Assembly: GCA_019828595.1 (NCBI GenBank)
Contig: JAHQRK010000011.1
Coordinates: forward strand, 868,001 to 932,000
Source: Aphanomyces cochlioides
Lineage: Eukaryota > Oomycota > Saprolegniomycetes > Saprolegniales > Verrucalvaceae
Direction: 5' to 3'
DNA length: 64,000 bases
Shown: piece after piece, positions 1 through 64,000 of the stretch
Position numbering within the stretch: the stretch's first letter is position 1
Layout: each line of letters starts with the position of its first letter
Notes under the pieces: generated by a model
Seen by the model: the letters and a program-made list of their open reading frames with translations, nothing else
Databases searched by the model: none
Told to the model about the DNA's origin: nothing
Made by a program: the position numbers and the translations under genes

Positions 1-69
1 GTTGCCAAGCATCGGTTGGCTTGAATGCAGTAGCGTCGCTCTTGACAGTTGAGCCACGGAGAAAAAATA

Positions 70-3000
70 TTAGCGAGCCTGAGTTGAGTCCAAACGACCA
101 AATGATTGACGACGCGGCTGTTGATCGACGAAATAATACCCCAGAAGGAGACGTGTCTCCTGTGACTGTATAGTACTTAACCCAGCACTCAATTGTGAGG
201 CATCGACGGTAAGGATCTTCGTCAAAGCCAGACCCAATATCAAGCGTGTTTCCTTTCTTAACCATGGCTTTGCCGCCGCAAACACCACTGCTGGTTTGGG
301 GAAATCGCAATGCATATGGCTAATAAAGACAGGGTCATTAGAGAAATGAAGAGGTGGTACCAGTTGCATTTTATTCTCTTCGCCACGATCGACGGGTGCT
401 GTTGAAGGCACGAGTTCAATGCCTGCGCCAACTGTGATATGATTTTCTCGTTTGGATGTATCAACGAATTGCGTTTCCTTGGACGCGTCAAAATTCGTAG
501 CGGCATCTTCGAAGCGCCAGTACGCCACAACACCGTCTTCTTCCTCCAAGAACGGTCCGATAGATGGAGCCATAGCCTTGGGCTCTGCGAAGCTCATTTG
601 TTTCGTGTCGACACTCAATTGGGCAGCTCTGCGCTTGGGTTGAAATTCTTCTGCTGAGTAATGTGGTGTGCCCGACCCAATCCATTCGTTCATGTCTTCC
701 GGCGTAATCCGCTTCCACATAAAATACTTCCATGACGAGTATGATAGCGCAGGTGCTGGAGTATCTTCAGTCGGCTTTAGCTGAGCTTGCCGCAACGAAA
801 GACTTGGTAGTAGGCGGCTTCGTCTCTCAAACTCTAAATGCTCCGTACACAGGAGCCGAAATGCGTCCGCACGTGGAGCTAAATTCGGCTGTTTGGAGCA
901 AGTCATGGCAGCACGTGCTGGCGCGTTTGCCAGAGAATTTACCAAAGTCGAATCGACATCGCCACATTTGAGCATGAGTTCGACGAGCGCTTTATCATGG
1001 CCAGCAATATCGTAGCATCGTGCAGCTGTTTGAAATTGTCCAAATCTCTCGAGAATACGGCCGATGTGACTCAGTTGACTCGAGAGAACAGAGAGACGTT
1101 GTGGCAATTGAGCGGCAGCGGCCGTCATGGGGTCACTCGCGTATTCCTACAGAATTGTGAGCAAACTAGAAGCAAATTACGGCAAACTTGGAGAGGTGGG
1201 TCGTCCGAGAGTGCATGATTCAAGGCTTCCGACCATTTGTGAAGCCCGAGATAGAGACTGCATACGACACTTGTCGCAATGTGTGATGTCGTGCGAAAGC
1301 TACCAGTAGATGGAACGCCAGTTGCAGCGACAAGAGCAAGATCCATGTCTTGTGCGCTCAAATCAGCGAGAAGTGCGTGGCTTAAACACACTTGAGGTGA
1401 GCACTCGAGCTCTCGATGGACAAACGAGCGAGTCAGATCCAAGTCTGGCTGACTTAAAGCGAGCACCTCAACCACAGAGAACGGCCGGGTCCAAGTCTAA
1501 TTATGTAGGACTAACGATTTTGGTGGTTAGGATAATTACCTGTATCATGGCCGTGGCTGCCGTCGTCACGTAGATGAGGCGGTCGGGCAAGCATGCTACT
1601 AATTGAATTGATTCTGCTTTTGCTAGCGAACAGAGACGAAGTGGCGTTGGATGTTGACGCTGTGTTGGAAGATACAAAATGGCACCACTTACGGTTGAAA
1701 TTACAATTGCTGATCCGATCCATAAGATGGATGTAGGTGCATGTAGCAGTGGATTCGATGGTGCGTGGACGACAACAGCGACAAGGCTTGCATCTAAGAT
1801 TACCACACGCTGCGTTGTGAGTACAGCAATCTATGTTCAACTAAGTAAATATGAGGAATTGAACAGTTTACATGGTGTGACGATGCAGTTTGCGTCGAAG
1901 GCTCCATGCGAACATCCAAAACGCGCTCGTTTTTGTGCGTTGTCCACAGCAAAGTGCTGTCCACAGAAAATGCAAGCGTGGAGTCGTCACTAGGTATAAC
2001 CGGCTTACGAGGACTGATTTGGTGGAGTTTTACCTTAAACGCAGTGTGTCTTGCACGGCATCTCGCACGAGAAAAACCAACTTTGATGCTGCAGACGAAG
2101 AAAAAGAAGACAAGATGGGCAGTCTCGTAGCAAAGATGCGAGTGACTGGAATTGGCAACTGAACGAGTGATCCTTGCGGCGTCGTTGGCATAGCGATTGT
2201 CGCTGTGAGTCGATCGTGGCATCGAAAGCTCCGTCCAGATGGTAAAAGCGTAAGAAGATCCCCAGAAGATGTCCAAATTGCGTCTAAGACATCATAAAAC
2301 GCGCTCGACGCTGCCGATGATAGCCACAGCACATAACAACCAGCCGATGAGTGCAGCAAAGAACCATAGATGGTCAAATCCGGCGATACAACGATTCGTT
2401 CAGGAGTAATACTCGAGTTTTCATAGGACGACGGGACTGTTGCAACAGTAACTCGGTCGTTTGTTTTGAGGGACAGCTGCGAAAGCTCAAAGCGACTCGC
2501 TTCTTGTGACTACCATGAATAATTCTGAGATCGTATATCATTATTTGTTGCACGTACATAAACGATCTGCGCAACGCTGTCTGGCACGTGCTCTACATGG
2601 CAATATTGGCCGAAGGAGAGTTCGATAGTGGTGGACCAACTCCTTCGTGGCGTAGTATCACTCAGGACAACGTCATCAGAGACAGCTAAATGCGCGAGTG
2701 TTCGGCCAGTCAAAGCCGATGAGTACAAAACAAGCATGTTGTCAACGACATGAGCATAAGCAAGGGTTGCTGATGGAAGCTCGAGTGGCGTGCAAAACCG
2801 ATTTGAGTTGTCAGAAAACATAAAAAGATTGATGGCTAGACCAATATGCTCATCTTCAAGGAGCACAACAAGTGTTTGAGCGTTTGGACCAAATACAAGC
2901 GGAGCGCTTAAAGTGAAACCATCAGGGACATTCGTCGATCTAAGAACGAAATAATTCCGATAACACTTAGAGTTAGGACTTACGCCAGCGTCATCACAGA

Positions 3001-4190
3001 ATGATCTTTGCTAATTGCCAATACTTCAACATGATGCGAAGTGTAACCGATAGCCAAGACACCTTCGACTGGATGAAAGAGTAAACAATTGACAGCCGTC
3101 GTCTTTGCATTCACAGTGGTAATCAGCTCATAGCCAAGGGCATCCTATGACATGACTGATGAGACTAAGGGCGAAACTCGGTTGCAAACTGCTTCAGCTT
3201 TAGTCTCTTCGTTGACAGCTTCAGAATCGCATTTCCACACTTGGATCGTTCCTAAGATTGATGAGTGCACAATGAAGATCATTATTAACCTACCGTCAGA
3301 CGCCCCACAAGCTAGCATGCTACTTGGAGTGTGAAAGGCCAATGTGGTGATCGCACTGCTCCGACTCGCAACTTTGCGATGCAGTTTCTTCATTGTCAAT
3401 TCACCCGAGCACAGGGCATCCACCGAAGTTGCCTTAATACTTTGGCTGCCTTCATGGGCAAAGTAGAGCGAGTTTTTGGAGCAGAGTGACGCGGTGAGGG
3501 CAGAAATGTGCTTGGTCTTTTGGGTGATTGCGGCCGCTGCCGCAACTTCGACAATGTGGATGAGTACCATCTCGCGCAAGTCCCAGATCACGAGGCACCT
3601 GAGCTCACGAAAGTCGTATGAAGATCGACAGGTAATGTGCATCCTTACCGAGAGAGACTCGCCACAACATACTTGGAGCCGCATGCCACGGCGCATTCGA
3701 ACGCATTTGGCTTATCCCCCAGCAAAGACCCATCAAAGTTAATCTCTCCTACAAGGCTTGCCGTCCGTATGTCGATTTCTTGAAGTAGCGTCGACGTGAT
3801 TGAAACAATACTTTCGCGGACCTAAAAGGCACAGTTAGAGTGTCTTCCTGAGTGCATGAATGAGTTGACGTACGGGATGATAGACGACAATTTCACTGCC
3901 ACCTTGCACTCCTTCCATCGCTGCAATTGTTGACTTGATCTGAAGCGACGATGTCATCTCTCCACGCATCGTTTCGTGCTCGCCGTGGATATGTCCAGAA
4001 AAGATCCAATTGAATAATGGAGATCTTCGCGCCTTTTTCGAGAGTGGGTATTTTTACCATACAAAACATAAGTTATTTCATTTCATACAGGGCATCTCGT
4101 AATTGGAAAGTCCGCGATATGAGCTCTAACTCAAGATTGGACACCCCCTGCGTCGCGATAGAATGAATTGTGACTGCTACCAAGGACATC
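70..4190 (-). CDS. Large WD40-type scaffold protein (multi-exon)
   Basis: A multi-exon minus-strand gene; I do not recognise the exact family. A plausible start is the Met at 4190, in a short exon that joins across an AT-rich intron near 4050 into a continuous reading. Residues from about 3.9 to 2.0 kb form WD40-like blades, for example a CLVIWDLREM blade end, HTPSSMLACGASDGRL and TIQVWKCDSE. The C-terminal exons (1.5-0.07 kb) look alpha-solenoid/TPR-like, with a segment FQTAARCYDIAGHDKALVEL, followed by a VVAYWRFED stretch that resembles a concanavalin/LamG-like strand. A 41-nt GT-AG intron near 1.16 kb joins the last two long exons in frame, and similar introns lie near 3.85 and 3.62 kb. 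The stop is at 70. A propeller plus solenoid suggests a vesicle-coat, ciliary or tethering scaffold, but that is inference from architecture only. Confidence 0.5.
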
Positions 4191-4478
4191 GTTTTCCGTT
4201 CCCGGTAGTCTTCAATGCTGCTTTCTATGCGCAGAATGTCATGTTAGTGAAGACTTGAACGAGGGCCTCGTGACGAAAATTTTCAAGCGTGTCACGAGAG
4301 GAATGCCTGCTAGTGCAATTTTCTACTTATCAAGTGCTTAAATGATGGGTTGTTTCTGTGTGAATTGCATTCATTCATCGCGCTACCGAGAGATTCAAAT
4401 ACAAGATCAATGGACTACATGAAGGAGGACATCCTTTGGAATTATTGGAGACTATCACTTTGCTTTCGCCCCGCGCAT

Positions 4479-5900
4479 TTACCGAATAATAAAGCCGCCA
4501 AACGGTGCGTCTTGTTCGGTAAGCACTGGATTTTTTGTTTCCATCTGAACTGTGCTTTTAGGGCTGTTCATACTCAACAAGGTTGGATCAAAGAAGTTGT
4601 CATCCGATGTCAAACTCGTCAGAGTGCTTCCCAGTACATTTGCGCTTGGAGTAGACACTGAGTACGATATCTCTGTCTCGTTATCGTCACCTGAGTAGGA
4701 CGAAAAATTGTCGTCCGTGAAACAAGAGGCGAGCATATCTTCTTCGAGCATCGATGATTTTGGCTGCTCTTGGCTCAGGGCGGGTTTCTTGGAGCATTGG
4801 TGGCAAATACGAACGCGGATTCTTATGCCGCTTTTGATCAACGACCACATTCTGCTGCAAACTTTTCTGCATACAACCTTCGCACAACACAACCAGTCAA
4901 CGAAAAGAACACCATAATGTTACCTCGCCACATCGTCGGCAATTGGATTTCCGACTGAATGCGCCAAAGGTGCGAAGACAAACAGCGCATTTTGCTCGCG
5001 AATGCTTTGGTGCAAGAGAATGTACAGGCAAATACTCGAGGCTACTCAGGCGATGGGAGTTGATGTTGATCTGCATCGTGCTCATGGAATGGTATCGTAT
5101 ATCAGCCGCCTTTGTAATCATGAAGTCGCCTATCATGGACATGTCAAGTTGGCCACGAGGGTCATTATGATGAAGCTCAAACACTTGGATAATGTTTGGG
5201 CGATCGGTTTCCAGGTAGATGAACCCTGCTAGAAGCATATGGCCGCGAATGATGCCATACTTGTCTTCGAGATCAGGGCAAGCAGCTATATCGACATGTT
5301 TCATTACCCGAAGCCACCCTTTCTTGCCGTCAATAACAACATCCTGGTAATGCTACGAAACATCGTCTATCAGAAGATCAATTTCACAGATTTACCTCAA
5401 CATAGCACCAGTCTCGGTTCTTGACGATGACACCACGTAATGGAGAAGAAAGGAGCGCCCAGTTGATCGTGACGGCATAATGACTTATGTTTGCCGATGG
5501 ATCCGTGATATTGTAGAGACAGACGGCGTCGAGAAGGTTGGGAAAGTGCTTTTCGATGAGTAGTCGCACGTCCGACGTCGTCAGAGAAGTGAAAATGGCT
5601 CGAATCTCGTCAAGAGTCGACTCAATCCGCGTTGTCCCAAGAAAAGTAGGTATGCTGTCAAGCTTGCTCATGTACACTTGAACTTTTGGTTCATTCCTGA
5701 CAAGGACCTAATTGACAGGACTGCCGTGGAGATTCATGAATGCAAGCTAGAGGTGGAATCGACATCAGTAGCATCGCCAAAGGGTACCGTACAAGATCAC
5801 GCATGGCATCGATGCCTTGAGCGCGAAACTCTTGGACTTCTTCAATTGAAAGAGGCTGGCAATCGAAGAAATCGTCGGGCACCGGCGTCATTAGCGGCAT
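4479..5900 (-). pseudogene. START-FYVE protein copy A, nonsense-broken
   Basis: Four-exon gene of the local START-FYVE family. Exon 1 opens with MPLMTPVPDDFF (start 5900). Exons 2-3 hold a START-like lipid-binding fold with GVIVKNRDWCYVEV, KHVDIAACPDLEDKYGIIRG and ETDRPNIIQVFELHHNDPRG. Exon 3 then gives the first FYVE half (CAVCLRTFGAFSRKSNCRRC) and exon 4 the second half (VVCRKVCSRMW ... ICHQC), followed by an acidic Ser-rich tail. The family should bind PI3P on endosomes through FYVE and a lipid through START. Where paralogues have Trp after GGPVD/GGPAD, this copy has an in-frame TAG (5710-5708) near the start of exon 2. Everything downstream is open, so decay is recent or the base is an error. 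Confidence 0.75.
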
Positions 5901-6918
5901 TCTCTGGCACAAGAGACGAATGCAACAACAAACATGAGTCAAACAAGGGTCGTAATGATATATTCTCAGTAACATCAACTTCGACTCTGGCCCTACGGTC
6001 ATTTACCAGGCTGCTCTAAATCCCCATTGTCGTCAAGCCACAAAGCCACCACGAGCTTGTTCGAATTGTCAGTCATATGCCGATTGCAATGGCAATAGGG
6101 TAGGTCACCGAAACTCGACTTTGTGGGTTCGAACAAGTGCTTTATCCTGCAGCTTCGAAGTTTGAAGATATTGTGCAAATGCGTCGTACAACTCTTGAAA
6201 GAACCAGGCTATATGACAAAAGGGTAGTGAAGGACAATAGTCAGCTGAAGCACTACAGACCCATCCGTTGGGAGCAATATCAAGGCAATGGGTATTTTTC
6301 ACAAAGAAAGCAAAGAAAACTGATAGCAAAAAGTACGACACGAGGTGAAATGAAGGCCACAAAGTACATGGATTTATATGACACAAGTATTAAGTTGCAT
6401 TCGTGTGCTCTTACCAAAACACAATGCTTCCAAAGGGCACTTCAATATCGAGTTGGATCCTTTGGTCAAGTCAAGGCTGAGAGTGCTAAAACCAGCTGTC
6501 GTGGAGGCGACAGGACAACTTGATCGGATATTATCCTGTTGACGATCGATTGTTTGCCTTGATATGCCTGAGTAACGTAAGCGAGACAGCCTTGAAGGTT
6601 GGAGATTGAAAACGATTTTGACCATTTGATTGTTGAAGATGCACCCGTTCAGCAAATATGGTTGTGTGCAATGCGCTCGACGGGGCAGCAGGCAACAAAA
6701 GTTTGTCATGGAATTTTAATATTGAGTCGCATGTGACTGTAGGAATGCCTTGTTCAGAGGTGAAACTAGGAGTCCATGTCGACAAAAGAAATGACGACAT
6801 CTCAAGAGGGATCTTACTCTTGTAATTGCCCTGAGCCTGCCATGAATATCCAACTCAAAATTGATGGCATAAATGACGTGGAGCTGCATTTGACATGTTT
6901 AGAGTCTTTCTGTCCAAT
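5901..6918. other. Spacer between FYVE copies A and B
   Basis: About 1 kb with several short open frames on both strands (for example minus 6709-6374 and 6800-6531). None has a recognisable domain, they overlap one another, and none has a partner exon with good splice sites. I see no gene that I can support here. Confidence 0.4.
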
Positions 6919-8328
6919 TCACCGTCGAACGACAAAGCTACCAAAGGGTGCATTTTCTGGGGGCACTTGCGGTTTGGTATCCGTCTGACCTGCGGTTGAA
7001 GGGGTGCTAAGGTCGGATTCAGACAAATCGTCGTCCAACATCAGCTCCGTCAATACGCTTCCCAGCACAATTGTTGATGGAGATGTTGCCGAGTATGCTG
7101 TGTCAGCTTCGCTGTCAATGCGCGAATAGCCCGAAAAATTTTCTTCTGTGAAAAGCGTTTCTTGATCGAACTCGAACGATGTCGCCCTCGGTGAATCAGC
7201 GCTGGTTTCTTGGAGCAATGGTGGCAAATACGAACGCGAATACGAATGCCACTTTTCATCAAGCTCCAGACGTGGCGGCATTCTTTACTACATATCACCT
7301 GGGCAAAAGATGGCAAGTCAATGAAGAGCCATCGAGAAGATCAAGAGCATACCTCGCCACACCGTCGGCAGTTGGATTTCCGAGTGAAGGTGCTAAAATT
7401 GCGCAGACAGACCACACATTTTGCTCGAGAATGCTTTGGGACGAGCGAATGCGATGGCAAAAAATCGAGACGGCTCAAGCGATGTGAATGCAGGTTGTTT
7501 TGCATCATGTTCATGGAATTGTATTGGATCTCCGCCGTTTTTGTCACCATGAAGTCGGCAATCATGCCATATCAAGCTGTCCCCGATGGTTATTGTGATG
7601 AAATTCAAGGACTTTGAGAATGCCAGGACGATCGGTCTCAATGTAGATGAACCCTGCCAGAACCATGTGGCCGCGAATGATGCCGTATTTGGCTTCTAGG
7701 TCTGGACAAGCGGCAATGTCGACATGTTTTAACGCCCGAAGCCACGCTTTCTTGCCATCGATGACTACATCTTGATTGTGCTATAGACGACTCAAGCTTG
7801 AGTAACAATGGACCCAGACATGCCTCAACATAGCACCAGTCTCGATTCTTGACAATGACGCCGCGCAATGGGGAAGTGAGCAGCACCCAGTTGATCGTGA
7901 GAGTATGATGAGGTATGTTTGCCACCCGATCTGTGAGATCGTAGAGGCAGACCATGTCGCGGAGGTTTGGAAAGTAATCCGCGATCACTCCTCGTGCCTG
8001 AGCAGTCGTCACCGATGAGAAAATGGCTTGCATCTCTTCTAGAGTCGACTCTATCTGCGTCGTCCCAAGGTACGTCGGTATGTCGTTGTGCTTGGTCATG
8101 TAGATTTGGACTTTCGGTCCATTCTTGACGAGCGTCCAATCGGCAGGACCGCCTTGGAGTTTCGTGAGTTCGAGCTAGTCGAGGAGACAAGGTAAGTTGG
8201 CAAGCTCAAGAGGTACATACGAGATCGTGCATGGCGGCAATGCCTAGCTCTCGAAAGTCCTGGATTTCCTCGGCTGAGAGAGGTGGGCATTCGAAGAAGT
8301 CGTCTGGAACTGGCGTCGTTAGTGGCAT
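6919..8328 (-). pseudogene. START-FYVE protein copy B, frameshifted
   Basis: Same exon plan as its neighbours. Exon 1 begins MPLTTPVPDDFFECPPLS at 8328; exon 2 has LQGGPADWTLVKNGPKVQIY and GVIVKNRDWCYVE; exon 3 has KHVDIAACPDLEAKYGIIRG; the FYVE halves are CVVCLRNFSTFTRKSNCRRC and ICSKECRHVW ... ICHHC. Two reading-frame breaks are visible. One is at about 7566, where the DMAMIGDFM motif of the paralogues is interrupted by loss of one base after GATATGGC. The other is at about 7195-7210, just after the last FYVE cysteine pair, where the acidic tail (FTEENFSGYS ... APFGSFVVRR) continues in another frame. The Trp missing in copy A is intact here. Called a pseudogene unless the two indels are base-calling errors. 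Confidence 0.75.
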
Positions 8329-9640
8329 CGTCTCTCAACAGAAATGATCCAGTTCACAAGAACTTGGCATCAAACCAACAATGGTTGCATCAAGCCAACT
8401 ACCGGTATGGTTGGCTAATACTGCTGACGCGAGCAACTTCGAATTGGACCCTTTGGCAGCACATGGTCTCAAAATGACTGATATCGCAATTCAAGGACAA
8501 AGTCGTTCAGAGATGATGCCCTCCGTGGATTTGATTGTTGTTGCCACACGCGACTGCTCTCTGTCTTGTCCAGGGTGAGTGGGTGGAGCAGAACAGCAAC
8601 TTCGAAGTTTGGAGATCTGCAACGTGGAATCATCTGACGGATGTTGTGACCACCAGATTGTGGATGTCGCCGATGACTGTACCGTAGTCCGTATATTAAA
8701 AGTTGCAAGATATTATAAGTTCACAGTTGTATTGTCGTTTGGGTCCAAAACTGGAAATTTGAGATGTTTTGAAAATGTTTCAAATAATTGACGCACACAC
8801 TATTTAAAGTTTACGCAAACATTTTCTTATAGTGCCCTCCATCGTGACCATTAAATAGTGTAATTTCAAACGTTTTAAATGTTTGAAAACATGTTCGAAA
8901 TATTCAATTTCTTTTCACTTGAAATTTGTATGCATCAATTGTTGCGTCAATTTGCTTGCGTCAAAATTTATTCCGCACGACTCCAGTTTTTTATTAAAAC
9001 CACAATACCTACTATAAAAATTTGTACAAACCTGATGAAGGCAAAATATAATAAATGAGAGGTAGAATTTATTCTCACCTGGGTCTGACCTATACCTTTC
9101 CAATTTTATATATATCGATTCTGACGGGTAAATTTTGACATGCCCGTAGCCATCAACACGGTAATTCTCATCGATCCGACAAGTGATCAATCAGGAGACG
9201 CCGACATGATAGCAGAACACGCAAGGGCAGAACACAGTTGTTCATGCCTGCAAACGACGACGACTAGTTTTCTTCGGCGTAAGCCAATGATAGCACGCTA
9301 ATATCGTAGACAAAGCGATGACTACCGCGAGTTCATAGAAGTTTTCTATACATTACACGGTATGACAGGAACTCGAAATCATTTTATCGTCTTTATTCGT
9401 CCAGACACTTTATTCGTCCAGACACCTGTGGGTGCTGTCTTGGCTTGGCTTCATGCCTGAGGCCTTGTGATCGGCAATATGGAATCCTGTAGAAATTGAT
9501 CATCTTAATAAATAATACCCCTTATAATCGATATCTAATTCAAAAAGTAGGCATAGAGTTTATCTTCAAATTTGTATGCAACTTACAATATACGATTTGT
9601 CAACTCTAACAACGTCCCACTTACCTTCGAAATTTTGTAT
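8329..9640. other. Gene-poor spacer, becoming AT-rich
   Basis: Contains short unsupported frames (for example 8381-8578 plus, 9190-8915 minus). A 16-bp direct repeat TTATTCGTCCAGACAC occurs twice near 9.39-9.43 kb. No domain or splice structure can be supported. Confidence 0.4.
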
Positions 9641-9644
9641 TTCA

Positions 9645-9948
9645 GACTTTATGTCGGCGCCACCCGTTTGATCAACCAAAGAAATTCGATCTAAGGCGTG
9701 TATATGACGGCATTGTTGTCACACGCGATCGAGCCATTATGCTGTGGGAGCAATGCGCACCGCTAGCTCGCCCTGCCGTGAATCCCGAGAAGGCCCAAGA
9801 TCTTTATGCAAAAATCCGGCCGTATGTCCCACGCGAATTCCAGAACTGTGGATATTACGACAAGCCAACTCAGAATGTGAGCGAAGCCGCAAAGCGCGTT
9901 AAGCGAGCCAGGGTGCAACAACAAAAGCGACAGAAAACAGCAAGCTGA
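9645..9948 (+). CDS. Orphan terminal exon, basic C-terminus
   Basis: An open frame immediately downstream of a good 3' splice site (TTTGTATTTCAG ending about 9645). It reads through RRHPFDQPKKFDLRRVYDGI, an NPEKAQDLYAKIRPYVP segment and a very basic end (KRVKRARVQQQKRQK) to a stop at 9948. The only internal Met candidate is at 9739. I cannot find a matching upstream exon, so this is either the last exon of a decayed gene or a gene whose 5' part lies in the unreadable AT-rich stretch. The basic tail could be a nuclear localisation signal. Family unknown. Confidence 0.35.
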
Positions 9949-9975
9949 ACACTGAAGGCTACCTAGTTCGTAATA

Positions 9976-10031
9976 CGGCAAATAAAATGATGTTTATCAA
10001 GGTATGCGGCAAATAAAATGATGCTTATCAA
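9976..10031 (+). repeat. Two-copy tandem repeat, about 25 bp unit
   Basis: The unit beginning CGGCAAATAAAATGATG is present at 9976-10000 and again at 10007-10031 with one difference, directly after the orphan exon. Confidence 0.8.
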
Positions 10032-11819
10032 AATATAATAAAAATTTCACAATTTTTCTGTCCGGAAAAATTCCGGTTAAAAAGTTTTAATTGGCTGTTT
10101 GGACATCTTCTAGCATGTTTTAGGCCAATTGGAGGCCAGAAATCGAAAACTCGCGAGAAATACTGTCCAATGGTGCAATAAAACAAATTTCGAAAAAAAT
10201 GAACTTCACGGCATGGCCGTCGCGCCGATGGTCATATCTCGGTGACCACAGCGAGTTTGGGGGACCACAACCCGTCAAAATGTAGCTAAGACACTGCTCT
10301 ATCGCACTGTGTTGCTAACTCCAACTTCAAGAAAAGCCGGTATCCATCATTTCGTTTGCCGAGGTCTCATATACGTTCTACGGTAATGCCGAAGGCAAGC
10401 GAATGGCAAGCCACGGACGCAAAGACGGCTGAAAAGACTGAGGGTGCGTCTGGTAAAAATTCAAATCAAAATGCCATTTTCAGCTAAACTGGGATCAACG
10501 ATTTATGGCATATTCAAAATAGAGGTAAAACCTCCATCTCGTAAAATGACTCTTAGACGGAAATTGTGGGATAATCGTGGGAACAATAAAACGCATGTAT
10601 TGAAGGCATAAACCTGCTAATTAAAACACTTAAGTTGCTTTGACTCCCGATTGATGATGTGTACAAGCCCTCTTCAAAGTGCCTCACTTCGAGGCGACCT
10701 ACGAACTACACTGCCATAGATAGTAAAATGAGATCAAAGAGCTTTTAGCAACGTTATAACAGCGTTATCATTAAGGAAGGATAGGCTGTGCTTTCATATT
10801 CTACTTGCCTAGTAAAGACGTCTCAACGCCTTAGCAAGCGTGTTTGAGCTGCAAATTATCGTAACTTGCACTGAATGGTTCATGGAGCCTTAGTGAACAG
10901 AGAATTTCTGTATGTTTGCAAAGCGTCTTAGCAGCAGACACAGAAACTGTCGAGACAATCGCACAGACAGATGATGCCATTTCTAATAGCTTAGGACTTG
11001 GCGACTTCTGTTCAATAGATCTTTCAGAGAAGAGTCAATATAATATTTAGATGTAGCACACGCCCCTAAGATGAGCTTACTATGTTAAATAGACTCTTAA
11101 CATGATAAACAATGATGTAACACCAGTATCTCTTCGGTGGTTCATTCATGAATGGTGTTGCCCAGATCAAATCTGGGCTATCTTAAATTATGGACTTAAA
11201 GCTGACTCAAACTGTATAAGCATTAGTCTTAGCTCCTAGCTCTGGAAGTTTGCTTTACAAGAACAGTGTTCCTCTAGGTCGGGGCTGTCATTTTGGCACT
11301 TTCACAAAAGAAAAGACGTCGATCGTCAAAACCCTATAAATTTATAGTGTGGGACTCTGTCCCACAAAATCCGTAAAAATTATATGTGGTCATGAAAATG
11401 TATGAAAACAACTGACAAGAAAATTTTGATTTTTTTGAAAATTTGGGACAATTTGTCCCACAAATGCTCTAAAACGTGATAAAATCGCCCACAAATTCCG
11501 GAGAATGACATTTTGGGAACCTCCAGTGAGTATATCCCAACCAAAAATATTGGATTTGGTGCAAAACTCTTTGAGATAAACAAGTTCATATTTTGACCTA
11601 AATTATTGAATTTGGCCTCAAAATGGCATTTTGGGCCTGTTTATTGTAATATTTTCGGTTGCCAGACGGACCCTGAGTAAAGACCCAACGAATGCAAAAT
11701 CGAGAGGTGGACATCATTCCAAACGAGAGAACAATAAGTCTAATCTCACGTCGCCATCGATGCACGTATCTTTGGCTCCTCGTTATGGACAAGATGGACA
11801 GCGACGACGTTGCGATATA
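10032..11819. other. Long AT-rich non-coding stretch with small hairpins
   Basis: No gene that I can support in about 1.8 kb. Two short perfect hairpins share a GGGAC core: 11348-11366 (TGTGGGAC, 3-nt loop) and 11444-11460 (TGGGACA, 3-nt loop). Probably relic transposon sequence. Confidence 0.5.
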
Positions 11820-12243
11820 CTGATTTCCCCCGACTTTGAAACGGCCAAAAATAATAAATTTTAGAAGTTTACAAAGTTTTGTAGGTATTGTGCTTTTGAT
11901 ACAAAATTGTGAGGAACGGTTTGAATCGACCGAGGTTTCGAATCGATTCTGAATCGAACGGGATTCTCTGGTTGGCTAGAATTAAAAATAGTCAGCCAAT
12001 CAGAATCGATCAGCCACCTCACTCACGCAAAACACACACTGACACACACCACTTCAGTATTATGAAATCGATTTGAAAATGAATTCGCATTTTGGTCAAA
12101 ACCACAAATTTGGTTGAAAAGGACAATATAAAGATTGAGAATAAAGTGCAAGCCAGCATTGTACTCTCCAAAACTCTATAACTAATATTATAATGTTTCA
12201 AAAATTATTCGATTTTGGCTGTTTCAAAGTCGGGGGAAATCAG
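11820..12243. mobile_element. MITE-like element with about 30-bp TIRs and TA target site
   Basis: The left end, beginning CTGATTTCCCCCGACTTTGA, is repeated in inverted orientation at the right end (ending GGGGGAAATCAG). The repeats match over roughly 30 bp with a few mismatches. A TA dinucleotide sits immediately outside both ends (11818-11819 and 12244-12245). The interior (424 bp in total) encodes nothing. TA duplication plus short TIRs fits a Tc1/mariner-derived MITE. Confidence 0.8.
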
Positions 12244-12262
12244 TATTCCATCTGAAAGACAG

Positions 12263-12515
12263 TCAATTGGTTTCCGTCATGCAAGTTGACCGAAAGACAA
12301 AGCTTCCAAACGGTGCTCCCATTCGCAATGTCATCTGTGGCTTGATATCTTCTTGCCCTGTGATTTCAGGATTATCCATAGCCGTCCCGACTTGATTGCT
12401 ACACGGTCGTCGACCGTGTCGCCCGGTAAGTTGCCATCCGTGACACATGAAACGTCGTCTTCCACCTTGGACGACTTTGACGGCCGATATATTGCGGCGG
12501 TGTCTTGAGCGGCAT
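12263..12515 (-). pseudogene. START-FYVE remnant: exon-1 start fused to tail
   Basis: The first codons (MPLKTP, start at 12515) match exon 1 of the START-FYVE family. They are followed at once by the family's C-terminal tail in other frames: SKSSKVEDDVSC, NPEITGQEDIKP and APFGSFVFR, matching the tail of the copy at 18.9-20.4 kb. Everything between (START and FYVE domains, more than 1 kb) is deleted. The TA-flanked MITE lies just beyond its 3' end. Confidence 0.75.
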
Positions 12516-13091
12516 TCTCCCCCAGAGACATACCATAATGTAATTGGACCGGATTTGTTATCATTATCAACTTCGAGTTAAACCCTTCCGTCATGAGCTC
12601 AGCTACTATCAGCATCGCGCAGAGGTAGAGTCCCGGTTGCTCATCAAGCATGTCTGGATCACGTCCTCCATGCATGCGTTTGCCATAGCGACCTCAAAGA
12701 TTTGCTCTCGTCGTCCTCGTGGAATGCGTAAATTGGTAAACTTTGGGTTTGTCGGTCGCGTGACACGCTGTCACCCATTGGTGAAATTTGGGTCACTTGA
12801 CTCCACAACCCCCAACATGCAGTCGGTCGCGACATTCGCCAAAGAGCACCACGTCGTCCACTACTGGTTGCTCCTCACGGTCGTGCCCCGCGTCGTCTCT
12901 GAGTCGTCTCGAGAGCAGGATCGCCGCCGTGGAGAGGACCCATCCATGCGACAGCGGTGTCGACATCGTCCGGATGCTGTAGCTTGGGCTCTCTTCCCAT
13001 TGGCCAATCCAGCGTTTCAGAACACGGAAGATCGGCCAAATTCTAAATCAACGCCAATTCGAAATCGACGCCTGAAAGCAGCAACAAGAAG

Positions 13092-14518
13092 ATGGCCAAC
13101 CAAGACCGACAAGTACTCCTGGACACCATCCGCGAGATGGACGACGAACTGCGCCAAGCAGCGCGCGCGGGTCTCCTCTTGCTGGAGAAGAACGAAGACC
13201 TGGAAGCACAAGTGGACCGACTCGGCACCGATCTCGACCGTGCGCGATTTCAACAACGAGAAGCCGCGATGGAGGCGGATACTTTGCGAGAACAACGCAA
13301 GACCGCCGTACTGGAACTCAACGCGGCACTGACACGCATCAAGGAACTCGAAGATCAGCTGCGTCACGACCGTGCAGCGTGCCAAGCCGTCCAAGACTCC
13401 TTCCTCGCAACAATCGACGCACTCCAGTCTGAGCTGCGAAACGCATACAAGAAGAAAATACCAACTCTACCAGAGACAAAACAAGAACACAAGAAAAAAC
13501 CCGACGAGGACGATCCAAGACTGGCATTGCTCCAAGTCGACAAGACACGCCTCGAGGGTCAACTCCAGGACGCGTTGAGAAAACTACGCCGACTAGACAT
13601 CGAGTCGGCCCGAGCGGCGAAAACAACCAACGAGCACATTGTGGCTCTCGAGCGCGCCATGCTTCAGCTGACCATGGAAAAGAAGACAATGGAAGAGGAG
13701 CAGATGGAAGAAAGAGCACTCATTCGTGATTTGCAACAGATCAACCGTGAGTACCAGGTGGGTCCCAATCTTCATGGAGGATCGAAACTCACTCGATTTT
13801 GTAGAAAGTCATCGACGCACAGGCCATCCAAGATCTGGACGAAGGCGTCGTGTCGTTGCACGACGACATCATGCACACCAACGCCATGCTTCAACTTCGA
13901 GTCAACCAACTCCAAGAGGACGCCATGGAAGACGACGAACAACATTGGACGATGGGATACCCTGTCCTTCGTGGCCTCCTCGTTGGCATGCAGTCCGTAT
14001 GGCACACGATGGTTTCTTGTACCACATCATGGTTTGCATCCTGGACTTCCAGTTCGTCCCCCGACGATGTATCCCTCGATAATGAGTCCCCTAAGAATGC
14101 ATTTCCCAACGAGACATGCAATGCACCCCGTGAAAACAATCGAGTGGACGTGTCCGAAATGGATGTCGACGTGGTCCAAGACAATGTCTCCATGGTGGAT
14201 GTCCAGCCGTCGTCTGTGGGACAACGCCTCCCAGTCAGCAGACATGGCTTGATGGTTGGTATCCACAACGTATGGCTCGTGTGGTTGGCCGTGATGTCCT
14301 GCACGCTGTCGTGGCTTCGGGGGGAAACCAGACATGCCGTCGTGGTTCCAACTGCCATCCTGGACAATCGAGTCATACTCGAGTCATCGAAGAGTCGAAT
14401 CCCAGTCGTGAGCCACGGCGTCGATGCGAATCCAACTGAGCAACAGTCTTTGGACGATGGAGACGTCGTTCGGCTAGCATGGTGCACCTTGTATTTAGTG
14501 CTTTATCTTTATTTTTAA
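13092..14518 (+). CDS. Coiled-coil protein with dynein-adaptor CC1-box-like motif
   Basis: Two exons (13092-13757 and 13805-14518) joined by a 47-nt GT-AG intron that keeps the frame (REYQ to KVIDAQ). Exon 1 is one long heptad-rich coiled coil. Near residues 10-35 it contains DDELRQAARAGLLLLEKNED. This fits the CC1-box pattern (AAxxGxxLLxxN) by which BICD, Spindly and HAP1-type adaptors contact the dynein light intermediate chain. Exon 2 continues as coiled coil, then turns into an acidic, Val/Ser-rich segment with two hydrophobic stretches (VWLVWLAVMSCTLSWL and the extreme C-terminus, CTLYLVLYLYF) that could anchor it in a membrane. A motor adaptor on an organelle is an attractive inference. 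It sits inside the START-FYVE array. Confidence 0.7.
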
Positions 14519-15019
14519 TGCATCTTCTTGAACCTTGACGTCGGATTCGAGCTCTCCTTGGTGTGCTCAACTGTTGGGTAGAGTTGATTCTTGCTCACGA
14601 TTGTATTACCATCGCTAGCAGGAGGATGGCACAGTCGTTAAAGCCAATGCAGAGTCAGTAAGGACTGTGGCATTCAGGGACACCGAATCTCGATGCTTGA
14701 AGGGCTCTTCGTGGAGCCATAACTAGAGAATGCATATCCTTATCCATCGTCCAATCCATCCTCATTCCCACGCCTTCGGAAGACTCTTGCGAACTCTGTT
14801 CCTTTTTTGCGTCAATCCCTACTTTCCGCTTAGTATAGAATGATACAGCCCTGCCAAGTTGTAGGCAGCGTGAAGTTTTGAGTCGCTGGAGACTCGTGCG
14901 GATGGATCCTGTGGTCGAACGGGCTTGAAGGTTTCATGGAAAGTACATTAATTTTCATTGGATAGAACTGAAAATAGAGCAATTTGATTGGTTACTGGAT
15001 TAGCCTCGCTTCACGTGCG
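14519..15019. other. Intergenic, no supported gene
   Basis: Between the coiled-coil gene and FYVE copy D. Only short unsupported frames are seen. Confidence 0.4.
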
Positions 15020-15626
15020 CTGTCATGTGTGAGCCACACATGTTGTCTTCCTCCATCAATGGCTTCGACAGTCGTTGATTCTCGGTGGGGATTTTGGAGC
15101 ATTGGCTGCAAATTCGGACACGGATTCGAACGCTTGATCAAAGCCCACACGGTGCTGCACAGATTGCTACAGACAACCTATATCATGATAAGACGTCGTG
15201 GCAAGGAGGAAGAGCTTTCCTCGCCACTTCGTCGGCAGTTGGATTTGCGACTGAATGCACCAAACTCGAGAAGACAGATGGCGCATATGTCGTCCGTGCA
15301 TGCTCCGGCACGAGCGAGTGCTCTGGCAAATAGTCGAGGCGGCTCAAGCGCTGCAAGTCGATGTTGGTCTGCATCGTGCTCATCGAGTGGCATTGGATGG
15401 ATCTCGGTCTTGGCTACCATGAAGTCCCCAATCATGGCCATGTCGGACCGCCTTGGAGCTGCATGTATACAAGCTAGGTGCCGAGTTATGTGAGTATGTC
15501 AGAGCAACGGGTGCTTACAAGATTGCGCATCGTATTGACCCCGTGAGCTCGATACTCTTGGATCGCTTTCTTTGTGAGCGGTGGACAGAGAAAGAAATCT
15601 TCGGCGATGGGTGTCTTGAACGGCAT
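15020..15626 (-). pseudogene. START-FYVE protein copy D, START domain deleted
   Basis: Exon 1 (MPFKTPIAEDFFLCPPLT, start 15626) and its donor are intact. After LQGGP the sequence jumps directly to DMAMIGDFMV at about 15445, so nearly all of the START domain (about 0.8 kb in intact copies) is missing. The FYVE half reads CAICLLEFGAFSRKSNCRRS, so the Cys of the conserved RRCG turn is Ser, which would remove one zinc ligand. The second FYVE exon (VVCSNLCSTVWALIK) shifts frame before the last Cys pair (ICSQC). Clearly a pseudogene formed by internal deletion. Confidence 0.8.
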
Positions 15627-16686
15627 TCTCTGTCAACGCGAACAATGGTACAAGGACAAGTAGACATCGTGGAATGTTGTGTTGTTGATCTTATCAACTT
15701 CGAGTGTGATCATCGTGCTATAAGTCGCAGTGCTGAAGGTCACCTTGGTTGGATATCGCCTTCTTCCAGGTTGTCGATTACGATGGCGACTGGATGGCTT
15801 GGCGCGCCTAGATGAGGCTTCACCAAGGCTGCTTCGAAGTTCGAAGATTCAGTCGTCAATACGATCGCACTGCTGTTATGGCGTGATGGGAACTCCCACG
15901 ATTGAGACCGATCAAACTTGAAGCCACACGGTCAAGTCAGGACGATGAGTCATGCGGAGATGCTTTGGTGGCTGAAAAAACAGTGGCGCATGAAAGACAG
16001 GCCATTGCCATGACACAGAAATCAAAGGGACGGCGACTTTTAACAACGATACTGCATCAGCTGCTCAATTTGCGCGCGACGGTGGACGATAGATAGACTG
16101 AAGTCGTCTCTTTGGAATTTAGATCGCACCGATCGACTTCCTGTAGCAGCCTGGGCATTCCAACGCATCAGAACATGGACGTCATTCGGAGAGAGCTCCC
16201 CACGACTCGGAAATACCAGAGGAGTTCAAAGCATGAAGTTGCTGCCTGCAACACTTCAGAGACGACCACTTTAGTTTTGCCCATGAATGTAATCTCCCTT
16301 GGGAGGTCAAACCCTGCCCAGATCGATGAAGCGTCGAGGAACTTCGGTGTGGAAAGTACATTTCATACTTCATTTCTATTGGATAAAAAGTTGAATACTC
16401 GAATCGGATTGGTCAATCGACTTGCGACAGCATCAACAGCATCCTTGTCAAGGCAAGGGCTCGGACAAGGCCATAGACATAGTCGAATCCGTTGTCGAAT
16501 GAGCCACACAAGAGGAAAGAATCTCTCTATTCAGGTGCAAAAATAGACAGGAACATGACGCGAGCTAGAGCAATCAATGGAATTCCACATCATGAACTAT
16601 AGTTCTCCCGATGCTTTTCGTTGTGAGTAGAAGGCAAGATCGATGGGCATCAAACACGTGACCATACTTAGCAATATTGAATACAA

Positions 16687-18125
16687 TCACGTCGTTTCCA
16701 TCATGTGCATTTCCACATGAGCATATCTGGAAAACGACGCTTCCGGTTCCAAGGGTATTTGTCGGCTCTGCATTTCATGAGCGCTGCCACGATGCTCAAT
16801 TTCCGTCGCGACAAGACCAACCAATGTGCCATCCAACGTCATCCCAGACACGGCGCTTCCCAAAAGAATTAGAGACCGAGAAGATGCCGAGCATGATGTG
16901 GCAGTCTTGCTGTTTTTGGCAGTGTAACCTGAAAAGTTGTCGTCTGTGAAATGCGACCCATGCATGTCGTCCTCCTCCACCTGTGACTTGGACCGTCGTT
17001 GGATCTCGGCGGGAATGTTGGAGCATCGAATGCAAATTCGAGCGTGGATACGAATACCGCCTTTGATCAAAGTCCACATGGCGCTGCACGTTTTGCTGCA
17101 CACAACCTACAAAGGAGGATAAGATTCCATGACAAGGAGCAAGTGCGTACTTCGCCACACCGTCGGCAGTTGGATTTCCGACTAAACGTGCCAAATTTGC
17201 GAAGACAAACTCGGCATTTCGATCGGGAATGCTTTGGCACGGTCGATTGTTCCGATAAAAAGTCAAGGCGACTCAAGCGATGTGAGATGAGGTTGGTCTG
17301 CATCATGTTCATCGAGTGGTATTTGATCTCACCCGTCTTGGCCGTCATGAAGTCTCCCATCATGGACATGTCAATCTGGCCACGGAGGTCATCATGATGG
17401 AGCTCAAGGACTTGGAGAATGCCAGGACGGTCAGTCTCCATGTAGATGAACCCTGCGAGATTGGCCTGGCCTCGGATGATGCCGTACTTGGCTTCGAGAT
17501 CTGGACAAACGGCGACATGCTTCATTGCCCGCAGCCACGCTTTCTTACCATCGATGATCACATCTTGCTGATGCTACGGTGCGTCATGGTTCAATGCATC
17601 AACGAAGCTTGGTCTCACCTCAACATAGCACCAATCTCTGTTCTTGACGATGATGCCGCGCAAGGGGGAAGACAGCAGCAGCCAGTTGATCGTGACAGCA
17701 TGATGAGGGATGTTGGCCATTGGATCTGTGATGTTGTAGAGGCGGACGTTGTCAAGAATGTTGGGAAAGTAAGCGGCAATGAGTTTCCGTACATCGTCGG
17801 TCGTTGGCGCGGTGAAGATGCTTCGGACCTCGTCGAGTGTTGACTCTATCTGTATCGTCCTCAGAAACATCAGTAGGTCGTCTTGTTTCGTCGTGTAGAT
17901 TTGGACTTTAGCGCTGTTTGTGAGGAGCGTCCAATCGACAGGACCGCCTTGGAGTTTTGTGCATGCCAGCTAAACATGGATCCAAGATGAGACGAGAGGA
18001 GTCCAAGGTTGCGGTACCAGATCGCGCATGGCATCGACGCCTTGAGCGCGAAAGTCATGGACTTCTTCATTTGTGAGCGGTGAACAAGAGAAGAATCCGT
18101 CGGCGATGGGAGTCTTTAGCGGCAT
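16687..18125 (-). CDS. START and FYVE domain protein, copy E (intact)
   Basis: Four exons. Exon 1 is MPLKTPIADGFF to MRDL; exon 2 holds LQGGPVDWTLLTNSAKVQIY and GIIVKNRDWCYVEV; exon 3 runs from HQQDVIIDGKKAWLRAMKHV through ETDRPGILQVLELHHDD to the first FYVE half, CRVCLRKFGTFSRKSNCRRC; exon 4 gives VVCSKTCSAMW, ICIRC and the acidic tail ending at 16687. All eight FYVE zinc ligands can be assigned. No stop or shift was found once introns of about 41-60 nt are removed. Predicted to be an endosomal PI3P-binding, lipid-binding START protein of about 430 residues. Oomycetes have many such proteins; the specific ligand is unknown. Confidence 0.85.
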
Positions 18126-18895
18126 TCTGTCTGGACACGATGGCGATATGACAAGGAGAGCGATCACCTCGCTCTGCGTGCGTCTGTGTCGAAAATCGAA
18201 TCAACTTTGGACTCTTCGATCGCTTGACAAACCACCGACAGTGACGCGCCGTCGCAGGGTCGCCATGTCCAAACCGACTTGGCCGAGTTTGGCCTTCATG
18301 GAGCTTGTCGACTGGCAGCAAGATGGACGAACTCTTCGATCACATCACCAGAGAGGGAAGAGCAACGTGTGGCCTCGGAATCACACAGCTCGACCTTGAC
18401 TTCGATGAAGATGGTCTTCTTCGAGGCAAGCATTCCCATGACGACAAGAGGATATCGGTCATCATGCCTTCTTCGAAGTTAGGAAGGTGTGCGCCGTGGA
18501 AAACGATCCGATGCGTCAGGGATGGCGCGTGGCATGTTGATGATCGCGACAAGTGCAATCTAAGCCACAAGTCCACTTGGAGACGCGTGAGAGCCTCAGG
18601 TGACTTTAACGATCGTCTGGTGCGAGATGCGCAGACGTCGGAAACCACGGAGATCGTAGACTACCGTCTGCTTCTCCATTCACTCGCTCTGAGTCAGCCT
18701 CTCCCTATTGTGGCAGTCGGTCGTCAAGTGGAGCACGGAACAACACCAATTTCCACGGCGAAAGAGTAGTGAGCGCCGCTAGATCGCCGTGAGAGAGAGC
18801 TCAAAGAAGTCAAGGAAGACCTTGACCGATGAGTGGCATGCAACATGCACGAGGAACAACTACAACATGGACGTGTATTTCAATCTCATGCACAT
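18126..18895. other. Spacer between FYVE copies E and F
   Basis: A plus-strand frame (18305-18769) and a minus-strand frame (18648-18340) overlap here. Neither shows a domain, signal or splice partner. This is the promoter region of copy E and the downstream region of copy F. Confidence 0.4.
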
Positions 18896-20350
18896 TCACG
18901 AGGTCTCCTTCATGTGGATCTGCCGAAAGACAAAGCTGCCAAACGGCGCCTCTGGCTTTGATCCCAATGGGAGCTTCGCATCTTCATGTCCTGTGACTTC
19001 AGGATTCTTCCTCACCGTCATGACTGGATCATACAGCGTGCCGTCGAGTGTCAATCCTGTCGCGGTGCTCCCCAACAGAATCATCGACGGCGTCGAGTCT
19101 GCGTAGGACGTGTCGGCGTCGCTCGCGTTGCCAGTGTAGCCTGAAAAGTTGCCGTTCGAGGCAAACGACACGAGCATGTCTTCCTTGAGAAGGAAGGACT
19201 TCGACCGCGGTTGGATCGCCGCGGGTTTCTTGGAGCACTGATAGCAAATGCGAACGCGAATCTTAATGCCGCTCTTGATCAAAGTCCACAGGGCGCTGCA
19301 TATTTTGCCGCACACAACCTAAATGCAAGGTAAGACGTTATGGCATGGAGGAAGAGCGTACTTCGCCGCACCGTCGGCAGTTGGATTTCCGACTGAAGGT
19401 GCCAAAGTGGCGCAGACAGACGGCACATTTCACTCGGGAATGCTTTGCCACGAGAGAATGCGACGGCAAGTACTCGAGGCGACTCAAGCGCTGCGAGTCA
19501 ATGTGTGTCTGCATCATGTTCATCGAGTGGCATTGTATCTCGGCCGTCTTGGCCACCATAAAGTCTCCAATCATGGCCATGTCGAGCTGACCGCGAGGAT
19601 CGTTGTGATGGAACTCAAAGACTTGGAGGACGCCAGGACGGTCAGTCTCCATGTAGATGAACCCAGCGCGGAGAATTTGACCGCGGATGATGCCGTACTT
19701 GGCTTCAAGGTCAGGACACGCGGCAATGTCGACATGCTTGAGCGCACGGAGCCACGCATTCTTCCCATCGATGATCACATCTTGTTGGTGCTGCAACATG
19801 CCATCGGTTCAACACATCAATGGAGCTTGGTCTTACCTCAACGTAGCACCAATCTCGGTGCTTGACGATGACGCCGCGCAGGGGAGAGCAGAGGAGCATC
19901 CAGTTGATCGTGACCGCATGATGAGGGATGTTTGCAAGTGGATCCGTGATGTTGTAGAGGCGGACGTTGTCGAGGAGGTTGGGAAAGTAAGCAGCGATGA
20001 GTTCTCGGACGTCGGCGGTGGTTGGCGACGTGAAGATCGCGCGAATCTCGTCGAGCGTCGATTCGATCTTGGTTTTCCCGAGGAAGATGGGCACGTTGTC
20101 CTTCTTGGACGTGTACATTTGGACTTTGGGTCCATTCGTATTAGTGAGGAGCGTCCACTCGACGGGGCCGCCTTGGAGCTGCGTGTATGCGAGCTACATA
20201 CGCGTGCATGTGAGTAAAAGACAAGAGGAGCTGTGGACGTACAAGATCACGCATGGCAGTCGCGCCGTGCGCTCGAAACTCATGGATTTGGTCAGCTGTC
20301 AGCGGTGGACAATGGAAGAAATCGTCGGCGACAGGCGTCTTCAGCGGCAT
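18896..20350 (-). CDS. START and FYVE domain protein, copy F (intact)
   Basis: Best-preserved member. Start at 20350 (MPLKTPVADDFFHCPPLT). Exon 2 has YTQLQGGPVEWTLLTN and GVIVKHRDWCYVEV; exon 3 has HQQDVIIDGKNAWLRALKHV, ETDRPGVLQVFEFHHNDPRG, the QLDMAMIGDFMVAKTAE helix and the FYVE half CAVCLRHFGTFSRKSNCRRC; exon 4 has VVCGKICSALW, ICYQC and an acidic Ser/Thr tail ending APFGSFVFRQIHMKETS. The first intron is about 48 nt. The FYVE motif RKSNCRRCG corresponds to the R(R/K)HHCR signature that contacts PI3P. The tail is variable between paralogues while START and FYVE are conserved. Head-to-tail orientation with copies A-E points to tandem duplication. Confidence 0.87.
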
Positions 20351-20666
20351 TCTCTCTCGACAGATCGGATTCTAGACAAGAGGAGCGTCCATCGCACATG
20401 TGGTTGGGCGCGTCCCACGCTTTGGATGTTGTGTTGTTTGACGTTAGGATGACATTGAGATGACCAGAGGATGAGCAGCAGAGCTGGTTCCATGGACGAC
20501 AGCTTGCATAGGAAACATTATCGCTTGACGGAAGGACGCTTTGACTCTCCACGGCAGTGCTGAAGTTTGTCGACAGGTTGAACCAAGAGATCCATTAGAC
20601 GTGACGACCTGAGTTTAATGGCATCGCGGCCACTACGCACGACAGACAGGTTGATGATTGTGCATG

Positions 20667-21143
20667 TTATCCAACTTCTCGCCTTGGGATGACCTCAATG
20701 CAGTTCCCGAGCGCCCGTGTGAACAATGAGAGCTGCGACTGCTCCAGCGCAACAACTGAATGGAATCGCGCCGTGGACGAGAGATCTACTCCCTCCACCT
20801 CCCACGCATCGTGGTTTCCGCACTTCACTGACATCACGAATCCATTCTCAGCGCCGCTGTGCCATACGTATCCTTCATCATAGTCATCGGCAACACACCC
20901 CCTCCCGATGAAAGAGGTAGGGGAGAGAGCCATGCTCGAAAACAACGACAGATCCAAGTCCTCCCCAGCGACTCTTTTCTCCCTGGCAGTGATGTCCACG
21001 GCTTTCTCCATCAAGGCGACGGTATGACGACGATATTCGTTCTTGCTGTCGTGTTCGATGAGGATGTGGCTCTTCCATGGAGAACAAGTCGAAAATAGCG
21101 TCATGTCGTTAAAGTGAGGGGCTCCAAGCGACATTACGGACAT
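20667..21143 (-). CDS. Hypothetical ORF, 158 aa
   Basis: A single open frame between FYVE copy F and the kinase gene. It begins MSVMSLGAPHFNDM and contains an acidic patch (VADDYDEGYVWHSG). No signal peptide, membrane helix or recognised domain. It may be an exon of a decayed gene or chance. Confidence 0.25.
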   Translation of the reverse strand: MSVMSLGAPHFNDMTLFSTCSPWKSHILIEHDSKNEYRRHTVALMEKAVDITAREKRVAGEDLDLSLFSSMALSPTSFIGRGCVADDYDEGYVWHSGAENGFVMSVKCGNHDAWEVEGVDLSSTARFHSVVALEQSQLSLFTRALGNCIEVIPRREVG

Positions 21144-21297
21144 TGACGATCGCAGGACAAGGTTTGTGCGTATGGACGTCGTTGTCAGATTCGCCAGATT
21201 CCACGCGGCAAGACTCTCTCGACGGAACGATGGAAGATATGGTTCGGGAAGGACACGACGACACTAGTTCTTTACATGACAACTACAGCTAGCTAAC

Positions 21298-23537
21298 CTA
21301 AGACTCGTTCACGAGGAGCGTCAACTCTTCCCACAAAGTTTCGGCAACACTGACGGCGAGGGGACGTTGGAGGACGTCGCGCGACAGACACGACGCGACG
21401 ATATGCTTGTAGAAATGAGGGCATGCGTCATACTCGGGGCGGTTCTCATGGGGAACATCGCGCATCCTAGCGGCATTCCGTTCGAGAATGCGCACGTCGG
21501 TTGCAACATAGCCATATTCATGGATCCACGACTGGTACGGACGTGTCCGTGTGACGATTTCACCGAGGATGACGCCGAGCGCATAGATCTCCGCCGTCGA
21601 GCTGCGGGAACAGTTGTGGCTGAGCACTTCTGGCGCCTCCCACGCCATCAAGCCGCCGCCAAACGTCCATTCTGCATCTTGGGACTGCTCGTAGCTCTTC
21701 ATAAAGTCGAATACGTTGAGCTTGCACGTGAGGGAGTTGTTGACGAGGACGTCTCGGCTCGTCAAGCATTTCGTTCGCGTGCACGTCGGCTGGCTGTGGA
21801 CGTACGCAAGGGCAGACGCGACCTCGAACGCCATGCGGAGCTTGTCTGTCCATGAAAGCTTGATCCTGTCCTTGAGGAGAACATGCGAGAGCGACCCGCC
21901 GTGCATGTACTCAGCGACGGCGGCGACTTCGTAGTCGCCAAAGCGGACAATGCCGTAGAGCATGACGAGATTGGGATGGTCGAGGCGGCCGAGCACGTTC
22001 ACGTCGGCAATGAAGCTGGTCACGTCGGTCTTGTTGACTTCTCGCGCGTCGAGACGCTTCATGACGACGTGTTCGCCATTGAGTTTGCCCGAGAAGAGGT
22101 TTCCCGCCAATAGATGAATGAGCTTGACAGTGTCTGCACTCAACATGGGCAGACCTTCGTCGCGGTTCCTGAGAGGAGTCGTCTTGAGGATCATCGAAGC
22201 AGAGCTCGACGTCTTTCGCATCAACTGCGTCTTGTTGTCCGACGTCAACACTGGAACACTCGATGAAGAGCCGCCAGATAGCTCAAACTGCGCTGGAGTC
22301 CGTGGCGAGCCGCGGCGTCGTCTGTACATGATGAACGCCACTGCAGCAAGACCAAGCACGGCTACGATCATGACTGCAACAAGGATCGTGCCTGTTGGAG
22401 TCGATCCAGACGACGTTTTCGCGCCAGGATCGGCTTGACCTGCTGAGGAACTCGTCGTCGTCGGTGCGGAAGTCGGTGCTTGAATGATGGGAGCGGCGGT
22501 ACCAGTGGACGAGTTCGACGGCGAGGGAACTGCTCCTGTCGGGGAGGGCGGTGCCAACGACGTGGATGGCTTTTGTGTGGTTGTGGCTGCAGCAGTTGTA
22601 GGGGAGGCAGTCGTCGACACTGTCGTGGTTGGAGCCGTGGTAGATGGCGCAGTCGTTGGCAAGGAACATTTCGCCGAGTTGGCGTCACACGTACACGCTA
22701 CTGGGATGCCCGTGATATGCCCAGTCTCGGCCGCGGTCTTGAGGCGAGTGCACTGCGCGGCGTCGACAGTGATGGCAGCAGTCCATGGATTGCCATAAAT
22801 ATTGAGTTGACTACGAGACAGTGAGTGAGAGGCGCCGATGGAAAGCACGACGTACTCGATGGTGGTTTGGTTGGAATTGAAGAGGTAGATGGGAAACGTC
22901 TTGAGTTTATTGTTGGAGAGGTCAATGACATTCAAGTTGGCGACGGGCGGCGTTTGAATCGACTCCAAGTCGCTGTCGACGATGCTCCTACACAAGGACA
23001 CCCGCTGTGAGCATGGAAAAGGGAGACATTCGTACAATTTCTTGACGGTCGCATAGTCAAAGCTTGCTTGGTCGACTGCTTGGACGCTCACGCGTGCAAT
23101 GTCACTGATACGAGACAGTCAATGCAGACCAGAGGGGAGACAGACACTTACATTTGTTCGACTGAGTGGTAGACGTCCCAGTTTCGGACGAGGTACTTTG
23201 GTTTCGTCGGGTTGTTTGGCTCGGGGAAGATCGAGATGCGCTTTGCGCTCCAGTTGTTGGAGCGATAGTAGACACACTCGCGCACTTTTCCATTCTGGGC
23301 AAAATTCGAGTCGCAGCACGCAGACAAGTCGGTCTCGGTGAAGCCCATGAGATCGTAGCGTCCACAGCGTTGCAGCATGGATGCTATTTCCTTGGACGCG
23401 CACGACGCGGGCGTGCTCTGGCACGTAAAGAAGAGCCCATTCAGACCTGCAGGAACGATTTCAGACATGACCGACGGGGCCAAATGCACAAATGCAATGC
23501 AGTCATCCATCGAGCCACCACCTTTCGCACGTCTCAA
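21298..23537 (-). CDS. LRR receptor-like kinase (TKL type, degenerate motifs)
   Basis: Two exons joined by an intron at about 23105-23151 (EQ to IDIARVSVQ). Layout: a Cys-rich extracellular region, a short leucine-rich segment (VANLNVIDLSNNKLKTFPIY), a long Thr/Ser/Pro mucin-like stalk, one transmembrane helix (TILVAVMIVAVLGLAAVAFI) followed by RRRR, then a kinase domain of about 270 residues. The ATP Lys is present (HVVMKRL). The catalytic loop reads TSRDVLVNN, keeping RD but not the leading His. The DFG site is DFM, and the glycine loop is poor (LLAGNLFSG). Late motifs are good (WEAPEVL for APE, IYALGVILGEI). Oomycete TKL receptor kinases have this build. Catalytic activity is doubtful. The signal-peptide exon may be missing upstream, because the frame from 23537 lacks a clear one. 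Confidence 0.78.
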
Positions 23538-24480
23538 CCTTGATATCCATGAGACGTCCGACAGTCGGTCGGGTGTTTGACTTCAAATACCCGTCTTTGT
23601 ATGGGAATCCGTCATATACCCGGTTTTTGAGTCGGGTGTATGTCCTAATACCCGACAACTTATCCCCCGTGTGTATCGCTCAACTTGTTACAGTTAGGTA
23701 CTGTATATTGGTTCCGACGGACCAGCTGCGGCGACCAACATCCTTGGACAAATGCTCATGAACCAGAGGCGGGGAAAGATGACAGGTCACTGGGAAGAAG
23801 CCAGAGGCGGTGGCGGGCTCTGGCTCTGGATAACGCAGCGGGATCGAGCGTTGGGCGCGTGTCTTTCCGAGTGCGACACGTTCTAGAGTGATGGCGCGAT
23901 CTCACCCCCACGGAATATCGGGCTTTCTAAGAAGAGTTATGGTGGCATCGTGCGGTTCTTGTGCGGTCACGAAACGTCGACGAGATCACGGCGAGATTCC
24001 CCGAGCGTGTGTGCATTGCATGCGCGGATTGCGTCAAGAGAAAACGTCGATGAGACCATACGACGCAAGTCTCGACGGCGAGGATGCATCCATGGAATGA
24101 TCGCAAAGGACATCCTGGACAAAGGCGCAAATTTTCAACGTAATAAGAGCCACTGCTGTGCTTCTAAGACAAATTCGCAAAAAGAAAACACATCGACAAG
24201 ACGACAGCAAGTGAAGATCGCGCAAATGGCACCGTGGCTGTGGTCGTTTCCATGAAAGTACATGCCCAAGCACCATGACGGATGTCATGCGCCGTCACAG
24301 ATGTCGAAATTAGGGGTGCAGGGTTTTGGAGTGATGGTGGCAACATTCTTAACAACACCGGGAGAATGACAAGTCGACCTGTGAGTTGGCCGCTCGCTAT
24401 GCATCGTGTGTGTGACGGCAAACTGCTATAGAGAGAATTGTATTGCGCAGATTGCCAAGAAGTCGTTCCTGTACTTGCTG
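23538..24480. other. Intergenic with a small CxxC-containing frame
   Basis: Near 23.58-23.65 kb the pentamer-like unit ATACCCG recurs and forms a hairpin (ATACCCG ... CGGGTGTAT). At 23888-24100 (plus) a frame carries CGSCAVTKRRRDHGE ... CVHC, a possible zinc ribbon, but it is only 70 residues and overlaps another frame. Neither is strong enough to call. Confidence 0.35.
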
Positions 24481-25153
24481 ATGGTGGACCCTCGCTTTGT
24501 GTTCCATGGCGCTTATGTTGGGTTTTGCGTAGATGACCGTCGTTGTTCCGCTTGTCGAGCTAATCTCCAACCGCCACCTTCCGCGGCGACGAATGCAGCC
24601 ACAGACCAAACAAACGACTTGACGAGCTTTATGAATCGACTTTTGCAAGTATGGGGCATTGATCCCGAGAATCCAACGTCCCAACCTGCAGCAGATGATG
24701 CGGGTATGTCCCTATGAGGGACATGACCCTCAGGTCGAAGCTCACTCGGGTCTTTTCTAGTCGCTCGGTTGAATATGTTTACTGCAGGTCAGGCAACCAC
24801 GACAGAGGTTGCGATGGTTGTGCGTGGCATCAAAGGAGAAGTATGCCAGACCACAAGTCCATACATTGCTACGCTCTCCTTAGGTGATTCTCATTCCAGC
24901 GGACTTTAACCCATGTGAGTCAATCGAGACCTGCCAACTCGCCTTGGCAGAACCTCTCCATGGCAATGCGCCTCTAGCAGCCTCTGTCAAGGACAAGGTG
25001 ATGATAACAGCTCTAATGTCTGTCGGCTAATGGAGGGCACTAGATTGTAGTGTTTGAACGAGGGGTGTGCACATTTGCCAGCAAAATCCAGCGAGCTCAG
25101 GATGCAGGCGCAAGAGCTGTCATCATCATCCAAACATGTGACGTTTGGCCGTA
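24481..25153 (+). pseudogene. PA-domain RING-H2 E3 ligase, 5' half (split by PLV)
   Basis: Exons 24481-24703, 24761-24840, 24884-24997 and 25044 onward, separated by short GT-AG introns. They encode a Cys-containing N-terminus, a linker, and a protease-associated domain: VILIPADFNPCES, then KIVVFERGVCTFASKIQRAQ and GARAVIIIQTCDVWP, the classic PA strand-helix pattern. The frame stops making sense exactly at 25153, where the PLV terminus begins. It continues, in the same codon, at 47776 with the last PA strands and the RING-H2 finger. The known architecture is PA-(TM)-RING (RNF13/GRAIL type), a ubiquitin ligase of the endomembrane system; no clear transmembrane helix is visible here. The insertion separates the substrate-facing PA part from the RING by 22.6 kb, so the gene is inactivated. 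The start Met is the first in frame; an earlier exon is possible. Confidence 0.85.
25148..25153. other. Target-site duplication GCCGTA (left)
   Basis: GCCGTA lies immediately left of the PLV terminus. The same hexamer lies immediately right of the other terminus (47770-47775), and its reverse complement borders the internal terminus copy (29558-29563). A 6-bp duplication is the Polinton/Maverick hallmark. Confidence 0.9.
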
Positions 25154-25371
25154 AGTAATAGCTACTAAAGGTATTTCGTAACCCAACCCCACAAAAACTA
25201 CAACGACAAGCAGCAACAATTATCCATCATGGTAATCAGATCATTTCACACCATCAAAAAGCATCTCCATAAGACATATGGACGCAATGCGGATCAGCAA
25301 GTACTTCTCAAGGGACAAAGTGCAACAAAAACCCAAAATACACACACCAAACGATCCAAAGTCAAAATACT
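25154..25371 (+). repeat. PLV left terminal repeat
   Basis: Starts with 5'-AG as Polinton TIRs do (AGTAATAGCTACTAAAGG). Matches the copy at 29564-29766 over about 0.2 kb at roughly 90% identity, with one indel of about 12-16 nt near 25255. It matches the 82-bp right end in inverted orientation. Confidence 0.88.
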
Positions 25372-25467
25372 CACCCCTCAGAGTATTTTGCATATCTCAA
25401 TTTAGTTATTAATTTAGTCTTGAATTATAAATCTTATAGTATAACAAGATTGGAAAATCAATAGCAA
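25372..25467. other. AT-rich leader after left TIR
   Basis: Non-coding; likely carries the promoter of the first small viral ORF. No specific motif is assigned. Confidence 0.4.
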
Positions 25468-25632
25468 ATGGCTCCACCAAAAAAATCACCAGAAGACAAA
25501 AAGCCAAGAGTTGAGGTAAATCATGACTACTATTACAATAATCAAAGGCATATCTTGAATAAAATCAATGCCCGGAATCGTTACAAAAAAGAAGTCAACC
25601 TATTCATGCATATTTGTGTTTCAGATATTTAA
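25468..25632 (+). CDS. Small PLV ORF, 54 aa
   Basis: An AT-rich frame right after the left TIR, starting MAPPKKSPEDKKPRVEV and rich in Lys, Asn and Tyr. Start context is AAATGG. No family recognised; the basic N-terminus could bind DNA. Codon use matches the viral genes, not the host. Confidence 0.45.
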   Translation: MAPPKKSPEDKKPRVEVNHDYYYNNQRHILNKINARNRYKKEVNLFMHICVSDI

Positions 25633-25766
25633 TAATTAACTACCGCAAGGTTAAAACAATGTCAGATTTCTATAAGATATCATTTTTTAAATCCACTAAT
25701 ATACATCTTCAAGAAAAACAATTTAATCTTGAAGTAATTTATATATACATATAGATCTGAAAAATA

Positions 25767-28541
25767 ATGTCTACCAAAACCAATAATGCTATCGAAGCAA
25801 CTAGAGCCAAATCAGTCATCTACTAACAAGCTAAAGCGCTAGGTCTTCCTGTATCGTGGAATATGAAAGCATCGCAAATTAAAGAAATTCTTAACCGCCC
25901 AAAATGTCAAGATGCTGCTCAAGTCAAAATTGCCTCGATTTATAAAATGTCTAAAGCTAAATCGCAACTAAATGACTTGAAAGCTCTAAAGAAAATTAAC
26001 AAATATCAAACAATAACCATCTTGCTTGATCAATTCAAACGTATTCGTCACAACATACACGCTCCAGCAGAAAAGAACCTTTTGGTTCATTTTCTTGATG
26101 ACGATGGCTCCACTCTTTGAACATATCATTTAAATTCCCATCAAGTAAGCATTGATGAGCTTTATGTCACAGCTCAAAATGAATTTACATCGGATGCAGA
26201 CGTTGATCTTCACATTTTACCTACGACAATGGTAACTTTAGAGTGGATTGAAGATCCCAAGCAATCCAGATCTTCGCGAAAAAACTTTTTTCGTTACATG
26301 ACGAAAGCTGACTACATGCTTGATCAATTTCAAGTGTATCCTCAATCACCAAACGGACTTCCTAAAGCATTTGAGATTCCATGCTTTTTGTATGCTCTTG
26401 AACAAGCCGGGGTCTCTAAAGTTGTTGTAAACAAGATTAAGCAAATCATGTTCCATTCAGGTATTACAACTAATTTGTTCAAAAAGATTGCGGAGAAGTT
26501 CAAATTGTGTTTAACTGTCAAGACGTATAAGAATAATGACGGAGTTAAAAGTTACAATATCAATAACTACGGTCCATATAGCAAGAACGTAAAAAAATTA
26601 GGTGTGACTCCAAAACATGGTTTTGCTATTAAGCAAACTAACATTACCTTGACTTCTCTTAACAATCCAGAACTTGTAAAACAAGAAGGATCAACTGAGT
26701 TCGTTCTTCATAATGGAAGAGTATCTTACAATTCCAAGCGAATCAAGTTTCTCGATAGTTTTGAAGTAATATCTCATCTACATCACAATAGAGATAAGTT
26801 ACTTATTCCTATTACACAAAGCAATGTTTCTAAACTACTCAACAATGAGTATCAAAAAGTTGATTCACTTTGCGAAGAAGACTTTGGTTATGATACTTTC
26901 AGAGAAATTGGCCGTGTCGACGGTAAAATGAAATTTGGTCAATCTCCGTTCAATCAAGTTATGAACAAATATAAAAAGCAATATGAAGAAATCATCAACT
27001 TCAACGTTATATATTTCGACTTTGAAACCCTTGTAACCAAAGAAGGCGAACACGTTGCCTACTGTATCTCTTATAAAATCCTAAAATACAAATTCAGAAA
27101 GTTGCATTCAACTGGAGATACACAATGTTTCTATGGATTTGATTGTGCAGAACGTTTCCTCGAAGCAATTCCAGAGAAGAGTCATAATTTGCTTTGGGCA
27201 CATAATGCTGGCTTTGATTTACGTTTTCTAATGAAACATGTAACTAGCTTTTCTCAAAAGTGCAACATTGTTGAATGTGGAACTCGTCTAAAACAAGCTC
27301 ATTGTTTTTATAAGAGTTCTGAGATTGTTATCAAGTGCACAATGAGTTTTATCAATAACAAACTAGCTAAATTACCGTCAATGTTCAAAGACGCGAGCGA
27401 AGGCCTTCACCTTGAAAAAGAATCATTTCCTCATGACTTGATCAATGAAAATAATTATAAATCTATGTGGAAACTTAGTGATATTGACTCTTTTGAAGAC
27501 AAAGATGCCATGATTGCTAATGCTACAAAGATTAATGCTATCAAAGATGACTTTATTGATATTCAGAAGTACGCTATTCATTACTGCAATCGTGACGTTG
27601 TTGTATTACATAAATGCTTTGAAGCTTTCCGAATGATGTTTATCAATTGCTTTAATATTGATGTATATCGCTTCATGTCTATGCCATCTATTGCTTATGC
27701 TATCCAACATAATCAAGGTTGCTTTGATGGATGTTTTGAACAAAATGGAACCGTACTTGGTTTCATCCGCCAAGCTATTGTTGGAGGACGTGTTATCACT
27801 AAAAATAACAAAAAACATCACGTGAAACATCAATTGGGAGATTTTGATGCAGTATCGCTTTATGCATCTGGCCAGTCGATATTACCTGGCTATGTAAAAG
27901 GTAAAGCAAAATTCTTTAAAGGAACTCTTCCAGAGAACGCTGATTATTACATTGCACGTGTTCGATTTGATTCAATCGGCAAACATCGCAACTTTCCTCT
28001 TTTGAGCATTCAACAAGATGGAACGCGTAATTTTACAAATAATATTGTTGGTGAAACGATGGTCATAGGAAAGCAGGCACTGGAAGATATTGCAGAATTT
28101 CAAGATGTTAAATACACAATAATTGAAGGATGTTATTGGGACGAAGGTTTTAACTCTCGAATCGTAGATATAGTTAAAGAATTGTTTGAAGAGCGCCTCA
28201 AATTGAAGAAGGAAGGCAATCCTCTGCAAGAAGGCATCAAGTTACTACTCAATAGCGCTTATGGAAAATTGATTCAAAAGCCAATCGTAAAAGAAAAGTT
28301 GCTCGTGAAAGGAGCTGACAAAATCAAAGAGCATACACAAAAGAAGATTCACAAGATGATTTCGAGAACTCCAATCACTGATGATTTGGCTTTATTTGAA
28401 GAGCACAAGTATCTTTATGAACATTACTCGCCAGCACATCTTTGAGTTCAGATTCTTGATTCCTCCAAACACATTATGAATGAAGTTATGTGTCTTGCTG
28501 AAGACATTGAAGCAAATATTTGGTATCATGACACTGACTCT
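25767..28541 (+). pseudogene. polB: PLV protein-primed DNA polymerase B, N-terminal part
   Basis: One long frame broken by in-frame TAA (25824), TGA (26118) and TGA (28443); the same frame continues through all three. Motifs in order: Exo I in NVIYFDFETL, Exo II in WAHNAGFDLRFL, Exo III in YCNRDVVVL, Pol A in GDFDAVSLYAS, Pol B in LLLNSAYGKL, and Pol C in YHDTDS at about 28523-28540. These are the 3'-5' exonuclease and palm residues of family B polymerases of the protein-primed (Polinton, adenovirus) branch. The long N-terminal extension is typical of Polintons/PLVs. Immediately after the DTDS aspartates the sequence changes to the inverted host p24 gene (from 28542). The missing thumb-side C-terminus is on the minus strand at 44397-41627. 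As it stands the gene cannot make a complete enzyme. Confidence 0.92.
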
Positions 28542-29085
28542 GATTTCGCAAACGTTAAACGAGAAAGGCGCGATTGCGTTTACAACGACGAAATCTGGTG
28601 AACATTGGGCTTGTATTAGCATCGATACGAACAAGTATGTCGTGCCTGACACGACTAAAATGGTATGTCTCAAACCATGGACGCAGTTTTTCACATATGG
28701 GACAGAAATTTAAGCTCAAACTGCGCTTTGGAGCAAGCAACGAAGAATATGCCAACTTGGCAAAGAAGGAACAAATGAACGAACTTGAGTTAGAAGTTAT
28801 GAAGCTCCGCGATCGTGTCAAAGCGATTCAAAAACAACAAGACTATGCTCAAGTACCTCTACCATGTACTCAGGGGCACTCATATTGTCGTAGGAAAAGG
28901 GCGACAAGTTCCGATCGTCGAGCGAAAACAACTCGCGTGCCATGTGGGTCTCTGTCATCCAGGTTTGAATCCATTTTTGCTCTATGATATCTGATGGATT
29001 GATGTAGATTGTTGTGTTGCTCGTCGCAGGCATTTGGCAAGTGCATCATTTGCAAACGTACTTTCAAAAGAAGAAGTTAGTCTAA
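28542..29085 (+). pseudogene. Inverted partial copy of the p24 (TMED) gene
   Basis: Matches the 3' five-sixths of the intact p24 gene at 48785-48239 in inverted orientation, introns included. It starts inside the GOLD domain ([20 protein letters not shown]) fused to the polymerase break, then the coiled coil ([19 protein letters not shown]) and the final membrane helix with a KKLV end. It lacks the signal-peptide exon and the exon-2 part of the GOLD domain. One codon (3 nt) is missing relative to the intact gene. A broken host copy, not a viral gene. Confidence 0.9.
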
Positions 29086-29111
29086 GAGAAGTTGAACGAT
29101 GGCTTGCATCA

Positions 29112-29557
29112 TTATGACATCCACTCGCTCCAGAGAAAGTCGCCATTCAGTTGTGCACTTGTTGCTTGGGGATTCTTGGCAGGAATCTCCACACGACAGA
29201 TGGGACAGCTATTGCGAATTTTGAGCCATTGCTTGATGCACTCCGTGTGAAAGACATGCTATGACATCCACCAGTCAGTTAGAGCTCATGGGATGCAGCC
29301 ATATACCTGGCAAGGCATTCGAACGACTTCAGCGCCAACTTCGACATCAACTTGGCAAATAACGCACTCGCGGGCATTCTTGCGCACATCAATGTTTGCT
29401 TCGGCATCCGAATGGTCTTGAATGTATCTCAATAGCCTGAAAAGCAACATGAAGACGTTGTTCGGCCACAGAAATGTACCCATGGCCCTGAGATTTCGAG
29501 ATCATCAAGGCTGGAATACTCAGTCCAACGCCTTCGCCCTTGGAGTCTGTCATCATG
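29112..29557 (-). pseudogene. Inverted copy of the RING-H2 exons of the PA-RING gene
   Basis: Duplicate of 47776-48242. It contains the end of the PA domain (GVGLSIPALMISKSQGHG), the RING-H2 first half (CVICQVDVEVGAEVVRMPC), the same intron, then [12 protein letters not shown] and [12 protein letters not shown]. Near its 3' end it has a 9-nt insertion relative to the intact copy, which brings a TAA directly after SEWMS, so the last residues differ and the overlap with the p24 stop is lost. It abuts the reverse-complement target duplication TACGGC and a PLV terminus. Confidence 0.88.
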
Positions 29558-29563
29558 TACGGC
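29558..29563. other. Target-site duplication copy (TACGGC = reverse of GCCGTA)
   Basis: Borders the internal PLV terminus at 29564. It identifies this end as the former right end of the element, now inverted. Confidence 0.85.
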
Positions 29564-29766
29564 AGTAATAGCTACTAAAGGTATTTCGTAACCCAACCCC
29601 AAAAAAACTACAACGACAAGCAGCATCAGTTATTCATCATGGTAATCAGATCATTTCACACCATCCATAAGACATATGGGCGCAATGCGGACCAGCAAGT
29701 ACTTCGCAAGGGACAAAGAGCAATAAAACCCAAATTACACACGCCAAACGATCAAAAGTCAAAATG
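29564..29766 (+). repeat. PLV terminal repeat, full length, internal (former right TIR)
   Basis: Same start as the left TIR and about 90% identical to it over about 0.2 kb. Its first 82 bp are identical to the right end at 47769-47688. In the un-inverted order this is the right TIR of the virus. A weaker partial echo (ACTTCTCAAGGGACAAA) occurs at about 29.83 kb. Confidence 0.85.
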
Positions 29767-29883
29767 TATTAGAGTTATGCATCTGAATCGTAATTAGAAT
29801 CTGAGTCGTCAGAAGCATCTGAAAGCAACAATTACTTCTCAAGGGACAAAACACAAAATACACATTGCGGCGGCAGCGGGTGG

Positions 29884-30840
29884 TTATTGAAGTGCAACCG
29901 TAAGTGGAGCATAAAGATCAATATCCAATTGAGGTGGAAAGTTGGGTGGCAAAGGACTGGTTGCAGGTAGCTGCAGAACTAGACGCGAATCCAATTGTAT
30001 GACAGTGTTGGGCGGGGCAATCGGAAGAGGGATCATTTCCGGCAATTGGACGCCATGATGAACAAAGTGCATCACTTTGTAGGACGGATTGTGAGGGTCC
30101 AATTTAATACAGATGATGTAAACCACAGTGTCTAACATTGCCCACTGGTTGGCCTTCCAATCAAGATTGGCCCAACTCTGGGACCACGCCACTTCCCATT
30201 TCACAGTGTGGAAGTTGCCCCAATCGTCGAGACCAGGAGGCAACTGAACGTTGTTTGGAGGCTGTGCAAGGACTCGACGGGGTATAAGACACAAATCTGG
30301 CTCGAGGCGACGGATATTGGTTTGATACGCATCTAAGGAAATCTCTACAAAGTCATCTTGAGTGTGGGTAGCATTATTGATAGCGCCCCAGAATGTCCCC
30401 ACATATGTTGCATGTTATCGAGACGGCAATTCAACAATGAAAATCTTCCCATCGATCCATTCTATGTTTTTCGACTTGAGTTGCTGGTCTTCGCTCGTAA
30501 CAAAGGCTTCCCAATCACTTAGGGAAGCATCTCCCAAGTACACCATTCCCTTTTCGAGCTCTTTCTCCACGAGCTTCCAGTCGAGAGATTTGATCTTCTG
30601 ATTGATCGAATGGATTGCCATCAACTCACCTTGATTTGGTTCTGGAATGGCCGCAGTGGGTGCTGGAACGATCATTGTGTTCCAAGATTGCTTTTCTTCA
30701 ATTCGAGGTTGCTTCGAATCAGTTGGTGTCGCGCTGTTGTTGTTTCGACTTCTCTTGGGGTTGCCTTCTTCGACTGTTGCACTGCTACGTTTGAGACCCT
30801 GTGCAGAGGGAACGCTGTCGTCGCCACGGACTGCGTCCAT
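29884..30840 (-). pseudogene. PLV cargo or captured host gene; nuclear-type unknown protein
   Basis: A single frame from 30840 to 29884 interrupted by one in-frame TAA at 30417-30415. N-terminal part: Ser/Thr/Asn-rich with NLS-like KRSS and GNPKRSRNNN. C-terminal part: FIVELPS, TYVGTFWGAINNATH, RRLEPDLCLIPRRVL and a Pro-rich end. The ELPS/RRLEPD pattern is faintly reminiscent of Uma2-like PD-(D/E)XK nucleases, but I cannot place the catalytic residues, so no function is assigned. Base composition is visibly richer in GC than the rest of the virus. Placed next to the TIR, it looks like a passenger gene taken from a cellular genome. Confidence 0.5.
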
Positions 30841-30899
30841 TCTGTGTCGGAAGTGCTAAAGCGAAAGTGAAGCCGCTGCTTCAATCTGGCACACTTTCA

Positions 30900-31262
30900 C
30901 CGGATAATAAATAATAGTATACGGATGTTCAATCTATTCAAAAAGAATGAATGCTGCTGTGATTGCCGCGTCGGATCACCGAATTTGACGCAAGTAGTCT
31001 TAACGTCGTTTAAAAAGAACAAGAATATTGATGTCAGTCTTGAATGAAAAATAGAACATATCAAAATGGCGGTAATCTAATTTTACTCCAATCGTTATGA
31101 ATTAATTTATAGAGAACTTGATAAACTCAATTCACTTGAATTATTATAGGAAAATGCAGCATTTTGGCAAACAAAACCCAAACTCACGAGAATATGAAAT
31201 TATACAGTTTATATATTTAATTAATTATAAAAATACCTATCCCCTATAGAATATATTAAAAA
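30900..31262. other. Non-coding AT-rich gap
   Basis: No gene seen. The segment just before 31263 (CCCCTATAGAATATATTAAA) may hold the promoter of the next ORF. Confidence 0.4.
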
Positions 31263-31571
31263 ATGGAATTAAATTTCGGAAAATACAAAACTAAGTCTAT
31301 TCAAGAAGTTCTTGAAATTGACCAAAATTACTGTAAATGGTTATTAAATCAGGATATGTTATTATCAAATAAACCTGAAATTAAATCATATTTAACTGAA
31401 AAATTAAAGGATGCTGATTTATCGTATAAAATGCGATGGGGTAAGCATAATGGGTTAAATTTGAATAAAATCAAAGAAATCGATCCAAATTATATTAAAT
31501 GGCTAAGAAGTAATGAATATGTGAAAGACAATTGCCCAAAATTATTATCTGAGCTTGAAGCGTTAAAATAA
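31263..31571 (+). CDS. ExoX C-terminal-like (DUF3820-type) tandem repeat protein
   Basis: 102 aa, made of two copies of the same short module: LNFGKYKTKSIQEVLEIDQN followed by YCKWLLNQ, then MRWGKHNGLNLNKIKEIDPN followed by YIKWL. The (F/W)GK(Y/H) ... DPxYxKWL pattern is that found at the C-terminus of exodeoxyribonuclease X-like proteins and in many small viral proteins, probably a nucleic-acid or protein docking module. No nuclease domain is present. The frame is intact and ends two bases before the convergent protease gene. Confidence 0.7.
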   Translation: MELNFGKYKTKSIQEVLEIDQNYCKWLLNQDMLLSNKPEIKSYLTEKLKDADLSYKMRWGKHNGLNLNKIKEIDPNYIKWLRSNEYVKDNCPKLLSELEALK

Positions 31572-31572
31572 A

Positions 31573-31989
31573 TTATTCGAAATCACGATTGCTTAAATCG
31601 TGAAAATGGTCAAATATATCCATTCTATTATTCTGTTGTGCGTATAAAAATAATATACAATAAATTCCGCAATATTCTCTATACGTTGATTGATATTGTT
31701 TTTGGTTATATTTTTTTATTCCCAATATTAATGGAGCTGGTTCACCCATACTATCGAAAAATTCGTCGTGATAAACACACACCCAATGGCCGACATTACT
31801 AGCATCTGATCTTAATAAAATTAAGTAATTTGTATTTTTTGGTAATGGCTTTTCTATTTCATCCAAATCAAATATTCCATCTAATTTAATATCCAATAAA
31901 TTAGCTAATTGAATTAGCTGATGATCACTCGTAATTCCTTTTATCAGCTCCATTAAATAATTTAAAAATAGTCTAATCTGTGGCTGCAT
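31573..31989 (-). CDS. Adenain/Ulp1-like cysteine protease (virion maturation)
   Basis: Read from the Met at 31989 (MQPQIRLFLNYLMEL); a longer frame reaches 32067 but would overlap the capsid gene. Catalytic pattern of the C48/C5 families: His in VGHWVCVYH, acidic residue in FFDSMG, and QSTYREYCGIYCILFL with the nucleophile in the CGxYC turn. Polintons and adenoviruses use such a protease to process virion proteins, often at GG motifs; the candidate virion proteins at 38.4-40.0 kb contain several GG/GXG sites. Divergently paired with the major capsid gene (starts 17 nt apart). Intact. Confidence 0.82.
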   Translation of the reverse strand: MQPQIRLFLNYLMELIKGITSDHQLIQLANLLDIKLDGIFDLDEIEKPLPKNTNYLILLRSDASNVGHWVCVYHDEFFDSMGEPAPLILGIKKYNQKQYQSTYREYCGIYCILFLYAQQNNRMDIFDHFHDLSNRDFE

Positions 31990-32006
31990 ACAATTAATAA
32001 AATATA

Positions 32007-33765
32007 ATGAGTGAGTATCAATTAGCCGATCAATTTTTATATGACAGCTCTTTAAAGAGCGAACCATCTACTTCCGTTTCTAAAGGAAAACGAATGGTAC
32101 AAGTTCCAGATGTAAACCAAGGCAGTTATCAGTCTGGTATTATTTCCATTGATGCCGCAACGAGTCTTCAAGGGGCTAAAGGATTTGCTTCTTTAAAAGA
32201 TGCTTATATTACCTACCGTATATCGTCTCAATGAAAAATACTGGTGCTGGTACATTTGGTGCTATTAACCGTTATTGCACAGCTTTAAAAGCCGGAGTAT
32301 GGAATATCATTGACTCTATGACCGTAGAGCTCAATAGTCAAACTATCATTACTGAATCGGATTTCAAACTTTATTGGAATAATCTTCGTGCAATGACTGA
32401 ATGGAGTACTTCTGACCTCAATAAACATGGTTCTGATGTTTTTATGAGCGCAGATGATTGGACTTCTATGTCGTTTTCTGGGGCTTCTTTATCAGGCGAT
32501 GGATTCACGAACAATTTCACAAATTGCACTGCAACCTTGGGAACAGTTCCAACTGAGGCATCGTTGAAAGAAAATAATGGATTCATATCTCGTATTTATG
32601 GCAATCCGCAACTTACAGCAAACATTGACGCATTAGGAAATGTTACTGGAGGAGTCAATGCGTATAATTGGGTTACCCAACGATCTGCGGTAGCATCAAC
32701 CATTGCGGCTCAAAATGGTAAAGGAGCTGTTGTCCTAAATACTACCCCAGTGGCTGGCTCTGTTCTTGGTGTATGGCATCATGTGTTAAAAATTTGTCTC
32801 GTTGATCTTTATCCAATTTTCAAAGAATTAGACCTAATTGGAAATCCTCAACTTAAACTACGTCTTAAGGTCAATGTTGGTTACTGTGATATTGCAGTTG
32901 TTGCTGGTGCTGCTGGTAGTCTAACTTTAACCTCTACAACTATGACAAGTGGTAATACCGTACCAATTATGTTGGCCTCTGCTGCTGCAGGAAATGCTCT
33001 TGAAAATTTTAATACTGGAGCAACTACGGTTCGTTTAGCATTTGGTCCACTTCAGAACAATATCACCACGTTAGCTCAAGCTGGTCAGTTCCTTCCATTC
33101 TCGACGGCCCGATTAAATATTCCATATTATGATATTGCTAATCCATTACCGATTGTCAGCCATCCTGTGAAGAGTGTGAAATATCTTGATTGTTATGCTC
33201 AATATTTCCGAGGAAAAGCTGGCACTGGCGCTTTGCCTTCTGCCCAACAAAATATTACATTCAATCTTCAATTATCTGGATCTTGGAAAAATATCAAATA
33301 TGTTTGCTTACTCCCATTCAGTGAAACATCAAGTGGACACTTCGCGAATGCGTCGGCTAATGGCGTTGAACAATTCCAAAGCCCATTTGATAGCGCGCCA
33401 TGGACTTGTCAAGCAGGTAGCTCAATTCGTAGCTTTCAAGTTCAAGTTGGAAATGATAACGTATTTAGCAAAACATTGGATTACGATTTTGAAGCTTGGA
33501 ATGACGAATTTAAGAAACTTGGAGCGATCAATGGTGGCCTTACCCACGAAATTTCAATGGTTTGATTGATTTTCAAAAGTGGCAAACGGTACAACGTATT
33601 ATGGTTGCCGATTGCTCTCGTATTACAAATCAAGACGTTCCTCAATCTGTTATCGTAAGCGGTGTCAATGCTTGCTGTCAAGGTATGAATGCTTTAGTAT
33701 TTGTTGTATATGAACGAGAGCTTTCGATTGATCGCTTAACTGGTGAAATTCATCATTGGACGTAA
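32007..33765 (+). pseudogene. mcp: Major capsid protein (double jelly-roll), two frameshifts
   Basis: About 580 residues in three frames. Segment 1 (32007-32234) opens MSEYQLADQFLYDS; segment 2 (32231-33565) holds most of both jelly rolls (WNIIDSMTVELNSQTII, KICLVDLYPIFKELDLIGN, FLPFSTARLNIPYYDIANPL, YFRGKAGTGALPS); segment 3 (33562-33765) holds the C-terminal strands (NALVFVVYERELSIDRLTGE). The layout fits PLV major capsid proteins, the hexon of an icosahedral virion. Each break is repaired by adding one base, at CAATGA (about 32231) and at ATGGTTTGA (about 33563). The first break produces an ATGA stop-start overlap that mimics translational coupling. Either early pseudogenisation or single-base assembly errors. 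Confidence 0.85.
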
Positions 33766-33835
33766 AAAAAGAAATACCAAGCGACCTTGGAATTGCTGTC
33801 TTCATTTCTTTATGTTTAATCCTCATCCCTAGGTG

Positions 33836-35923
33836 CTACTTTTTTGTGCGTCGAGCAGGCTTAGATTCAAATGACTTACTAAGTGAATTGATCTGTTCGA
33901 CCATCTGTCTAACCATGTCTTGCTGATGATCAATACGTTCAAGCGCCTTCTGTAGTGCCTGATGTAAGAGCGGCACACATGATAGCATATTGACCACGAG
34001 TCGCGTATCGCTTGGTAGAGAAAGCACATCCCCATTCGTACATTCGATCGTCTCTTCAGGCAATGGTTCATCTGCTGTTGTATACCCTACAACAGTGCTG
34101 TATCCGTGCTTGACTAACTCTTGAGCCGCATACCCATAGTGGATCGTATCTGGATCTACCGAGTAAGCATACTGAATAGGACTAATATCGCGCACAAATC
34201 GCTCACTGAGATCATTATCAAGTTGAACCACCTGTTGCTTCAGACGCATATCCGACAGCACATCGATCTCTCCTGATTGAACAAGTATTCCTCCGCTTGA
34301 GAGAATACTAAAAGCTCTATTCGTGAAACCCGTAGCACCCCCTGCTCCGCTTCCATTCAGGTAGCCAAATCCGCTTGCCGTTGATTGATTTGCTGTTCCA
34401 TTAACATGCAACGGGCAAGAAGGATTATTTGTATTAATTCCGCAATAACCATTGCTTGCTTTAATATAGAAATTGTTACTATTTAATGCTAGATCTTTAT
34501 ATGAACTCGTGCTGTAATCAAAAACAAATAATGATCCGATTCCAGCTCCAAAATGCATATGAACTCCGGGTCCAAAATTATTCAATCCGATTGTATTAAA
34601 GCCATAAGCATGAACGCCTGCATTATTAACAATAAAATCGCCCTGTTGAGTCAATAACGCATTTTGAGTCCCAACAACAGCAGGTGTTGTCGAAGTATTA
34701 GAATACCAAGCGTGTTGTCCGCCTGAAACATACTCTAAAGTATTATTATTAACACCAAACATATAACTTGGCGACGTATTATTGGCCTGAGCGAGCACGA
34801 GAATGTTATCTGTAGTTGTGCTTGTTCCCAAATCCATTTTATGGCCATTACGCGGGATCAACCCACTCAATTGTATTTGTCCGCCTGCCGTGAAGGCATA
34901 AGTCGTTGCTGTAGGACCTGTTGTTTGTGGGTTAATGACAAAATTGCCCGATCCGCTCATACTTAGATTAGTAAAATTACTGCTATTATTGTACATCGTG
35001 ATCGCATTGCCTAATGATATGATAGACAACGCACCTGATACGTTTGAGGTACCTCCAATTGTTGCTGTAGCCGAGTTAATCGATGTACCTACATATAGAG
35101 ATTTAGTTACAGCGCAACCACCTGCAATTGTACATGCACCGCCTGTGGTAGAGTTAGTTGCATCATTCGTACCATTAATTGCAAGATTACCACTGGCAGC
35201 TAAACTGAGCAATCGCATGCCGCCTTAGAATCCAATTTCAAATTTATTGCTTGAACTTCCTGAGCCGGCATATGAGAAACTTAATTCAGCTTGGTTATTC
35301 GTTGATAGACCTTGACCAATGCAGATGTAATAATTACCAGAAGTCGCCAGATTAGCGTAGAGAGCTGATATAGCACGATTCTGATTCACATCACGTGAGT
35401 CTCCGATACACAATGTTCCATAAGAACCTGTATTAGTTGCTAAGAACGTATTACCGCCAGTCCAAAGCTGCTTAGATATAGCCACACCACCAGCCGTAGT
35501 AAGCGATCCACCATTGGTAGAACTGGTTGCATCAGTAGCAAGCTTGATACCAATACCACCTGCAGTGACGAGCGTACCTAAAGCATTATTAAGCGATGCA
35601 GGTGTGTTGTTCAGTTGGATATTGCCAATCGAATTTACTGTACAATTGGAGTTGTATGTAATATTTCCATTTGAGTTATCCATGATCATCCTAAACGCGC
35701 TATTAGCATTATCATAGATATAGAAAGTGCCGGCATTTGGACCAGCTGTACTACCTCGAAGACCCATTTCGAATTGCTTAGATACATCATTTGTAAATAG
35801 AAGATTGGCGAGATTTCCAGCCGATGTCTGAGTGAGATTAAGTAGACTAGACTCACTATCAGAGAAGGTAGCTCGCTTACTATTGATCGCAGTGCCTACA
35901 TTCAAAGTATTTGTAATGGACAT
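33836..35923 (-). pseudogene. Tail-fibre protein with S74 intramolecular chaperone
   Basis: One frame of about 695 codons with a single in-frame TAA at 35227-35225 (GF-stop-GGMRLL). The N-terminal two-thirds are Gly/Ser/Thr/Asn-rich beta repeats. A recurring unit, TDATSSTNGGSLTTAGGVAI and its variant TNDATNSTTGGACTIAGG, is typical of viral fibre proteins. The C-terminus is a Peptidase_S74 (endosialidase-type) chaperone: SDMRLKQQVVQLDNDL, then ISPIQYAYSV, HYGYAAQELV and a coiled-coil end. In phages the S74 domain trimerises the fibre and cleaves itself off at the Ser of the SD motif. Expected to be the receptor-binding spike on the PLV capsid vertex. Apart from one stop the frame is clean. Confidence 0.85.
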
Positions 35924-36197
35924 TGAATTGATTCCAACGACTGAAAGCCCCGAATCTAAGATTAGAGCTTTTTAGCAGCTGCTTGACCAGCAGCTACATT
36001 ACTGATGTATGAAACTCTTGGATCACTTGTTTTAAGATAGTCATCACTGCTGTAATTAGCTGGATTGTATGTTGAACTATTTTGAATTGGTTTATTAGCT
36101 ATGAACCCACTCATATTCTCGGGTTTTCAATAGTGTTGAAAGCAAGAAGTATATATTGTAAAATATATAAAAAAGATTTTTATCAGTTGTCTAATAA

Positions 36198-36878
36198 ATG
36201 AGCTTAAATGAAATAGAGAACTGGGGCGGTAAATTACCGAAGGCCTATAAAAGTAAGTCTCACGGTATCAATAAAGATCTAAAAATTCAAAATCTATTCA
36301 AAGCGGTTATTCTTGGGCCAAGCTACTCAGGAAAAACGAATCTAATTTTTCACATTCTCAAACACTCACCTCATATTTGTAGTCATTTACACATTATAGC
36401 AAGAAATCCTGATCAGGAACTATTTAATTACTTGCGAGATAAATTAAAAGACTTTATCACTATTTATGATCCAGATAATCCGCCTTCCGCTGATGATATT
36501 CCAAATAATGGCTCATTACAATTAGTTATCACAGATGACTACTCAAATGACAAAAAATTACTAGAAGACTTATTTAGCCACCTTTTCACTCGCGGAAGAC
36601 ATCATTTGCTATCAACTTGCTTCCTTGCTCATAGTTATTTTGCTACAGACAAGATGATTCGGTTAAATAGTGAATATGTATTTATTTTGAAAGCGAATAG
36701 CAAAAGGGATCTTCAAATGGTATGTAAGGACTTCAATATTCCTGGGGTGGATGAAGATAAGATGATTAAAGCATACAATAAAGCGACTGAGAGCAAGGGA
36801 CAATGTCTCTTTGTTGATTCCGTAAATCAAGAACTCAGATATAACTTTGGTAAGAAAATTGATCTGAATACACTTTGA
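36198..36878 (+). CDS. A32/FtsK-HerA-like genome-packaging ATPase
   Basis: 226 aa, intact. Walker A: AVILGPSYSGKTN; Walker B: LQLVITDDYSND; then a sensor-like FTRGRHHLLSTCFLAHSYF. This is the poxvirus A32-like packaging ATPase family shared by Polintons, virophages and NCLDVs; it drives DNA into the empty capsid. Preceded by an AT-rich leader (TATATAAAAAAG) and followed directly by two small stem-loops that begin in its stop codon. Neighbours are the fibre gene (divergent) and the minor capsid gene (same strand), the usual morphogenesis cluster. Confidence 0.88.
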   Translation: MSLNEIENWGGKLPKAYKSKSHGINKDLKIQNLFKAVILGPSYSGKTNLIFHILKHSPHICSHLHIIARNPDQELFNYLRDKLKDFITIYDPDNPPSADDIPNNGSLQLVITDDYSNDKKLLEDLFSHLFTRGRHHLLSTCFLAHSYFATDKMIRLNSEYVFILKANSKRDLQMVCKDFNIPGVDEDKMIKAYNKATESKGQCLFVDSVNQELRYNFGKKIDLNTL

Positions 36879-36919
36879 TAGAAGCAATCGGAGATTGCCA
36901 GTTGCTGAAGGCAACATAT
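36877..36919 (+). repeat. 43-nt palindromic repeat, copy 1 (after ATPase stop)
   Basis: Two adjacent hairpins (GCAATC-GGA-GATTGC and GTTGC-TGAAG-GCAAC) overlap the ATPase stop codon. The whole 43-nt block recurs with 4 mismatches, inverted, inside the integrase gene (40702-40660). As placed here it could act as a transcript 3' end signal. Confidence 0.75.
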
Positions 36920-36967
36920 TAATTTCAATCAAATAATAAATAACTGGTATAAAATAACATAAGAAAA

Positions 36968-37463
36968 ATGAGCTCAGTTATTGTTCTCAACGCAACTAAT
37001 ATTGTGATTCCAAGTGGATTCAATTTAATCGTTGGTTATCAAATTGGAACATTCCCATCAAGTCAGCAAACTACTGTCAATCATTCTTAAGTTTTACACC
37101 ACAAGTAAATCCTGTTTCAAGCTATTTAGTTCGTTGCAATTTGGTCAATAATCCATACACATCTGTTCCGATGTTTTAACATCTTTCACATCTCAAAATA
37201 CAAGTATCGGAGATTTAATTGATGTTCGATATTCTGAGTACTCTTGGGTTTCGATCTCAGATGGCTCAAGACCTTACATAGAAATCGTAATTTGCGATCC
37301 GAATTATAATATTGTCAAATTTGAAGATACTCAAATCTTGATTCAGTTGATTATTAGAGAGACAAGCTCTCTACCCTTAGTATTAGAGAAAAAGCTAGCG
37401 CTTTGCTGTAGGCAGTGCCGCAAGCAAATGCGGTTGCGTCAATACAAGACTGAAGGGAGCTGA
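36968..37463 (+). pseudogene. Minor capsid (penton) protein, frameshifted
   Basis: Starts MSSVIVLNATNIVIPSGFN at 36968 and changes frame twice: near 37.07-37.09 kb into SFLSFTPQVNPVSSYLVRCN, and near 37.17 kb into SVSDV-like reading with SQNTSIGDLIDVRYSEYS and RPYIEIVICDPNYNIVKFED, then QILIQLIIRE. The final strands (hydrophobic, D-N-Y-N, then ILIQLIIRE) match the single jelly-roll penton protein of PLVs and Polintons, normally next to the ATPase and hexon genes as here. Because each piece is short it is easy to miss. Family assignment rests on the C-terminal pattern, gene order and size. Confidence 0.7.
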
Positions 37464-37490
37464 ACCAAAGTAAAAAAAAATAGATTAAAT

Positions 37491-37688
37491 CTAATTTCCA
37501 TATCGCTCAATCTGAATCATTGCTTTTTTATGATTGAATGATCTCTCGTGAGAATTTTTATGCCTCACATTCACAGATTCACCACATTCGCAAATATATC
37601 TGTTTCTTTTATGTGGAAAGAGATGTCGTTTAAGCTGGGCTTCTGTCATTTCTTTAGTCTTCTTTATTATTGCCAGATCAAAAACCAT
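37491..37688 (-). CDS. Small zinc-finger protein
   Basis: 65 aa ending with CECGESVNVRHKNSHERSFN followed by H, a CxC ... HxxxxxH arrangement. It is related to the C-terminal finger of the neighbouring GIY-YIG protein (CECGGKYTKSHKASHLRTKK). It may be a separate gene or a detached paralogous tail. An AT-rich gap separates it from the capsid gene. Confidence 0.55.
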   Translation of the reverse strand: MVFDLAIIKKTKEMTEAQLKRHLFPHKRNRYICECGESVNVRHKNSHERSFNHKKAMIQIERYGN

Positions 37689-37722
37689 TGTCAGGTATTC
37701 TATATAGATGTATATTTTTTTA

Positions 37723-38334
37723 CTACTGATTATTTACAAAAGATTGGTGTTTTTTAGTTCTAAGATGCGACGCTTTATGACTTTTTGTGTATTTACCACC
37801 GCATTCGCATTCGACTTTTTCTTTTTCTTTTTCTCTGATCATATCTCTGTTAGCAATCCTGTATTCTCTTTTCTCTTTTAGAATGTGTTCTTTATTTCTC
37901 TCTCTATAGTCCTTTTTTTGCTCGGATACTTTGTCTTTGTTCGCATAATAATATTCCTTATTCACTTGAGCTAATTTGTCTTTGTTATTTCCACGATACA
38001 CTTTTTTATACTCTTTCTTAGGAATTGGATTAAATTAGTTAACTTTATTAACACATCTTAATTTATTGATCCAAAGAGTTTCATAAACCTTCAAATGTTG
38101 CTTATCAACGACTTGATATTCTTTAATTGTCATAATTTTAAAGTTTTCAACTCCATATTGTCGCATATAAGAATAAATTGAAATATGATTACTCGTTTTT
38201 GAATGGCTACTTTTATGTGATTCTTTATGCTTTTGCCAACGCTTTGATAATCTATCCATCGTCATACCTACATAGCATATTTCAGATTGAGTATGTACAA
38301 TTTTATAGATAATGCCAGTTTTGTAATCATTCAT
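37723..38334 (-). pseudogene. GIY-YIG endonuclease with C-terminal zinc finger
   Basis: GIY-YIG signature near the N-terminus: GIIYKIVHTQSEICYVGMTM followed by a basic helix with RW and KH, as in the nuclease active site (Tyr, Tyr/Val-Gly, Arg). The domain ends LWINKLRCVNKVN, then an in-frame TAA (38037-38035), after which the same frame continues as a Lys/Glu/Tyr-rich repeat (ANKDKVSEQKKDYRERNKEH) and a zinc finger (CECGGKYTKSHKASHLRTKK). This domain order is common in giant viruses and PLVs, where such nucleases are often homing-type or aid recombination. The truncated frame might still give an active nuclease domain. Confidence 0.72.
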
Positions 38335-38406
38335 AGTGTATATGCTGTAGGCTATATATATGAATTTTAAAGCTTATGATCAAACGTAAAGGGGTATTTT
38401 TATGCC

Positions 38407-38880
38407 CTACAACTTGAAGCTACCTCCACGTTTCTTTGAACGAACAGCAGCCATACGGTCTTTAGCAGCTTGAGAACCTTTAAAACCAATGCCGCTAAGA
38501 TTACGAATACCTTCTCGCAAGCCAGCTAACTCAGGGTTACTATAAGCGACAGCGTCCCCAACCCCACTTAGAACAGGTTTAATCACGCTATTCCAAGCCG
38601 TGCTTAAACCACTCTTGATTGAATCCCACAAGGAACCACCTTGATGATAACCTAAATCGTGTTGAATTTCACCGTGAGTAAAATCTAATCTAGCGCCTTT
38701 ACCAGCCTTCTGAGCCGTAACAATTTTGCTATAGTTGGAAGGATGAACTAGCATTGGTGTATCACCGATAAGATCATCTTTTGAAAACACTACGGTTCCT
38801 CCTTTTGATGCCTTCGCAAGCTTACTTTTTGAAATTTTTGACGATACATGAACTACTTTATAACCTCCCGTTCCTTTCAT
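38407..38880 (-). CDS. Candidate minor virion protein (amphipathic, GG-containing)
   Basis: 157 aa, intact. N-terminal basic region (KISKSKLAKASKGGTVVFSK), an LDFTHGEIQHDLGYHQGGSLW motif, then an amphipathic stretch WDSIKSGLSTAWNSVIKPVL and a basic Gly-rich C-terminus (SKKRGGSFKL). Size, GG sites near the helix and location in the structural block resemble adenovirus pVI-like or other cement/membrane-active proteins cleaved by the viral protease. No homology can be asserted. Confidence 0.5.
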   Translation of the reverse strand: MKGTGGYKVVHVSSKISKSKLAKASKGGTVVFSKDDLIGDTPMLVHPSNYSKIVTAQKAGKGARLDFTHGEIQHDLGYHQGGSLWDSIKSGLSTAWNSVIKPVLSGVGDAVAYSNPELAGLREGIRNLSGIGFKGSQAAKDRMAAVRSKKRGGSFKL

Positions 38881-39010
38881 ACTTCTTTGATTTACACGAA
38901 TTATATTCTATGTATTACATAAAATTAAAAAAATAATTATTATATTACTAAGATAGGGTCGGAAGCTTATCTTCCGACTACGTCTACAGATAACCTTTCT
39001 CTATATTCTT

Positions 39011-39214
39011 TTAAAGAGCAAACGTTTTTGCTTTCTCTAATTTCTTTTTTCGCTTATATTCATCATTACTTGGCCCATATCTCTGAAAATTGGTATTTGG
39101 CTCAGTTTTATCTATCACTAAGTTTTCCATTGTTTCAATCAATTTCTCCTCATTTTCCTTAGCCTTCTGATTGTATTTTTTCATAAACGGACTTCTAACA
39201 TTGAATATTTTCAT
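39011..39214 (-). CDS. Small charged PLV protein
   Basis: 67 aa, Lys/Glu/Asn-rich (MKKYNQKAKENEEKLIETME), no known domain. AT-rich codons like its neighbours. Confidence 0.4.
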   Translation of the reverse strand: MKIFNVRSPFMKKYNQKAKENEEKLIETMENLVIDKTEPNTNFQRYGPSNDEYKRKKKLEKAKTFAL

Positions 39215-39244
39215 TTTATTTGATTACAGATAAACATTTTGTTC

Positions 39245-40451
39245 CTATATAGTGAGCTTCAAAATATCATTAAATTGTTTTTCATTTAAAACCACATTTT
39301 GAAATAAGTGAATTGACATCTTCTTTAATTCTGATTTTACTGTTGGACTATCATTTCCTACCTTAAGTTCTCCAATTAGCTTATTAAACTCAGCAGCATA
39401 TTTATCACTATTCGCACGAGGATCTGTAATTGTTTCCTTGAATGAATTAAGTAATTTACAAACTTTCAGCGTATCGTAAAAGATTATTTTATCAGCATTA
39501 TCTAGCTGATTGTAAAGACTATGGTCAATAACTCCATCAAAAATCAGGATTTTGATGATTTGAATTAATTTTTGAGACATTTTCAATCTTTTGAAACAAG
39601 AATTTCCAGATGGATGTCTTAAACTTAGATATCCTTGACCAAGAGCTTTAAGATTAACATATTTAGAACCAAGAGGCCGATATAAATATTCTCTTTCAAA
39701 ATTATGTATATGTGAAATTCCAGCTCCAACTAAGCCTCTTCCAATTAGTTTTTTGCGTGTAATTAACTTAAATCCTTGTCCTTCCATTTTAACATTTGAT
39801 TCGTCTTTAACATCAGGTTCATCTTTAACTGTCATTTGAGTAATGCCTCGTTGGAGAGCATTTAATCGTCTATTTTCATCAATAATTTTGTCAATTTTTT
39901 CTTTTGTAGCAATCCAATCATAATCAGCTACACGCTTATTCTTATTTTTATTGCCACTACCCATAGTAAATAGCTTTGCTGTTCGCCCCAAATATACACT
40001 CGTATCTTCAGAGGCTGTTAGTAATATCGGAGAAATCTTTCTTGTTCTAAAAAAGTGCCAATTTGATTTGTAAAGTTGTATAATTCAGCAAGCTTATTTG
40101 AATCTTTTGAAGTTTGATTGTATTGGGTCTCTTCTTCATCATCGCTGCTTGATAATAGCCCGTAGCGATTTCTTGTTGTTAAAGGCGGTGTGAGATCACT
40201 TAATGTTATTTTTTTGCTTTTGGTTTAGTTTGAGTTTCAATAGTTCTAGCCTCCGACGAGTTGGTTTGAGTTTCATTTGAAGTCATCTGAGGTTTCGGTA
40301 AAATCATATTTGATGCAATATCGCTACTCCAAATAGCATTTTCATATGCCTTTTGTTTAATGGCATCAATCTTTTGATCAAACTTGATTTGATCATAGTA
40401 TTTTTGTAACTTTTGTTTCTTATCAGCTAGATCCTTATAGCTTGGATACAT
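39245..40451 (-). pseudogene. PLV protein of unknown function, probably one frameshifted gene
   Basis: Three consecutive frames read as one protein of about 400 residues. 40451-40206: MYPSYKDLADKKQKLQKYYD, helical, ending in Lys-rich KAKK. Then, after a 1-nt shift in an A-run, LTPPLTTRNRYGLLSSSDDE and an LYNFTNQIGTFLEQERF segment (stop at 40018). Then, after another shift, 39991-39245: a basic region, LIGRGLVGAGISHIHNFERE, YLYRPLGSKYVNLKALGQGY and LSLRHPSGN, then a helical C-terminus. I do not recognise the family. The conserved-looking LGSKYVNL/LSLRHPSGN core and its place between integrase and virion genes suggest a structural or assembly role. It could also be two genes. Confidence 0.5.
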
Positions 40452-40489
40452 TTTACTACGAATTAATTAGTGTATATATATTTCATAGT

Positions 40490-41619
40490 TTATTGTAAAT
40501 CCTTAAAATAATTATTCTCTAATTGACTCATTTGACTCTTATTAAATATTCTTAAATTGTTTTGTGTTTCCCATGTTTCATCACCTTCAGCCCGCCTTAC
40601 AAGATACTTATATTTTCCATTCTTGAGCTTTTTGTGATCCAAAATCTTTTCTGCTTCATATATATTGCCTTCGGCAACTGGCAATCTACGATTGCCTCTA
40701 TCATTTGCTTTCCCATTGACATCTGTAGTTTGTGCTTGTACTATTTTAGCATCATTAACTGCTTTATAAACAACATGATTGTTCTTTGAACGTAAATGCA
40801 TCTTTAGACCATGTAACCCTACAAATTCGTATACTGATTTGGAATATTTTGCACCTTCTTTTTCAAATGGAGTCTTTGGTTTCAATTTGTAACGTACTGT
40901 TGAACTAATGGGTATGTTATTCAAAACTTGCTTAGCTACATTTTGGTTATGTTCATTTTCAGAAAACACAACTTTTCCATTCATTTCGTTTGGTGTCTTA
41001 TGAAGAGATGAGTGTTCTGTGTCATTATAGTTGGCAATTGCATCGTTGAGATGCTTTTGAGTTAGAACATTGAATATACCATTGTCATGCATTTTAGTTA
41101 ATCTTCCTTTCAACGTTCTAATAAAGCGATCTATCTTTCCTAAGATAGTATGATCACCAGATTCACCTGCGTAGTGACCTATACGCTCTTTTGTTATCAA
41201 TTCTTGAACCTGTTTATTCATGAACTCTGATCCATTGTCTGATGTTAGTGAATGCGTTTTATGTATAGCTATAAATTCGTTTAACGCTTTTTTCACTACT
41301 GGTGCAGTTTTGTTTTTTTAACAGTTTAGCATACCCAATTCGACTGTTAATATTGATTGCAATAAATATTGGCTTCTTCTTCCAGAATGCTAAATCTATC
41401 TGCCATGAATTAGGATTATTACTTGAGATTTTAAACTCAGGAAACTTCTTGGTTTGTGTAGAGTGCTGCTGAATTTCAGTTTGCTTTTTGTACCAGTCGC
41501 GAACATGTTTTAATGTTATAGAACTGTTTATTGCTTTTGCTTTTTTATACAAAGCTTTAGCACTAATAAATAAATCCAGTCTTTGGCGAAAAATATAGCT
41601 GATTAAATAAATGTTCCAT
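40490..41619 (-). pseudogene. int: rve-type integrase with chromodomain, frameshifted
   Basis: Start at 41619 (MEHLFNQLYFSPKTGFI), a 1-nt shift near 41565, then YKKAKAINSSITLKHVRDWY and the first catalytic Asp in SWQIDLAFW. A second shift occurs in an A7 run at about 41317-41323. Then SLTSDNGSEF (second Asp) and ILGKIDRFIRTLKGRL, where the third acidic residue is Asp rather than the usual Glu. The C-terminus is a chromodomain: IYEAEKILDHKK, YKYLVRR, ETWETQNNL. This is the Polinton integrase that inserts the linear genome with 6-bp target duplication. A 43-nt palindromic repeat lies in frame immediately before the chromodomain. Confidence 0.87.
40660..40702 (-). repeat. 43-nt palindromic repeat, copy 2 (in-frame in integrase)
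   Basis: Same block as 36877-36919 (4 mismatches, opposite strand). Translated as part of the linker RGNRRLPVAEGNIYE between the integrase core and the chromodomain. Confidence 0.75.
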
Positions 41620-41626
41620 TATATAC

Positions 41627-41690
41627 TTATTGAAATGATACTTTTCTCATAAACTTCAATCTTTTCGTTACTTTCTGTGTTTTAGTGTTA
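41627..41690 (-). pseudogene. polB: PLV polymerase, extreme C-terminus
   Basis: After the Harbinger insertion the polymerase frame resumes as NTKTQKVTKRLKFMRKVSFQ and stops at 41627, eight bases before the integrase start. Assigned by position and frame: it continues the piece at 44041-44397 when the transposon is removed. Confidence 0.6.
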
Positions 41691-41856
41691 ATAGAGACTT
41701 TTCGAAGACTTGTCGAGTTTGAGTTTGAGACAGAATGCACATGCTTTGGCATGAGTCAAGAAATAGAACTCAACAACAAAAGAGTGGTGTTTCGAAAGAA
41801 TTCAGTTTGAGATGGAATTGCATTCTTGATTTCTTGCACCCTCGCGCCAAACAGAC

Positions 41857-42672
41857 ATGGCTGAAGCCTCTCATGAAAACGCAATCGATAAGACGTCCAC
41901 GCGGCGAACATTTACGGCCGGCGACGACATCATTCTTCTCATGGTGATGATGTTCTAGATGTACGATGCTATAAACTTTTAGGCTGTGAACAACGCTCAA
42001 GTCTGGGCATGTGCTCCGCGAACGGTTATGAAGGTTTGGGATGGCATTGCCGACAAAGTCAATGGCACCCCAAACGTCACTGTTGCAGGAAAGAACGGAC
42101 CTGCGTACAAGACTCGATTTGAAGGAATGATGAAGTCGTTTTTGGCATCCGAATCAAAGTCGAGACGCCAGTCTGGGACAACCGAGGAGTATAACACAAA
42201 AGACCAACTTCTCACAGACATTCATCAGCAAATGCAAGATCACACGGAGGAGCAAGACAAAAATAAGCAGGTAAACAAGCGTAGAGTAGATGCTCTTGAG
42301 GCATCGGGAGCGACCATGAGACGAAAAGCTATGGAGGAATCTGAATCGTCTACGAGTAGTGATGTAAGCAGTCTATCTTCGTCCAACCATGTTTACAACT
42401 TGATCATAGGACGAGCAACAGAGACTGCCAAAAAGAAAAGACAGACCAAGCGCACAAAGCGGGAGCAATTATCCGCGATGATGGATTCAATTGCTTCCGC
42501 TGTTGGTTCAATGGAAGCTCCACCAGATAGTTCGTCCATGCTACTCGACTATTTAAAACACCGTGATGCCCAAGAGGCAGAACGTGAAGAACGTCGCATC
42601 GCACTTGAAAATGCAAGGGAAAAACGAAATCAAGATTTTTTGCTGGCAATTATCAACTCTCTACCGCGTTGA
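41857..42672 (+). CDS. Harbinger Myb/SANT-like accessory protein
   Basis: Two exons (41857-41943 and 41983-42672) across a 39-nt GT-AG intron. The N-terminus reads RRTFTAGDDIILLMAVNNAQ followed by VWACAPRTVMKVWDGIADKV, a trihelical Myb/SANT-like DNA-binding domain. Then a long charged, Ser-rich linker with basic clusters (KKKRQTKRTKREQ) and a helical C-terminus. In PIF/Harbinger elements this protein binds the transposon ends and helps import the transposase. Intact. Confidence 0.83.
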
Positions 42673-42690
42673 CGAACATAGTCAGCAAGA

Positions 42691-43921
42691 TTATACGTTC
42701 GAGTTCAAATAGCCACTTAGTGTGGGTGGCTTCATATCAAAATACATCGCGATTTGATTTCCATGCGGTTGCAGACAGCAGTGGCAATTTGACAAAAGCA
42801 CGGCAGTGCTAAATATCTTTCCAATTGGCGCCTCGCATGCTTTTTGCTTCTTATCAAAATTGATGAAAGGCCAAAGCACTTTAATTCGACCAAATCCCCA
42901 TTCCACGCTCTCTCGAACAAAGCTCATCCTTGCATTAAACTTGGCTTCTCGTGAACCAGGGGAAGCATTGCTAAAAGGGCAGACTATATAGTCACTGCAT
43001 GAATATGCAGGATCGCCATAGACGACTGCTCCTTGAAATGTGTCATCTGCACGAAATTCATTCTGAAGTCCGCTTCTTGCCAACACAGTACTGTCGTGTC
43101 TTCTTCCCTCTACGGGTCCAAAAATTGATGTCATGATTCCGTCGGGACTGGTAATCCCTTGCCAATTGAAACAGTGGCGTCTGGGATGGCCATTGTAAAC
43201 AGATCGTTGCAAATTCTCATTTTCATGACGGGGATTTTTGCGAGCTGTGGGTCGTGAAATGAATTGCTTGGTTCCTATTAAATATACCACGTCAGCAGAC
43301 GATGTTTAGTTCGCACGGACCATCTATGAATCCCCAACACTTTGCCAATCGAACACCTTTTGCCTTGACCGCAGCACAATATTCGGGCATTCGTTGTTGT
43401 ATAAGAGTCTTGTTCAAGTACAACAAATTAGCGTGCTTTGAGTGCAAAAGACGTATAGTGTGCAGGAAAATCCTCGAATACGAGGCCACTGATCGCCCGA
43501 ATTCATTTGCAACTGTAAATAGCTTGGATGGTTCGGACAACCTTCTACACACGATGGCGATAGCTTCGATCCTTGAGACGTTATCTCCACTGGGGGTAAC
43601 CACGCAAGGATCCAAGCCAAGTTTGATCGATAATTCGTCCAACTGAGCAACGGTAAAGCGGTATCTCTCAACTGCAGTAGCATCATCGAGATGTATATCG
43701 AAGGAATTGGAGAAGTCAATTCTTGGGAGCCCTCGTGTGAGACGAAACAGCTTGTTTTCCTCCATAGCCTTGAGCAGATGTATGAAGCGTCGGGTGCTAC
43801 CTCCAGACAAGAGGTATAGCTGCAGCACGAAGAGCATTGCTTCCATGGGTCCCAGTTTTGGCGCAACAAAAGCCATCGAATGTCTCCTTTCCTGAGTCAA
43901 ATTTGCTTTGAGTTGAACCAC
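42691..43921 (-). CDS. PIF/Harbinger transposase (DDE_Tnp_4)
   Basis: Exons 43921-43321 and 43274-42691; removing the intron 43320-43275 joins CWGFIDG to TKQFISRPTARKN. Catalytic residues: first Asp in GFIDG, second in VVYGDPAYS, Glu in VRESVEWGFGRIK. The N-terminal half has the helical PIF domain (AIVCRRLSEPSKLFTVANEF). About 395 residues, normal for the family. No stop or shift, so the element may have been active recently, in contrast to the decayed virus around it. Confidence 0.87.
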
Positions 43922-44040
43922 AATTTAACTCAACAAAAACAGGCGTTTGTTCTCAACAAAAAACATATGATATATTTTGTCCAATCAAAATCGATCCTGT
44001 TGTCAAAGTTAAACTCAACAAATTTTCGAAAAGGCTCTAT

Positions 44041-44397
44041 TAGAGCCTTTTCGATTGAGCAACATTGAGCTAGATCAAATTCCATTGACTCGCCGTCGAA
44101 TAATTTCAAATAGGCCTCATATGGATTTTGCTGTAACAGTGCTCCTGGAAAACCTTTCATGCGGATGAGATGCCCCTCAACATCATTGCCTTCGCATGCT
44201 AGAACATCCAAGTAGCTCTTCTTCCCTAGAAAGATAGACTCTTTAGCAAAGACTTCTCCTTTTGATCCTTCAAGTTCAAAATCACTGTGAAATTGGCCCA
44301 TTTGCTTTCCAATAAGCTCTCGTCCATATTTGTCACGGAATGCATCAGCAAGTTTAGATATTGCATCACGATCACTGTAAGCGTCAGAAGGGAGTCA
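44041..44397 (-). pseudogene. polB: PLV polymerase, C-terminal part (inverted)
   Basis: Begins at the TGACTC hexamer (44397-44392) with DSLL, then one frame change, then DRDAISKLADAFRDKYGREL, IGKQMGQFHSDFELEG, AKESIFLGKKSYLD and HLIRMKGFPGALL, the region that follows motif C in Polinton polymerases (KKxY and RMKG are characteristic). It ends ALIEP at the Harbinger boundary. The matching N-terminal part is on the other strand ending at 28540 with the same hexamer. Confidence 0.82.
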
Positions 44398-44631
44398 ACC
44401 CCCCCCTGGATAGATCGTACCTGTCTGGTAGCCCAATGCCTTGGCAACACATATAGTCAACCAGGAGATCACGTGGACATTGTGTGTGGGGTGGAGTCGA
44501 CCGAGTTTGTGTGTGTTACTGTAGACTGCTTTCCCCATGAATAGTTGGCCCTCTCAATGAAGCCTGCATTTCGTGGAAGCACGTCAATACGTCTCAATCG
44601 ATTGAGTTTACACACTGGGTTGTTTTATCAT
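44398..44631. other. Junction region, polymerase fragment to FYVE copy G
   Basis: Contains a G/C homopolymer run (CCCCCCCC at about 44400) directly at the rearrangement junction. No gene supported. Confidence 0.45.
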
Positions 44632-46145
44632 CTAATAGAGGAGCAGCATATCTCCTCGTCGACGAGGTGTCGCCTCGACTGGGGTACCAAAGTAGTTTGC
44701 TGTCCGACTGATGTTGGTGTCACTGACATCGAAGGCACCGCCTTCCCCAGCGTCATAAATAAACGAGGCGTTGGATTCAGACAGCATGTCGTCGTCACGC
44801 TCGATGGGATCATTGCATTCCTTGAAGATTTTCGTGATGTCAATGCTTGACAGTGTCAAGATATCGTCGCTCGAATGATTTGAGAACATCTCGGAATCCG
44901 TCGACATTGTCAAGGAGGTCTGAGGCTTCTTTGACATTTTTGAGTAGGATGGGTTGGATGACCCCAACGACGCCGACATGTCCTCTCGGAGAGCCTTATT
45001 CATCGGCGTGGACAATGGCATCTCCTGCTTGACTTCGTTCGGTCCTGGGATGCAACGACTGCACACACGAAGATCAACGAGAATATTGGCCATCATCAAT
45101 TTATACGTTGCACTGCACACCTTGCTGCAAACGACCTAGGAAGTTCCCCATGAGTCTCTAAGGAGTGTGGAAGAGCTTACCTCGCCACATCGACGACAAT
45201 TGGTTTTCCGAGAGAATGTGCCGAATTTCTTGAGGCACACGGCGCACTTCGTCCGTGTGTGCTTGCCGACTAGATTGGATGGCGGCAAGTAGGAAACCTT
45301 GCAAAGTCGATGCGCGTAAACGTTGGTTTGCATCGAGTTCATGGAATTGTACTGACTTTCGGCAAAACTTGTCATGAGCATCGCGCCGATCACGTCGCCA
45401 GTCACTCGTCCGTTCGGAGAAAAGTGCTCTAGTTCCGTCACGCGCAGGATACCAGGCCTGTCGGTCTCCATGTAGATGAATCCAGAATGGATAAACTCGG
45501 CGCGGATGATGCCATACTTCTTTTCAAGATCAGGGCAAGCTGGAAGGACTATGGACTTGCAAGCACGAATCCATGCCTTCTTGCCATCGATTTCAACGTC
45601 TTCAAGATGCTACCAAGGGGACATAAGCCATGGATCAATCGAGAGCATGTACCTCAATACTGCAGAAGTCTCGGTATCGCACAATAAGTCCTTGAAGAGG
45701 CGATCGCATGACGGTCCAACTGACGGACGAAAGGTGATGCGGTCGATCTTCCGTCGGCGTTGACAATGTGTAGAGTCGAACTTCATCGAGAACGTCTGGA
45801 AAGTACGAAGAGTCGACTCGACGGACGTCGGATGTTGTGGGTGCTGTGAAGCTTCGTCCAGCGTCGACTCGATCTCAGTCGTGCCCAGGAAGAGCGGCAA
45901 GTTCCCTTCGCGGGCAGTGTACACTTGAACCTTATCATCGTTGGTGCGGAGCGTCCACTCGATTGGCCCACCCGTCAACTTGGTGTACTCGAGCTAGACA
46001 AACGCGTAAGTCACTTGGAGGTTCATGACAGCTTCACCAAGTCGCGTTGAGCTTTGTAACCAATTGCTCGGAGCTCTTCAATCTTGTCTGGCGAGAGCGG
46101 CGGTGTGCTGAAGAAGTCGTCAGGGACTGGCGTCTTGAATGACAT
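44632..46145 (-). pseudogene. START-FYVE protein copy G, frameshifted
   Basis: A more divergent member of the family. Start 46145 (MSFKTPVPDDFFSTPPLS); exon 2 has YTKLTGGPIEWTLRTNDDKV and IESTLDE, then shifts frame at about 45850, where paralogues have about 10 more bases (LDEIRAIFT), and continues as TAPTTSDVRR and GLIVRYRDFCSIEV; exon 3 has SIVLPACPDLEKKYGIIRAE, ETDRPGILRVTELEHFSPNG and the FYVE half CAVCLKKFGTFSRKTNCRRC; exon 4 has VVCSKVCSATYK, CSRC and an acidic tail. Apart from the one shift it is complete. It lies inside the outer PLV boundaries, so it must have been brought in by the rearrangement. Confidence 0.78.
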
Positions 46146-46522
46146 TTTCTCGCGGGCCTGTCAAATTCAAAATGGTGGGAACACCATGTGTCAAGTCCAC
46201 ACGACAGTTGTCAAGCGCTGCTTTCCGTCGTCATTATTCCACGAACGACCAAATTTCATCCACCCTATCACCTCTGCGACAGAGGTCGAGCATTGGGTCA
46301 GTCCACTTTGTCGTTGACGAGCATGAGGATGATTAGACGCAGCAGCACGAGTTGTTTCCACGAGAGCTCGCTTTGCCGACAGTCGAAAAGTCTGTCTCGG
46401 TATGACCAAGCCATCTTCTTGTCAAGAGTGCGATTCTAAACCGTGGTAAAGTCATCGCTGCGGTGGCAATCCTGTCGCTTTTCCCGATGTAGTCTCGACA
46501 GAACTCTCGAGACTGGGGACGG

Positions 46523-46781
46523 ATAAAGGCACCACCCCAGTACTTAAATAAGAAACATATGTTGCTTTTGTGTGCCTAGGAGCCTAAACAAGAGTGCGTT
46601 GCAGTTGAACAGGGTAGACGTACATACTGCTCTGCCGTGGCGAAGGACGTGCCAGGCTCAGGAGCTGCTTGGCGGCGCAGTTTCAGCTGGCACGAGCATA
46701 CCCTGAGGAGATTTACCCTAAACATTTCCTTATTTAAGTACCGGGGTGGTGCCGCTAACCTCCTGGGGTGGTGCCTTTATC
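46523..46781. mobile_element. Small MITE-like palindromic element
   Basis: A perfect 17-bp inverted repeat (GATAAAGGCACCACCCC) closes both ends. A second inverted pair sits inside (AGTACTTAAATAAG against CTTATTTAAGTACC). About 259 bp, no ORF, no clear target duplication. Confidence 0.6.
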
Positions 46782-47379
46782 ACTTCCCCGCTGGCACGAC
46801 CACGCTCACCCGTTCTTACAGTCCTATTCGCCACGATGTGGACGCAATGCCATTCCCTATCGATCGTAGAAGCAAGCGATGGTTGTCATTGACACATTCC
46901 CGCCTTTGTCTCGAATGTGGTCGATATCATGCTCCAATGGGGCTGCGGGAGACAAGGGCAGATGGATGGTTCCAGTGAGTTTGTTGGGCAAACCAAGCAG
47001 ATGATCTTCCATCTAGTCCGTCAGATGTTAGACTCCCCACATTGTCGATAAAACACTTTCGTCTCGAATTCATGCCACCAAGTGCATGACTTTGAGTACT
47101 TCATACCAACTCCATGAAGGGGAAAGGACCAAAGGAGACCTCTATTGAATTCATACCTCGTCTGGTGCTGCAACTTATCGGTGGAGCACAGAGTGTCAAA
47201 GTCTGTGAAGTTCGATAGCATGACCCCATCCGCAGACTATCGTGGAGAAACATGAACCCCAACTGAGAGCCGAGGGAGGTTGGTTTGATTGTCGTGGGGA
47301 TTATCAAAGTATAACTTCTAGTCCCTTGTTTGTGTCGCTCTGCCATGGGGAATGTCAAGTCGCTGGCTGTCACGTTGGA

Positions 47380-47687
47380 TCACGAGCCACTGATATCAAA
47401 GACACCGCCGTCCTCGACGTCATAAATGACAGACTCTTCCGAGTCTGACCACGCGTCGTCGTCACGCTCGACAGAGCGATTGCATTCCTCGAGGTCGACA
47501 AAGATCTTGCTGCAATCCATACCTGAAAATGCAAACCCATCGTCGCCAGAGTGCTCTGACAGGGATCTTGGATGGATTGGTGGCGACGACAAGCTCAGCG
47601 GGTCCTTTGAAGATGTGTAGTACGTCGGGTTGGACGACCCTGACGACGACGACATGTCTTCTCGCAGTGCTTTTGTCATTGGCGTGG
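47380..47687 (-). pseudogene. START-FYVE C-terminal fragment, copy H
   Basis: Encodes only the acidic tail of a paralogue of copy G: TPMTKALREDMSSSSGSSNP, HSGDDGFAFSGMDCSKIF, ECNRSVERDDDAW and VFDIS, aligning with TPMNKALREDMSASLGSSNP of copy G. The upstream exons (START, FYVE) are absent because at 47687/47688 the sequence passes directly into the PLV terminus. The join falls in ATGGTAA, which also occurs in the TIR, so microhomology is possible. Confidence 0.8.
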
Positions 47688-47769
47688 TTACCATGATGAA
47701 TAACTGATGCTGCTTGTCGTTGTAGTTTTTTTGGGGTTGGGTTACGAAATACCTTTAGTAGCTATTACT
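47688..47769 (-). repeat. PLV right terminus, truncated to 82 bp
   Basis: Inverted relative to the left TIR and identical to the first 82 bp of the copy at 29564. Ends GCTATTACT, followed by GCCGTA. The inner part of the TIR is replaced by FYVE copy H. Confidence 0.88.
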
Positions 47770-47775
47770 GCCGTA
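47770..47775. other. Target-site duplication GCCGTA (right)
   Basis: Matches 25148-25153. Using one copy of the hexamer, the PA-RING reading frame is restored across the insertion. Confidence 0.9.
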
Positions 47776-48242
47776 CATGATGACAGACTCCAAGGGCGAA
47801 GGCGTTGGACTGAGTATTCCAGCCTTGATGATCTCGAAATCTCAGGGCCATGGGTACATTTCTGTGGCCGAACAACGTCTTCATGTTGCTTTTCAGGCTA
47901 TTGAGATACATTCAAGACCATTCGGATGCCGAAGCAAACATTGATGTGCGCAAGAATGCCCGCGAGTGCGTTATTTGCCAAGTTGATGTCGAAGTTGGCG
48001 CTGAAGTCGTTCGAATGCCTTGCCAGGTATATGGCTGCATCCCATGAGCTCTAACTGACTGGTGGATGTCATAGCATGTCTTTCACACGGAGTGCATCAA
48101 GCAATGGCTCAAAATTCGCAATAGCTGTCCCATCTGTCGTGTGGAGATTCCTGCCAAGAATCCCCAAGCAACAAGTGCACAACTGAATGGCGACTTTCTC
48201 TGGAGCGAGTGGATGTGCAAGCCATCGTTCAACTTCTCTTAG
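47776..48242 (+). pseudogene. PA-domain RING-H2 E3 ligase, 3' half
   Basis: Continues the PA domain interrupted at 25153: YMMTDSKGEGVGLSIPALMI, exon end 47853, 43-nt intron, exon 47897-48026 (NARECVICQVDVEVGAEVVR, MPCQ), intron, exon 48075-48242 ([24 protein letters not shown]). The ring ligands C-C-C-H-H-C-C-C are complete (CVIC, PC-Q-H, FHTEC, CPIC), so this half is an intact RING-H2. It may still be transcribed from a promoter in or near the virus, but it lacks its substrate-facing domain. The stop codon overlaps the stop of the convergent p24 gene by 4 bp. Confidence 0.87.
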
Positions 48243-49097
48243 ACTAACTTTTTCTTTTGAAAGTACGTTTGCAAATGATGCACTTGCCAAATGCCTGCGA
48301 CGAGCAACACAACAATCTACATCAATCCATCAGATATCATAGAGCAAAAATGGATTCAAACCTGGATGACAGAGACCCACATGGCACGCGAGTTGTTGTT
48401 TTCGCTCGACGATCGGAACTTGTCGCCCTTTTCCTACGACAATATGAGTGCCCCTGAGTACATGGTAGAGGTACTTGAGCATAGTCTTGTTGTTTTTGAA
48501 TCGCTTTGACACGATCGCGGAGCTTCATAACTTCTAACTCAAGTTCGTTCATTTGTTCCTTCTTTGCCAAGTTGGCATATTCTTCGTTGCTTGCTCCAAA
48601 GCGCAGTTTGAGCTTAAATTTCTGTCCCATATGTGAAAAATTGCGTCCATGGTTTGAGACATACCATTTTAGTCGTGTCAGGCACGACATACTTGTTCGT
48701 ATCGATGCTAATACAAGCCCAATGTTCACCAGATTTCGTCGTTGTAAACGCAATCGCGCCTTTCTCGTTTAACGTTTGCGAAATCGACGGCGTTTGGTTC
48801 AGTTCGCCTTCTTCTGCCGCAGCAGGCTCGTAGATCTTCATCACAGTTTTCTAAGCGTGGAATTAACGAATTGTCGAGCGAGGATACGCTACCAATGCGT
48901 CATTCGTGTCTGGAGATTCATATTCTGCCCGGAACGTCGTACCGTCGGGAATGTCCATATGGAAGCATTTATGATCCTGTCCTCGTCATGAGACCTGTAA
49001 CGAGTGTTCAACTTACATCTGGCGTGATCATAAAGTGAGCAGCATGCACGACGGACGCACACACAAGCCCGAGGACAACTTGGATCGCACGGACCAT
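48239..49097 (-). CDS. p24/TMED (emp24/gp25L, GOLD domain) cargo receptor
   Basis: Six exons: 49097-49017, 48976-48893, 48850-48665, 48621-48475, 48433-48362 and 48316-48239, total 648 nt (215 aa). Signal peptide [23 protein letters not shown] domain with paired Cys ([11 protein letters not shown] and [10 protein letters not shown]); coiled coil [19 protein letters not shown]; then [15 protein letters not shown] and a transmembrane helix [15 protein letters not shown], and a cytosolic tail TYFQKKKLV with the F/Y and KK signals for COPII and COPI. All family hallmarks are present. It cycles between ER and Golgi selecting GPI-anchored and other cargo. A 3' part of this gene is duplicated, inverted, at 28542-29085. 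Confidence 0.93.
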
Positions 49098-49471
49098 GCT
49101 GTGTGCAACGTGGAGGATAATTTGGGGAGGATATCAAAACGACTCTATTATCCAATCAAAATACGACTGGATAAATTTTATCCAATCAAATAATTCAGTT
49201 TAATTTTGCATTTAATTTTCCTCATCATTCACATTGTTCACAGTGACGAGCCGACCCGCTGTGTTAAACATTCCGGCTCAGGCATCAACATTATCAACGT
49301 TACTAGCCTACGTAGCTAGCCATTGCATAGAGTCTCACTTTAGAAGCGTTTCCCGAAATTTACTTGCGATCTGGCCAATTTATATTGACGCTCCAGATTA
49401 TTGCTGTTTTTCAAACTTATTGTCAGTTGCAAATGGGATCAAAGAAACGTTGAGATTTACGCTCCGTTTAA
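49098..49471. other. Intergenic, p24 promoter region
   Basis: No gene supported. Two nearby copies of a TATCCAATCAAA-type motif at 49.15-49.19 kb. Confidence 0.4.
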
Positions 49472-50461
49472 TTACAAGACCAATAAATTATGAGAATCCG
49501 CCGCCGCCAAGTTAATCTTCATCAAGTCGTCTTGGGGTCGAGCGCTTTTGAGCTCTTGATCTTGGCTTTTCGCTTGGGCGCTTGGCACTTGGCCGAAGTT
49601 TTCGCTTGATCCCTTAGAGTGCTTTTGTTTACAAGGTTCTTTCTTGGCCTTGTGGAACTCGACAAAGTTTTCGACGTGGAGGCGGAGTTGTTTCCCAGCG
49701 TGGTTCATGTTGCGCACAGGGATCTTGAGAAAGTTTTGGAGATCAATGAGTCCATTTTCAGGCAATGTGGGGCTTTCAAGCACAGCCAGCACTCTAGCGT
49801 AAGTCTTCATGTTTTGAAAAATTCGTTTCTTTAGATTCGCGTCGACAAAAAGCGCAAAACAAGGTTCACAGCAATCAGGTTGATTCTTTCGGCGTGATAC
49901 AAGCCGCTTTGTGCAGAGAGTACTGAAGAGCTGGAAACCCAGACCACCAGCTCCTCGAACCACTTGAGCACCTGGAGGTATTTGGCCAAACCGGGCAAAG
50001 ATCTGGAGCATTTCAAATGACTCGGCCGGCAGTGCTCCAGGACACACTGATTGTTGCGCTATGACGGACGGCTCCACGTCGAGCTGAGACTGGAATTCCC
50101 AGTCGACCTCGACCTGTGTCAGCTTCTTCCTCTTCTTCTTAGGCAGTTGCCCCGTTTCAACCATGTTATCGTGAGAGTTTTGGGCAGGACCGTCTGCAAT
50201 GTCATTGTGTTTTTTGTTCCGTCGAAGGTGTCGGTTCCACCTCTCATTGCTAAACAGATTTCGATTGTCACACCTGAGCTGGCAATCGCACAATCTGCAG
50301 TGAACCCATTGACCGGTATCCACATCCAGAGCAGATATTCTGTCGTCTGCTATACAATTCTTGGAATAATCGTAGATCGTAGCGGGCCATCTCTTCGTGC
50401 TTGGGCCGCTACGAGGGACAGGGAACGCAACAAAGGTCTCATCTTCGTTGTGACCCAGCAT
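49472..50461 (-). CDS. Unknown protein with BED-like zinc finger
   Basis: 329 aa in one frame. Near residues 50-85: WVHCRLCDCQLRCDNRNLFS followed by W-x-x-H-x-x-x-x-x-x-H (RWNRHLRRNKKH), a C2H2/BED-like finger. Then a basic cluster (PKKKRKKLTQ), a helical centre, and a Lys/Gln-rich C-terminus. BED-type fingers of this kind are common in oomycete transposase-derived or transposon-accessory genes. No DDE core is visible. Not assigned further. Confidence 0.55.
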   Translation of the reverse strand: MLGHNEDETFVAFPVPRSGPSTKRWPATIYDYSKNCIADDRISALDVDTGQWVHCRLCDCQLRCDNRNLFSNERWNRHLRRNKKHNDIADGPAQNSHDNMVETGQLPKKKRKKLTQVEVDWEFQSQLDVEPSVIAQQSVCPGALPAESFEMLQIFARFGQIPPGAQVVRGAGGLGFQLFSTLCTKRLVSRRKNQPDCCEPCFALFVDANLKKRIFQNMKTYARVLAVLESPTLPENGLIDLQNFLKIPVRNMNHAGKQLRLHVENFVEFHKAKKEPCKQKHSKGSSENFGQVPSAQAKSQDQELKSARPQDDLMKINLAAADSHNLLVL

Positions 50462-50499
50462 GTTCCTGCATGTTTTCCGTATGCATGACCCTAAATCAT

Positions 50500-50690
50500 T
50501 ATCCGGAAGTTTTTTCTGACATTTCCAGTACAGTTGTACTATTTATCATGATTGAATTATGAAGTAGTACAGCTATGTGCAATTGTACGAGTCACAGTAC
50601 GCAATCAACGTACTGCATGTTGAAGGAACGTACACGTTGCGAGGCTGTACATCGTCGTACATTTGACATTCAAAATTTAAAATTATGGAC
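50500..50690. promoter_or_regulatory. Cluster of GTAC palindromes upstream of the FAR1-like gene
   Basis: GTAC occurs about eight times in roughly 170 bp (for example TTGTACT, AGTACAG, TTGTACG, AGTACG, CGTACTG, CGTACAC, TGTACATC, CGTACATT), just before a gene for a putative DNA-binding protein. Possibly operator sites or transposon sub-terminal repeats. Confidence 0.35.
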
Positions 50691-50738
50691 ACGCACTTAG
50701 GCGAACTCAATGCATTTGGTGCGATTCCTCCATAGATC

Positions 50739-52074
50739 ATGAGCGCCATGGCGGGTGAAGACGCGCAATTCGCTGACTCGATGCCTCAAGAGCAAAGAAC
50801 GGATGCGCATACAAAGGAAAGAGAAGTGATCGAGACAGAGCAAGACGATGTTGGCGAGATCGCGCCCATGGAAGAGATGACTGGACCTCCATTGGACATC
50901 GGCGCGCTTGAAGTTGGCTTTCATTTCCAAGACATCGACTACTTCGTCTACAAGGTGCAGAAGTATGCCCAAGACCATGGCTTTGTCGTGTGCAAAGATG
51001 GAAAGTTTTTCTCGTGGCGGAACCCGCATCCAGTCCATCCAGACAACTACAAACTCCTCCAACGGACTACTATTTACTGCAACAACAAGGACCCTGAGAA
51101 CAAAAGATCACAGCGATTCATGCGGTAAACATCACGGATTCCAATGTGATCTCACCGGTGAATGTAGATCCTGTCCGTGGAAAGTACGCGTTCTCTATGA
51201 TCGAGGAACTCTGGATTACATGGTAACTGAAGTGTCTCTCGAACACAACCACGATTTGGGCGGCAATACGCGAGACACACGAGACAACCGAACGAATCCA
51301 CAAAGCCAAGCTGAAGACTTTGTTATTGACGTGACTGATTCGGCGTCTCCGCGTCCTGATACTGGTGCCCAAGGACCCGTGAGTGGACCACGACCGCAGA
51401 GCACGCTCATAATGGGAAAGTATCGCTTGGATCAATCGTCTTCTGGATCAAATCCACCTCCTCGAAATCCAAGTGGAGCAAGAGGTACCAACAAACGACC
51501 CCTCGAATATATCGAGTCAACCAGCTCATTTGCACCCCACGCACAAAGACGACCGTTTGAAATGGGACGAGAACCTGTCCGTGGCCATGCAATTCCCCAT
51601 GCAGTTGGTCCCCATCCTTCTCCACCCGTACACATGGCTCCTCACGCGACGTCCCACATGGGTCAAATGCCACTGCGTCCGGCGAGTGTTCAATACAGCC
51701 GAGGGGCAGAGCCACCTCCTCCGAATCGTCTTTATGAAGAGCCACCACCACGAGGTCGAGCGGTTGAAGGACATCCCCACGACGTATACTTGGCACAAGA
51801 AATCAAGCGCCGCGAGATGGAAATGAAGTGGGAATTGGAGCGGCAACAGGTGAAAGACATGGAATTCCGGCGTGAGATCGAGAAGCAGCGATTTTTCATC
51901 GAATTGCAGCAACATGACCGACTTGAGAAAGAGGCCGCTGCCAACCAACGAATCCTTGACGCAAAGGCGAAAGAGGCCGAACTGCATCTTCGAGTGGCCA
52001 AGCTCAAGGCGAAGCAGGAACTCATTGACGCTGGCGTCGCGCCAGAAGAGATTGAAAAAGCGTTGGGAGAATGA
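50739..52074 (+). pseudogene. FAR1/GCM-WRKY-like zinc-finger protein, one frameshift
   Basis: Start MSAMAGEDAQFADSM. The DNA-binding region spans a frame change at about 51120: first frame FFSWRNPHPVHPDNYKLLQR and TIYCNNKDPENKRSQ, second frame CGKHHGFQCDLTGECRSC, WKVRV and EVSLEHNHDL. Together C ... C ... HNH is the zinc-binding pattern of FAR1/MULE-associated WRKY-GCM1 fingers. The remainder is Pro/His/Arg-rich and ends in a coiled coil (RREMEMKWELERQQVKDMEF) with the C-terminal module KLKAKQELIDAGVAPEEIEK followed by ALGE. That last module recurs in the BED gene at 54.5-55.3 kb. Either a lightly damaged gene or a base-calling error. Confidence 0.6.
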
Positions 52075-52190
52075 ATAAACCAACAAAATCTAGTTGTTGA
52101 GTCTTCCGGCATTGACATCAGAGACAAGACAAGTCGAGTTTATTCCACACGGCGATGGATGGTAAAACGAAACACTATGATTCCATGAGT

Positions 52191-52959
52191 CATTCTTGCT
52201 TTTGCAGTCTCCCACCGAGAAGAGCCTCTACAACTACGAACGTTGTCTGTCCAACATGCACTTCTTCCTCCCAACGTTCGTCGTATTGACCATTGCTGCT
52301 TCCACCACCAGCTCGCCCGTCGGTGGTGGACTCGGTGGCTTTGCTGGCTTTCCAGTTGGAGTTCCTGGCACCGCCTTCTTCTCCAATGCCAACGCCAACT
52401 CGGCGGCCAAAGCGAACAGCATCCAAGCGGCTGACAACCATTTCAACAACCATATCGACAGCAACGCCGGCAACCAAGCCCTTCAAGAAGACGTTGTCTT
52501 TGTCAAGAACCACGCCAACACTGTCGCCAACGACAATGGATTCCAAAACGCAGTCTCCAAGAACGACGCGTTCAACCACAACAACGCCAACCAAGCAGCG
52601 AATGGAGCTGTCTTCTTTGGCCGCCGTCGACAGCTTGGAGCTGACACCGAATGCGTGGGTTGTGGTGGTGTTGGCATCGGTGGCATTCCTCCATCAGGCT
52701 TTGACAATGCCAAGCAAGCTGCAAACGCTGCAAACGGCGCCAACTATTTCAATCAAGCCAACCAAGGTCGAAACACCAACGCCCACCAAGGATTCAACAA
52801 CAAACGCGTCGAGAAACACAACTTGGATCAAGAATCGTTTGGAAACGTGAATGCCAACTCGGATGCCGCGGCGAATGCATTGTCGAAGGGCAATTTGATC
52901 AACAAAAACGAAGCCAATGCCGCTCGCGGCGTGGCTCAAAACAACGGGCTCTTCTATCG
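52191..52959 (+). repeat. 769-bp inverted duplication, arm 1
   Basis: Nearly identical to 56130-55362 in inverted orientation, with equal length and hence no net indel. Covers the whole coding region of the Asn-rich secreted protein up to its last few codons. Confidence 0.88.
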
Positions 52960-52975
52960 ACACCTTCGCGTGTAG
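52256..52975 (+). CDS. Secreted Asn/Ala-rich protein, copy 1
   Basis: 239 aa. Signal peptide MHFFLPTFVVLTIAASTTSS (start chosen because it places the hydrophobic core first), then a Gly-rich segment and long Asn/Ala repeats (FSNANANSAAKANSIQAADN, NNHIDSNAGNQ). In the middle are FFGRRRQLGADTECVGCGGV, with a basic cluster that could be a processing site, and one CxxC. No known enzyme domain. Short Asn-rich secreted repeat proteins of this kind occur in oomycetes, presumably in the cell wall or as secreted effectors; the role is not known. Ends HLRV at 52975, differing from copy 2 only here and at one residue (NN versus NS). Confidence 0.75.
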   Translation: MHFFLPTFVVLTIAASTTSSPVGGGLGGFAGFPVGVPGTAFFSNANANSAAKANSIQAADNHFNNHIDSNAGNQALQEDVVFVKNHANTVANDNGFQNAVSKNDAFNHNNANQAANGAVFFGRRRQLGADTECVGCGGVGIGGIPPSGFDNAKQAANAANGANYFNQANQGRNTNAHQGFNNKRVEKHNLDQESFGNVNANSDAAANALSKGNLINKNEANAARGVAQNNGLFYRHLRV

Positions 52976-53088
52976 CTGACGGAATTAACACTGCAATGAT
53001 TCATTGACATGGTATGCGTATTGCCAATATCTGATAGCCTACATCGATAGAAGCTTGAAAGACTCGTGTTATTTGAAATTGTGATTGT

Positions 53089-53640
53089 TTAAACATGTAG
53101 TTGCTCTAGGCGCCGTGTCCAGTGAAAGTATTCTCGGAGACATTTGAGGCCAGTCTCGCTACCATTTTCAATCGTGTCTAACTGGATGAGAGTCTTGAGG
53201 CCAATTACTCGAAGCAGGGAAAACCAGTCAGTGACTTGGAGGTCGCAGACGCTAATGCCGTTTGCATTGTCAGTTGTGTAGCACGACGGGTGCGAGTCAA
53301 AGGCGAACGAGTGGATATCGGCACAAGACAGCGAAGGATTGCTCAACGACGAGACTAGTTGCCTCTGAAGACACGTCATCGTGCCGAACATCCATGCCTG
53401 ACCTTTCGAGGAGAACCAATCCCGCTTGTCGTCAAACAATTCACAATATTTTCCTCCAAAACTCTGAGCATACCCAGTCGATCCACATGGATGCGCGACG
53501 TCGAGGCACTCAAAGTAGAAGCCACAAGTCTTGGGTATGGGGTTATGACACTTTGGAAGCGTGGCAGGGACCGGGTTGAAAACATTGTCGACAGCCGCGA
53601 CAACAACAAAACTTGTAGCAGCGATTGTAGTCACCTTCAT
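53089..53640 (-). CDS. Secreted Cys-rich protein, copy 1
   Basis: 183 aa from the Met at 53640; the frame is open upstream, but MKVTTIAATSFVVVAAVDNV is a good signal peptide. The mature part has about ten Cys: KCHNPIPKTCGFYFECLDVA, CGSTGYAQSFGGKYCELF, GQAWMFGTMTCLQRQLV, SCADIHSFAFDSHPSCY, ISVCDL, LKCLREY. The spacing, with GxxW-M-x-C and DSHPSCY, is faintly like stanniocalcin-type proteins, but I do not claim homology. A broken paralogue lies at 56.6-57.1 kb. Convergent with Asn-rich copy 1. Confidence 0.65.
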   Translation of the reverse strand: MKVTTIAATSFVVVAAVDNVFNPVPATLPKCHNPIPKTCGFYFECLDVAHPCGSTGYAQSFGGKYCELFDDKRDWFSSKGQAWMFGTMTCLQRQLVSSLSNPSLSCADIHSFAFDSHPSCYTTDNANGISVCDLQVTDWFSLLRVIGLKTLIQLDTIENGSETGLKCLREYFHWTRRLEQLHV

Positions 53641-54493
53641 GGAGAAAATCGGGAAATGATTGCCTGCATGGGTCGATCCTCTGCCTACCACTCGATCCGC
53701 ATGTTCGCTTGAACTCAGATGCACGTCATCAAACCAACCATCCTCTCCGGCTCTGGTTTCGTTACCAAGCATTTGTAAACCTCTGAAGCGAAACCACACG
53801 TCAGGAAAGCTGCTTGGCACACTCCAGTATTGAAGCACAGTTCAAATAAATCGCGTGACGGCGGCACGGCGTGGAGCTCGTCCTGCGGTTTCGTCAAACC
53901 ATTTTACAACTTTCACATCGCACCCCCAAGTCGCTCAAAATAGCTCAATATGTGTCCTTTCGATAGTAAACTTACGTGAAGTGGTAAACGTTACACAATG
54001 TATATTTCGACTGTCCGAACGACCCGAAATGATTCAAGCAAAGCTACCATCTACGATTCCACTCAAATCGCTAGCACGTTGCAAAGCTTACTAGCAGTCG
54101 CTTATCCCCTTTTCAATGTGATCAACCTCGGCAGCCTCATTGGAACGATACACTCCGTCCGGGTCAAAATATATATCAATCGTAATATCCTTCCCTCAAT
54201 AAAGTGACAGAGATATTTCGAGCGGAAAGTGGAGACGCCAAGAAGGAGTTCCTTCCGTTCCACAATGGTTTGACAGAGAAAAACTAGCGCCATGCTAGCA
54301 CTATGGAAGGGAGCTGGCAATGAAACTGCTTGGTCTTGGGATCTGTTTGGGTTGTTGGGGATCTCACGTGGAGGGGGAAATGACTGTTGGACTATTTTGT
54401 CCAGTCTGTACTTTATTTTCACTTGAACTTACTATAGTGAGAGGGGCTTACTAGGAGCCACTCCTTACTAAACTTTGCATTTTTGAATTTCGA
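53641..54493. other. Intergenic, no supported gene
   Basis: Short frames only. AT-rich near 54.1-54.2 kb (ATATATATCAATCG). Confidence 0.4.
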
Positions 54494-55264
54494 ATGAGTC
54501 AATTCCATCCCGATGTCGCGTTCAATGCGCCAGCGCACTACGCCGAGGAAGATCTGGATGCCACGAGGCAGCAAGTACAGCCGCAACAGCAACAGCAGCC
54601 TGTGAGCCACGAATACTACAAGGTCGACAAGCCGTCTTACGTCTGGTCGGTCATCCACAAACTCAAAACGCCGCAGTTGAACAAACGACAGAAAATGTGC
54701 TACTACGTTTGCATTCAGTGCATCCAAGACAACGTGCCGTGGCAAGACTGTTTGGTCAACCTCGTGAAACAGAACCCATCGAATGGGACGCTTCATATCA
54801 AGAACAGGCACCCTGCGATTTGGAACGATCATGTTGATGCACAAGCTCATATTGAGAAGAAGGAAAAGGCCAAACTCGACATTGCGGCCGGCAGTTCTCG
54901 CAAACGTGCACGACCATTTGTGACGGACTCACCCGACCTTGTTCGTGAAAGTGGACCCTCGTCCATCGCCCCAAAGCAATACGCCGACGACATTAGCAAT
55001 GCAGATCGCGAAAAGATCGATCTCCAACGTCAAGACATGCTCATGCGGAGTGAAAGCGATAAACAGCGACTTGCACTCGAACGACGTCGAGACGAGCGCG
55101 AAGAGCGTCTTTTTGAGCTTCAACAGCGGCTTCTGATTGCCCAAGCCAAGGAGTCCGAGTTCAATCTCAAAGCGAGTCGCTTGCGACTCAAGGTTGACAT
55201 GGCCAACATGGGCGTCACCATGACTGATATTACCGCGGCGCTGGGCGACGAAGTGAGTATTTGA
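54494..55264 (+). CDS. BED-type zinc-finger protein with shared C-terminal module
   Basis: 256 aa, single exon. Start MSQFHPDVAFNAPAHY, a Gln-rich stretch (QQVQPQQQQQP), then SYVWSVIHKLKTPQLNKRQK, MCYYVCIQCIQ and TLHIKNRHPAIW, giving the aromatic-C-C-H-H pattern of a BED finger. A basic NLS-like SSRKRARPF follows, then a coiled coil (RRRDEREERLFELQQRLLIA) and the terminal module KVDMANMGVTMTDITAALGD. BED fingers usually come from hAT-type transposases, and this one appears domesticated or orphaned. It sits between the two copies of the Asn-rich gene. Confidence 0.65.
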   Translation: MSQFHPDVAFNAPAHYAEEDLDATRQQVQPQQQQQPVSHEYYKVDKPSYVWSVIHKLKTPQLNKRQKMCYYVCIQCIQDNVPWQDCLVNLVKQNPSNGTLHIKNRHPAIWNDHVDAQAHIEKKEKAKLDIAAGSSRKRARPFVTDSPDLVRESGPSSIAPKQYADDISNADREKIDLQRQDMLMRSESDKQRLALERRRDEREERLFELQQRLLIAQAKESEFNLKASRLRLKVDMANMGVTMTDITAALGDEVSI

Positions 55265-55342
55265 AAAGCCTTCATTGCTGAAGTCGTTATATGTGTAAGT
55301 CAAATACATTTGGTAGATGGCATTTGTTGTACGTCCATCTCC

Positions 55343-56065
55343 TTAAAACCCTCGCAAGTGGCGATAGAAGAGCCCGCTGTTTTGAGCCACGCCGCGAGCG
55401 GCATTGGCTTCGTTTTTGTTGATCAAATTGCCCTTCGACAATGCATTCGCCGCGGCATCCGAGTTGGCATTCACGTTTCCAAACGATTCTTGATCCAAGT
55501 TGTGTTTCTCGACGCGTTTGTTGTTGAATCCTTGGTGGGCGTTGGTGTTTCGACCTTGGTTGGCTTGATTGAAATAGTTGGCGCCGTTTGCAGCGTTTGC
55601 AGCTTGCTTGGCATTGTCAAAGCCTGATGGAGGAATGCCACCGATGCCAACACCACCACAACCCACGCATTCGGTGTCAGCTCCAAGCTGTCGACGGCGG
55701 CCAAAGAAGACAGCTCCATTCGCTGCTTGGTTGGCGTTGTTGTGGTTGAACGCGTCGTTCTTGGAGACTGCGTTTTGGAATCCATTGTCGTTGGCGACAG
55801 TGTTGGCGTGGTTCTTGACAAAGACAACGTCTTCTTGAAGGGCTTGGTTGCCGGCGTTGCTGTCGATATGGTTGTTGAAATGGTTGTCAGCCGCTTGGAT
55901 GCTGTTCGCTTTGGCCGCCGAGTTGGCGTTGGCATTGGAGAAGAAGGCGGTGCCAGGAACTCCAACTGGAAAGCCAGCAAAGCCACCGAGTCCACCACCG
56001 ACGGGCGAGCTGGTGGTGGAAGCAGCAATGGTCAATACGACGAACGTTGGGAGGAAGAAGTGCAT
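55343..56065 (-). CDS. Secreted Asn/Ala-rich protein, copy 2
   Basis: 240 aa, virtually identical to copy 1 (52256-52975) but on the opposite strand. Same signal peptide (start 56065), same Asn/Ala repeats, RRRQL and CVGC. It differs at one residue (NS for NN) and in the last residues (HLRGF for HLRV). The flanks outside the 769-bp arms are unrelated, so this is either a very young duplication or a recent gene conversion. Confidence 0.75.
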   Translation of the reverse strand: MHFFLPTFVVLTIAASTTSSPVGGGLGGFAGFPVGVPGTAFFSNANANSAAKANSIQAADNHFNNHIDSNAGNQALQEDVVFVKNHANTVANDNGFQNAVSKNDAFNHNNANQAANGAVFFGRRRQLGADTECVGCGGVGIGGIPPSGFDNAKQAANAANGANYFNQANQGRNTNAHQGFNNKRVEKHNLDQESFGNVNANSDAAANALSKGNLINKNEANAARGVAQNSGLFYRHLRGF

Positions 56066-56130
56066 GTTGGACAGACAACGTTCGTAGTTGTAGAGGCTCT
56101 TCTCGGTGGGAGACTGCAAATGCAAGAATG
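55362..56130 (-). repeat. 769-bp inverted duplication, arm 2
   Basis: Partner of 52191-52959. The arms are about 2.4 kb apart and enclose the Cys-rich gene and the BED gene. Confidence 0.88.
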
Positions 56131-56606
56131 GTGCCATGAAGGTTTTTGCGACGAATGACCTGATGAGGCGTCTATTTTATAGACTTTGGTTCTCTTGATG
56201 CTTGACGCTGCAATGGACTTCTTGTCCTAATTATGCCAGCTATCGTAGTCATTCACATCATAATGAAGAGATGGTCTTTTTATCTGCCTTGCTCTTCATG
56301 GATCTATCCATCGGTAGCGAGGGTACCAAGTAGCACATTACTCTTCCGATATTTCAGATGTGATCACTTTGAGCTGAGCTCCTAGAATGAGAGGGGGCTT
56401 CTGATGGAGACGACGACTGAAGGGATTTGTCATTCCTTTTTGAGCTCTTAACCCCCTCCATCGCCATCTAGGCGGCTCGAAGAAGCCTTGCTCACCAACT
56501 TTCAACCGCCTCAATCGACCTGCTAACTGTCATAGGTGTTGCTCGATTAGTGGGAACGGCTTTCAACCGCATACTCGGGTGTCAAGGCTTCATAGTTTCC
56601 ATCTTA
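56131..56606. other. Intergenic, no supported gene
   Basis: Promoter side of Asn-rich copy 2; nothing else recognised. Confidence 0.4.
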
Positions 56607-57131
56607 ATGAAAGCTAAGCCAAGCATCGGCGTGGAGAACGCCTTCATCCCTGCTTCGGCGACGCTTGCCCAGTGTCAAAGTCCTGTTTAGAAGACTTGTT
56701 ACTTCTATCTTGCATGTCTGGACACTGCGTATCTTTGCGGACCGACTGGATATGCGCAAGGCTTTGGTGGCAAGTATTGCAACGAGTTCGATGGAAGGTT
56801 TTCACCACAAGGTCAAGAGTGGATGTATGGCACGATGTTGTGTCTCCGGCGAAAACTCGTTCCATTGTTGACCGACGCAAGGCTTACATGCGATGAGATC
56901 GCCTCCATTGCATTGGATTCACACGCGGCGTGTTATACAACCGAGAATAGCAACCGCATTAGCGTCTGCGATCTCTCTCTGAGCGATTGGGTCTCCCTCT
57001 TCCGTGTCATTGGCTTCCACACGCTTGTTCAATCCGAAACGATCGAAAACGGCGGCGAGACTGGTCTTGAATGTCTTCGCGACGCCTTTGAAATGCTAAA
57101 TCCCTTGCAATCCAAGTCTCAACAGTTGTAA
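56607..57131 (+). pseudogene. Secreted Cys-rich protein, copy 2 (broken)
   Basis: Paralogue of 53640-53089. The N-terminus MKAKPSIGVENAFIPASATL has lost the hydrophobic core of the signal peptide, and a TAG (56688-56690) follows CQSPV where copy 1 has CHNPIPKTC. The rest is open and well conserved: CGPTGYAQGFGGKYCNEF, GQEWMYGTMLCLRRKLVPLL, IALDSHAACY, ISVCDL, LECLRDAF. Without signal peptide and with a stop it cannot be secreted as such. Unlike the Asn-rich pair, the DNA of this pair is clearly diverged. Confidence 0.72.
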
Positions 57132-57505
57132 GCTGTCAAGCAGCTTCGCCTTTGTCCAGGCTTATTGATCAGTATTGAACCGCCATATTCCCAGTCATTT
57201 TCTTCCCCAGAGCATACCACCGACGAAGTGGCCTCAAGACGAGCGCATGCATACTTCAAAGGAGATATAATGCCTCTGGGATCCCTCGGGTGCCGCCGTC
57301 CTCGTGACGGTCAACTCGATGTTGAAGTTTTGGCGTTCTGCTATCTGATTGGTTCATTGTCAATAATAATTGAATATTAATTTGGAAAAATCCGAAAAAT
57401 AGTTTGTAATTTTTAATTGAATCAAAATAATTTTTTATTTTTTTTTATTTTTGGGAGTATCCGGAAGCTTTTTTCTGTGTTTGCATCAACTCAACGCAGA
57501 ACGCG
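57132..57505. other. Intergenic, PEX6 promoter region
   Basis: AT-rich T-run region at 57.38-57.46 kb just before the gene. No ORF supported. Confidence 0.45.
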
Positions 57506-60350
57506 ATGAGTGTCCTGTGGGTGAGTTCATTCACGCGCCCGACAGCATCGACGGCCACCGTCTCATCCAGCGGATGCATTCAAGATGAAGAAACGCGCGA
57601 GCTCAAGCTACGTATGCATCTTCTTGACCAAATCGACGCGTTTGCAAATATTGGGGCGATTCCGACCGAATTCAATGCACTCGTGATGGTGTCAGCGGTG
57701 AATTTGAGAAGACTAGGCATTGTTTCCCATTCTCTCGTCCTTGTACGACACCAAGATCGCATTCACATTGCTCAAATCCAACTCCAAACGCATGCCTCGG
57801 ACGATATAGTGTACATGAGCCCATTCCTGGCTCAAAATCTTGTCTGCCACGAATCCGAACACGTGTCGCTCGTGCCTGCAGCGTCACATGATATTGGCAT
57901 CGACAACCAAGACTTTTCTCGCCTGCAAGTTATGCCAGCCGTGGCTTCGCGAGTGGAAATTGCTCCGATTCGATGGAACACGTCAGTGTCATCCCCAACA
58001 CATCAAGAACGCATACTTGAAGCTTTGAAACTGCATTTCTCCGATCCCCGATTGCTTCAAGTCGGAGATGTCTTTGGAGTTCCAGTTGTCGAAGCTTTCC
58101 CAGAGAACACGTCTCCAAGTTTATCCATGGATCCCGCGCCGGTTGTTGTGAATCAAGAAGTGCACTTCTTCCGTGTTGAAGCCATGGACACTCAAATTCG
58201 CCCCATTCCCCGAGCGCTCTCAGTCATCAAGGATGACACGACCCTGGTGCAGTCGTCGCATGTTGCAACCCGTCTAATCCACGAGCGTATCATGAAGCAG
58301 TACACTTTGTCGACCACGGGAGTTCCTCAGTCCCCATCAACGACGTTCCAGATTTTTCCAGCTCACGTCCGACGACTCGTCGAATGGCTCCACCCAACCT
58401 CGCTTCCCATGTCAGTCTCGATTGCAATCGGCGGCGTTGCTGGTAGCGGCAAACGAACACTTGTGTACAACGCCGCGCAGGAACTCGGTCTTTACGTGTT
58501 AGAAGTCTGTTTCACTGAGCTCGCGAGCACGTCCGAGCTTCAATTGCTTGAAAACGTGCGGCAAGTGGTCAAGAAAGCGCAAAGCATGGCTCCTTGCATA
58601 TTGTTTCTCAATCGCTTCTTCCTGACTGAGGTACGACAAATCTTGTGGAGAAGTTGTTGATTCCCTGTAGAAAGACAACGAGGAAGCTCAACAGCGCCTT
58701 GGATCCACACTCATGGAATGCATTCGGCGTGAAATGCGAGATGTACCGCTGATTGTAGCCGTCGAAGACATGAACGACCTCCCAGTGCTCATTCGCCAAA
58801 GCTTCATGTACGAAATCATGTTACAAGCGCCATCAGAAGAAGAGCGCCTTGATATTTTGCGGCAACTAACGCTGTCAACTGCGCTACATCCTGTACATCA
58901 TTATGCTTTGGCAGATCTCCTCATGGCCTTGTAGAGCGTTCAACTCGAGAGCATTGCTCATCGGACAGCAGGTCGAACAGTCGGAGAGCTCAAGGCATTG
59001 GTATGTTTTCTTCCTCGAGTGAATGAACTGAAAGCTCGTAGGTTGCTGATGCCAGTACGCATTGCTTGGATGCCTTGTGTACCCGCGACTCGATTAATCC
59101 GTCGGAGGCCTTCCAGCTGACCGATGCACACTTTGATGCGGCGATTCGACTCCAAGAAACCAAAGCCTCTCTTGGTCTTGGCAAGTTTTCCATTCCAAAT
59201 GTCAAATGGGAAGACGTCGGTGGTCTCGAGCATGTCAAGGATGAAATCATGGACATGGTACAATTGCCTCTCAAGCACCCAGAGCTCTTTGCTTCAGGAG
59301 TGCGCCAGCGCTCTGGTATTTTGCTCTACGGTATGAACAGTACATGGTCCTCGGCATTGACGATGTGGCTAGGTCCGCCTGGTACTGGTAAAACTCTGCT
59401 GGCCAAAGCAATTGCGACTGAATGCAACATGAACTTTATCAGCGTCAAGGGCCCAGAGTTGCTCAACATGTACATTGGTGAGAGTGAAAAGAACGTCCGC
59501 CAAGTGTTTCAGCAAGTAGATCCTCCTCCAAGTGACTTGGCTGTACTCAAATACCCTCGTAGGCACGTAATGCAAGACCATGCATTCTCTTCTTTGATGA
59601 ACTGGATTCGCTCGCCCCACAGCGTGGCCGCGGCAGTGATTCTGGTGCGTCTTGAGCGTCATGACTTCTCCATGCCAACGTGGAATATAGGCGGCGTCAT
59701 GGACCGTGTTGTGTCTCAATTGCTGACGGAAATTGACAGCAATTTGAATCAGGTGTTTGTTGTCGGTGCAACGAATCGACCGGATTTGATCGAGAGCGCG
59801 CTGCTACGTCCAGGTCGTTTCGACCGCTTGCTGTATCTTGGCATTTGCCAAGACAAACCAACGCAACTTAAAGTCGTGCAAGCCCTCACTCGCAAGTTCC
59901 ATCTCGCTCCTCAGGTCGATCTCAAAGAGGTATTCTCTTCAACTCACCGGACTACCTCAGAATCGACTTGTAGGTCGTTGCGCTCTGCCCTTTGAACTTC
60001 ACAGGTGCCGATTTCTACGCGCTGTGTTCCATCGCTCTCTCCCTCGCTATCAAAGATCGCGTCGCTGCTTTGGATCTATACATTGGTATGAGCTATGTCC
60101 ATGCAATCACGATGTCACTCACGATTGCAATGACGCAGAGACGGCAAACCGCGAAGATGTCTACTCGGAACGACCGCTCCATGCCGCCATGGTGCTCGAA
60201 AACATGTCCGCTGACGATTTACAAGTCCAAGTCTCGCAGCAGCACTTTGAAGCTGCTTTACCGCATGTCATTCCATCCGTCTCGGCGTCAGAGCTCGCAC
60301 ATTACGAAAAACTTCGTCGTGAGTTTAGTTCCCTCCAACTTGGCAAGTAA
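57506..60350 (+). CDS. PEX6: Peroxisomal AAA ATPase, Pex6-type
   Basis: Nine exons: 57506-58630, 58671-58892, 58935-59000, 59042-59330, 59373-59515, 59563-59644, 59691-59939, 59974-60085, 60139-60350 (introns 40-53 nt). Double-AAA layout: a long N-terminal part; a degenerate D1 with [16 protein letters not shown] as Walker A and LFLNRF in place of the acidic Walker B; an active D2 with [52 protein letters not shown] (Walker B) and [20 protein letters not shown] (sensor/SRH). Active D2 with decayed D1 is the Pex6 pattern. Pex1-Pex6 extracts ubiquitinated Pex5 from the peroxisome membrane. An apparent TAG at 58932 falls in a 42-nt intron. Co-oriented with a thiolase gene. Confidence 0.88.
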
Positions 60351-60516
60351 AAAAATCTTTTTTCAACTTCAACCTGGCTATATTATCCGAGCAATTATCC
60401 GGATAACTTCAAATATCTTGAAATTTGTATGTGTACTCGGTTGAAGCTGGGTGGGTGTTGACGTAAAACTCTCTCCTTGGACGATTCCTTCCGCTCATTT
60501 TTCAATTATAATCGCC

Positions 60517-61704
60517 ATGAGCCAGATCTTCGTCGTTGCAGCTAAGCGCACACCTTTCGGCACATTTGGAGGCAAGCTCAAGTCCCATTCGGCCACGCAT
60601 CTTGCCGCCCACGCGACGAAGGCGGCCCTTCAGTCGATCAACTTGGATCCTGTGCTTGTGGATACGGTGGTCTTTGGCAACGTCGCGCAAACGTCGTCGG
60701 ATGCTGCCTACGTTGCTCGCCATGCTCAATTGCGAAGCGGCATTCCGATTGATAAGCCTGCCCTCACGATCAATCGTTTGTGCGGTTCGGGGTTCCAATC
60801 GATCATCAACGGTATTCATGAAATCAAGCTCGGTGAAGCATCGATTGCTGTGTGCGGTGGTACCGAGAACATGTCCCAAGCTCCATTGGTGGCCTACGGT
60901 GACAAGGCCCGCTTCGGTGTGGGTCTTGGTGCAGGCTTGAATCTTCAAGACTCTCTCTGGTCAGCCTTGACCGACTCGTACGCCAAGTGCCCCATGGGTA
61001 TTACTGCTGAAAACTTGGCGGAAAAAGTCGGTATCACTCGTCAAGAATGCGATGAATTTGCCTTGCGCAGTCAAACTCTGTGGGCCAAGGCGAATGCTGC
61101 TGGTGTCTTTAACGACGAATTGGCCCCTATTGAGCTCAAGGTGAAGGGCAAGGTGGAAGTCTTTGCTGCTGATGAACACCCCCGCGAAACTACTTTGGAA
61201 AAGCTTGGTAAGTTGAAGCCCGTCTTCAAGCCTGAAAACGGTGTTGTCACTGCTGGTAATGCCTCTGGTATCGCTGATGGTGCTGGCGCCGTCATTCTGG
61301 CATCCGAAGCTGCCTTGAAGCACGCTGCTCCTCTCGCCCGTGTCGTTTCTTACAGCGCTGTTGGCGTTGACCCAAAGATCATGGGTATTGGCCCAGTTCC
61401 TGCAATCCAACAAGCGTTGCAACGTGCCAACTTGACATTGGACGACATGGACTTGTTTGAAATCAACGAAGCTTTCGCCGGTCAATACTTGAGCTGCATC
61501 AAGGAATTGGGGGCAAACCCTGAGATTTCCAACGTCAATGGCGGTGCCATTGCGCTTGGTCACCCATTGGGTGCTTCTGGCAGCCGCATCATCGCTCACT
61601 TGACTCATGCCTTGCGCCGAACCAAGAAGCGATACGCCGTCGGTGCCGCCTGCATTGGTGGTGGCCAGGGCATTGCCATCATTTTGGAAAACGTTAACTT
61701 GTAA
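60517..61704 (+). CDS. 3-ketoacyl-CoA thiolase (acetyl-CoA acyltransferase)
   Basis: 395 aa, no intron. MSQIFVVAAKRTPFGTFGGK start; nucleophilic Cys in NRLCGSGFQSIINGIHE (about residue 91); NEAFAGQ; His in GGAIALGHPLGASGSRI; second Cys in GAACIGGGQG. Complete and typical in length. Catalyses the last step of beta-oxidation, cleaving 3-ketoacyl-CoA with CoA. Sequence style (KxxxxTLEKLGKLKPVF) is closest to the mitochondrial ACAA2/ACAT branch. No PTS1 at the C-terminus (ENVNL) and no clear PTS2, so a peroxisomal site is not proven despite PEX6 next door (166 bp upstream). Confidence 0.93.
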   Translation: MSQIFVVAAKRTPFGTFGGKLKSHSATHLAAHATKAALQSINLDPVLVDTVVFGNVAQTSSDAAYVARHAQLRSGIPIDKPALTINRLCGSGFQSIINGIHEIKLGEASIAVCGGTENMSQAPLVAYGDKARFGVGLGAGLNLQDSLWSALTDSYAKCPMGITAENLAEKVGITRQECDEFALRSQTLWAKANAAGVFNDELAPIELKVKGKVEVFAADEHPRETTLEKLGKLKPVFKPENGVVTAGNASGIADGAGAVILASEAALKHAAPLARVVSYSAVGVDPKIMGIGPVPAIQQALQRANLTLDDMDLFEINEAFAGQYLSCIKELGANPEISNVNGGAIALGHPLGASGSRIIAHLTHALRRTKKRYAVGAACIGGGQGIAIILENVNL

Positions 61705-61784
61705 CTTTCTATGTCATAACATGCACCGAATCCAAACAAAACTCACTCTTATCCTGTCCGTTGATACCTTGATTATTACTCCCC

Positions 61785-62940
61785 TTATCGGCGGTATGAT
61801 TGCTCTCGACCTCTCGACCTGCTACGAGAAGGAGGTCGACGACGGCGATCCCGACTGCGACTGCGGGATCGATCTCTAGGAGGACCTGGAGGTGGTGGTG
61901 CGTTTCGCTCGCGACTGCGACGTTCATTGCGGTCACCACCGCCGGGTGGACCGTACGACGAAGGACGATATCGATCATGAGATGGCGGAGGTCCATCTCG
62001 GCCTCGAGAACGACTACGACCTCGAGGAGGCGGGCGGTCATCGTGTCGGTTCATAGTAAACGATCGAATGGACTCCCTACATTCATCATGACGAAAGCAA
62101 AACCCCATGAATGACATACCGGCCCGAATACTTGACGTTGACGTCAGCACCTCCCTTGCGAGTGTCGCCAATACCACAACCCAGCTTGCGAGGCTTCCAA
62201 TCACGCACAGTGCGACCACGTTCGACGTCAACAACGACTCGTCGACCATCAATTTTCTTGCCGTCAGCATGCTTGTACGCTGCCTTCATGGCACTTTCGT
62301 CCTTGTATTCGATGAATGCGTAGCCTCGGAACTTGCCTTCATCATCTTCCACGAGGCGAATGCTGACAATGTCGCCATAACGCTCAAACTCGCGCCTTAG
62401 TTGTTTCTCTGTGGTCTCATAGCTGATACGGCCTACGAAAAGGGTCTTGTACGCATCTTCCGTCTTGGGCTTCGACGTGACAGCGTGTGGATCCCCTACA
62501 AGATATGCTTAGGACCGATCGCAACAACATCACGTATGTACATTTTTCTTTGTCCTCTTCGAGTTTCTTCTGGTTGAGTGCAAGTTTCTCGTTGCGAATC
62601 CGATCTTTTCGTTGTTTTGGGGTTTCCGACACGGTTCTTGGTGGTGGTTCCGTCACTTCAAACTGCAGACAAACAAGTATAAGCATTCTCCATGGACACT
62701 GTCTTTGCGAACCTCGTTGATCACTTCGGCAATACCAGTGTATGGCGGCATTTTTCTCTTCACTGGTGGTGGGATATACTCAATCGGAGGCCTTGGCTCG
62801 AATAGAACCTTCATGTGCAGTGGCAAATGCGTGATGGCAGGTCCCATGCCACTAGAAGACATTTGTCCTTTCGGGGTTGCCTTGCGGACCCTTGGGCCAG
62901 CACCGCTTCCAGGAGCACTTCCTCCTCCACTGCCTTCCAT
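61785..62940 (-). CDS. SNRNP70: U1 snRNP 70 kDa protein
   Basis: Multi-exon. N-terminus ends [20 protein letters not shown] then YTGIAEV, the U1-70K N-terminal consensus. Linker [23 protein letters not shown] with RNP2 [16 protein letters not shown] and RNP1 [13 protein letters not shown], then [24 protein letters not shown] (here [13 protein letters not shown]). C-terminal RS/RD tail ([20 protein letters not shown]). It binds stem-loop 1 of U1 snRNA and helps define 5' splice sites, fitting a genome with many tiny introns. Exon breaks near 62.66, 62.5 and 62.1 kb. Confidence 0.92.
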
Positions 62941-63047
62941 TCTCGGTGTCGAAAACCACTCTTCGCATGGGCCTCATGTTGAGTTACCCTTTCAAAATTA
63001 ATACTTGGATCTATATAAAATAGGACAGGATTTCCTTAATGATTGAT

Positions 63048-64000
63048 CTATTGAAGAGCATGATGGAAGAAAGCTTGGACTTCCTCGTATGTGTAGAAGA
63101 GAACTGCGTTGGCTGGAATCGCTCGAATGACAGTCGGAACAAGGCCGCGGTAGAAGCCTTTGATGCCGTGAAGCGAGTAGATTTCACGGACGACGTCAAG
63201 ACTGCGTCGGTGCGATGGGTGCGTCTGAACATGCGACTTCACTGTGTCTGCGGGATAAAACGCGCCATTGTACGCAATACCGCTTAGAGCTCCTGCGGCC
63301 ACGACGTCCAATTCCGATTTGGTTTCCTTGTCGCCTTGCAAATACTTGACACTGACGTGGTATGTACTAAACCAAGCGGCTGTACCAGGGATTTCTCGCC
63401 ACATCGTTGGAACCAAACCCTTGACTATGAGGAGTTACCATGAGATAACAAGAAAGCGAAATACGTACAGAAGACACCGAGACCTTCTCGACGGTAAGAT
63501 TGAACGATGCAGTCGCCTGTGTTCTTGTACAATGCTTTCGTCGTGACTTGCATTCGGCATTTAATCAACTCAATCGGCGTCAAGATAAATGACACAATGC
63601 ACCCAGAAACCCCGCCGGCCGTTGCAATTTGAGATGTTGCAAGAGACTCTGTTTTAGTGCCATACAACAAATTCTTGACTTGCCCAAACGTTGCAAAGAG
63701 GCACGCGGTTTCAACCACAGTGCCAAACAGCGGCATGGGCAATCCACGATACAAGACTGCCGGACCTTCGCGCTGGACAAGTCCAGCGATGTGGCCAAAT
63801 GCGGAAAATGCTCCATTTCGAGTCGATTGCGTCTGGAGCTGAACCTAGGACCCACGTTTGAGAAATAATACACCAAGTGCTTTGTACTTTGACTGTGTCC
63901 AAGGGGAATTCTACGAATTTCGCGCAGAAGCCGCTAATCGATCCAGCAAGAAAATTGATGGTCGGCTCTCGCCACCACGGATTTGGACTCGAAACGGCCG
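63048..64000 (-). CDS. Mitochondrial carrier (SLC25), 5' end beyond window
   Basis: Three-repeat carrier read from the window edge: repeat 1 NFLAGSISGFCAKFVEFPLD then TVK; repeat 2 VSGCIVSFILTPIELIKCRM; repeat 3 GALSGIAYNGAFYPADTVKS. The three PxD/ExxK signatures are PLDTVK, PIELIK and PADTVK. An intron at about 63850-63892 splits the first repeat, and another lies near 63.42-63.47 kb. The residues following the signatures resemble the ornithine/basic amino acid or acylcarnitine carriers (SLC25A15/20/29), but substrate assignment is tentative. Stop at 63048; the first residues lie outside the window. Confidence 0.88.

Follow-up and report, generated by a model that had tools for sequence, protein, structure and literature searches.

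How was a conserved PA-RING ubiquitin-ligase gene of the oomycete Aphanomyces cochlioides cut in two, and what lies between its halves? The locus is found in a stretch of 64,000 nucleotides of contig JAHQRK010000011.1 (assembly GCA_019828595.1), referred to here as the window, and positions given without a contig name are counted from its first letter. It shows legibly how a eukaryotic DNA virus broke a host gene that is conserved and apparently present in one copy, and since the target scar, sibling elements and orthologues are all at hand, the sequence of events can be reconstructed. An earlier note had described a textbook integration of a Polinton-like virus with a 6-bp target duplication. 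The duplication has withstood comparison with sibling elements (three of three), in-frame rejoining of the host exons and orthologues whose sequence continues across the site. The textbook character has not, as the interval holds an inverted block, a backward half gene, host-cluster DNA, a DNA transposon and a duplicate, truncated right end (Table 1). What stands of the earlier interpretation is therefore an insertion into a PA-RING gene with target duplication, and what falls is the clean provirus. An intact provirus cannot, in this sense, be taken as proved when the outer ends match and the target site is duplicated.

Table 1. Features of the interrupted PA-RING locus, in window coordinates.
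Feature	Position	Strand	Details
PA-RING gene, 5' half	24366..25153	+	Open frame, GT-AG introns, P0001/P0002 matches; exons 24366-24380, 24432-24483, 24533-24703, 24761-24840, 24884-24997, 25044-25153
Target duplication GCCGTA, left copy	25148..25153	+	
Left TIR	25154..25368	+	215 bp
Virus part in original orientation	25154..28540	+	Sibling alignment
DNA polymerase B ORF	26229..28445	+	PF03175, E 2.1e-26; stops early at 28445
Inverted block in full, compared with siblings	28542..44374	-	
Backward host right flank	28542..29563	-	Half GOLD gene, PA-RING 3' exons, hexamer 29558-29563
Original right-end TIR, now internal and inverted	29564..29765	+	202 bp, 88% to left TIR
Major capsid protein gene	32007..33565	+	Two frames (32007-32234, 32231-33565)
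Fibre-like ORF	33836..35218	-	Peptidase_S74 chaperone domain
Packaging ATPase (Pox_A32, A32-like)	36198..36878	+	PF04665, E 2.8e-6
rve integrase with chromodomain	40490..41618	-	Two frames (40490-41317, 41259-41618)
Nested DNA transposon	41693..44050	.	DDE_Tnp_4 domain; missing from siblings at that place
Filler, FYVE-gene-cluster-like	44377..47687	.	3.3 kb
Right TIR stump	47688..47769	-	82 bp (82-85); duplicate of 29564-29645
Target duplication GCCGTA, right copy	47770..47775	+	
PA-RING gene, 3' half, in place	47776..48241	+	Exons 47776-47853, 47897-48026, 48075-48241
Neighbouring GOLD (emp24/p24) gene, part common to inverted copy	48337..48785	-	PF01105, E 2.5e-7 for 48337-48753

The model of the PA-RING gene starts at about 24366 and not at 24481, with two short introns (24381-24431 and 24484-24532) that leave the upstream frame open and matching P0002. 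As claimed earlier, the PA frame breaks at 25153 and resumes within the same codon at 47776. The divided host codon is TA/C, with TA ending at 25153 and C at 47776, and when the exons are joined over the insertion site the frame runs DVWP/Y and on through the three 3' exons. In the interrupted gene, the last two bases of the hexamer and the first viral base form a TAA stop (25152-25154), so that the 5' half ends at DVWP. The in-place 3' half has lost the original stop through a 9-bp difference; a backward copy of this half, described below, keeps the stop directly after EWMS, the same as in P0001. An in-frame ATG is located one base past the target hexamer in the orphan RING half. As a whole, the gene is almost certainly inactive. 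A GTAAGT donor look-alike, formed by the target duplication plus the TIR, occurs at 25151. That the virus is spliced out as a single giant intron has been considered and rejected, with two acceptor candidates, worked by hand, failing to restore the frame.

The joined protein has its best relative in Aphanomyces euteiches P0001 (292 aa, 93% identity at 97% query coverage), which represents a cluster of 11 sequences and spans the insertion point without a gap, in line with the alignment to oomycete PA-RING proteins that the earlier note had proposed. Among 35 homologues listed in the joined-protein search, 31 have PA and RING Pfam domains together, so that the two parts are not always separate genes, and an oomycete orthologue group exists in which both lie in one reading frame. 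Genome searches detected no second PA-RING copy or empty allele in the assembly. Among 66 match rows to P0001 in the species' own genome, those outside the locus are 27-52% identical, and the 454 bp preceding the insertion site match themselves alone. In A. stellatus and A. astaci, matches to two genes of the window, the PA-RING gene and the one at 49472-50461, are found on equal-sized contigs (19159 and 1517454 bp, respectively), which suggests that the neighbourhood of the two genes is conserved in these species. A second A. euteiches sequence, P0002 (the public A. euteiches 201684P gene model), loses the frame within its PA region (...KHLTFGP/FMISK) and gives no PA domain match, probably owing to an annotation splicing error.

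Signs of decay in the host gene have also been considered. P0001 and the window copy differ in 13 substitution columns among 283 aligned, of which eight look derived in the window copy, four in P0001 and one is undecided; three of the four P0001-derived columns fall in a poorly aligning stretch. Four changes of the window copy affect positions that are invariant or nearly so among 28 other homologues (23/23 of those with a residue, 27/27, 25/28 and 28/28). These substitutions would fit a loss of constraint, with which the sequence is compatible and which it does not prove.

The scar itself agrees with what had been claimed. The same GCCGTA hexamer is present on both sides of the interval, and the ends are of the AG...CT type, with AGTAAT as the first bases of the element at 25154 and ATTACT as the last, up to 47769. 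The chance of a hexamer being common to two random host positions is 3.6e-4. Flush 6-bp duplications have been found in three of three other copies with both ends intact, namely CACGTT (C20), CATGCC (C5) and CTCTAG (C7), a fourth paired copy (C50) having been left out of this count with its right terminus lost. This indicates that the 6-bp duplication is a property of this virus family. TIRs with AG...CT ends, a feature of Polintons, are likewise shared, the 215-bp pairs being 99.5% alike in C20 and 98% in C7, against an outer right TIR of 82-85 bp in the window. A TIR query gave 16 genome matches, three of them within the window element. Taken together, an insertion of a known kind can be asserted with high confidence. 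The TIR pair of C5 is also unequal (84%); TIR divergence therefore gives no insertion date, and dating from the 88% pair of the window has been rejected.

With regard to gene content, the element encodes a family B DNA polymerase of organellar/viral type, as expected of Polintons. An rve integrase core is found in a sibling and, in part, in the window. In the 371-aa ORF of C20, the rve domain (PF00665) is matched at E 4.8e-6 and 27.2 bits, under the curated value of 32.6, against E 1.1e-3 in one of the two window frames and no match in the other; the chromodomain match of the window integrase falls below its cut-off. The capsid ORF has no Pfam match. The 559-aa ORF of C20, folded with 28 relatives (pLDDT 83), gave a model whose best PDB match is the mavirus major capsid protein (6g44, E 3.6e-13), followed by other double-jelly-roll capsids including PRD1 P3 and PBCV-1 (modest TM-scores, 0.27-0.49 overall), which points to a predicted double-jelly-roll major capsid protein of the Polinton kind. 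Candidate minor capsid and protease ORFs (39245-39964 and 31573-32067) had no Pfam match at 0.01. The early end of the polymerase and the division of the capsid and integrase genes over two frames each indicate that the window virus copy is defective.

Relatives of this virus occur both within the genome and beyond it. Among the best 120 of at least 171 capsid matches, the nearest are ena/jgi entries (89% and 74%), with Aphanomyces, Thraustotheca, Phytophthora and Lagenidium among the further ones. A capsid search of the genome returned 63 match rows, 13 of which score 876.0-877.9 bits in 587-aa open frames with no stops, at 89% to the window virus; these near-identical rows apparently represent a young virus subfamily. 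On C7, a 4.6-kb element (C7:1278139-1282740) bearing the same 215-bp TIRs (98%) and the CTCTAG duplication is probably a short non-autonomous relative. A family copy on C78 (C78:636499-640933) has part of itself inverted about 16 kb away (C78:656779-661205), with a 99% match over 1.9 kb that starts 109 bp outside the virus match and with the capsid pieces mirrored; the flank C78:653000-656799 is duplicated at C78:1311188-1315300.

Comparison with the sibling elements has revealed that the interior of the window element is not in its parental order, which was inferred from copies at other loci. In the siblings on C20, C5, C78 and C50, window positions 25154-28540 are followed by 9 bp, by 44374 to 44051, by 41692 to 29564 and by the TIR, with 28540 joined to 44374 via the same 9 bp. 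The fifth sibling (C3:661k) carries a deletion, through which 28387 adjoins 41276, and has the same relative orientation as the others. Counting blocks of at least 150 bp and leaving out TIR cross-matches, the polymerase part runs in one direction in five of five siblings and the rest of the element in the other, without exception in C20, C5, C78 and C3; in C50, which is itself partly rearranged, 8,097 of 9,747 bp have the expected opposite direction and 1,650 do not. This opposite orientation of the two parts in the siblings identifies 28542-44374 as an inverted block.

The first 1,022 bp of the block derive from the right-hand flank of the host. The stretch 28542-29648 repeats 47685-48785 in inverted orientation (98.6%), the duplication being made up of 82 bp of TIR and 1,016 bp of flank and ending at 48785. 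As the flank has been copied backwards, the RING half is present twice, in opposite directions. This flank is found twice in the genome, both times at the window locus, and the sequence right of 48785 is found once. Between the two copies of the flank there are two substitutions and two indels, of 9 and 3 bp, a further mismatch at 47687 being accounted for by the filler. DNA that was once single-copy is thus duplicated in inverted orientation at the two block ends (47688-48785 and 28542-29645), a feature of staggered breaks, and the inversion breaks lie in the polymerase gene and in the GOLD gene. A separate 773-bp inverted repeat (52191-52963 and 55358-56130, 99.6%, 2.4 kb apart) is present in the right-hand host DNA.

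Between the block and the right TIR stump lies the filler, which resembles a host FYVE gene cluster at C3:1022315-1028311, on the same contig and about 110 kb off. Its first part is 97% identical to C3:1022315-1024133 and most of it is 93% identical to C3:1025257-1028311; the exact source was not found in the genome search, with the nearest relatives at 93-97%, a wider difference than that between the two flank copies and a point against the account preferred below. Of the three seams, one contains a single extra base, another two and the last none. Within the filler, a MITE-like repeat (46515-46792) has inverted arms, a length of about 260 bp and more than 20 other genome matches. Direct repeats at 4483-8342 and 15020-20364 of the window, mostly 71-76% identical, are kin to the same filler-like FYVE gene family.

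These observations make it very probable that insertion of a Polinton-like virus was followed by a local inversion that duplicated a stretch of about 1.1 kb in inverted orientation. The main rival for the structure accepts the insertion and attributes the inversion, the inverted duplication and the filler to an assembly error that joined haplotypes or repeats wrongly. The seams (28541, 44375 and 47687) are known from one assembly, the virus copies are many and similar, inviting misjoins (63 capsid rows), and the duplicated stretch is nearly identical. Nonetheless, the assembly would have to contain three separate wrong joins, two of which would fall in single-copy or non-viral DNA, and the indels and substitutions between the flank copies indicate that neither is a technical copy, although two haplotypes could still differ in this way; an error of this kind is considered unlikely. 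Two adjoining virus insertions (25154-28540 and 29564-47769) separated by a host fragment would agree with the TIRs at 25154 and 29564 pointing the same way. This reading is very improbable, given that the two pieces are complementary and together form one sibling-like element, and that the fragment between them is a backward copy of the far flank, which two insertions do not produce. A single clean provirus from 25154 to 47769 with nothing rearranged is scarcely credible, since its matching outer hexamers and inverted termini are set against an inverted RING half inside, an order opposite to that of five siblings, host-cluster DNA and a right TIR of 82 bp, and it is contradicted by both the window sequence and the sibling copies.

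On the preferred account of insertion followed by inversion, a Polinton-like virus with an rve integrase evidently entered the PA-domain exon of the single-copy PA/RING gene and duplicated GCCGTA. A DNA transposon evidently also entered the virus at some time, and its entry would take the next place in the order. The chromosome would then have broken once in the virus near the end of the polymerase gene and again at the right border, this second break having an offset of about 1.1 kb that reached from 82 bp within the right TIR as far as the middle of the GOLD gene. The intervening piece would have been rejoined backwards, so that the offset stretch came to lie on either side with its two copies facing opposite ways, and FYVE-cluster-like DNA of 3.3 kb would have been pasted into one junction, the seams being suggestive of end joining. 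The insertion came before the inversion, because the inverted copy contains the TIR and the hexamer, and the low divergence between the two copies of the stretch suggests that the inversion is comparatively recent. Staggered breaks with end joining are judged a reasonably probable mechanism, with template switching during replication as an alternative for the mechanism and not for the structure. Recombination between the two TIRs has been rejected by reasoning, as such an event would turn the element round in its entirety and leave no duplication.

The locus is more intricate than the earlier note described, and somewhat more interesting, because an inverted duplication lies at the virus border and C78 offers a possible second case. 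With these two, the question whether Polinton-like viruses, once integrated, destabilise the surrounding DNA becomes open to test. As a speculative extension with little probability, integrated Polinton-like viruses of this genome may provoke local inversions and inverted duplications of host DNA through ends nicked or replicated in place, and, given the in-frame ATG after the hexamer, the two facing RING-only modules could be expressed from the viral ends. The evidence bearing on such provocation consists of one offset break 82 bp inside a TIR, with C78 as a possible second case.

Literature searches combining Aphanomyces euteiches with Polinton found nothing, and those combining Polinton with inverted duplication found nothing pertinent by title or abstract. 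Known systems nonetheless offer points of comparison. In the available text of two studies, oomycete Polinton-like elements are placed in the Gossevirus group, some elements of which possess an rve integrase with pPolB and 5-7 bp duplications, and oomycete capsids are reported within this (GKS1) group (PMC7805220; PMC10120064). As far as these portions describe the group, the window virus resembles it in its oomycete host, the joint presence of polymerase B and rve integrase, the TIRs and the short target duplications, and its putative membership is inferred from host and gene content. It differs in that the window copy is frame-broken, inverted inside, accompanied by host and transposon DNA and located in a host coding exon. 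Mavirus and the Maverick-Polinton elements share its gene kinds (rve integrase, PolB and A32-like ATPase) and the capsid fold modelled for the sibling; mavirus is nevertheless a separate lineage, with about 10% identity and a TM-score of 0.42-0.45 over the capsid alignment.

For the rearrangement, the closest comparison is with Drosophila, where, according to the available portion of the source, inversions by staggered single-strand breaks with end joining leave inverted duplications of formerly single-copy DNA (PMC3355041). The likeness lies in single-copy DNA inverted at the segment ends, about 1 kb in one Drosophila case (PMC3355041). Unlike these inversions, the breaks in the window fall in an integrated virus and across a TIR/host border, and the rearrangement includes an extra 3.3-kb filler and an inverted block of 15.8 kb.
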